This document shows positions 1 through 36,025 of a stretch of 36,025 nt of DNA, piece by piece (the stretch's first letter is position 1; each line of letters opens with the position of its first letter). The position numbers were made by a program, and so were the translations under genes. This DNA is from Planctomyces sp. SH-PL62 (GTDB lineage Bacteria; Planctomycetota; Planctomycetia; Planctomycetales; Planctomycetaceae). Location of the stretch: assembly GCA_945893075.1 (NCBI GenBank), contig CAMDDX010000032.1:1-36025 (forward strand), in the 5' to 3' direction. Under the pieces are notes generated by a model. It saw only the letters and a program-made list of their open reading frames with translations, did not search any database and was not told the origin of the DNA.

Positions 1-155
1 TCCTGAACCGCATCCACCAACACGCGCCGCGCACCCCGATGCTGTCCGGCGCAGGCGTCGTTGAGCATTCCCTCCAGACGCTTCGGCTCACGCACCAACT
101 CGCGCCCGTGTCGCTCAATCAGGTCGCACAGGATTTGTTTGAGTTCGTCAGTCAT
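1..155 (-). CDS. Partial gene, N-terminal 51 residues, function unknown
   Basis: An open frame starts with ATG at 155 on the minus strand and runs off the left edge of the window. The visible peptide begins MTDELKQILCDLIERHG and continues as a charged, helix-prone segment with the stretch EPKRLEGMLNDACAG, with no signal peptide or membrane segment. It is too short to assign. It lies downstream of the PP2C and TerY-like vWA genes on the same strand, where the third member of a TerY-P triad (a protein kinase) or another regulatory partner such as an Hsp70-like protein could be expected. That expectation is inferred from neighbours only. I remember similar short helical N-terminal modules in planctomycete multidomain proteins but cannot name the family. 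Confidence 0.6.
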   Translation of the reverse strand, partial: MTDELKQILCDLIERHGRELVREPKRLEGMLNDACAGQHRGARRVLVDAVQ

Positions 156-210
156 GGTGATTCCGTCGAAGAGCAAAGGTCGCGTGGGCTTTTGCGGCCC
201 ATTGACAAGC

Positions 211-322
211 ACCCCACCGAGCTTGTCTCGGTGGCTCGCGGGCGTCTGCACTACGCTTTCATATCGAGTGAGTCCGCTCGTAGTGCAAAGGCCCTTTTCC
301 ACCGAGGCAAGCTCGGCGGGGT
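211..322. repeat. REPIN-like inverted pair of hairpins
   Basis: Imperfect inverted repeat: about 211-254 pairs with about 278-322. Each arm carries its own hairpin: CCACCGAG/CTCGGTGG at 214-234 with a 5-nt loop, and CCACCGAG/CTCGGCGG at 299-319 with a 5-nt loop. The copy fills the gap between the PP2C stop codon and the start of the next gene. Confidence 0.8.
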
Positions 323-327
323 TTGTG

Positions 328-1230
328 TCACTGTTCTCCGGGCGGGTTGCTGTGTTCGTCAATCGGAGGCACTTCGATGATGACCAGCGTCATGTCGTCG
401 CCGCTGCCTTGGTCCGAGTAATGATCCAACCACGCCGGAAGAGCGTCGGCGACACCACCGAAGCCGTGGTCGTGAATGCGTTGCCGAAGACTCCCGACGA
501 ATTGATCGAACGCGGTGTCATCGGCGAATGAGTTCGGCAGCCCATCCGTCGTCAACAACAACAGGCCGCCGGCGCGTCGATCCAGCGTGGCCGTTTTCCA
601 ACACACTTGAGCGTTCGGCGAACAGAGGGAATCGGTCTCCGTGCCGATGGCGAGTTCCACCGGAAACGGCCGTTCGCACTCGCCGTCGGGACGCAGCCAG
701 ACAATGTCGCCATCGCCCAATTGAGCCACGCACAGCGTCTCAGGAGTCAACAACGCGGTGAGCAGCGTCGTGCCATAACGCCGGAAGAGTGGCGATTCAT
801 CGGCTAGCTCGGTCGCAAGTTCCTGCGGCGCTGACGATGGAGCAATCACGGTGGGACAGCGTTCGCTGGCATCGGATCGGACGGCCTCACGCCAACGCCG
901 AGAGATGATTCGCGGACAGTCGCTCTTGAAGTCGCGTCGCATCTGCGCGTCCGGCGGGTCCGCGTGTCCGACGTGAAACGAGCAGAGTTCGCTCACGGCC
1001 ACTTGCACTGCCAGCGCCGCTCCAACATCGCTCAGGTCGTGCCGCGCGTCACCATGCCCATCGGCCACCGCCGCCACCAATCGCGGGCCACCACGGATCG
1101 CGCCGCTCCACAGAGCAAACGCATCCTGACACGGTTGCGAACCGCTGCGATGAGAAGCCCCTCGTCGGCTGCATCCACACGCCCAACCGACGGTCGGACT
1201 TCCCAAGGCGAAGATTTCAGGTGGCTTCAT
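328..1230 (-). CDS. PP2C-family serine/threonine protein phosphatase
   Basis: The 300-residue protein is a soluble PP2C-type metal-dependent phosphatase that would remove phosphate from Ser/Thr residues. The PP2C motifs appear in order: QDAF at 35-38, the metal-binding ADGHGDARH at 56-64, RYGTTLLTALL at 151-161, LGDGDIV at 171-177, LLTTDG at 225-230 and the C-terminal GDDMTLV at 277-283 with the last metal-binding Asp. There is no signal peptide or membrane segment. The ATG at 1230 has only a weak Shine-Dalgarno. The gene lies downstream of a TerY-like vWA gene on the same strand; that pair, with a kinase, makes up the TerY-P triad of tellurite-resistance-type systems. An operon is likely, although a 95-nt inverted repeat lies in the gap between the two genes. 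Confidence 0.88.
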   Translation of the reverse strand: MKPPEIFALGSPTVGWACGCSRRGASHRSGSQPCQDAFALWSGAIRGGPRLVAAVADGHGDARHDLSDVGAALAVQVAVSELCSFHVGHADPPDAQMRRDFKSDCPRIISRRWREAVRSDASERCPTVIAPSSAPQELATELADESPLFRRYGTTLLTALLTPETLCVAQLGDGDIVWLRPDGECERPFPVELAIGTETDSLCSPNAQVCWKTATLDRRAGGLLLLTTDGLPNSFADDTAFDQFVGSLRQRIHDHGFGGVADALPAWLDHYSDQGSGDDMTLVIIEVPPIDEHSNPPGEQ

Positions 1231-1246
1231 GGCAGCGGCACTCTTT

Positions 1247-1341
1247 TACGTAGCCGTCATCGCTCCGCGTGACGAGCCGGACTTGTGTTGCGGTATCGAA
1301 TCGCCGCTCGGCTCATCACGCGGAGCGATGATGGCTACATA
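1247..1341. repeat. Long inverted repeat between the vWA and PP2C genes
   Basis: Arms of 33 nt (1247-1279 and 1309-1341) match at 30 of 33 positions around a 29-nt spacer. All three differences are transitions. Each arm can also form a short hairpin of its own (TCATC with GATGA). It sits inside what looks like one operon. Confidence 0.9.
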
Positions 1342-1349
1342 GAAGACGC

Positions 1350-2096
1350 CTACCAGACGTCGGTGGCCGTGCCGAGAGTCGGCTCGATCGACGGCGGCGC
1401 GGGGAGTTCGACATTCGCTCCGCCAGCCTCGCCGCCACCAACCTTGCTCTTGCCGAGTGAGGCTCCCACCGAAGCGTTCACGCTCGCCCAACGGATGTAT
1501 TGCACGAGCTTCTGCGGCGTGTCCGCGTGCAAGACTCCGATTTCCGGATGACTGACGAACTTGAGCAGTTGCTCTTCGTCATAGCTGCTGTCGCCATCCG
1601 AAATCCCGATCGCCAACCGCACCGCCTTCAAACCCCACGGCTGCTTCAACAACTCAGCAATCGCCGCGTCGTACTCGGAGGCCGGATCGGTGCAGTATCC
1701 ATCCGAGATCAGAATGCACACCGGCGGCAATCCGCGCCGCGGCATTTGTTCGGCGTTCAACTCACCCGTCAACAACCGAATGGCCTGCGAGGTCGCCGTG
1801 CCACCAGCAACGGCAAGCTCCGGCCAAACGAATTGCTCGATCGGCACTGCCTTGGGACCAACATGCCATTTGGCATCGTCCGCAAAGCAAATCGCCCGCA
1901 TCGAGACTTGCACCTCCGGATGCCCACCAACCGCGTTGCGAATCTCCGGCAGCGCCTCCCGAATCGCCTGATTCAACGTGGCGATCTTCTTGCCGCTCAT
2001 CGAACCAGAACAATCCGTCAGCCAAAAGAACTGCAACGACTTGCGAGCGACCGTCCCCTCCGGGACAGGAATCGCAGGAGTGACAGCGCCAGCCAT
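1350..2096 (-). CDS. TerY-like von Willebrand factor A domain protein
   Basis: A 248-residue soluble vWA protein. The MIDAS metal site is complete: DCSGS at 28-32, Thr100 in GGTATS and SDG at 131-133. The opening FFWLTDCSGSMSG followed by IATLNQAIREALPEI is typical of TerY proteins, which act with a PP2C phosphatase and a kinase in the TerY-P triad; the PP2C gene is next downstream. I chose the ATG at 2096 because a GGAG lies 8 nt before it; the frame also stays open to a GTG at 2126, which would add ten residues without a good ribosome site. Likely cytosolic; its target cannot be told from sequence. Confidence 0.85.
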   Translation of the reverse strand: MAGAVTPAIPVPEGTVARKSLQFFWLTDCSGSMSGKKIATLNQAIREALPEIRNAVGGHPEVQVSMRAICFADDAKWHVGPKAVPIEQFVWPELAVAGGTATSQAIRLLTGELNAEQMPRRGLPPVCILISDGYCTDPASEYDAAIAELLKQPWGLKAVRLAIGISDGDSSYDEEQLLKFVSHPEIGVLHADTPQKLVQYIRWASVNASVGASLGKSKVGGGEAGGANVELPAPPSIEPTLGTATDVW

Positions 2097-2174
2097 GAGG
2101 GATCTCCGACGATTAAGAGTGATCACAACCAGCGAGAGTGTGACTGCGACGTTCGTATCGGACCACTCGCAGAC

Positions 2175-3605
2175 TCACACTAAAACTTCGTCGATCGGCT
2201 GACCGCCTTGAGAGATTTCGACCGGGCGATTGTTGTGATCGGGGACTCGTAGGTCCGGGTCGATACCAAGGCAACGATAAATCGTCGCGCAGAGATCGGC
2301 GGGACGAACCGGCTTGTCTTTCACATACGCGGCTTGCGAATCAGAGGCTCCGTAAACGGTGCCGCCGCGAATGCCGGCTCCGGCCAACAGTGAGCCGTAG
2401 CAGTTCGTCCAATGATCTCGGCCCGCGTTGCCGTTCACGCGCGGAGTGCGGCCCATCTCGCTGGTGACGACGATCAGCGTCTCGTCCAACAGGCCGCGTG
2501 CTTCGAGGTCTTGCAGCAACGCCGAATAGGTTTGGTCGAAGCCCGGCAGCTTGTTGTTTTTCAGGATGTGGAAGTTTTTCTGGTGAGTGTCCCAAGCGTC
2601 GTAATCGACGTTGACCGGCCCCCAGTACAAATCCCAAGTCACGTTCACGAAGCGCACGCCCTGCTCGATCAACCGCCGAGCAATCAGCGTCGAATTGCCG
2701 AACAGCGTGTTGCCGTAGCGATCGACCGTCTTCGGATCTTCGAGGCTGAGATCGAACGCCGTGCGGAGCTTCGAGGAAGTCAGCACGTCGAACGCTCGCT
2801 GCTGATTGCGGTCGAAGGAAGCGGTTGCGAGAGCTTGTTCCGCCTTCTGCCGCTGATCGTCAATCTGTTGCAACAACGAACGGCGCGAGTTCAAGCGATC
2901 CACAGTCATGCCGTCTTTCAACATGCTGTTCGGCAGCAACGGTGCGCCGCGCACGATCTGCGGATTACCCGGCGACGGCGCGAACGATTCTTTGTCGTAG
3001 TACGGCATGGACTCGGTCGTCAGCGGATCGAACCGCTTGCCGAGGAATCCGCCATACGGGCCGGAACGGCGAAACGCCTGGCCCCAACCCAGCCACACCG
3101 GCAGGAAAAGATAATCGGGCAGACTCTTGCGTCCGGCACTCAGATATTCGCAGACGGACCCCATGCTCGGCGGATCGGTGTCTCGCGGGTGCTGATCCGT
3201 CGGCATCAAGTCGTAGCCGGTGTAGCAGGGCAGACAGTTGTGACATCCGGCCTTGTGGTTGATCGTCCGAATGAACGCCGTGCGATGCGCCCATTGAGCG
3301 AACTGCGGCAGGTGCTCGCAGACGTCGATGCCGGGGACGTTGGAGGCGATCGGCCGGAACTCGCCGCGCGTTTCCGACGGGCCTTCCGGCTTCAGGTCAT
3401 ACATGTCCTGAGTCGCCGCGCCGCCGAGCAAAAAAATGAAGATGACGTTCTTTGCCTTCGCATGCCCGACCAGTCCCGCCTCTTCGGCCGCCAGCATCTG
3501 CGGCAGGCCAAAGCCGCCCAGCGCGGACAAGGCTCCGGCTTTCAGCGTTTCACGCCGAGTGATCCCATCGCAACATCGTCGCGGACTTCCAAGCATTGTC
3601 AGCAT
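2175..3605 (-). CDS. DUF1501 protein with Tat signal
   Basis: A 476-residue DUF1501 protein. The N-terminus has a twin-arginine motif (TRRETLKAG, 16-24) and a hydrophobic stretch ending near AA-EE at 39-42, so Tat export is predicted. Family features are the FIFLLGGAATQDMYDLKP segment, DPPSMGSVCEYL, the TSEMGRTP motif and GRDHWTNCYGSLLAGAG near the C-terminus, all typical of this alkaline-phosphatase/sulfatase-fold family. The function of DUF1501 is not established. In planctomycetes these genes usually follow a PSCyt/PSD1 (DUF1549/DUF1553) cytochrome-like gene, which is missing here. The ATG overlaps the stop of the upstream 61-codon gene, suggesting coupled translation; an ATG three codons later (3596) is also possible. 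Confidence 0.9.
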   Translation of the reverse strand: MLTMLGSPRRCCDGITRRETLKAGALSALGGFGLPQMLAAEEAGLVGHAKAKNVIFIFLLGGAATQDMYDLKPEGPSETRGEFRPIASNVPGIDVCEHLPQFAQWAHRTAFIRTINHKAGCHNCLPCYTGYDLMPTDQHPRDTDPPSMGSVCEYLSAGRKSLPDYLFLPVWLGWGQAFRRSGPYGGFLGKRFDPLTTESMPYYDKESFAPSPGNPQIVRGAPLLPNSMLKDGMTVDRLNSRRSLLQQIDDQRQKAEQALATASFDRNQQRAFDVLTSSKLRTAFDLSLEDPKTVDRYGNTLFGNSTLIARRLIEQGVRFVNVTWDLYWGPVNVDYDAWDTHQKNFHILKNNKLPGFDQTYSALLQDLEARGLLDETLIVVTSEMGRTPRVNGNAGRDHWTNCYGSLLAGAGIRGGTVYGASDSQAAYVKDKPVRPADLCATIYRCLGIDPDLRVPDHNNRPVEISQGGQPIDEVLV

Positions 3606-3784
3606 GGCTTTTGACCCTCGAATTCATGGGCTGAAGCAGTTCGAACCGCCAGTTCTCGCAGTGATGACCAAAACTCGGCCGCGACTGGCGTGGCTTGATT
3701 ATCTTGATCAGCCGCGAGCACTTGAGCCTCGATGTAATCGTAATCCGCGATTGGCTCGGACAGCTTAATCGTCAACTGTGTCAT
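3599..3784 (-). CDS. Small protein of 61 residues, translationally coupled to DUF1501
   Basis: The ATG at 3784 is preceded by GGGAG at a good distance. The stop codon overlaps the start of the DUF1501 gene within ATGCTGA. The product starts MTQLTIKLSEPIADY, a beta-strand-like opening reminiscent of ribbon-helix-helix antitoxins, but the rest (AADQDNQATPVAAEFWSSL) lacks a convincing RHH helix pair, so this may be a diverged or decayed antitoxin or something unrelated. No toxin gene is adjacent. The overlap and ribosome site make real translation likely; function unknown. Confidence 0.55.
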   Translation of the reverse strand: MTQLTIKLSEPIADYDYIEAQVLAADQDNQATPVAAEFWSSLRELAVRTASAHEFEGQKPC

Positions 3785-3859
3785 GGATCGCTCCCAATTT
3801 CCCAAACCAACGACTTCAGTCTCCAACAGACTCTTCAAGTTGTCCAGCCGGAAACAGGG

Positions 3860-4645
3860 CTACGATCGCCGCCGCAGAATGAGTACTACGTCCTGCGTCA
3901 TCGGCCCAATCGTTACCGGCTGCTTCAGGTCGTAGGCGAAATCATACGTCGCGACGTGTTCGAGTTCCGGGACTCGCGACAACAAGTCAAGCATCTGGGT
4001 TGCCGTGTAAGTTCGGTAGTGCATCTCGTCTTCGATCCGAAAATGCTTCGACGGCATCCAGATGTCGAGCGTCATGCCGAGGTATTCCATCCGGCCTTTG
4101 CGATCGACTCGCTTGGACCACATGCGCGAGTTGACCTGCACATGCCCGCGCCGCGCGATCCACGATTCTTCATCATCGTGCGGGCCGCGAGTCGGCAGCA
4201 GGTGCAAGCCGAGCGCATAGATTCCGCCGGGAGAGAGCGCCGTCGCCATGCACTTCAAATGAGCCTCGGCAGTCGCTTCGGTTGGTAGATGCCGAAACGT
4301 GTTGATCGTGTTGAATGCGGCATCGACCGGTTGCTTGAGTTGGAAGTCGGCCATGTCCCCGACGGTCACGCTCTTGGCGAAGCCATGTTTGCGCAACCGC
4401 TCGTTGCAGTACGCGACCGCCTTCTCGTTGAGGTCGTTGCCGCTGACCTTGTACTCAGCCTTCGCGAATTGCAGCAGCAAGCGGCCAGTCCCGCAGGCCG
4501 GCTCGAAGAGCTTGCGAACCTTGCGAGTTGCGTGACGCTCGAAGCAGCCGCGCAAGAAATGAAACTCAGCCCGCCAGTCTGAGCCGAACAGCAATTCGTA
4601 ATACTGTGGGAAGTCGTAGATGCTGGCTTGGATGGTGTCGGGCAT
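3860..4645 (-). CDS. Class I SAM-dependent methyltransferase
   Basis: A 261-residue soluble protein with a Rossmann-type SAM-binding fold. Motif I is EPACGTGRLL at 48-57, followed by an acidic GNDLNEKAVAYC segment that would hold the ribose hydroxyls and GDMADFQLKQPVDAAFNTINTFRHL as motifs II/III. The substrate cannot be read from the sequence. The start DTIQASIYDFPQYYELLFGSDW is typical of a group of small-molecule methyltransferases with Y-D-x-P-x-Y openings. It is followed 75 nt downstream by the 61-codon gene and then DUF1501, so these three may share a transcript. Confidence 0.85.
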   Translation of the reverse strand: MPDTIQASIYDFPQYYELLFGSDWRAEFHFLRGCFERHATRKVRKLFEPACGTGRLLLQFAKAEYKVSGNDLNEKAVAYCNERLRKHGFAKSVTVGDMADFQLKQPVDAAFNTINTFRHLPTEATAEAHLKCMATALSPGGIYALGLHLLPTRGPHDDEESWIARRGHVQVNSRMWSKRVDRKGRMEYLGMTLDIWMPSKHFRIEDEMHYRTYTATQMLDLLSRVPELEHVATYDFAYDLKQPVTIGPMTQDVVLILRRRS

Positions 4646-4709
4646 GAGGGGAGGGATTTGGGGTTGGGGATTAGGGGCTGGTGTAGTGACGCCGAGTTCG
4701 AGTGAATGA

Positions 4710-4772
4710 TCAGCCGCAGGGCGCTAGCCCCGGTTTGTAGGGATCGAACCGGGGCTAGCGCCCTGCGGCTGA
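4710..4772. repeat. Perfect inverted repeat, 26-bp arms
   Basis: Arms 4710-4735 and 4747-4772 are exact reverse complements around an 11-nt loop. Each arm contains GGGC and GCCC separated by GCTA. It lies just after the stop of the BatA-like gene and upstream of the methyltransferase, so it could end or attenuate readthrough, but no T-tract follows. Confidence 0.97.
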
Positions 4773-4787
4773 TTTACGGGACAGAGC

Positions 4788-7076
4788 CTAGAGCAATCGC
4801 ATCGCCGTCCAGATCGCGGCGAGTGCGAGCGAGAGAATCGCGAACACGGCACCCACGGTAAAGCGCCACGCGAGAGCTTGTTCGATCATCAAGAGGGCTA
4901 GCACAGCGGCGAGGAGGTTGATCGTCAGCGAATGCGCGTCCGGTTCGGAGTCATCGGAAGCTGCGACTGTCGGTGAGTTCGCGTCGCGGACGACGATCCC
5001 GTGGCCTTGTTCGTCCCCATGCGACGTGGACCACTCCCGCGGGTCGAGCCGTCGCGGATCACTCTCACGCGGATCGACGTTGATTGCGAACCGAAGTGAC
5101 GCCGCCCCGCTCGCCAACGTGTAGAGGCCGGGGCGGAGCGTGTCGTTGATGACGATCATTGATCGACCGTCGCGATCCACTGGCGTCAGCGTGCGCGTGA
5201 CTCCATCCGGCGTCGTCAGCGGGACGCTCGTCGAGCCGTTGGGAACTTCGAGCTGCTCAAATTCGCCGACGAGCGATTCGCGCGGTTGTGAGCGTCCCGT
5301 GGCGGCGTACTCGGTCAGTTCATGGATCAATGGCACGAACCCCGCCGCCCAGATGGCCCATTCGCCCCACGTCTCGTCGAGCGACGTTGTCACCAGCACG
5401 CAGCGGCCTCGGCCGAGTCCGCCATCGGTGGACGTCACGATCGCCGGGTCGCCGTTCGAGAATCGCAGCGCGACGTCGTGGCCGCCCCCCCGCGGCGGGG
5501 CTGCGTCGGCCACGGTGCGCACGTATTGCCGAATGAGCGCGGTCTCTAAACCGGCTCCGGGATTGCCTCGAAACTCGCGCAGCAGCGGATGCGTGAAGTC
5601 GCCAGGGTCGAAGCCGAACGCGGAGGGAGTGCCATCGTCGTTCGTGCTCGTGACGACTTCGTTCAATCGCAACGACATCAGTCCGCGCGGACCGAACGCG
5701 ACTTCATTGAGCTTCTCAATCGAGACCGTCGGGCCAAGCGACACGATCACTCCGCCGCCGTTCTCCGCGAAGCGTCGCAGACGTTCGACATCCAGCTCGG
5801 CCAACGTGCCGACATCGCAGAGAAAGACGACGTCATGCCGATCGAGTTCGACGTTCGGCAGTTCAGAGTCCGGCACAGTCGTGACCCGCAGCCAGCGCGC
5901 ACTCGCCGCGCGATCGGTCGTCTTCGGAGACAATGCTTGTTCGACGAAGAACGTTGCCGCCTCGCGCGGCCGGGCCGAGGGACGGCCATTAACCAGCAGC
6001 ACGCTCAGTTCCGATCGCACGCTCAACGCCAGCCAGCGTTCGTTGTCGCCGAGCAATGAATCCTCTTCCAGTCGCACCGACAACGAGTGCTCGCCCGACG
6101 CCGGCGCGGTCAGCGTGAACTCAACGGTCGCATCTTGGCCGAGCGGCAAATCGACACGTCGCGAGTCCGCCAGTTGCTCGTCGATGCGCAACTCAACTCG
6201 CCGCGCGGTGAGCGGCACGGTCCCGGCGTTGCGGAGTGTTGCGGTCACGGACATGGGTTGCTCGGCTGCGAGGATCGGCGGATCGGTGGTCAGGCCGACG
6301 ATCGCGGCGTTGTCCGGCAACGCGGCTCCGACGTCGATGAGCACCAATTCGTGGGGCAGGTTTCCAACCTGCCCGTCCAGTCCGGGCAGGTTGGAAACCT
6401 GCCCCACGGTCCAATTCTCCGCTTGGAAATCGGAGATCACGATGACCTCACAACGTTCGCGCGGCTGCTTGGCGGCGATCAATTCGGAGAGTTGCCGCAG
6501 AGTCGCCGCGACATCGCCACGCTCGAACGTCAGCGGCAGCCGGTCGATTTCTTCGAGCACCGCACTCGCCACCAGCGTCGGCTGTCGGATCAACAGACGC
6601 GGCTCCGAGCCGGAAATGCGGGCCAGTGCGAAGCGGTCGCCAGAATGACTCTTCTTGACGATGTCGCGCGCGATCACCTTGCCCGCTTCAAACAACGCCG
6701 CCGCCGCGTTGTCGGTGTTGCTGGTGGCTTTGCGGCCCATGCTCAGCGACGCATCCAGCACGATCACTCGCAACGTCGGCGGTGTGACTCCCGCGAGCTT
6801 GCCGGCATCCACCCAGCGTGGCCGCGCCAACGCGAACACGATCAGCGCCAGAATCAAAACTCGCGCCGCAAGCAACAGCAATTGCTCCAGCCGAGTCCGC
6901 CGCGATTGCTTGCGAGCCGCCGCATGCAGGAACTGCATCGCCGCCCACGAGACTTCGCGGTAACGGCGGCGAAACAGCCAGTGAATCAACACCGGCACGA
7001 CCGCTAACGCCAACCAACCCAATAAGGCGGGACTGGCGAAGCCGAAGGCGAGCAGATTGAGCGAGGATGCGATCAC
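4788..7076 (-). CDS. BatA-type vWA membrane protein carrying an in-frame repeat
   Basis: About 762 residues. The N-terminus is the BatA signature (FGFASPALLGWLALAVVPVLIHWLFRRR), then a second membrane helix after RRTRLEQ, a vWA domain with DASLSM at 108-113, a long extracytoplasmic part, and two C-terminal helices ending at AAIWTAMRLL. Such proteins usually accompany MoxR ATPase and DUF58 genes; neither is here. I prefer the GTG at 7076, which places the family signature near the N-terminus; the frame is open upstream to 7199, but that part is translated repeat DNA (7115-7207). There is no clear Shine-Dalgarno. Residues about 224-242 (VGQVSNLPGLDGQ and VGNLPH) are encoded by a 57-bp palindromic repeat inserted without shifting the frame. 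Confidence 0.85.
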   Translation of the reverse strand: MIASSLNLLAFGFASPALLGWLALAVVPVLIHWLFRRRYREVSWAAMQFLHAAARKQSRRTRLEQLLLLAARVLILALIVFALARPRWVDAGKLAGVTPPTLRVIVLDASLSMGRKATSNTDNAAAALFEAGKVIARDIVKKSHSGDRFALARISGSEPRLLIRQPTLVASAVLEEIDRLPLTFERGDVAATLRQLSELIAAKQPRERCEVIVISDFQAENWTVGQVSNLPGLDGQVGNLPHELVLIDVGAALPDNAAIVGLTTDPPILAAEQPMSVTATLRNAGTVPLTARRVELRIDEQLADSRRVDLPLGQDATVEFTLTAPASGEHSLSVRLEEDSLLGDNERWLALSVRSELSVLLVNGRPSARPREAATFFVEQALSPKTTDRAASARWLRVTTVPDSELPNVELDRHDVVFLCDVGTLAELDVERLRRFAENGGGVIVSLGPTVSIEKLNEVAFGPRGLMSLRLNEVVTSTNDDGTPSAFGFDPGDFTHPLLREFRGNPGAGLETALIRQYVRTVADAAPPRGGGHDVALRFSNGDPAIVTSTDGGLGRGRCVLVTTSLDETWGEWAIWAAGFVPLIHELTEYAATGRSQPRESLVGEFEQLEVPNGSTSVPLTTPDGVTRTLTPVDRDGRSMIVINDTLRPGLYTLASGAASLRFAINVDPRESDPRRLDPREWSTSHGDEQGHGIVVRDANSPTVAASDDSEPDAHSLTINLLAAVLALLMIEQALAWRFTVGAVFAILSLALAAIWTAMRLL
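6351..6407. repeat. Perfect REPIN-like palindrome inside a coding region
   Basis: Arms 6351-6374 and 6384-6407 are exact 24-nt reverse complements around a 9-nt loop. Each arm is also a hairpin, GGGCAGGTT with AACCTGCCC around 3 nt. Total length is 57 nt (19 codons). It belongs to the same family as the copy at 10040-10110, which is intergenic. Confidence 0.97.
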
Positions 7077-7114
7077 GGTGAAGCCGTTCGTAGAGAATGA
7101 CGTTGCACGAACGC

Positions 7115-7207
7115 AATGGAAAATGAGAAATGGAGAATGAAAAATGCAAAATGCTTTGCCCCGCCATTCATTTTGCATTTTCCATTTCTCATTTCTCATT
7201 TTCCATT
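7115..7207. repeat. A/T-rich long inverted repeat between divergent genes
   Basis: Arms of 39 nt (7115-7153 and 7169-7207) match at about 35 positions around a 15-nt spacer. The left arm is made of words such as AATGGAAAATGAGAAATG and has only A, G and T except one C. Its composition differs sharply from the GC-rich surroundings. It separates the BatA-like gene from the divergent DUF1501 gene. Confidence 0.93.
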
Positions 7208-7267
7208 ATTGCCCTCTGACAAGACCACCGGTTGACCGGCGCGGGTCCGCTTGTTTTGCTTCACGCC

Positions 7268-8749
7268 ATGACGGTTCCAAAAACTTCACCGATTGGTTTG
7301 CGACTCCTCGACCGGCGTCGCTTCTTAAACGACTCGGCCCACGGGTTGAGCGGTCTCGCGCTGGCGACCTTGCTCACGCAGCACGGATTGACGGCGGAAG
7401 ACAAAACTCCGATCCGGCCAAAGATCAATCCCGCGACGCCGTATGCCGCTCGGCCAGCCCACTTCGCGGCACGAGCGAATCGCGTCTTGATGATTTTTTG
7501 CTCCGGAGCGATGAGCCACGTCGACTCGTTCGATTACAAGCCGGAGTTGATCAAACGGCACGACACACCGATGCCTGGGAACGACAAGCTCATCACGTTT
7601 CAGGGGGAGAACGGCAACCTGATCAAGCCGCTCTGGCCGTTTCGACCGCGCGGTGAGTCCGGCAAGATGGTCAGCGATTTGTTGCCGAACCTCGCGGGGC
7701 TCGCCGACGAGATGTGCTTCATTCATTCGATGACGGCGAAATCGAACACGCACGGGCCGGCCGAAAATCAGATGAGCACCGGCTTCATTCTCGACGGCTT
7801 TCCGGGAGTCGGCTGCTGGGTCAGCTACGCGCTGGGGAGCGAGTGCTCCGACCTGCCAGCGTTCGTAGCGATCCCCGATCCGCGCGGCGTGCCGCAGATC
7901 GGCGCGAGTCATTGGAACTCAAAGTTTCTGCCGGCCTCGTTTCAAGGGACGCCGTTCACCGCCGACAAGCCGATCCCAAATCTGCGCCGTCCTCCGGAGA
8001 TTTCGGAAGCGGCGGATCGTTCCACACGCGACTTCCTGCGCCGGCTTAATGAAAAACATCTCGAACGCAATCCGGGGGACTCCGAACTTCTCGCGCGGAT
8101 CGCCAGCTATGAACTCGCCGCGAAGATGCAGATCAGTGCGGCGACGGTCGCGAACCTGGAAGCTGAATCGAAATCGACTCACGAGGCGTATGGAACTCAG
8201 GACGAGAACAAGAACAAAGCGGGCTTCGCTCGGAATTGCCTGCTGGCTCGGCGGCTGATCGAGCGCGGCGTGCGATTCGTGCAACTCTTCAATGGCTCGT
8301 ATGCGATGGGCGAGGGAGTCGGCAATTGGGACGGACACAAGACTCTTCAGCAGCAGTACTCGGTTCACGCGCCGATCCTCGATCAACCGTGTGCCGCGCT
8401 GCTGCGAGACCTCAAGCAACGCGGTCTGCTGGAGGACACGCTGGTCGCCTGGGTCACGGAATTCGGTCGGATGCCAACCTTCCAAAAGGGAGCCAACGGC
8501 CGCGATCACAATCCGAAAGGCTTCACCGTCTGGCTGGCCGGAGCGGGGGTGAAGGCTCCGTTCTCTTACGGAGCGACCGACGAGTTCGGTCATCAAGCGA
8601 TCGAGAACGTCTCGACGATCTACGACCTGCACGCCACGATCCTGCATCTGCTCGGCCTGAACCACGAGCGACTGAGTTTTTATCACAACGGCATCGAACG
8701 CCGTCTGACCGACGTGCATGGGCACGTCATCAAGGACGTGCTGTCTTGA
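7268..8749 (+). CDS. DUF1501 protein with Tat-like signal (second copy)
   Basis: A 493-residue DUF1501 protein. The start at ATG 7268 gives [20 protein letters not shown], a Tat-type RRRFL motif followed by a hydrophobic stretch ([11 protein letters not shown]). Family features include [20 protein letters not shown], the N-terminal DSFDYKP equivalent of the metal site, [28 protein letters not shown] and the C-terminal [14 protein letters not shown], which all match this family. A TTG at 7232 would extend the frame by 12 residues but breaks the usual short leader. No DUF1549/DUF1553 gene precedes it. The next gene, an alpha/beta hydrolase, starts 65 nt downstream. Confidence 0.9.
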
Positions 8750-8751
8750 CC

Positions 8752-8784
8752 GGCTGATGGCTGTCGGCTGAAAGCTGATGGCTG
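8752..8784 (+). repeat. Short direct repeat
   Basis: GGCTGATGGCTG (8752-8763) is followed by AGCTGATGGCTG (8773-8784) in the 65-nt gap between the DUF1501 gene and the hydrolase gene. Simple tandem words built on GCTGATG; no role seen. Confidence 0.6.
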
Positions 8785-8814
8785 TTATCTCAACTCTTTC
8801 CGAAAGACTGATTC

Positions 8815-9552
8815 GTGTCTGGTTGGCAAACGATCGAAATCGTCGGCAAAGCGGCTGACATCTTTGAACCGTCACGGCCGAGCGATCCCGCGCGAGCCGT
8901 TCTCTTCCTGCACGGGCACGGCTTGCAGACGCTCGCAGGGAATGCGGTCTACACCGCCGAACTCGAACGGCTTGGCCTGCGAGCGATCTGTCCTCACGGC
9001 CAACGCTCGTGGTGGCTGCCGGTCGTCTGTCCGGAGTTCGATGCCGAGCTGTCCCCCATCGGACACATCCGCTCGAACGTCCTGCCGTGGATTGAGGCGA
9101 CCTGGCAAGTAAAACCTCCCGCACTGGCGGCGTTCGGGGTGAGCATGGGTGGGCAAGGAGTCTTGCAGTTGGCGTATCGACACCCGAACGAGTTCCCGGT
9201 CATCGCCGCACTCTCGCCGGTGATCGACCTTCAGGATTGGCTGGGACACGGACTGCCGCTCGATGAGATGTTCGTGGACGAAGAAGCGGCTCGGCAGCAA
9301 ACGGCGACGTTGCAGGTGCAAGGGTTGAATTGGCCTCGGCATCAATTCTTGCTGTGCGATCCGACTGACCGCGACGCGCTGCCCGGTGTCGAGAAGCTGG
9401 TCAGCAAATTGAATTCGTCCGGCGTCCCGTTTGAGCGTGACTTCACGACGTCGCACGGCGGGCACTCGTGGGAATACTTCAATCATCTGGCTCCGAGCGT
9501 GATGCAGTTCTTGATCAAAGCATTGGATGCGGAGCATCGGCGAGTCGTGTGA
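8815..9552 (+). CDS. Alpha/beta hydrolase (esterase-like)
   Basis: A 245-residue cytosolic hydrolase. Oxyanion motif FLHGHG at 31-36; nucleophile elbow GVSMGG with Ser110; candidate acid Asp182 or Asp185 in CDPTD; catalytic His in SHGGHSWEYF (His214 or His217). This arrangement fits the esterase D / PHB depolymerase-like group of serine esterases. The substrate is unknown. The only in-frame start near the family's usual length is the GTG at 8815, without a strong Shine-Dalgarno. Archease follows 72 nt later with a palindrome between them. Confidence 0.85.
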   Translation: MSGWQTIEIVGKAADIFEPSRPSDPARAVLFLHGHGLQTLAGNAVYTAELERLGLRAICPHGQRSWWLPVVCPEFDAELSPIGHIRSNVLPWIEATWQVKPPALAAFGVSMGGQGVLQLAYRHPNEFPVIAALSPVIDLQDWLGHGLPLDEMFVDEEAARQQTATLQVQGLNWPRHQFLLCDPTDRDALPGVEKLVSKLNSSGVPFERDFTTSHGGHSWEYFNHLAPSVMQFLIKALDAEHRRVV

Positions 9553-9553
9553 T

Positions 9554-9617
9554 TGTGGCGCACGCGGCTCGCGTGCGTCGATTTCATCAGATTCGCACGC
9601 GAGCCGCGTGCGCCACA
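9554..9617. repeat. Perfect REPIN-like palindrome, 24-bp arms
   Basis: Arms 9554-9577 and 9594-9617 are exact reverse complements around a 16-nt spacer. Each arm is itself a hairpin, CGCACGCG with CGCGTGCG around GCT. It begins one base after the stop of the hydrolase gene and ends 7 nt before the archease ATG, filling the gap. Confidence 0.97.
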
Positions 9618-9624
9618 GGCAACC

Positions 9625-10035
9625 ATGTTCGAGACCTTCGATCACACCGCAGACATCGGCTTGCGGATCATTGCCGCAACGCTGGAAGAGTTGTTTGTTG
9701 ACGCCGCTCGCGGGCTGATGTCGTTGCTCGTCGAGAACATTGAAGAAGTGCAGCCAACACTGACCGAGACGATCCAACTCGGCAGCACGGAAGTCGATTA
9801 CCTGTTATTCGATTGGCTCAACGAGTTGCTGTTCCGGTTCGAGACGCGCGGGATGCTGTTCCGCGAGTTTGACGTGCGGCTCGAAGGGAGGAACTTGGAG
9901 GCCACGATTCGCGGCGAGCCGTTGGACCGTTCGCGACATCACATGGCTCACGAAGTGAAGGCGATCACGTATCACGGCCTGTCGGTCGAGCAGACCGAGA
10001 GTGGTTGGAGCGTCGAGTTGGTGCTCGATATCTGA
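9625..10035 (+). CDS. Archease
   Basis: A 136-residue archease, the activating partner of the RtcB RNA ligase that helps RtcB complete guanylylation and multiple turnover in tRNA splicing or RNA repair. Recognisable features are FDHTADIGLRI at 5-15, the EPLDRSRH segment at 98-105, EVKAITYHGLSVE at 110-122 and the C-terminal VLDI, which together give the metal-binding Asp/His residues of the family. The frame extends upstream to 9553 but that part is translated palindrome, so ATG 9625 is the start. No rtcB gene is in the window; the family usually sits beside it. Confidence 0.93.
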   Translation: MFETFDHTADIGLRIIAATLEELFVDAARGLMSLLVENIEEVQPTLTETIQLGSTEVDYLLFDWLNELLFRFETRGMLFREFDVRLEGRNLEATIRGEPLDRSRHHMAHEVKAITYHGLSVEQTESGWSVELVLDI

Positions 10036-10039
10036 GTTC

Positions 10040-10110
10040 GTGGGGCAGGTTTTCAACCTGGCCGTGCGAGATCGGTCATTCGGGCCGGGCAGGTTGAAAA
10101 CCTGCCCCAC
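10040..10110. repeat. REPIN-like palindrome between convergent genes
   Basis: Arms 10040-10063 and 10087-10110 (24 nt) match at 23 positions around a 23-nt spacer. Same family as 6351-6407: each arm folds as GGGCAGGTT with AACCTGCCC. It fills the gap between the archease stop (10035) and the stop of the convergent epimerase gene (10112), so it could act as a two-way terminator. Confidence 0.96.
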
Positions 10111-10111
10111 G

Positions 10112-11497
10112 TTACCGGCCCAGCACATGCCGCAGCGCGCCTTCCAGTGTGGGGCAGCGGAATTGATAGCCGGTTTCCTGCAACCGATTCGGCACAACGC
10201 GCGTGCTCGCCAGCAACAGTTCTTCTCCCATCTCGCCGAGCAACAGCTTCACCACGAACGCCGGGAGCGGCGCGATCGTGGGGCGATGCAGGACGCGGCC
10301 GAGGATCTTCGTGAACGCCGCGTTGGTCAGTGTCTCCGGCGCGACCGCGTTGACGGGGCCGGTGAGTTCGTCATGCGTGATCGCGTGGTGAATTGCTCCC
10401 ACCACGTCGTCGAGCGCGATCCAGCTCCAATACTGTCGGCCGGAGCCGACGACTCCGCCGGCACACAGTTTGAATGGAGTCAGCATCTTTGCGAGCGCTC
10501 CGCCGCGCGGCGTCAGCACGACACCAATCCGCAGGTTGACGACGCGAATCCCGGCTTGCTTCGCGGGTTCGGTCGCACTTTCCCAATCGCGGCAGACGCT
10601 GGAAATAAACGTCGGGCCTGGCGGGCTGCTCTCGGTCATCACGTCGTCGCCACGATGGCCGTAGAAGCCGATCGCCGATGCGCAGACGAAGACTCGCGGC
10701 TTGCGATTCAGTTTGGCCAAAGTGGTGCTCAGCAGGCGTGTGCCTAAGACTCGGCTATCGCGGATGCGAGCTTTCTTCGCGGCGGTCCAGCGTCCGTGCG
10801 CGATGTTGTCGCCGGCCAGATGCACGACGGCGTCCACGCTTTCCAGCTTTGCGGCGTCGATCGTGCCGGCGGTCGGGTTCCAAGCGATCTCGTCCGCATT
10901 GCGCGGTGTGCCGCGCACGAGTCGCAGCGCGCGATGTCCGCCGGTCGTCAGAAACGGGACGACGGCCGAGCCGACCAATCCGGTGGAGCCTGTCACGAGA
11001 ATGTTCATCGGTTGGATTCCTTGTTGGTCTCGCGCGGCTTGATGAGCCGCTAGGTCGGCGATCGTGACTCGATGCCGATACGCGAATGTTCGTTCGAGCG
11101 ACTTGCGAATGTGACGCCCCAGTAACGCTCGGCCGATCGCCGCCAGAGGGACATCGTAGTGAATGCGATCTTCCAGCCAACTCGCTGAGTTCGGCTGTTC
11201 GGCCGGCGTCATCCGATGGGTGTGCTCCCAGCGTGCGAAGGGACCGACGATCTGTTGATCTCGAAAGCCGATCTCGTCTGTGAGCGCGTGATGTTCCGCG
11301 ATCCAACGTTTTCGAAACGGGCCGACTGGAATCACGAACTCGGCACGCTCGCCATTCGACAACGACCGCGCGGCAGTGCGGAGTTCGACCTGCTCCCAAG
11401 GCGGAAGCAACCGCTCGAACGCGCCGGGCCGAGCGTGCCAAGCGAGCAACTCCTCGGCCGAGACCGGCATCAAGCTGCGTTGAATAAGCTCAGACAT
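10112..11497 (-). CDS. START-like/SRPBCC domain fused to a TIGR01777 epimerase
   Basis: A 461-residue fusion. Residues 1 to about 155 form a START-like (SRPBCC) ligand-binding domain (RSLMPVSAEELLAWHARPGAF, then FRKRWIAEHHAL). From Met164 an SDR-type domain of the TIGR01777/YfcH family follows, with the NAD(P)-binding GSTGLVG at 170-176, VVHLAGDNIA, CASAIGFYGHRG and the C-terminal DUF1731-like tail ending in GALRHVLGR. This fusion is known in several phyla; the reaction is not established. The ATG at 11497 has GAGG about 8 nt upstream; the frame extends to 11656 only through palindrome DNA (11541-11638). Confidence 0.88.
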   Translation of the reverse strand: MSELIQRSLMPVSAEELLAWHARPGAFERLLPPWEQVELRTAARSLSNGERAEFVIPVGPFRKRWIAEHHALTDEIGFRDQQIVGPFARWEHTHRMTPAEQPNSASWLEDRIHYDVPLAAIGRALLGRHIRKSLERTFAYRHRVTIADLAAHQAARDQQGIQPMNILVTGSTGLVGSAVVPFLTTGGHRALRLVRGTPRNADEIAWNPTAGTIDAAKLESVDAVVHLAGDNIAHGRWTAAKKARIRDSRVLGTRLLSTTLAKLNRKPRVFVCASAIGFYGHRGDDVMTESSPPGPTFISSVCRDWESATEPAKQAGIRVVNLRIGVVLTPRGGALAKMLTPFKLCAGGVVGSGRQYWSWIALDDVVGAIHHAITHDELTGPVNAVAPETLTNAAFTKILGRVLHRPTIAPLPAFVVKLLLGEMGEELLLASTRVVPNRLQETGYQFRCPTLEGALRHVLGR

Positions 11498-11540
11498 CAG
11501 CGCCTCGTTCACAATCAATGGAGTGGCACGCTCAGAACGA

Positions 11541-11638
11541 GGGGTCGGGTGTTCGGTTTTTCGGAATTGGCGGGGCGACGCGTGGATTGCAAACGAAGCT
11601 TCTTCCCGCCAATTCCGAAAAACCGAACACCCGACCCC
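11541..11638. repeat. 98-bp inverted-repeat element, family B
   Basis: Arms 11541-11574 and 11605-11638 are exact 34-nt reverse complements around a 30-nt spacer. The ends read GGGGTCGGG outward and GGAATTGGCGGG inward. The same arms recur exactly at 24125-24224 and a related form at 25743-25840. It lies between the divergent epimerase and DUF1501 genes. Confidence 0.98.
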
Positions 11639-11835
11639 GGCCCTGGGAGGTATCACCGCAGCCTCGGACGTGGATTCACCGTATCGGGCGGATCGTATCG
11701 GCCGAGTTGCGAAACTCGACCGGCGGAAGCGGTTCTTACAGCGGGTCTCGGCTTGCTGGTGCCGATTTTCACCGATAGCATCGGCCCCCCTTGATGCCTT
11801 CCGTTGTAGGCTTCGTGAATCACGGAGTTCCCACC
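11639..11835 (+). other. Gene-free leader before the third DUF1501 gene
   Basis: Between the family B element and the ATG at 11836. It holds two short hairpins (CGAGTT with AACTCG near 11703, and CCGAT/ATCGG at 11772-11784). No convincing promoter boxes were recognised. Confidence 0.4.
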
Positions 11836-13350
11836 ATGCTGCGAGTTCTCAGTCACCCCCGACAGTTATGTACCGGCCTGACGCGGCGCGATCTGCTGCA
11901 AGTCGGTGGACTGGGGATGATGGGGCTTGGCTTGGACAACCTCCTCTCGCATGAGGCGGCGAACGCGGCGAACGGCCCGCGCGTGCAAGGAGAACTCAGC
12001 AACTCGTTCGGAAAAGCGAAGCGCTGCATCGTCCTGTTTTTGTATGGATCGCCGAGTCAATTAGAGACGTTCGACATGAAGCCGAACGCTCCGGTCGAGA
12101 TCCGTGGCACGATGGAGCCGATCCCGTCGTCGCTCCCCGGCTGCGACGTCTGCGAGCACCTGCCGAACATGGCCAAGATCATGGATCGCACGACCGTCGT
12201 GCGGTCGCTGACGCATCCGCATCCAATTCATGGCGTCGCGTATGCCATGACCGGCGCGTCGGCTCTCGACGTGAATGCCGAACTCGAACCGAATGACCCG
12301 CGGCATCATCCGTATTTTGGCTCGGTGGTTGAGTACTTCGATCGTCAGCGGCGTGGCGGCAAGCTCGGTGACTTTGTGCAGAACGCCGCGTTGCCCTTCC
12401 CGTTCAGCAGTCAGCGCGTCGATCAACCGTTCCGAGCCGGCCCGTACGCCGCGTTTCTCGGAGGTGCCTACAACCCGACTTGGACCGAGTTCATCGGCCA
12501 AGGGACCAAAGAAATCACCAAGGCTCGTCCCGGTTTTTCGTGGACGGGTCTCGAACCGTATCTCGGTTGCACGCCCGATTCGCATTTCCGCATGGCTGCG
12601 ACTGACGCTCCGAAAGACATGACCGTCGATCGCTTGAGCCGACGCCGCTCGCTGCTGCAACAGTTTGAGGATCAGCGCCGCGATCTCGAACGCTCACTGG
12701 CCGGCACGTCGCACAGCAAGATGCAGGAAATGGCGTTCAACTTGATCAGCTCGACGAAGGTCGCCGACGCGCTCGACGTGCGCAAGGAGTCGCCGGAGAC
12801 GCGCGAGTCGTATGGCATGACGTTGTTCGGTCAGTCGTGTCTCGCCGCGCGACGCATGCTCGAAGCGGGGACGCGGCTGGTCTCAGTCTTCTGGGATGAA
12901 TACGGACTCGCGGGGGATGCGTGGGATACGCACTACGAACACTTCCCGCGCATGGTCGATCAACTGCTCCCCGGTTTGGATAAGGGGTATGCCGGTTTGA
13001 TTCTCGATCTGGAGCGGCGCGGGATGCTCGACGACACACTCGTCGTCTGCATCAGCGAGCACGGGCGCACTCCGAAGATCAACAAGGCGAAAGACGGCGG
13101 CCGCGATCACTGGTCGCAAGCGTACTCGGCTCAATTCGCCGGCGGCGGCATCGCGAAGGGCCGAGTCATCGGCTCGACCGACGCTCACGCGGCCGAAGTC
13201 ACCGACCATCCGCTCTCGCCAAAGGACATGCTGGCGACGATGTACCATCTGCTGGGCATCGACCCACACGCTGTGTTGCCCGATCGAGTCGGCCGCCCGC
13301 AGCCGATGCTCCCGGAAGGGAGCCACGTTGTCACCGAGATGCTGGCGTAA
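11836..13350 (+). CDS. DUF1501 protein with Tat signal (third copy)
   Basis: A 504-residue DUF1501 protein, starting MLRVLSHPRQLCTGLTRRDL with the Tat motif TRRDLL at 17-22 and a hydrophobic segment (GGLGMMGLGLDNLL). Family features are IVLFLYGSPSQLETFDMKP, HPIHGVAYAMTGA, CISEHGRTPKIN, GGRDHWSQAYSAQFAGGGI and the final PLSPKDMLATMYHLLGIDP. GGAG lies 8 nt before the ATG at 11836. It is closer to the first copy (2175-3605) than to the second in length and in the DGMTVDRL/DMTVDRL-SRRSLLQQ segment. It stands alone, without PSCyt/PSD1 partner. Confidence 0.92.
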   Translation: MLRVLSHPRQLCTGLTRRDLLQVGGLGMMGLGLDNLLSHEAANAANGPRVQGELSNSFGKAKRCIVLFLYGSPSQLETFDMKPNAPVEIRGTMEPIPSSLPGCDVCEHLPNMAKIMDRTTVVRSLTHPHPIHGVAYAMTGASALDVNAELEPNDPRHHPYFGSVVEYFDRQRRGGKLGDFVQNAALPFPFSSQRVDQPFRAGPYAAFLGGAYNPTWTEFIGQGTKEITKARPGFSWTGLEPYLGCTPDSHFRMAATDAPKDMTVDRLSRRRSLLQQFEDQRRDLERSLAGTSHSKMQEMAFNLISSTKVADALDVRKESPETRESYGMTLFGQSCLAARRMLEAGTRLVSVFWDEYGLAGDAWDTHYEHFPRMVDQLLPGLDKGYAGLILDLERRGMLDDTLVVCISEHGRTPKINKAKDGGRDHWSQAYSAQFAGGGIAKGRVIGSTDAHAAEVTDHPLSPKDMLATMYHLLGIDPHAVLPDRVGRPQPMLPEGSHVVTEMLA

Positions 13351-13352
13351 AT

Positions 13353-13534
13353 CCCTGGAGTGCGGCGGCTTGACGCCGCCCTCCATTCGATCACGGCGGT
13401 TGACGTTCCGAATGTCGCAGACTTGATCGTGAGAATTCACACGGGACGCGATTCGTCACGCCGGCGTTGGTGAAACATCCAATGCGAACTCCCGCTATCA
13501 ATGGAGGGCTGCGTCGAGCCACAGCACTCCAGGG
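13353..13534. repeat. Inverted pair of hairpins, family C, 112-nt spacer
   Basis: Arms of 35 nt, 13353-13387 and 13500-13534. Left arm hairpin: GCGGCG with CGCCGC around GCTTGA; right arm, read on the other strand: GCTGTG with CGCAGC around GCTCGA. It runs almost from one stop codon (13350) to the next (13536) of two convergent genes. Family partner: 19790-19958. Confidence 0.95.
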
Positions 13535-13535
13535 T

Positions 13536-15137
13536 TCACTTCACCGGCATCCGCACCACGAGATCATCGCCGCGTGGGTTATCGTCGAAGCTGCGGCCTT
13601 CTTCGTCCTTCTCGTTGTCGCCGACGCTGTAGAAGCGGTAGCCCTCGGCTGTCTTGGCGTATTTCAGCGGCTGCCCGGTGTAGAGGTCGATCGGAATCTC
13701 AGCGATGTATTTCGGAGCGAGCGGCTCCAACGAGTCGGGGTACTCACCACGATCTACGCGGTACGCTGCGAGGGCGAACGCGAGTTCCAGGTTCCGCATC
13801 CGCTGGATGGCACGCCCTTCCGCCAGCCCCACCTGTTGAACAGCGGGCAAAAGCAACGCGATCAACGCGTCGGACATCGTCTGACTGATGGCCGGCTTGC
13901 CTCCGAGCAGAGACAGCAGCGCTTGCGGCCCTCGACTTTTCTCGACCAGCTTCTTGACGTCTTCGTTGAATTGTTTGACCTCGGCGGTGCGCTCGCGGTA
14001 GTCGGGCTTGCGGAGCGTCGCCGCCAACCGGTCGTACCACTTGTTGGCGGACGTGAGTGCCACGTCCCAATCGACGGATTGCATGATCGCTCCCTCGGCC
14101 AGTTTTTCGACCAGAGTGCTGTCGCCCCCTTCGGCTCCGTTGGCGACCTCCTGCCATTTCATCTGGCCGCGAGCCATGCGGTGAGCGCAGTCGAGGAACA
14201 TGACTCGCTCACAGTAATCGATCTTATCCGCCACGGACGCTCGCGCTGGGATACGGTCGAGCTGCTTACGGTACATCGCCAGCATCTTCGCCGACGGTTT
14301 CGTTTCGGAGAGGAATAGCAGCTCACCCCGGATGGCGATGGCTTCGATCGCGACACCGACGAGGTACTCGATCAGCGTCGGCCCTTGTCCGACCAGCCGG
14401 CCAAGCCGGTGCATCGTTATCAGATCGCGCCACGCATCGACTTGGCTCCCCTCAGCCAGTTCCCACATCGCTCGCGATGACAACGCGCGGGCCAGCTCGC
14501 GTGACTTTTGCACGCCCGGCAGCAAGACCGCAACCAAGGCCCCGTCAGGTTCCGCGTCGGTGCCAACCAGTGGCGAGAAATACTTGGGACGTTCCGTCGC
14601 CAGCTCGATCGTGCGCAGCGGAATCTCGTTCTGCTTGAGCCATTCGGCGACCAACGGAAATTCGGCCTTCGTCCAAAGACGCTCGCCGGACTTGGCCACC
14701 ATGTCGTTGATCGCGTTGATGTCCTGCGGATCTTCCGGATGCTCACGAGCCCATTTGCCGAGCGACTGAAAATACTTCCCTTCGTCCGGGATCGGCTCGA
14801 CCCCCATCCGCCGAAAGAACCGGTCGGGCTGCCGCCTTCCTCCTTCTGGGCTTGGCCCCGTCGCTTGGTACAGCAGCACGCAGGCGTTGTTCTCTGGCGT
14901 CACCCCTTTGCTGACCAGCCGGTTGACCGCCTCCAGATAATTGACGGTTCCGTCCGCCTTGAGCGGCTCGGTGGCCCAGGTCGTCTCCTTGGAAATCGTG
15001 ATCTTCGGCGGAGGCACGGCGGCCTTCGGTTTCGCCGGCTCGGCTTTCTGGTTCTCTTGAGAGATTGCGACGCTGGCCAGCACCACGATCAGAACTACGG
15101 ACAGTCGCCAGCAATGTGGGTTCGGTGGAGTTGTCAT
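13536..15137 (-). CDS. Exported protein with pseudopilin-like C-terminal segment
   Basis: About 533 residues, unknown function. A hydrophobic N-terminal segment (RLSVVLIVVLASVAIS) predicts export or anchoring, followed by a Pro/Lys-rich linker. The middle is helix-rich without motifs I know. The C-terminus (LELAFALAAYRVDRGEYPDSL, then DLYTGQPLKYAKTAEGYRFYSVG) resembles the end of type II secretion pseudopilins and recurs in large planctomycete proteins. Two adjacent ATGs are possible, 15143 and 15137; AAGG lies 9 nt before the second, so I chose that. The frame further upstream crosses repeat-like DNA. The stop codon abuts a family C inverted repeat. Confidence 0.75.
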   Translation of the reverse strand: MTTPPNPHCWRLSVVLIVVLASVAISQENQKAEPAKPKAAVPPPKITISKETTWATEPLKADGTVNYLEAVNRLVSKGVTPENNACVLLYQATGPSPEGGRRQPDRFFRRMGVEPIPDEGKYFQSLGKWAREHPEDPQDINAINDMVAKSGERLWTKAEFPLVAEWLKQNEIPLRTIELATERPKYFSPLVGTDAEPDGALVAVLLPGVQKSRELARALSSRAMWELAEGSQVDAWRDLITMHRLGRLVGQGPTLIEYLVGVAIEAIAIRGELLFLSETKPSAKMLAMYRKQLDRIPARASVADKIDYCERVMFLDCAHRMARGQMKWQEVANGAEGGDSTLVEKLAEGAIMQSVDWDVALTSANKWYDRLAATLRKPDYRERTAEVKQFNEDVKKLVEKSRGPQALLSLLGGKPAISQTMSDALIALLLPAVQQVGLAEGRAIQRMRNLELAFALAAYRVDRGEYPDSLEPLAPKYIAEIPIDLYTGQPLKYAKTAEGYRFYSVGDNEKDEEGRSFDDNPRGDDLVVRMPVK

Positions 15138-15157
15138 CGGCATGGGCCTTAAAGAAG

Positions 15158-15235
15158 AACACGGATGGCACGTATGACACGGAGAACCGCGGATGGCCAA
15201 TGTGCCGATCCGTGTTTTCCGTGTCCTCCGTGCTT
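15158..15235. repeat. Weak inverted repeat built on CACGGA words
   Basis: The left part contains ACACGGATGGCA and GACACGGAGAA; the right part contains GATCCGTG, TTCCGTGTCC and TCCGTGC, the complement of the same words. The pairing has gaps, so this is a degenerate member or a different simple repeat. It lies between the pseudopilin-like gene and the nucleotidyltransferase gene. Confidence 0.5.
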
Positions 15236-15307
15236 GAATTCTGTCGCTACAGAGATCGAACTCGCGGTCGATTTTGTCTAACCCTTCAACCAGCGACCCC
15301 GTTGATC

Positions 15308-15943
15308 TCAGAAGCGAAACGGATTCACGGCATCGGTGAGTTCCGCTTGAATCGTGGACCAACGGACTTTCCACAACATGCGTGGCATTCGGGAATTCGC
15401 CAGCTTGTCGAAGTTGAGCAATTGATGCACGACCTTGCGACAGTCCTCGACTTCAAACTTCCTCAGATAGCAGTTCAGCATTTGCTGCATCGAACGCCCC
15501 GAGCGAAGCATCGCCCAGACATCGACATAATCCCGTCGAGCCGCTCGCAACCGCACGGCGGACAACTTCATCGCAGCGAGATCGTCCATTGCCGCCAGTT
15601 CGCAGTTGAGTGACGGACAGCGCACCGTTCGTCGCAGCCGCATGTGATCGTAGGACATGATCGTCAATTTGACTCCACGCACCGTTCCTTGAATCGCTTT
15701 CTCCGAAATGTCGCGGACTCGCAGCGGAATCCCCGCGGCTTGCAGTTCGCGAACCAACGTCTGTGGTTCATCGAGCGAGCCGTAAAGAAAAAAATCCATA
15801 TCGACGGATCGGCGATGGCCCAGATGCAACGCCAGAGCGGTCCCGCCCACGAGATAGGTGCGAAGGGGCCGCAAGGCCGGTCCCAGTTCTTGCAGGGTCC
15901 GCTGCTGCTGACGTCCGAGGATTTCGAGGTGCCAGTCGGTCAT
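15308..15943 (-). CDS. AbiEii/AbiGii-type nucleotidyltransferase (toxin-like)
   Basis: About 211 residues from ATG 15943, or 213 from the overlapping ATG at 15949. The nucleotidyltransferase core is TYLVGGTALALHLGHRRSVDMDFFLYG: GG at 35-36 and the two metal-binding Asp residues at 50 and 52 (numbered from the upstream ATG). Such enzymes act as toxins in type IV toxin-antitoxin and abortive-infection systems, in some cases by adding nucleotides to tRNA. The gene overlaps the stop of the upstream DUF6922 gene by 4 nt (ATGA) if the first ATG is used, which marks the two as one translational unit. Its target here is unknown. Confidence 0.85.
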   Translation of the reverse strand: MTDWHLEILGRQQQRTLQELGPALRPLRTYLVGGTALALHLGHRRSVDMDFFLYGSLDEPQTLVRELQAAGIPLRVRDISEKAIQGTVRGVKLTIMSYDHMRLRRTVRCPSLNCELAAMDDLAAMKLSAVRLRAARRDYVDVWAMLRSGRSMQQMLNCYLRKFEVEDCRKVVHQLLNFDKLANSRMPRMLWKVRWSTIQAELTDAVNPFRF

Positions 15944-15945
15944 GT

Positions 15946-16287
15946 TCAACCTGCGCTGCGATTCCAGGTCGAATCACTTTCCTCGCGAATCCAGCGATCG
16001 ACTTCCCGCTTGGAGAGCTTCCAAATCGCTTGCCAAAATCGGAGTTGCTCGATGTCGAGACCGCGTCCTCGGTGATGCCTGACCAGCGACTGCAACGCCG
16101 ACTCACCCGCCTGACGGCAGAGCCACAGCAAGCTCGGCCAATCGCCGCTTTCCAGAATTCGGTAGGCCACGAAGTCACCGTCCCGATCACCGTCGAGTTT
16201 CGAGAAGTGACAATCCCAAAAGAACGGCCGTAGCCGCTTCGGAAGTTTGCGTGGGAGCTTGACGATGTTGATCGCTTTGGAAGGCAC
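15946..16287 (-). CDS. DUF6922-domain protein, probable antitoxin partner
   Basis: About 113 residues. The core KLPKRLRPFFWDCHFSKLDGDRDGDFVAYRILESGDWPSLLWL matches DUF6922 as I remember it (a conserved Leu-Pro-x6-Phe-Trp-Asp opening and an RILExGD motif), and these proteins commonly precede AbiEii-like nucleotidyltransferases. I infer that it is the antitoxin or adaptor of the pair. I chose GTG 16287 because an AGG lies about 6 nt upstream; a TTG at 16299 also opens the frame. Role not experimentally established to my knowledge. Confidence 0.75.
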   Translation of the reverse strand: MPSKAINIVKLPRKLPKRLRPFFWDCHFSKLDGDRDGDFVAYRILESGDWPSLLWLCRQAGESALQSLVRHHRGRGLDIEQLRFWQAIWKLSKREVDRWIREESDSTWNRSAG

Positions 16288-16398
16288 AACACACCTCAAT
16301 CGACGTACAAGAATTCGTTGCTGCTCAACAACACCTGAGTGTGCTCACGACGGACGACAGTGTAAAACGGGCGAATCAACATCAGCCAGCCGAGAGCC

Positions 16399-16466
16399 GT
16401 AGCCAATCTCGCCAGAGATTGGGGACCACGAGTGTCGACACCCCAAGCTCTGGCGAGCTTGGCTAC
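16399..16466. repeat. REPIN-like palindrome with compensatory changes
   Basis: Arms of 26 nt (16399-16424 and 16441-16466) match at 24 positions around a 16-nt spacer. The left arm folds as CCAATCTC/GAGATTGG, the right as CCAAGCTC/GAGCTTGG. The two differences between the arms pair with each other inside each arm (T-A versus G-C). It separates the divergent DUF6922 and nadD genes. Confidence 0.96.
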
Positions 16467-16489
16467 CCGGCCTATGCCGCGAGCGATCC

Positions 16490-17116
16490 ATGACCAACGA
16501 CCAACGACGAACGCGACTAGGAATCTACGGCGGCTCGTTTGATCCCGTGCATCTCGGACACCTGCTGCTGGCCGAGACCTGCCGCGAAGCGTGCGAGCTG
16601 GACCGCGTGTTGTTCCTGCCGTGCGGGCAATCGCCTCACAAACCGCGCGGAGCGGTCGCGACCGGCCAGCAACGCGCGGAGATGTTGGCGTTCGCGGTTG
16701 CCGGCGATCCACGGTTCGGTGTCTGCCGCATTGAGCTCGAACGGAGCGGTCCGTCGTTCACAGTCGAGACCTTGCGGCAACTGCGTGTCGAGCAACCGGA
16801 CAGCGAGTTCTTCTTCCTGATGGGAGCCGACTCGCTGGCGGACTTGCCGCTGTGGCGCGAGCCGCAAGCGATTCTCGAACTCGCAACCATCGTGGCCGTG
16901 AATCGCGGTCATCGACCGCCGCCCGATTGGTCGTCTCTGGAAAGTCGCTTGGGACCAAGCGTCCGGGATCGCGTGCGGTTCGTCACGATGCCAGCCATCG
17001 ACCTCTCAGCCACGGAGATTCGCGAACGAATACGCTTGGGGCAAAGCGTACGCTTCCGAGTGCCTCGCGCGGTCGAGGAATACATCCGACACAACGGGCT
17101 GTATCAGCAGAGCTGA
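16490..17116 (+). CDS. nadD: Nicotinate-nucleotide adenylyltransferase
   Basis: A 208-residue NadD, which adenylates nicotinate mononucleotide to deamido-NAD with ATP in NAD synthesis, in the cytosol. The ATP-binding GGSFDPVHLGH is at 14-24, PCGQSPHKP follows the substrate loop, and SATEIRERIRLGQSV near the C-terminus is the conserved ISSTxIR-type motif. The length fits the family. It is unlinked here to rsfS, obgE or proA, its common neighbours elsewhere. A long inverted repeat is found on either side of the gene. Confidence 0.95.
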   Translation: MTNDQRRTRLGIYGGSFDPVHLGHLLLAETCREACELDRVLFLPCGQSPHKPRGAVATGQQRAEMLAFAVAGDPRFGVCRIELERSGPSFTVETLRQLRVEQPDSEFFFLMGADSLADLPLWREPQAILELATIVAVNRGHRPPPDWSSLESRLGPSVRDRVRFVTMPAIDLSATEIRERIRLGQSVRFRVPRAVEEYIRHNGLYQQS

Positions 17117-17150
17117 CGATTCGCGAAAAGTCGCCTCATCGCTGTGTTCT

Positions 17151-17209
17151 ATTCGCGCTCCATTTGATTCGCGCGGCAAGTTTCCGCGCGAATCAAATGG
17201 AGCGAGAAT
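17151..17209. repeat. Near-perfect inverted repeat between convergent nadD and typA
   Basis: Arms 17151-17176 and 17184-17209 (26 nt) match at 25 positions around a 7-nt loop. It lies between two converging stop codons and has the form of a large stem-loop that could end transcription from both sides, although no long T-tract follows. Confidence 0.96.
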
Positions 17210-17266
17210 GTCCCAGCACGCGAGTTGCTGGATACACCGGATTTGTAACGTGGTCCGCCGACTCGA

Positions 17267-19198
17267 TTACCGCAATCGCAAACGCTTCCGTTCGCTCTCA
17301 AGCAGAACCACCTTGCGCAGGCGAATCGTTTTCGGCGTGACTTCGACGTACTCATCGTCCTCGATGTATTCGAGGGCCATCTCCAGCGACATATCGCGGG
17401 GTGGTTTGAGGATGATGTTTTCGTCGCTGCCGGAAGCTCGCATGTTGCTCAGCTTCTTCTCGCGGATCGGGTTGACGACCATGTCGTTATCGCGCGAGTT
17501 CTCGCCGACGATCATGCCTTCGTAAACCTCGTCGCTCGGCTTGACGAACAGGTCGGTTCGCTCTTGCAGCTTGCCCATCGCGAAGGCGACCACTTTGCCG
17601 TTCTCTTGGCTGATCAGCACGCCGTTCGGGCGGTGCGGGACTTCGCCTTCACACGGCTTGAAGCAATCAAAGCGGTGATGGATGACCGCTTCACCCTTCG
17701 TTGCGTTGAGCAATCGCGTTCGCAAGCCGATCAGGCCGCGAGCGGGAATCGAGAACGTCAGATGGCTGATGCCATTCTCGCTGGCGACCAAGTCGAGGAG
17801 TTGGCCGCGGCGTGTGCAGGTCGGCTCCATCACGGCCCCGACGTACATGGAAGGGACGTCGATCGTCAGCGTCTCGAACGGTTCGTTCTTCTTGCCGTCG
17901 ATGGTCTTGATGATGACCTGCGGCTTGCCGACCGAAAGCTCGTAGCCTTCGCGGCGCATCGTTTCGATCAGCACCGAGAGATGCAGGATGCCTCGGCCAG
18001 AGACGAGGAATTTTTCTTTCGAGCCGGCCTCTTCCACACGCAGCGCGACGTTGTGTTCGAGTTCGCGGTCGAGCCGATCGCGAATGTGGCGGCTGGTGAG
18101 AAACTTGCCGCCGTCCTTACCGGCCAGCGGCGAGTCGTTGATCGTGAAGAGCATCGACAGCGTCGGCTCGTCGACTTCGATGCGCGGCAACGTTCGCAGA
18201 TTGAAGCGGTCGCAAACCGTGTCACCAATCTCCGGGTTGGGCAGTCCGATCAGAGCCACGATGTCGCCGGCTTCGGCTCCTTCAGTCTTCACGCGGCCGA
18301 GCTTGTCGAACAGGTTGACCTCAGTGATCTCACCGCTCAGGGCTTTGCCATCGGCCTTCATCACGGCGATCTTCTGGCCGGTCGTCACGCTGCCGCTGAC
18401 GATGCGGCCGATGGCGATGCGGCCGACGTACTCGGACCACTCCAGCGTCGTGACCATCATCTGCAACGGGCTGTCGGGATCAACGACGGGGCCGGGAACA
18501 AACTCCAGCACCTTGTCGAGCAACGCTTGCACGTCGTTCGTGCGGACCTTTGGATCGTCAGTCGCGTAGCCTTCGCGGCCGGATGCGAACACATACGGGA
18601 AGTCGAGGATGTCGTCGGTCGCTCCGAGTTCGACGAACAGATCAAAGACTTCGCTGAGCACTTCTTGCGGCCGAGCTTCCGAACGGTCGATCTTGTTGAC
18701 GACGACGATCGGCTTGAGCCCGCGCTCGAACGCCTTTTGGGTGACGAAGCGCGTTTGCGGCTTCGGTCCCTCGAAGGCATCGACCAGGATCAGCACGCCG
18801 TCGGCCATGTTGAGCACGCGCTCGACCTCACCGCCGAAGTCGGCGTGGCCGGGGGTGTCCATGATATTGATCTTCACGCCCTTGTAGTTCAGCGCGATGT
18901 TCTTCGCGAGAATCGTAATGCCGCGCTCGCGCTCCAGATCGTTCGAGTCGAGCATGCACGTTTCGCGCAGCTCGGAATCGCGGAACTGGCCGCTCTGCTT
19001 GAGCAGCGCATCGACGAGCGTGGTCTTGCCGTGATCGACGTGCGCAATGATCGCGATGTTGCGGATGTCGCTGCGGCGTTTCGGAGTTTCCGGTTCGGAA
19101 ACATGATCCGGTTTCGGCATGTGTGTGTGACCGTGTGGGGTCGTAGGCGTGTGCAAAGACACTTTGAGTGGGCGATCCAAGGTCGCTGCGACGGACAT
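17267..19198 (-). CDS. typA: Ribosome-associated GTPase TypA/BipA
   Basis: A 643-residue translational GTPase that binds the 70S ribosome and acts in stress adaptation and 50S assembly. G-motifs: AHVDHGKTT at about 52-60, [14 protein letters not shown], and NKIDR. EF-G-like domains III and V and the TypA-specific C-terminus ([21 protein letters not shown]) follow. At 643 residues it is about 30 longer than usual because of an N-terminal tail rich in Thr, Pro and His; Met27 (19120) could be the true start. No clear Shine-Dalgarno precedes either. Confidence 0.96.
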
Positions 19199-19357
19199 AT
19201 CGAGATCAGTTCAGTCAGGAGAAAAGAAGCGGGTGGGCCAAAGCGAGGCAAGCTCGAAGGGGCGGGGACTATAGCGGTCGCTGGAGAGGGCCGAAAGCCG
19301 ATCTTCGACCGAAACTCGGTGAAAACCGCGTGAAATCCCGTCAAACTCGGAGGATTG

Positions 19358-19675
19358 TCACGGTTGCACGACGTTCGCGGTCTTGGCATCCAGTCTCGCT
19401 TCGGGCCGAGATGGCTCGAAGACGCCGCGCGGACGGATCGTCATGGAATCTTTTTCGAGCGCTTGTCGCGGCATCGTTCGCTGGAGTCGCCCACCAGCCG
19501 GACGATGATCCGTCGTCGGTCCTTGTGAGTCATCCGGGAACGGATCGTGATAGTTCCACAACGCTTTGTCTTGCTCACTGGTGCGCGGCAATAAGTCCGG
19601 GACGCGAGTATGCAATGGATTGCAACCACTCAACCCGGCCAGACACGCGACAGTGAATAGACAACAGCGGAACAA
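19358..19675 (-). CDS. Small predicted lipoprotein
   Basis: About 105 residues with a lipoprotein signal: FRCCLFTVACLAGLSGC, lipobox LSGC. The mature part begins NPLHTRVPDLLPRTSEQDKALWNYHDPFPDD, a pattern I remember from a planctomycete-specific family of membrane or secreted proteins of unknown function. I chose TTG 19675 because GGAAGG lies 7 nt upstream; another TTG at 19681 is possible. It precedes typA by about 160 nt on the same strand and could be co-transcribed. Confidence 0.6.
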   Translation of the reverse strand: MFRCCLFTVACLAGLSGCNPLHTRVPDLLPRTSEQDKALWNYHDPFPDDSQGPTTDHRPAGGRLQRTMPRQALEKDSMTIRPRGVFEPSRPEARLDAKTANVVQP

Positions 19676-20203
19676 GATCAAACCTTCCGAAATCTCATTG
19701 GGCACATTGAATGATGTGACTCGAACAAGCGGCTCGGAAGTTAGTCTCAAACACGAAATCGCGAATAGACAGATTTGATTTCGGAGTCCCCCTGGAGTGC
19801 TGCGGCTCGACGCAGCCCTCCATTCAATTGGAATAAAGACGTTGAATGTGAAGGAAACGTCCGATGCTCAGCCGAGATTTCGTGGCGACGGTTTTTGAAA
19901 CTTTGAGTATCGATATTTCAAATGATGGAGGGCGGTGTCGAGCCACCGCACTCCAGGGAAACCGCTGATTTCTCGACGTGTCGGCTATCGCGATCAAAAT
20001 CTTGAAAGCCGTCTTGACCCTTTCGAGAGGCTTGCCATACACACCCGCCCCCACGCAACTGGCCGCTTTGAAAACGACTCTACGAAATCAGTTCGCGTGT
20101 CACTTCTCGATGCCTCTCTGACACAGTTCCGTGTCCTTCCGACAAGCCGTTCGTCCGAGCGAATTTTTTCCTCGCCCCACTTCGCCCTCAACAGGATGGT
20201 GCC
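19676..20203. other. Intergenic region between divergent genes, about 530 nt
   Basis: Holds the family C inverted repeat (19790-19958). The rest (19959-20203) should contain the promoter of the YTV-like gene; AGGA lies 8 nt before its ATG. I recognise no clear -35/-10 pair and no small gene. Confidence 0.5.
19790..19958. repeat. Inverted pair of hairpins, family C, 99-nt spacer
   Basis: Arms of 35 nt, 19790-19824 and 19924-19958. Left hairpin GCTGCG/CGCAGC; right, on the other strand, GCGGTG/CACCGC; both around GCTCGA. Same family as 13353-13534. The spacer sequences of the two copies are not obviously related. Confidence 0.95.
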
Positions 20204-21391
20204 ATGATTGGGAAGCCTTCTCGTTTTGCTCCCGCGCTGGGAGCGTTGTTGTGCTTAGCGTCCGCTACTCCGGTCTCCGCGCAATGGGCACCCTTCGGTG
20301 GCCTGTTTCGTCCGTATCCGTGCGGACCAAGTTGCGGCCCGGTTTGCCAGCCAGCCGCTTGGGCTCCGGCAGGTGGATGCAGCAGCGGTGCTTGCGGAGT
20401 CCAGCCGATTGCCTACAGCAATTCGTGTGGATGTGCTCTGGCGATGGTGGCTCAGCCCGTGACCGAGACGGTCATGCGACAAGTCCCGGTTGTCGAATAC
20501 CGCCAAGTGCGACAAACAGTTCGCAAGCCGGTCATGCAGACCAGCTATGTCGATCAACCCGTCACCGAGTATCGGCAGGTCGTCGATCAAAAGACGGTCA
20601 ACGTGCCGACCTGCTCGTACCAAGACGTCACCGAGTGCCAGACGGTCCAACGCAACTGCGGTCAATGGGTCACGAAGTGGCACGTCAACCAGAAGATCGA
20701 TGCGTGCCAGTATGACAACCGTCCGGGTTTCATCGCCGAGATGAATCGCATCGGCTTCGCGACCCGTCAAGCTTTCACTCCATCGCAGTTCGCGACCCGT
20801 GAGTACGTCAATCAAACGGTCGCTCAACAAATTCCGGTGACTCGCCGAGTCGCCATCCAAGGGACGAAGCAAGTCACGTACAACGTCCCTCGCACGATCG
20901 CGGTTCAGACGACCCGCAAGGTCGCGGTCAACACGATGAATTACATCAACGAAGACGTGTTGGTGATGCAACCCGTCACGGTGGTGAAGCAGGTTCCGAC
21001 CACTCAGACGACCTACCGCTTCGTTCCAGCCGGTAGTGCGCTGGCGTTCGGGCCGGCCAGTACCGACACCGCTCTGCGTCCGACTCCGGAAACCGACCTG
21101 CCGAGAACGCGATCGGCAACTCGCGATACCGAAAAGACTCGCTCGACCGATTCGAATTCGGGTGAGACGCCGGTGAAGAAGTCCTCCTACGATCGCCGCA
21201 GTTCCGCGAACGAAGAGTTCGACGACAGCCCGCAGGCGACTCGTGAACCGGCCGCGACTCCAGCCGTTCGATTTGTCGCCGCCAAGATGCCGGACTCAGC
21301 CCGCGTCACTGGTTGGCATCCGACACGGACTGCCTCCGCTGAAAAGACGACTCCGCGTTCCATCATCACCATCGCGGAAAACGCTCGCTAA
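20204..21391 (+). CDS. Secreted Cys-rich protein, YTV-like cell-envelope candidate
   Basis: A 395-residue exported protein: signal peptide up to ATPVSA-QW (about residue 26), then a Cys/Pro/Gly-rich segment (CGPSCGPVCQPAAW to SNSCGC, residues about 40-80). The middle is a run of degenerate repeats rich in Tyr, Gln, Thr and Val (VPVVEYRQVRQTVRKPV, PVTEYRQVVDQKTVNVP, TYNVPRTIAVQTTRKVAV), like the YTV-domain proteins described from the cell wall of Rhodopirellula baltica. The tail is charged and low-complexity. I infer a cell-wall or surface role, through repeats and disulfides. It is not a textbook YTV protein. AGGA precedes the ATG. Confidence 0.75.
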   Translation: MIGKPSRFAPALGALLCLASATPVSAQWAPFGGLFRPYPCGPSCGPVCQPAAWAPAGGCSSGACGVQPIAYSNSCGCALAMVAQPVTETVMRQVPVVEYRQVRQTVRKPVMQTSYVDQPVTEYRQVVDQKTVNVPTCSYQDVTECQTVQRNCGQWVTKWHVNQKIDACQYDNRPGFIAEMNRIGFATRQAFTPSQFATREYVNQTVAQQIPVTRRVAIQGTKQVTYNVPRTIAVQTTRKVAVNTMNYINEDVLVMQPVTVVKQVPTTQTTYRFVPAGSALAFGPASTDTALRPTPETDLPRTRSATRDTEKTRSTDSNSGETPVKKSSYDRRSSANEEFDDSPQATREPAATPAVRFVAAKMPDSARVTGWHPTRTASAEKTTPRSIITIAENAR

Positions 21392-21401
21392 TGAAACATC
21401 G

Positions 21402-21480
21402 GTCGGACCTTCGTGTCCGATCGAACGAGCCGGACAAGGATGTCCGTCTCATGGAAGGCGATGGACAAGGACGTCCGTCG
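21402..21480 (+). repeat. Cluster of three GGAC/GTCC hairpins
   Basis: TCGGAC/GTCCGA at 21403-21420, CGGAC/GTCCG at 21431-21446 and GGAC/GTCC at 21463-21476 follow the stop codon of the YTV-like gene by about 12 nt. The loops are similar to each other or to their reverse complement (CTTCGT, AAGGAT, AAGGAC). A tandem hairpin array unlike the long inverted repeats elsewhere. Confidence 0.7.
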
Positions 21481-21682
21481 CCGGTCTTTCTCAAAAGTTT
21501 TGGTGCTCTCTCCAACCTCCTGTTATCGAACTCGCTGAACTCTCTCTCCTCAGCCTCGATGACAACCAACGACAAGGTCACGTCTCTCCTCTCCCTCCTC
21601 CCTCCGGTTCCTCAGAATCTCTCTTTCTCCCTCGCGGTGTTCGGCATCAGCCCGGTCACCCAAAAGAATCCCTCCCCCCACG

Positions 21683-21719
21683 AACCCGGCTTCTCTCCAG
21701 AGGCCGGGTTTTCCTTTTT
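21683..21719 (+). terminator. Rho-independent terminator
   Basis: AACCCGGC (21683-21690) pairs with GCCGGGTT (21703-21710), followed by TTCCTTTTT. It would end transcripts from the YTV-like gene, about 290 nt beyond its stop, so that gene has a long 3' end carrying the GGAC hairpins. Confidence 0.8.
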
Positions 21720-21772
21720 ATGGGCGGCAGATTGCGGAATTTCAAATTGCTGACACGAACGGGATCCAGGGA

Positions 21773-21862
21773 CTTCGCACACGGATGCGAGAGGCGCACA
21801 CGGATGGAGGCGGGGCGACTGACTCCTTGATCCGTGTGCGCCTCTCGCATCCGTGTGCGAAG
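21773..21862. repeat. Perfect inverted repeat, 33-bp arms
   Basis: Arms 21773-21805 and 21830-21862 are exact reverse complements around a 24-nt spacer. Within each arm the word CGCACACGGAT occurs twice as a direct repeat. It lies between the terminator and the glmS promoter. Confidence 0.97.
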
Positions 21863-21922
21863 CCGCAGCGCAACACATTCCAATCCGCAATCCCAATCAC
21901 GTACTGCCGTATGCGAATCGTG

Positions 21923-21950
21923 TTGACCCATTCGGCCAAATTCTTATACG
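21923..21950 (+). promoter_or_regulatory. Predicted sigma-70-type promoter of glmS
   Basis: TTGACC at 21923-21928 and TATACG at 21945-21950, separated by 16 nt, in a locally A/T-richer stretch. It would give a leader of about 145 nt to the glmS ATG. Planctomycete promoters are poorly defined, so this is a match to the general bacterial consensus only. Confidence 0.45.
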
Positions 21951-22102
21951 GTCCCGCCGCTAGTTTTTCTGACTGGCATCGCTTCTCTCCTGCCGGATTT
22001 CTCTCGGCACTCTTCGCCAATCATTTCCCTCCTCAGCGACCGAACGACATTGGTTGTTTGGTTGTCCGAATCCCTTCTCCCGCGTGACGGAGCACGATCA
22101 CC

Positions 22103-23965
22103 ATGTGTGGCATTGTTGGTTATGTCGGCTTTCGACCCGCGGCGGACATCCTGTTGGAGGGACTGCGACGTTTGGAATATCGCGGCTACGACAGCGCGGG
22201 GATTGCGGTGATTGATGGGGGCGAGATTTCTATTCGGAAGAAAGCCGGCCGCGTGCAGGAATTGGCTCGGCTGTTGGAAAAGCATCCGGTCAACGGCTCG
22301 CTGGGTATCGGGCACACGCGCTGGGCGACGCACGGACAACCTAGCGACGTCAATTCGCATCCGCATGTGGGGGGCAACGGCGAAGTGGTCGTCGTTCACA
22401 ACGGCGTGATCGAAAACTATTCGACCTTGAAATCGCATTTGCAGACGCTCGGCTATGTCTTTCGCAGCAGTACCGACACCGAAGTCGCCGCGCACTTGAT
22501 CGCTCACGAGTTCAGCGAACTCATCAAGATGGGCGAAGATCCGGAATCACCCAACACCGCGGTTCAGGCGGTCGAGGCGGCGATCAAGCAGTTCAAAGGG
22601 ACTTACGGTCTCGGCGTTTTGTTTCGCGACATCCCGGATTTCCTGGTCGCCGCGCGGTTGGGCAGCCCGCTGGTGATCGGCATGGGGCAGGGTGAATACT
22701 TTCTCGCCAGCGATGCTGGGCCGCTCGCCGGACATACGCAGGAAGTGGTCTACCTCTCCGATCACGAGCTTGTCGTGCTCACGCCGCAAGGGATGCAACT
22801 GCATCATCGCGACACCGGCAAACACGCTCCCGACGTGCAGGTACTGGAACAGGCTGAGGCCGGATCGGGTTTGAACGGCTTCGAGCACTTCATGCTCAAG
22901 GAAATTTTCGAGCAGCCGGAAACGATCGAGAACGCCATGCGCGGGCGCTTGGACGAAGACGAAGCGACCGCGAAGTTCGGCGGCTTGAATCTGACGCCTC
23001 AGCAACTGCGGCGCATCGATCGGATCGTGCTGACCGGTTGCGGCACCAGTTGGCATGCGGGACTCGTCGGCGAGTACCTCATCGAAGAGTTCGCGCGCAT
23101 CCCGACCGAAGTTGAGTACGCCAGCGAGCTGCGATATCGCAACCCGCCGCTCTCGACCAGCACGATGGTCTTCGCGATCACGCAAAGCGGCGAGACCGCC
23201 GACACGCTGGCCGCGATGCGCGAATGCAAACGCAAAGGGCATCCGACGCTGGCGATCTGCAACGTCGTCGGTTCGACGATTGCGCGCGAGGCGGACGGCG
23301 GGATCTTTCTGCACGCCGGGCCGGAAGTCGGCGTTGCTTCGACGAAGGCGTTTACGTCTCAAGTCACCGTGCTGACGTTGCTGGCCTTGTACCTGGGCCG
23401 GTTGCGGAACATGTCGTATCCCGCCGGGCAGCGCATCATCTCGCACCTGCAAGCGATGCCCGACGCCATTCGCAAGACGCTGGAATGCCATGAGCAGATC
23501 AAAGACATCGCGCAGCGGTATTGCGACTATGACAACTTCCTGTATCTCGGCCGGCTCTACAATTTCCCGGTCGCGCTGGAAGGAGCACTCAAGCTGAAAG
23601 AGATCAGCTACATCCACGCCGAAGGCTATCCGGCCGCCGAGATGAAGCACGGCCCGATCGCTCTGGTCGATGAGCGAACGCCGAGCGTCTTTATCGCTCC
23701 GCGCGGCCACATCTATCCGAAGGTGATGAGCAATCTGGAAGAGATCAAAGCTCGCAAAGGCCCGGTCATCGCGCTGGCCTGCGAAGGGGACGCGAAGCTC
23801 GATCAGTTGGCTGACGACGTAATTTACGTGCCGTTCGTCGAGGAGTATTTGCAGCCGCTGGTCTGCTCGATTCCGTTGCAGCTTTTGTCGTATGAGATCG
23901 CCTTACTGCGCGGCTGCAACGTGGATCGGCCGAGGAATCTGGCCAAGAGCGTGACCGTCGAGTGA
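22103..23965 (+). CDS. glmS: Glutamine-fructose-6-phosphate aminotransferase
   Basis: A 620-residue GlmS that makes glucosamine-6-phosphate from fructose-6-phosphate and glutamine, the first step to UDP-GlcNAc. The N-terminal glutaminase begins MCGIVGYVG, with Cys2 as nucleophile after Met removal, and contains GHTRWATHG and NGVIENY. Two SIS isomerase domains follow (GCGTSWHAG, TQSGETADTL, EVGVASTKAFTSQ, EGALKLKEISYIHAEGYPAAEMKHGPIAL) and the chain ends in the conserved PRNLAKSVTVE. This gene suggests that the organism makes amino-sugar cell-envelope precursors. It stands as a single transcription unit, as far as visible. Confidence 0.97.
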   Translation: MCGIVGYVGFRPAADILLEGLRRLEYRGYDSAGIAVIDGGEISIRKKAGRVQELARLLEKHPVNGSLGIGHTRWATHGQPSDVNSHPHVGGNGEVVVVHNGVIENYSTLKSHLQTLGYVFRSSTDTEVAAHLIAHEFSELIKMGEDPESPNTAVQAVEAAIKQFKGTYGLGVLFRDIPDFLVAARLGSPLVIGMGQGEYFLASDAGPLAGHTQEVVYLSDHELVVLTPQGMQLHHRDTGKHAPDVQVLEQAEAGSGLNGFEHFMLKEIFEQPETIENAMRGRLDEDEATAKFGGLNLTPQQLRRIDRIVLTGCGTSWHAGLVGEYLIEEFARIPTEVEYASELRYRNPPLSTSTMVFAITQSGETADTLAAMRECKRKGHPTLAICNVVGSTIAREADGGIFLHAGPEVGVASTKAFTSQVTVLTLLALYLGRLRNMSYPAGQRIISHLQAMPDAIRKTLECHEQIKDIAQRYCDYDNFLYLGRLYNFPVALEGALKLKEISYIHAEGYPAAEMKHGPIALVDERTPSVFIAPRGHIYPKVMSNLEEIKARKGPVIALACEGDAKLDQLADDVIYVPFVEEYLQPLVCSIPLQLLSYEIALLRGCNVDRPRNLAKSVTVE

Positions 23966-23992
23966 TCCCTGAGCGACGCTGTCCCAGGGCGA

Positions 23993-24006
23993 TCCGCCGC
24001 GGCGGA
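23993..24006. repeat. Short GC palindrome after glmS
   Basis: TCCGCCGCGGCGGA is a perfect 14-nt palindrome 28 nt after the glmS stop. CCTG/CAGG around 23967-23989 could pair as well. No T-tract follows, so terminator function is uncertain. Confidence 0.45.
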
Positions 24007-24124
24007 CGGCTGAATCGGATTTGTCGGCACAAGTCGGCGGACTGTTGTCCGATCCCGCCACTCACCGCTTGTTTTTCGCGGTCGCTCCGGCGGATGATGT
24101 CGCGGCTGCGCAACTGATGAGCGA

Positions 24125-24224
24125 GGGGTCGGGTGTTCGGTTTTTCGGAATTGGCGGGCACCAAGCTTGGTTTGCAAATGAAACGTCGTCCCCGCCAATT
24201 CCGAAAAACCGAACACCCGACCCC
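24125..24224. repeat. 100-bp inverted-repeat element, family B
   Basis: Arms 24125-24158 and 24191-24224 are exact 34-nt reverse complements, identical to the arms at 11541-11638. The 32-nt spacer resembles the reverse complement of the spacer there (shared TTGCAAAC-AAGCTT), so the element is inverted relative to that copy. It ends 20 nt before the PilM-like ATG. Confidence 0.98.
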
Positions 24225-24244
24225 GTTCTAGGACGGAATAAATT

Positions 24245-25735
24245 ATGCCCGACTTTCTGGCTCTGGATTGGGAACATCGACAAGTCTGCGGACTCGACGC
24301 CGAAGTCACGCCCGCCGGTGTGCGTGTGCGGAAGGCCTTCACGCTGGAGTGGCCGGAAGGAAAGTCGCCGGATCTCGACGTGCCGGCCGCCGGAAGTTGG
24401 TTGACCGAGCAATTCGCGTCACTGGGACTGACCGCCAAGAGCGTGTTGGTCACGCTGCCGCGCGAGGACGCGGTCGTGCGAGTGCTTGAAGTCCCCAACG
24501 TACCGGATGCCGAGTTGCCTAACGTTGTGAAGTTTCAAGCGGCGGCGAAATCCGCGCGGCAGTTCGACACGTTGCTGTTGGATTTCTTGCCGCTGCCGCC
24601 GCGTGACGGCGTGGCCGGGCGCGAAGTGCTGGTGGCGACGATCGGTCGCGAAGTACTGGACTCACTGAGACTGGTGCTGTCGCGCACGGGTTGCGAGTTG
24701 GCGGGAGTCAGTCTGACCGCGCCGGCGATGGTGGAGTTGATCGCGCGGCTGGAGAAGACCGATCCGCCGCCGCGACACGCGGTCGAGCTGGCGATCGTCG
24801 CACACGAGCAGCACGTCGAAATCTTACTGCTGCGAGATCGAGGGTTGTTGCTGACGCACTCCGCGCGGCTGCCCGACGACGCGACGACGCCGGAACGCGA
24901 ACAGCAAGCGATTGTCGCCGAGGTCAATCGCAGCTTGGTCTCGCTCAAGCGACAGCATCCGGAGCTGACGTTGTCGCGTACCTGGCTGTGGGGCGAGCCG
25001 ACCAAGTTGCACGGACTGGCCGGAGTGCTTCGCAAGCGATTCAGTTGCGACGTGCATGTCGAAGACCCGCTGGTGTTGCCGGGATTGACGTTCGATGCGG
25101 GGGGCGAAGTGACCTCGCACGCTTTATTCACCGGTCCGGTCGGATTGTTGTTTGGTCAGGTCGGACGGCTGGCTCAGCCGCTGGACTTTCTGCATCCGCG
25201 CCAGCCAGTCGTGCCGCGCGATCTGCGGCGATTGTGGGGCAGCGTCGGCAGCGCGGCGGCAGCGGCGTTGCTCATCGGCGCATTCGGGTGGCAGTGGTAC
25301 GAGGTCGGTTCGCTGGAAGCGGAGACGCTCGAGCACAAGGACAAAGCCGCGCAGCTCAAGCAAGAGTTGGATGGTGCGGCGGGCATGGTCAAAAACGTGG
25401 ACAGTGTCGGCAAATGGGCCGATCAGCGCGTGGCGTGGTTGGATCGCTTGTTCGAGTTGACCGAGGCCATGCAGGGGACCGACCGTCGTTATCTCCGCAA
25501 GGTGAATTGTCTGCCGGGATCAGGCGGAGTGGTGGGGACGGTGCGTGGTGACGGCTTCGCGAAAGAACGTGACGACATTGACGACTTAACCTCGAAGCTG
25601 TTGAGCAACGAGGGTGTGTCGGTCGTCCCGCACGAACAGAAGCGGGATGGAGCCGACGGCGATTATCCCTTCAAGTTTGATTTGGATGTGGCCTGGCGGC
25701 CGGTGAAGAAGGATTTGAAGAGCGTCAAGAAATGA
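24245..25735 (+). CDS. PilM/PilN-type (GspL-like) assembly protein
   Basis: A 496-residue bitopic protein. The N-terminal ~310 residues have the actin-like PilM/GspL fold pattern: LALDWEHRQVCGLDAE at the start, VLVTLPREDAVVRVLEVP and PNVVKFQAAAKSARQF, typical of PilM. A membrane helix at about 332-352 (SAAAAALLIGAFGWQWYEV) follows, then a coiled-coil-like and PilN-like periplasmic part. PilM and PilN are usually separate; here they seem fused, as in GspL. With the next genes it would form the inner-membrane platform of a type II secretion or type IV pilus-like machine. Start ATG 24245 with GGACGGAA upstream. Confidence 0.82.
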   Translation: MPDFLALDWEHRQVCGLDAEVTPAGVRVRKAFTLEWPEGKSPDLDVPAAGSWLTEQFASLGLTAKSVLVTLPREDAVVRVLEVPNVPDAELPNVVKFQAAAKSARQFDTLLLDFLPLPPRDGVAGREVLVATIGREVLDSLRLVLSRTGCELAGVSLTAPAMVELIARLEKTDPPPRHAVELAIVAHEQHVEILLLRDRGLLLTHSARLPDDATTPEREQQAIVAEVNRSLVSLKRQHPELTLSRTWLWGEPTKLHGLAGVLRKRFSCDVHVEDPLVLPGLTFDAGGEVTSHALFTGPVGLLFGQVGRLAQPLDFLHPRQPVVPRDLRRLWGSVGSAAAAALLIGAFGWQWYEVGSLEAETLEHKDKAAQLKQELDGAAGMVKNVDSVGKWADQRVAWLDRLFELTEAMQGTDRRYLRKVNCLPGSGGVVGTVRGDGFAKERDDIDDLTSKLLSNEGVSVVPHEQKRDGADGDYPFKFDLDVAWRPVKKDLKSVKK

Positions 25736-25742
25736 ATTGTCC

Positions 25743-25840
25743 GGGGTCAGGCACCGCAGAATTCAGAATTGGCGGAATCGAGCTGTGTGTTGCCAGAACA
25801 CTCTGCTCCGCCAATTCTGAATTCTGCGGTGCCTGACCCC
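25743..25840. repeat. 98-bp inverted-repeat element, family B variant
   Basis: Arms 25743-25776 and 25807-25840 are exact 34-nt reverse complements around a 30-nt spacer. Arm ends match the other family B copies (GGGGTC outside, GAATTGGCGG inside) while the middle differs. It lies between the PilM-like and PilO-like genes, 7 nt after the stop of the first. Confidence 0.97.
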
Positions 25841-25858
25841 TGCTTCAGAGGTCATCCC

Positions 25859-27589
25859 ATGCAGATGCGCGAAAAACTCTTGGCGGGCGGATTGGCGGCG
25901 GTGGTCGCGATTGGCTTCGTCCCCACGCTGTGGTCGTGGTACATCGAGCCGGTCGTCGTCGCCGAGTCCGCTCGGAAAAACGCAGAGACGCTGCGCAACG
26001 ACCGTGACTACAAACAACTGCAGGTGATCGCCAAGCAAAAGCAACTCAAGGAATGGAAGGGCCGCAGTCTCTCGCCCAAGCCGACTGAGGCGGCCACGCA
26101 GTATCAGCAGTGGCTGACCGACATGGCCGAAGTGGTCGCTGAATTCTCGAATGTGTCGGTCGTTCCCGATCCGCCGCGGACGGCCGCGAACCAGCCCTTC
26201 GTGGCCATCGGTGTGACTTTGAAAGCCGAAGCGACGCTGGCTCAGGTGCGGCTGTTTTTGTTTCGGTTCTTCCAGGCCGATGTGCTGCACAGCATCACGC
26301 AGTTGAGCCTCGATAGTCCGGCCGCCACCGGCAATCCAAAGCTGGTGGTCGTCATGAAGTTCGAGGCGTTGTCGCTACGTGACGCTCCGCCGCGCGGGCC
26401 GACGTTGTTCCCCCGCACGGAAATCACCGAGGACTGGCATGACCCAACGCAACCGCTGACGGTCCGACACGCCGAAGGTTTTCCGACCAAGACACCGTTC
26501 CTGGTTCGCGTCGGCAAACATTACTTCGAGGTGAGCGAAGCGTCGGGCACCAGTTGGACGCTGACGCCTGATGCGAACTCAACGGCATCGACGACCAAAC
26601 AATCGGTCGCATTGCTGACGGATGAGGCCGTGGAACTGGTGCCGATCCATCCGGAGTTCGCGAAACGGACGATCGCGAACTTCGATCCGATCTTGAAACG
26701 GAACCCGTTCGTGAAGCCGGTGCCATACGCGCCCAAGCTGGAGTTTGTCGGCACGAAGTCGGTCTCGCGCGGAGGGTCGCTCGACCTGCTGTGCCGAGCC
26801 ACCGGCTTTGATCTGTCGGCAGGCGAGCCGCTGTTCACGCTCGAAGGAGACGCGCCCAGCGGACTGTCGCTCGATGGACGTTCTGGCAAGCTGACTTGGA
26901 AGCCGGATGATGAGCAAGCACTCGGCGACTTCAAGCTGCAAGTGACTGTGAAAGCTCCCGGGCTGCGCGAGCCACTCGCGCAACCGCTGACCGTCACGCT
27001 CAAGCAAACGAACAAGCCGCCGAAGTTCGCGACGATCAGCGAGCGGACAGCGGTGCTCGGCAAGGAGTTCGTCCTCGCCGTCAAAGCCACCGACGAAGAT
27101 CCGGAAACCAAGCTGACTTTTTCGCTCGGCACCGGCGCGCCAGAAGGAGCGAAGATCGACCCCGCGACCGGCGAGTTCAAATGGACGCCCCCCGCCACGC
27201 TCGTCCCCGGACCGGTCAAAGTCACTGTGCAAGTCGCCGACAACGGCAACCCGCCCAACACCGTCAAGCAAGACATCACCATCAACGTCGGCGATGACCT
27301 GGCGCAGTTCACCAAATTGACCGGCATCCTCGAAGTGGACGGCAAGAAAGAAATTCGGCTCTCCGACTTAGCCAATAATCGCTCGCTGGTGCTGCACGAG
27401 GGAGAAGTGCTGCGCTATGCGGACATCGAGGCGACGGTCGTGCGCATCGATAAGAAAGCGGTCCTGCTCAAGAAGGACGACGTGCTCTGGCGGCTCGATC
27501 TCGGTGAGACTCTGAGCCAACTGCGCAAGCTGGAGCCTGCCGCCGCTCCGGAAGCTCCGAAGAAGCCGGGCGAGTCGCCGAAGTCGTAG
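25859..27589 (+). CDS. PilO/GspM-like membrane protein with Ig-like domains
   Basis: A 576-residue protein. A membrane helix lies near the N-terminus (LAGGLAAVVAIGFVPTLWSWYI), then a helical coiled-coil region and a PilO-like ferredoxin-fold segment (VGVTLKAEATLAQVRLFLFRFFQ). The C-terminal half holds two putative Ig/cadherin-like domains (about 26745-27000 and 27003-27290; motifs TLEGDAPSGLSLDGRSGKLTWKP and FSLGTGAPEGAKIDPATGEFKWTP) and a final small domain with a Pro/Lys tail. The Ig-like addition is unusual for PilO. Start ATG 25859 has GAGG about 8 nt upstream; the upstream open frame is translated repeat. Confidence 0.75.
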   Translation: MQMREKLLAGGLAAVVAIGFVPTLWSWYIEPVVVAESARKNAETLRNDRDYKQLQVIAKQKQLKEWKGRSLSPKPTEAATQYQQWLTDMAEVVAEFSNVSVVPDPPRTAANQPFVAIGVTLKAEATLAQVRLFLFRFFQADVLHSITQLSLDSPAATGNPKLVVVMKFEALSLRDAPPRGPTLFPRTEITEDWHDPTQPLTVRHAEGFPTKTPFLVRVGKHYFEVSEASGTSWTLTPDANSTASTTKQSVALLTDEAVELVPIHPEFAKRTIANFDPILKRNPFVKPVPYAPKLEFVGTKSVSRGGSLDLLCRATGFDLSAGEPLFTLEGDAPSGLSLDGRSGKLTWKPDDEQALGDFKLQVTVKAPGLREPLAQPLTVTLKQTNKPPKFATISERTAVLGKEFVLAVKATDEDPETKLTFSLGTGAPEGAKIDPATGEFKWTPPATLVPGPVKVTVQVADNGNPPNTVKQDITINVGDDLAQFTKLTGILEVDGKKEIRLSDLANNRSLVLHEGEVLRYADIEATVVRIDKKAVLLKKDDVLWRLDLGETLSQLRKLEPAAAPEAPKKPGESPKS

Positions 27590-27614
27590 CCTGACTCTCC
27601 AAGTCGGGTTCTTT
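27590..27614 (+). terminator. Possible weak terminator
   Basis: CCTGACT (27590-27596) pairs with AGTCGGG (27602-27608, one T-G wobble), followed by TTCTTT, directly after the stop codon. Confidence 0.4.
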
Positions 27615-27685
27615 CTGAGGCGTCTCGCTGATCCCGACAGCGGCAAATGGGCACTTGCGCAAGAATTCTCGAATTGATTTGCATG

Positions 27686-27877
27686 AGCACCAAAGGTGGG
27701 TGACTCGATAGCCCAGGCCAACGGCCTGGGGCAAGTTTTCGACAACATGCCCTCAGCCCCAACGGGGCGTGACTCGAACTCACCACTCGGAGTTTCGCCC
27801 CGTTGGGGCTGGAAATTGATCGGGTCCACATCCCCAGGCCGTTGGCCTGGGCTATCGAGTCACACACCTTCGGTGCT
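27686..27877. repeat. Nested double REPIN-like inverted repeat
   Basis: Outer arms 27686-27731 and 27832-27877 (46 nt) match at 44 positions; their inner 32 nt are exact. Inside them a second perfect pair of 16-nt arms lies at 27754-27769 and 27796-27811. Each outer arm carries two hairpins (CACC/GGTG and CCCAGGCC/GGCCTGGG), each inner arm one (GCCCC/GGGGC around AAC or GTT). Confidence 0.97.
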
Positions 27878-28151
27878 GAAACAGTTCACTCGGCCTCATC
27901 GAGAGATTTCCGTATTGAGACGACCCGACTCAGAGAGTCAGGCTACTGGCAACACAGGCAAGCTGCGAAGTTTGCTGTGATCACCGCCGACATTTCCGAT
28001 CCGGTTTGTCTCACCGGCATGTGAAACTTTGCCGATAACAAAGAGATGACGGGTCGTGTCGATCCCGGAGGGTGCGCGGAGCGTGCCGCCGGAAATCGCC
28101 GCCACGCAGACAATGACGTCTGCGAATTGGCCCATCGGCAAGGAGGCTGCC

Positions 28152-31100
28152 TTGAAACCGCGACGACTGAGATTGATCGGTGTGGGACTGACGGCAATCA
28201 CATGCTCGCTAAGCATGTGGCACGCGGAGTTCCTGTCAGCCGAGGTGAAACTCTTCGGTAAGAAAGCGGGCAAGCCCGCCGCAGCGCAGCCCGTCGTGGC
28301 CGAACAAGCCGCCGCCGACGCCTTGTTGTCAAACGGGACGCTCCCCGTCTCCGATGACAAACATCTCAATCCCGGTGACAAGCAGATCAAGCTGAATTAC
28401 TTCAGCAAGACTTGGGGCGACGTGATGCGCGACGTCGCGCAGCAAAGCGGCCGGCAACTCATCATCGACAAGGTGCCGCCGGGACGCTTCTCGCGCAGTG
28501 ATTGGAGCCGCTACTCACTCAACGATGCGGTGAAGATTCTCAACCGCGACCTGGAACCGAAGGGCTTCCGAATTCTCGAACGCGGGCAGTATCTCGATCT
28601 CGTCTTCCTGCGCGACGCGCGCAGCGAATACGCGCGGCCGGTCGTAGGCGCGGTCCGCGAAGAGGTCGAGCCGAACAACACCAGCGATGCACCGCCACGG
28701 AAACTGCCGACCAGGGACGCGACGGCCAGCGCTCCGAAGACGGCGAATCCGCGACGCAACAGCATGATCCAGCAAGTCGCCCATGACGAAATGGATGACG
28801 ACGACGGCCAAGAAGAGGAACTCGATCTCTCCGAAACGCCGCGCCGTTGGGTCGCCGTCACGCTGAAGCATCAGACGGCTCGGAATTTGTCCCGGTCGCT
28901 GTATCAGGCGTTCGAGCAAGACGCTGAGTTGATCGAACAGGGACCAAACGGTTTGCCCGGCTTCGTGGTGTGGAAAGACGCTCCGGCAGCGAACCGCGGA
29001 CCCGCCGCCTCGCGCTTGCCGAAAGCGGCTCCCAAACGCCTGGCGCGATTCGCCATCGGTGTGGACACGAAAGGGGACCGGCTGTTGATCGACGGTCCGC
29101 CGACGGAGGTCGCGGCGATCAAGAACCTGGTGATGAAACTCGACATCGTCTCGAATGCCGGCGACAGCAGCGTGCGGCTGGTGTCGACCAAACGTGATCC
29201 ACGACAAGTCACCCAGACGCTCAATTCGGCGATCAAGCAGTTGGCTCAAGCTCGCGCCGCGGAATCGACGGACGACACGGAACTCGCGCAAGCGGAGACG
29301 CCAGCCAAGCCCAAAGCGAAGAAGAATGCCAAGAAGAAGGCCGAGTCCAAACCGGCGGCTCCGACGAACCCCGCCGATCCCAAGCAGCCCAGCGAAGCCG
29401 CCGAAATGGAGGCCCCGTCGAACAAGCCCAATTCACCGTCGATCAGCGGTCCGCTCAAGGGGGATGTCACTGTCGAAGAACTCAACGACGTGCTGATCCT
29501 GCGCGGCAATGAGGCCGACGTCGAAGCGGTCATGCGACTGATCGAACAGATCGAATCCATGCTGGCCGGCTCGGTCCCCGACGTGAATGTGCGGCCGTTG
29601 ACGTACGTTGATGGCGAATCGATGGCGGACTTACTGACGACCGTTTACGAGCGATTGAATCGCTCGCGCGGCCGTTCGGCGACCGATCAGACGCAGCAGA
29701 TCGTCGTCATCGCGATCGGCAAGCCAAACGCGGTGATGGTGCTCGCGTCGGAGCGCGACATGCCGACCGTGGACATGTTGATCAAAAAGCTCGACCAGCC
29801 GATCGACCCGACGAATGAGTTTGAAGTCTTCCGCTTGCGATACGCGGTCGCCAGTCAAGTGCTGACTGCGATCGACAGCTTCTTTAGCGGTACCACGACT
29901 GGCGGCACCGGCGGACAAGCCACCACACCGGGGACGACGTCACGCTCAACCACCGGCGGTTTGCGAGGCCGCGTGAAGACGATTTCCGATGCGCGAACGA
30001 ACTCGGTGATCGTGCAGGCTCGGCCGCGCGATCTCGAAGAGGTCCGGCGGCTGATCGAAGAGTTGGATCAAGTCGGTTCGAAGTCCGTCAATCAGATTAA
30101 ATTGATCCCGTTGAAGAACGCGGTCGCGGACGACATGGCCACGCTGTTGAATCTGGCGCTTCAAAGCGTCATCAGCCCGCCGCAGCAAGCGCGAGCCACG
30201 CAAGGGGGAGCGCAAGGCGGAGCACAAGGCGGAGGCGGAGCGGCCGGCGGTCAAGTCGATACAAAACTGCGTGAGGCGAAGAGCGCTGTGCTGCAACTGC
30301 TCGACACCGAGGACGGTGAAGCGATGGTGGAATCGGGCATCCTGGCCGACATCCGCATCAACTCCGACCCGCACACCAACAGTTTGGTCGTGACGGCTCC
30401 CGAAGAAAGCCTCGCGCTGATTCAGGCGCTCGTGAAGCGGTTTGACAAACCCTCGTCAATGGTCGCGGAAATCAAGCACTTCACACTGCGAAACGCCGAC
30501 GCATCGTCGATCGTCACGATGCTCAACACGCTCTTCAACAATCAGCAGCAGCAAGGACAGGGACAGCGCGGCGGTGGTCAGCAAAATCAACAGCTCGGCA
30601 TCCAACTGTCTGGGGCCGAGGATGCCAGCAGCCAGCTCATCCCGCTGAAGTTCTCGACGGACATCCGCACCAACAGCATCATCGCGGTCGGCGGGGCCGA
30701 AGCGTTGAGCGTGGTCGAAGCGATCATCTTGCGGCTGGACGCCAGCGACGCGCGGCAGCGGACCATGACCGTCTTCCGTTTGAAGAACAGTCCGGCTCAA
30801 GAGGTCGCCACGGCCATCACGCTGTTCCTGCAAGGGCAGCAGAACTTGGTGGGGCAGGGCAATCAAGACCTGGTCAGCGATGTCGAGCAACTGGAACGGC
30901 AAATCGTCGTCGTCGCCGAAGTGAACTCGAACAGCCTGTTGATCAGCGCGACGCCACGCTATCTCAAGGACATTTCGGAGATGATCGAACGCGTCGACGC
31001 GGCCAAACCGGAAGTGGTCATTCAAGCGTTGTTGGTTGAGGTGACGCTCGACAACACGGATGAGTTTGGTGTCGAACTCGGATTCCAGGACTCGATTCTG

Positions 31101-32432
31101 TTCAATCGCAGCAACATCGCCAGCGGCACGGGAATCACCGGAATTCAGAACATTACGCAGCAGATCATTCAACTCACCCAGAGCACCACGACCTCGGTAA
31201 CACCGGGGACCGGAGCCACGACGACCACAACCACCATCACGCCGCAATCTCTACAGACATCCACACCGAACGTCGTTGGTTCACCAGGGTTCCTCTTCAA
31301 TACCGCAACGCAGGGCAACAATATCTCGGCACCGAATCCCGGCCAGGTTGGCTCGCAAGGGCTGAGCAACTTCTCGGTCGGTCGCACGAACGGCAATCTC
31401 GGATACGGAGGACTCGTTTTGTCGGCGGGGTCCGAATCGGTCAATGTTTTATTGCGTGCATTGTCCTACTCTCGGAAACTGGAAATCCTTAGCCGACCAC
31501 AGATCCGTACGCTCGACAGCCAATTGGGCACGATCAACGTCGGCAAAATCGTGCCGGTTGTGAACGGCATCACGGCGAGCGGCATCGCCGGACAATTTAC
31601 GCCGCAGATTATCCGTGATCCGTCGGGCATCTTGTTAGAGGTCACTCCGCGCATCACGCCGGATGACCGCATCGTCATGCAAGTCCATGCGGAGCGTAGC
31701 GAGTATGACACGTCCGCCACGGGAAGTGTGCAACTTGTCGCTGCCTCACCGGGGTCCGGTCCAATCACATCTCCGACGAAAATCATCAGCACGGCGTTGA
31801 CCACCGTCTCGGTTGCCAATGAGCAAACGATCGTGCTCGGCGGCTTGATCCAAAAGACGGACGATCGAATCACTCGAAAAGTGCCGTGGCTGGGCGACAT
31901 CCCAATCATTGGCCAAGCGTTTCGATTCGATTCGCAGTCCATGCGACGCACCGAATTGTTGATCTTCCTGACCCCGCGAATCGTCAAGAACAACAGTGTG
32001 TCAGAGATCATCAAGCAGATCGAATCCGAGCGTCTGCACTACACCGAGTGTGAGGCCGAAGCATTGCACGGTCCCTTGTTCGGTATTCCCGAATCTCCGT
32101 CCGACGGTTCTATCCCGCCGGTCTATTCGCCGGGAGAACTGTGGAATCCCAAGAATTCCACTCCGACCCCGCCTCTGCCAGCACCGACCGAGAAAGTGCC
32201 CCCGCCGTCTCGCAGCAATGCGCCGCGCGTGCTGCCAGTGCCGCCGATGAACGATGAGCCTGCCAGTGACGTTCAGGGCGCGAGCTATCAACAACTCAGT
32301 AACCATAATCGAACAAATACTCCGCCGATCGTCCGAACCAATTCCACCGGTTCCACAAAGTCCGCGGGAAAATCGACGATCTTGGACACGTTCCGGCGAG
32401 AGAAGGTCTCGGCCGGCAATCGAGGTCAGTAG
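28152..32432 (+). CDS. Giant secretin (GspD/PilQ family)
   Basis: About 1426 residues; most GspD are 650-750. Outer-membrane channel of a type II secretion or pilus-type system. Start TTG 28152 has AGGAGG 5 nt upstream and gives the signal peptide (RLIGVGLTAITCSLSMWHAEFLSA). An N0-like domain lies at about 28390-28610, then about seven N1-like modules (roughly 28845, 29165, 29580, 29818, 30090, 30465 and 30765), separated by Pro/Lys/Gly/Gln-rich linkers. The secretin core is 31015-31990 and ends with VPWLGDIPIIGQAFR, the family signature. A Pro-rich tail follows. Genes for the ATPase and GspF/GspG are not in the window. Confidence 0.9.
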   Translation: MKPRRLRLIGVGLTAITCSLSMWHAEFLSAEVKLFGKKAGKPAAAQPVVAEQAAADALLSNGTLPVSDDKHLNPGDKQIKLNYFSKTWGDVMRDVAQQSGRQLIIDKVPPGRFSRSDWSRYSLNDAVKILNRDLEPKGFRILERGQYLDLVFLRDARSEYARPVVGAVREEVEPNNTSDAPPRKLPTRDATASAPKTANPRRNSMIQQVAHDEMDDDDGQEEELDLSETPRRWVAVTLKHQTARNLSRSLYQAFEQDAELIEQGPNGLPGFVVWKDAPAANRGPAASRLPKAAPKRLARFAIGVDTKGDRLLIDGPPTEVAAIKNLVMKLDIVSNAGDSSVRLVSTKRDPRQVTQTLNSAIKQLAQARAAESTDDTELAQAETPAKPKAKKNAKKKAESKPAAPTNPADPKQPSEAAEMEAPSNKPNSPSISGPLKGDVTVEELNDVLILRGNEADVEAVMRLIEQIESMLAGSVPDVNVRPLTYVDGESMADLLTTVYERLNRSRGRSATDQTQQIVVIAIGKPNAVMVLASERDMPTVDMLIKKLDQPIDPTNEFEVFRLRYAVASQVLTAIDSFFSGTTTGGTGGQATTPGTTSRSTTGGLRGRVKTISDARTNSVIVQARPRDLEEVRRLIEELDQVGSKSVNQIKLIPLKNAVADDMATLLNLALQSVISPPQQARATQGGAQGGAQGGGGAAGGQVDTKLREAKSAVLQLLDTEDGEAMVESGILADIRINSDPHTNSLVVTAPEESLALIQALVKRFDKPSSMVAEIKHFTLRNADASSIVTMLNTLFNNQQQQGQGQRGGGQQNQQLGIQLSGAEDASSQLIPLKFSTDIRTNSIIAVGGAEALSVVEAIILRLDASDARQRTMTVFRLKNSPAQEVATAITLFLQGQQNLVGQGNQDLVSDVEQLERQIVVVAEVNSNSLLISATPRYLKDISEMIERVDAAKPEVVIQALLVEVTLDNTDEFGVELGFQDSILFNRSNIASGTGITGIQNITQQIIQLTQSTTTSVTPGTGATTTTTTITPQSLQTSTPNVVGSPGFLFNTATQGNNISAPNPGQVGSQGLSNFSVGRTNGNLGYGGLVLSAGSESVNVLLRALSYSRKLEILSRPQIRTLDSQLGTINVGKIVPVVNGITASGIAGQFTPQIIRDPSGILLEVTPRITPDDRIVMQVHAERSEYDTSATGSVQLVAASPGSGPITSPTKIISTALTTVSVANEQTIVLGGLIQKTDDRITRKVPWLGDIPIIGQAFRFDSQSMRRTELLIFLTPRIVKNNSVSEIIKQIESERLHYTECEAEALHGPLFGIPESPSDGSIPPVYSPGELWNPKNSTPTPPLPAPTEKVPPPSRSNAPRVLPVPPMNDEPASDVQGASYQQLSNHNRTNTPPIVRTNSTGSTKSAGKSTILDTFRREKVSAGNRGQ

Positions 32433-32467
32433 CCCTACGAAGGTACTCAGGGGTGAAAGAACGAATT

Positions 32468-33379
32468 ATGGATCGATTCCGCCAAAAAAGTTTGCGTTCG
32501 GGATGCGGTGCTCTGTTGCTCGCACTTTTCATCGCATTGCTGATCGTACCGGGCTGCACCACTCCCAGTTTGCTATCCAAACTGACTCACCGCGGAACCT
32601 TTCCCAAAGCAACTGCCGAGAACCCGGCAGTGCGCTGTCTATGCTTGTGGGACGCTTCCGAAGGGACCGGCGTGGACAACCTGCCGGCTCGCGGCGTGTC
32701 CGGCCAGATTTTCTTTTTCACTCGAGGCAACGTCTCGTCGGTCGAAGTGGACGGTGACGTGCGCATCTTTCTGTTCGATGACCACGGTTCGCCTGAGGAA
32801 CAAACCCAGCCACTACACCAATTCGATTTTTTGGCTGGCTCGTGGAAGGCACAACTGACCTCCACGCAATTTGGTCCGGCGTATCAATTGTTTGTGCCCT
32901 ATTCACGCAAAGGACATCACCAGACGGAGCTTGCACTTCGCGTGCGACTCATACAGCCACATAGTCCTCCGGTGTTTTCAAACGTCACCAAAGTGACTTT
33001 GCCCGGCTACGACGCCGCTAAAGCTAAGAGTGCGGCCGAAGGGTATGAACCAGAGAAGCTGCATCGAGACGAGACGGCCAGCGACAACTTTAGTCGCATG
33101 GATCGCATCACTCCGGACAAGATTGCAGAGACCTTCCTCCAAATTCGTGCCGAACGCGGAGAACCAGTTAGCTCGACGACACTTTCCGGCGCTGAGACGT
33201 CGATCAATCCCCGCTACCAACGGCCCGCCCGTCGAGGATCTGCCCGATCCGACAACGAATCTGATGGCGAGTTCAATGTGGATGACGAGCCCAATGACGC
33301 CTCAGATCGCCCGGTGCGTCGACACCTTCGACAAGTTCCGCACACAGTAGAAGAGGATGTCTCTGAGGACGAGGAATAG
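32468..33379 (+). CDS. Predicted lipoprotein of the secretin operon
   Basis: About 303 residues. N-terminal signal with lipobox (LLLALFIALLIVPGC, Cys about 30), then a segment rich in beta structure (GQIFFFTRGNVSSVEVDGDVRIFLFDD, WKAQLTSTQFGPAYQLFVPYS) and a charged, disordered tail ending EEDVSEDEE. I do not recognise the family. It is 35 nt behind the secretin gene and could be its pilotin-like or accessory lipoprotein, by position only. GTG 32453 is an alternative start with AGGT upstream. Confidence 0.7.
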   Translation: MDRFRQKSLRSGCGALLLALFIALLIVPGCTTPSLLSKLTHRGTFPKATAENPAVRCLCLWDASEGTGVDNLPARGVSGQIFFFTRGNVSSVEVDGDVRIFLFDDHGSPEEQTQPLHQFDFLAGSWKAQLTSTQFGPAYQLFVPYSRKGHHQTELALRVRLIQPHSPPVFSNVTKVTLPGYDAAKAKSAAEGYEPEKLHRDETASDNFSRMDRITPDKIAETFLQIRAERGEPVSSTTLSGAETSINPRYQRPARRGSARSDNESDGEFNVDDEPNDASDRPVRRHLRQVPHTVEEDVSEDEE

Positions 33380-33494
33380 TTCGACCCTCTTTTCTGGTGG
33401 CATCTCAACCGCGAAAGGTTAGGATGCCCCGCGTCGATGAAGCAGGTCAAAGACCTTCTGAAACTGCCGACTCTCCGATCTTGAGGACGTGACC

Positions 33495-34250
33495 ATGCGA
33501 CAACACACGAAATCCGCAGTGAGACTTTTGGCGGCGACCGTTGCTTGCGGACTGTTCTCGCAAACGGCGTCGGCTCAATTCAGCAGCACGACGCGCACCG
33601 GCAGCTCATCGGGCAACGCGCTCACTAGCGGCAGCCCGGCATCCGCCGGAGGTGCCGGAGCCACCAGTGGCTTCGGTGGCGGTGGAGCGGCCGGCGGGGC
33701 CGCCAACGGTTCCGTCGGTGGCAACAACGCCGCGAATCGCACGGCCGGAACCGGTCAAGCCGCGTTGGGGCAGTCACTGTTTACTCAGGGCAACAATCAA
33801 AACGCTTTCATCGGCGGACGCAATCAACAGCAGGGTTTCGTCGGCGGCAACCAGCGCACCGGCCAGCAGCAAAACAACCGGCAGCAGCAACAAAATAACC
33901 GCCAAAACAACAACAACCAGAACGACTTCAACAACCAGAACGGCCAAGGACAGCAGAATCAGGATCCGAAACGCGCGATCCGCCCGCAGTTCAGAGTCGC
34001 CTTCGATGAGCTGCCGAGACCGACCACCGAGATTCGCTCCACGCTGCAACCCCGGTTCGACACTTTGAGTCAAACTCCGGCGCTGCGCGGCGTAACTTAC
34101 GAGCTAGACGCCGAAGGTGTAGTCGTGCTTCGCGGAACTGTGGACACACCTTCGCAAAGACGGCTCGCCGAAAACGTCGTGAAGCTGGAACCGGGCGTGA
34201 AGAAAGTCCGCAACGAACTGACGCTGAACGAACCGGCCGCGACGAAGTAG
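33495..34250 (+). CDS. Exported BON-domain protein with Gly/Asn/Gln-rich linker
   Basis: About 251 residues. Signal peptide to about TASA-QF (residue 28), then a long low-complexity segment rich in Gly, Ser, Ala and later Asn/Gln (residues about 30-160), and a C-terminal BON domain (TYELDAEGVVVLRGTVDTPSQR, then VVKLEPGVKKVRNELTL). BON domains bind membranes or envelope components and are typical of periplasmic proteins such as OsmY. AGGA lies 7 nt before ATG 33495; a GTG at 33489 is two codons upstream. It ends the plus-strand run after the secretin. Confidence 0.85.
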   Translation: MRQHTKSAVRLLAATVACGLFSQTASAQFSSTTRTGSSSGNALTSGSPASAGGAGATSGFGGGGAAGGAANGSVGGNNAANRTAGTGQAALGQSLFTQGNNQNAFIGGRNQQQGFVGGNQRTGQQQNNRQQQQNNRQNNNNQNDFNNQNGQGQQNQDPKRAIRPQFRVAFDELPRPTTEIRSTLQPRFDTLSQTPALRGVTYELDAEGVVVLRGTVDTPSQRRLAENVVKLEPGVKKVRNELTLNEPAATK

Positions 34251-34299
34251 AGAACTCGTGCGACCAGGTTTCATCTTCTTATCGGGCTGCGCGCATTTC

Positions 34300-34403
34300 G
34301 TAGGGTGGGACAAGCTCGCTTCGAGCGCCGGCCCACCAGCATCAGAATGAACGTGCAGAAAAAATGGTGGGCCGGCGCTCGAAGCGAGCTTGTCCCACCC
34401 TAC
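34300..34403. repeat. Perfect inverted repeat, 39-bp arms
   Basis: Arms 34300-34338 and 34365-34403 are exact reverse complements around a 26-nt spacer. Each arm folds as GGTGGG/CCCACC outside and GCTCG/CGAGC inside. It lies between the convergent BON and sulfatase genes. Confidence 0.98.
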
Positions 34404-34448
34404 ATTGGATTGCGACTTGCCGTTCAACGAGTTGATCGCGTCTGCCGC

Positions 34449-35918
34449 TCATTCAGGTATCGGGTCATTCCGTCGGATAGTCTTGCCTTCCCAGACCGCT
34501 TCGTCCGTGTCGCTGTCGAAGGTGAGCACGCGATGCTCGCTCCCCTTTGCAGGCGGGACGTCGATCTTCGGCAGCCAGCGGCGATGCTCGGTGATGATCG
34601 CGGAATGTTCTGGTTTTGCAGCGAGGTTCGTCCATTCGTGCGGATCGGCTCGCAGGTCGTAGAGTTCCTCGCTGCTGTCGGCGTAACGAATGTAGCGCCA
34701 GCGTTCGCTGCGGATGCCATGATTGCCTCGGTTGTGCGATGTGATCGCGGGCCGCTCGCGCTTGGCGTTCACGTCTTTGAGTTGCGGCGACAGGCTGAGA
34801 CCTTCGAGATCGGTGCGACTCGTCAGGCCACACAGTTCAATGAGCGTCGGATAGATGTCGAGCAGTTCCGCAGGCTGAGTACAGCGGCCACCGCGACTCA
34901 CACCAGGACCGGCGAAGATCAGCGGCACGCGCGTGCCGCGATCCCACAACGTGTTCTTGCCGGTGATCCCCTTCTCGCCGAGATGCCACCCGTGATCGCC
35001 CCACAACACGACGATCGTGTTCTCGCTGAGTCCCGCTTCATCGAGCGCCTGCATGATGCGGCCAACCTGCGCGTCGACGAAGCTCGTACACGCAAGGTAC
35101 GAGCGAACCAGATTCCGCCACTGCTGGTTGTCTTGAACCCACTTCAGCCGTGGCTCGGGAAGATTCCAATGCAGATACCACGAGAAGCGTGGCGTGTCGT
35201 CACGATCGTTCTCCTTCACAACCGGCAGCACGCTGTCGTCGTCGGGATACAGATCGAACCACTTCTGCGTGGCGTAACACGGAACGTGTGGCAGAAAGAA
35301 TCCAGCCGCGAGAAAGAACGGCTGGTCCTGCGGCGCGGATTGGATTTGCTCGACCGCCCAGCTTGCGACTTGATAGTCCCCTTTGTCTTCGTCCCGGTGC
35401 GGAAAGACGCCCCAGTCCATCAGCGGATGATTGCCCATCGGCGCTGGTGGAATCAGCTTCTTCGCTGGCTTCGCGCCGATCCCTCCCGCCGAGCCCCACA
35501 CATCGAACTCCTTCGCCCGCTGCTGCGGCCCGCCGACTCCGCCGTGATGAATTTTTCCGGCGGTCAGCGTCCGATACCCGTGTGCTTTGAAGTGCTGCGG
35601 CAGAGTGACTCGGTCTTTCCACTCATCGAGCGTCCGAAACCACGGAGCCAATCCGTAAACGCCCGTCGTCGTCGGCCGCAGGCTGAGCATCAAACTCGTG
35701 CGCGAGGGATTGCACAGCGGAGCCTGACAATGCGCGTTGAGGAACAACGTCCCGCGCTGCGCCAACTTGTCGATGTGCGGAGTCTTCGCCAACGGATGCC
35801 CCCCCATCGTGCCGATCCAATCGTTCTGATCGTCGATCGCGATGAACACCACGTTGGGCTTCTCAGCGGCGAACGACGTGCCGGCGATAAGGACGAGAAT
35901 CAGTGCGAGTTGTTTCAT
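34449..35918 (-). CDS. Secreted sulfatase (iduronate-2-sulfatase-like)
   Basis: A 489-residue sulfatase with an N-terminal signal peptide (MKQLALILVLIAGTSFA-AE). The metal-binding IAIDDQNDW opens the fold; LCNPSRTSL holds the Cys that would be turned into formylglycine (Cys-x-Pro-Ser-Arg); GKIHHGG, FFLPHVPCY and LWGDHGWHLGEKG give the other active-site residues. The pattern is that of iduronate-2-sulfatase-type enzymes, probably for sulfated polysaccharides, acting after export. ATG 35918 is the start; the frame further upstream is translated repeat. AGGA lies about 14 nt upstream. Confidence 0.93.
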   Translation of the reverse strand: MKQLALILVLIAGTSFAAEKPNVVFIAIDDQNDWIGTMGGHPLAKTPHIDKLAQRGTLFLNAHCQAPLCNPSRTSLMLSLRPTTTGVYGLAPWFRTLDEWKDRVTLPQHFKAHGYRTLTAGKIHHGGVGGPQQRAKEFDVWGSAGGIGAKPAKKLIPPAPMGNHPLMDWGVFPHRDEDKGDYQVASWAVEQIQSAPQDQPFFLAAGFFLPHVPCYATQKWFDLYPDDDSVLPVVKENDRDDTPRFSWYLHWNLPEPRLKWVQDNQQWRNLVRSYLACTSFVDAQVGRIMQALDEAGLSENTIVVLWGDHGWHLGEKGITGKNTLWDRGTRVPLIFAGPGVSRGGRCTQPAELLDIYPTLIELCGLTSRTDLEGLSLSPQLKDVNAKRERPAITSHNRGNHGIRSERWRYIRYADSSEELYDLRADPHEWTNLAAKPEHSAIITEHRRWLPKIDVPPAKGSEHRVLTFDSDTDEAVWEGKTIRRNDPIPE

Positions 35919-35961
35919 GGCAGATCGAATTTCCTCACGTTCCCAGTTCGTTCCGCTTGAT

Positions 35962-36025
35962 CCGCGGCCGTGTCTGAATCCGTGGGGTGAAAAGCGACAC
36001 CCCGCGGATTCAGACACGGCCACGG
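35962..36025. repeat. Inverted repeat at the right edge
   Basis: Arms 35962-35989 and 35998-36025 (28 nt) match at 26 positions around an 8-nt loop. It may continue beyond the window. It lies upstream of the sulfatase gene. Confidence 0.9.

Follow-up and report, generated by a model that had tools for sequence, protein, structure and literature searches.

The 36-kb window analysed here, contig C32 of a freshwater planctomycete genome (G000; assembly 7.57 Mb, 484 contigs), carries 18 inverted repeats with arms of at least 22 nt. We interpret these repeats as short, non-autonomous mobile palindromes that belong to many families residing in one genome and are most likely moved by Y1 transposases, and place the probability of this reading at roughly 0.8. 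Direct support comes from the copy number of the elements, their division into families, repeats found beside Y1 genes, presence and absence among species, target-site duplications at chance level and a correlation between Y1 number and element density. The kinds of element are already known; the unusual part is the number of families residing together and their turnover within one genus.

An inverted repeat was present at all 18 positions given in the original prediction, as established by a repeat search and a separate arm scan. Dinucleotide shuffles of the window (n = 30) contained no such repeat in 27 cases and one repeat in three. The window scan, with a 10-base seed, arms of at least 20 nt and identity of at least 0.85, recovered 17 of the 18; the element at 211 was detected only with a 9-base seed and a laxer identity. 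Ten elements had been credited with perfect arms or a perfect arm core, and perfect arms were found in eight of the 18 segments listed by the scan (marked in Table 1). Average linkage at a cut-off of 0.5 gave 15 clusters, in line with the proposed figure of about 14 families, and the three arm sequences said to recur within the window did so (6350/10039, 11541/24125 and 13353/19790). By eye, 16 of the 18 elements are intergenic, 35962 is at the end of the contig and 6350 is embedded in frame in a gene; those at 7115, 11541, 16399 and 19790 stand between divergently transcribed genes. A GTAG or GTGG foot was also recognised by eye in six elements (1242, 6350, 9554, 10039, 16399 and 34300).

Table 1. 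Inverted repeats of the 36-kb window.
Coordinates	Element	Arms	Family or type	Remarks
211..322	Inverted repeat, no GTAG foot	24 nt	F17 type	Arm copy just downstream of the Y1 gene on C127
1242..1346	Inverted repeat	38 nt	F31	CGTAGCC near outer end
4709..4773	Inverted repeat	27 nt, perfect	ATCAGCCGCAGGGCGCTAGCCCC family	15 cluster members sampled; site empty in 6 of 8 sisters compared
6350..6408	REPIN, GTGG foot	26 nt, perfect	F3	In frame in gene 4788-7199 (minus)
7115..7207	Inverted repeat of AATGNAAAATG-like direct repeats		F15	Hairpin not detected in the arms
9554..9617	REPIN, GTGG foot	24 nt, perfect		Shared with G007 and G010; G003, G005, G006 and G009 have other families at this place
10039..10111	REPIN, GTGG foot		F3	
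11541..11638	TIR element, GGGGTCGGGTGTTCGG arms	34 nt, perfect	F5	
13353..13534	Inverted repeat TGGAGTGCGGCGG		F2	
16399..16466	REPIN, GTAG foot		F1	22 cluster members sampled
17151..17209	Inverted repeat, ATTCGCGC direct repeat per arm			Same element in sister G010
19790..19958	Inverted repeat TGGAGTGCTGCGG		F2	
21773..21862	Inverted repeat, CGCACACGGAT direct repeat per arm	perfect		
24125..24224	TIR element, GGGGTCGGGTGTTCGG arms	perfect	F5	Second copy
25743..25840	TIR element, GGGGTCAGGCACCGC arms	34 nt, perfect	F11	
27675..27888	Nested inverted repeats	outer 57 nt	GTGACTCGATAGCCCAGG type	Inner pair 27754-27775/27790-27811
34300..34403	REPIN, GTAG foot	39 nt, perfect	F26	Family also beside the RAYT-like gene on C35
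35962..36025	Inverted repeat	28 nt		End is the exact contig end

Copy number was assessed in 41 stretches totalling 807 kb, or 11% of the genome. These comprised the window and 40 further stretches, of which 31 were unselected (20 kb each) and nine were chosen, eight for Y1 matches and one for an F17 copy. The sample held 274 elements with arms of at least 22 nt, at least one in every stretch. The unselected stretches held 199 elements in 620 kb, and scaling up gave an estimate of about 2,400-2,600 for the whole genome. Average linkage divided the 274 elements into 55-90 clusters depending on the cut-off, with 33-35 clusters of at least three members at four cut-offs; single linkage gave 65 clusters, 31 of them with at least three members.

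Several kinds of arm were present among the 274 elements. The GTAG/GTGG foot with a hairpin, our criterion for REPINs, was seen in 88 elements from 19 clusters. GGGGTC began the arms of 38 elements, which formed six clusters, and 72 had a hairpin with another foot. The remaining 76 were scored as hairpin-less by a simple test, an upper figure because some of them, such as ATCAGCCGCAGGGCGCTAGCCCC, resemble imperfect hairpins by eye; many hairpin-less arms consist of direct repeats. REPIN families of the window were dispersed through the sample, with 22 copies for 16399 and 13 for 6350 together with 10039; 9554 was single. The possibility, raised with the original prediction, that each arm might be single-copy was not borne out: family members were found for 13 of the 18 window elements, and for 9554, 17151, 21773, 27686 and 35962 none was found in this 11% of the genome. 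The stretch at 211 had 39 matches genome-wide, on both strands and counting itself. The window had been read as holding a REPIN-like system of unusual diversity, or more than one such system. Multi-copy arms and positions that are not conserved support this reading, which is largely right in that several kinds of element are present. It does not hold for all of them as REPINs, because of the GGGGTC arms of TIR elements, the hairpin-less elements (up to 76 of 274) and the 27686 type, which has an IS200-like gene.

A PF01797 profile search of the genome returned eight Y1 matches, seven of them over the family cut-off. None lies on the window contig, in agreement with the claim that the system lacks a local enzyme, and Y1 genes adjoining the same arms were present elsewhere in the genome, as that claim had suggested looking for. 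Six of the eight genes lie within about 120 nt of a dispersed repeat copy, each of a different family; contig ends interrupt the other two genes, on C303 and C212. The C42 gene has repeats of the GACTCGAWAGCCCAGGGC type on both sides, with arms confirmed, and the window element at 27686 shares their core by eye. TIR arms flank the Y1 gene on both sides on C203 (GGGGTCGGGTCTACG repeats) and C147 (GGGGTCAGGTGTTCTG repeats). The C127 gene adjoins one arm of the 211 family, and the C190 gene adjoins TTGGAGTGCGGCAGCC, a further copy of which lies on C15 (L240). The RAYT-like gene on C35, at the contig start, has the 34300 family on one side only. Two window elements, 211 and 34300, thus belong to Y1-adjoining families. 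No hairpin-less family adjoined any of the eight Y1 genes. Six families are tied to Y1 genes in this way, compared with more than 30 families.

The HUH and tyrosine motifs were seen by eye in seven of the eight Y1 open reading frames, and the HUH part only in that of C35. NCBIfam RAYT or IS200 models matched all eight proteins, three of them over the cut-off: C42 and C303 with the IS200/IS605 transposase model, C35 with that for the REP-associated tyrosine transposase (97.8 bits, cut-off 80; match ending at model position 89 of 146). The proteins of C212, C127, C203, C147 and C190 matched the RAYT model below its cut-off. The C35 gene looks broken, since its match is confined to the initial portion of the model and its reading frame lacks the tyrosine part. 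No GTAG/GTGG family other than 34300 was found next to a RAYT-like gene, and that gene, at a contig start, looks truncated. The C203 gene carries a copy of its own flanking F5 element in frame, as a 35-residue insertion relative to its C147 homolog.

These gene and repeat pairs were compared with known systems. Inverted pairs of REP hairpins, the GTAG/GTGG foot, the variable spacer and families near Y1 genes are shared with the REPIN/RAYT systems of Pseudomonas and Stenotrophomonas, as set out in PMC3116915, which describes Pseudomonas REPINs with variable spacers, and in PMC3686654. The latter gives an average of two to three RAYTs per strain, four at most, and 22 REP classes in 63 fluorescent pseudomonads; here there are eight Y1 matches, and up to 16 in a sister species, counts that include IS200-like genes. 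Several foot types, and few sites common to sister species, also set the present genome apart from those systems. RAYTs are described in PMC8049555 as single-copy, vertically inherited and replicating REPINs at very low rates. PMC3733652 reports REP families with GTAG and with CGTC, Planctomycetes included, together with REPs inside genes and TIR elements that carry GGGGWSAS motifs. The TIR/TIRYT systems in that paper resemble the long perfect arms starting GGGGTCAG or GGGGTCGG that flank the Y1 genes on C147 and C203; the GGGGTCAG arms fit GGGGWSAS, whereas the GGGGTCGG arms depart from it at position 7, and six such clusters occur here in a sample of one genome. PMC6006769 describes a TnpA class 3, found chiefly in Planctomycetes, whose repeats are atypical and have a CnGA foot. 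The IS200-like C42 gene, lying between GACTCGAWAGCCCAGGGC-type hairpin copies, is similar to these in its IS200 model match and its repeat flanks. No report on these genomes appeared among the papers listed for planctomycete REP or MITE elements, and a search on REPIN turnover returned none.

The same detector gave an element density of 3.39 per 10 kb in G000. Densities in nine sister species ran from 0.43 to 5.38 per 10 kb, a twelvefold range, and Y1 matches ranged from 0 to 16 across these ten genomes. Y1 count and density were strongly correlated in the ten species (Spearman 0.91, and 0.86 after genome size was taken into account by rank), a correlation that rests on related species and fragmented MAGs and whose p value of 0.0002 is too optimistic given this relatedness and the choice of sister stretches by orthology. 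Two genomes with 15 (G001) and four (G008) Y1 matches stand outside the correlation, no stretches having been sampled from them. G011 had zero Y1 matches yet contained five elements in 46.7 kb. Five genomes of other genera gave 0 to 1.1 elements per 10 kb (80 kb each), and no elements were detected in a 50-kb stretch of E. coli K-12. The spread of Y1 number and density within one genus makes the link between enzyme and element, and the turnover rate, directly measurable, and thousands of elements of dozens of kinds, few of them common to sisters, offer a good natural test of element spread.

Fifty elements, from the window and four other stretches, were each compared with the corresponding orthologous sites of as many as nine sister species, with intervals of at most 400 nt per side; one stretch with few orthologs (L028) was left out of the site counts. 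Aligned blocks between species were mostly 80-93% identical. In the 250 comparisons, the same family was recognisable in 20, another family was present in 93, the place was empty in 72, and 65 were neither. The figure of 20 understates sharing, because some elements that are probably the same insertion with diverged arms were counted as another family, at least at 6350 and L037:10906 (five rows each). At 27 of the 50 sites at least one sister was empty, and G010 keeps seven of 45 elements. Conservation of positions, the other possibility raised with the original prediction, was thus not seen among the sister species.

These comparisons bear on whether the palindromes could be host RNA or terminator structures, under selection at gene ends, whose sequence drifts as pairing is kept. 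Such an origin would suit the intergenic position, by eye, of most window elements, and at 10 of 14 sites presumed to be vertical orthologs the arms showed less change than the spacers, a number too small to be firm. However, four window elements have divergently transcribed genes on either side and one sits inside a gene, arm families are common to dispersed sites, and 72 of the 250 orthologous comparisons were empty, and we consider host structures improbable. MITEs of DDE transposases, that is, of ordinary insertion sequences, would likewise be non-coding and multi-copy with inverted ends and empty sites, but flanking exact direct repeats of 2 to 8 nt, as expected of target-site duplications, occurred at chance level (272 elements, 200 permutations). 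With mismatches allowed, flanking repeats were found at 3 of 272 elements against none in each of five permutations, with one candidate at L037:1176. The genes seen adjoining repeats were Y1 genes, Y1 being the gene type searched for. An origin from DDE transposases appears very improbable.

The presence of different families at one place could also reflect exchange in place, with an incoming REPIN taking over the feet of the resident one. Families that differ between species but have near-identical edges, as at 9554 and at L037:3817, 6821 and 1486, are suggestive of this. In the variable intervals between aligned blocks, however, a sister element was found in 46 of 141 cases when G000 was occupied and in 16 of 55 when it was not (p 0.73), and same-feet offsets within 3 nt were seen on the left in five of the 46, on the right in one and on both sides in none. 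This co-occupancy control gives no support to same-feet replacement; it is not decisive, because it omits sites spanned by aligned blocks, including the four that suggested the idea. We regard such exchange as unlikely and attribute different families at one place mostly to saturation of permissive gaps.

Under the preferred reading of mobile palindromes moved by Y1 enzymes, two kinds of element are recognisable: REPINs, as pairs of inverted REP hairpins that each have a GTAG/GTGG foot on the outer side, and TIR elements, whose GGGGTC arms have no such foot. Both kinds would be moved in trans by small Y1 (HUH) enzymes of the RAYT, TIRYT or IS200 type encoded elsewhere in the genome. These enzymes would act on single-stranded DNA and leave no target duplication, copies may settle in permissive gaps such as intergenic DNA and protein linkers, and loss and replacement would be fast enough for sister species to share few elements. 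We infer catalysis by the Y1 enzymes found here and the single-strand route, and the hairpin-less families may use the same enzymes.

Across 26 families with at least four members, mean agreement between the two arms of an element was 0.89-1.00, raised by the 0.82 threshold used for element detection, and agreement between arms of different copies was 0.63-0.94. Compared with shuffled spacers, mean spacer identity between copies was higher by less than 0.05 in 15 families and by 0.05-0.14 in the other 11, including F5, F6, F16 and F17. The ATTCGCTG family has a constant 81-nt unit in most copies, and 23 of 25 copies retrieved have the same length. By eye, many ATTCGCTG copies form the core of an element of roughly 300 nt with ends like the 211-family arm. 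Arms made of two direct repeats about 14-19 nt apart were also noted by eye in ATTCGCTG, ATTCGTC, ATTCCTCTG, GGTGAAAAATG and CGCACACGGAT. Reading frames around two of the five ATTCGCTG copies on C15 included no transposase by eye, and were sulfatase- and esterase-like. Besides REPINs and TIR elements, the genus might hold another class of mobile palindrome, with direct-repeat instead of hairpin arms and an enzyme other than those known here, able to lodge as the core of an F17-ended element, together with long palindromes that rewrite both arms together in place; this proposal is tentative and, in our judgement, rather doubtful.

The element at 6350 lies in a variable linker after SDFQAENW, in a protein that we take to be VWA/BatA-like. 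In nine sisters this segment is 59 nt long in six and 62, 43 and 29 nt in one each. An inverted repeat with different arms passes the detector in five sisters, and outside the genus the linkers of homologous proteins are unrelated in sequence. When seven sister rows of similar length were compared with G000, 29 of 33 double changes were complementary and 23 changes affected a single arm. The species-specific arm was private to the site in G005, G009 and G010 and had one further match in G006, in a search of seven genomes, four of them with a match, that allowed one mismatch in assemblies 89-91% complete. These observations suggest that the arms of one element may correct each other in place, through template switching in the long hairpin, and so change together. 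At other sites, in contrast, single-arm changes outnumbered complementary double changes by 60 to 5 on the G000 side and 42 to 9 on the sister side, totals that include two pairs that are probably not true orthologs (L021:14798/G003 and L017:15786/G010). We hold correction in place to be possible, with the odds against it. Concerted arm evolution as a general process was suggested by 6350, and single-arm changes dominate elsewhere. The other sites show no arm correction, and 6350 is the best case for it. As an in-frame palindrome in a protein gene, 6350 resembles the intragenic REPs and the Rickettsia palindromic elements in PMC3733652; unlike the Rickettsia elements described there (CGTC), it has a GTGG foot, and its arm sequence varies among sister species at the same site.

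The arm CTAACCCGAAGCGTCAGCGAGGG was present nearly unchanged in two stretches (L151 and L153) of G018, a 72% GC genome from another genus of the same family. This suggests arm families that are very old or have been transferred.

Repeat elements were also seen within reading frames. A second REPIN of the GTGG-foot family F3, with a likeness to that at window position 6350, lies in frame within a large ORF, and the GHVSNVPG/GHVENVPH repeats of the encoded protein arise from it. On contig C203, a GGGGTC element is in frame within a Y1 gene flanked by the same family, adding 35 residues directly C-terminal to the YIHLNPCRA motif.

Positions of the features described.
Feature	Stretch	Position	Strand
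Large ORF hosting F3 REPIN	L049	636-3053	minus
F3 REPIN within ORF	L049	1779-1880	
GGGGTC element within Y1 gene	L052	11445-11544	
Site with varying occupant	L017	9772-9875	
REPIN with direct repeat	L037	1176-1243	

At one site, within an open frame of 789 codons, the occupant differed by species: some have a REPIN, another has a palindrome of GGGGAGT repeats, and a third carries one of CCCTCTCCC. The REPIN in L037 was flanked by an imperfect direct repeat of 11 nt, atypical of Y1-type insertion; sisters with the empty site had a single copy.

In stretches L214-L238, many copies of the ATTCGCTG palindrome serve as the core of a larger element, roughly 300 nt long. The outer ends of this element resemble the 211 family, as in window 211-322; one palindrome is nested inside another.
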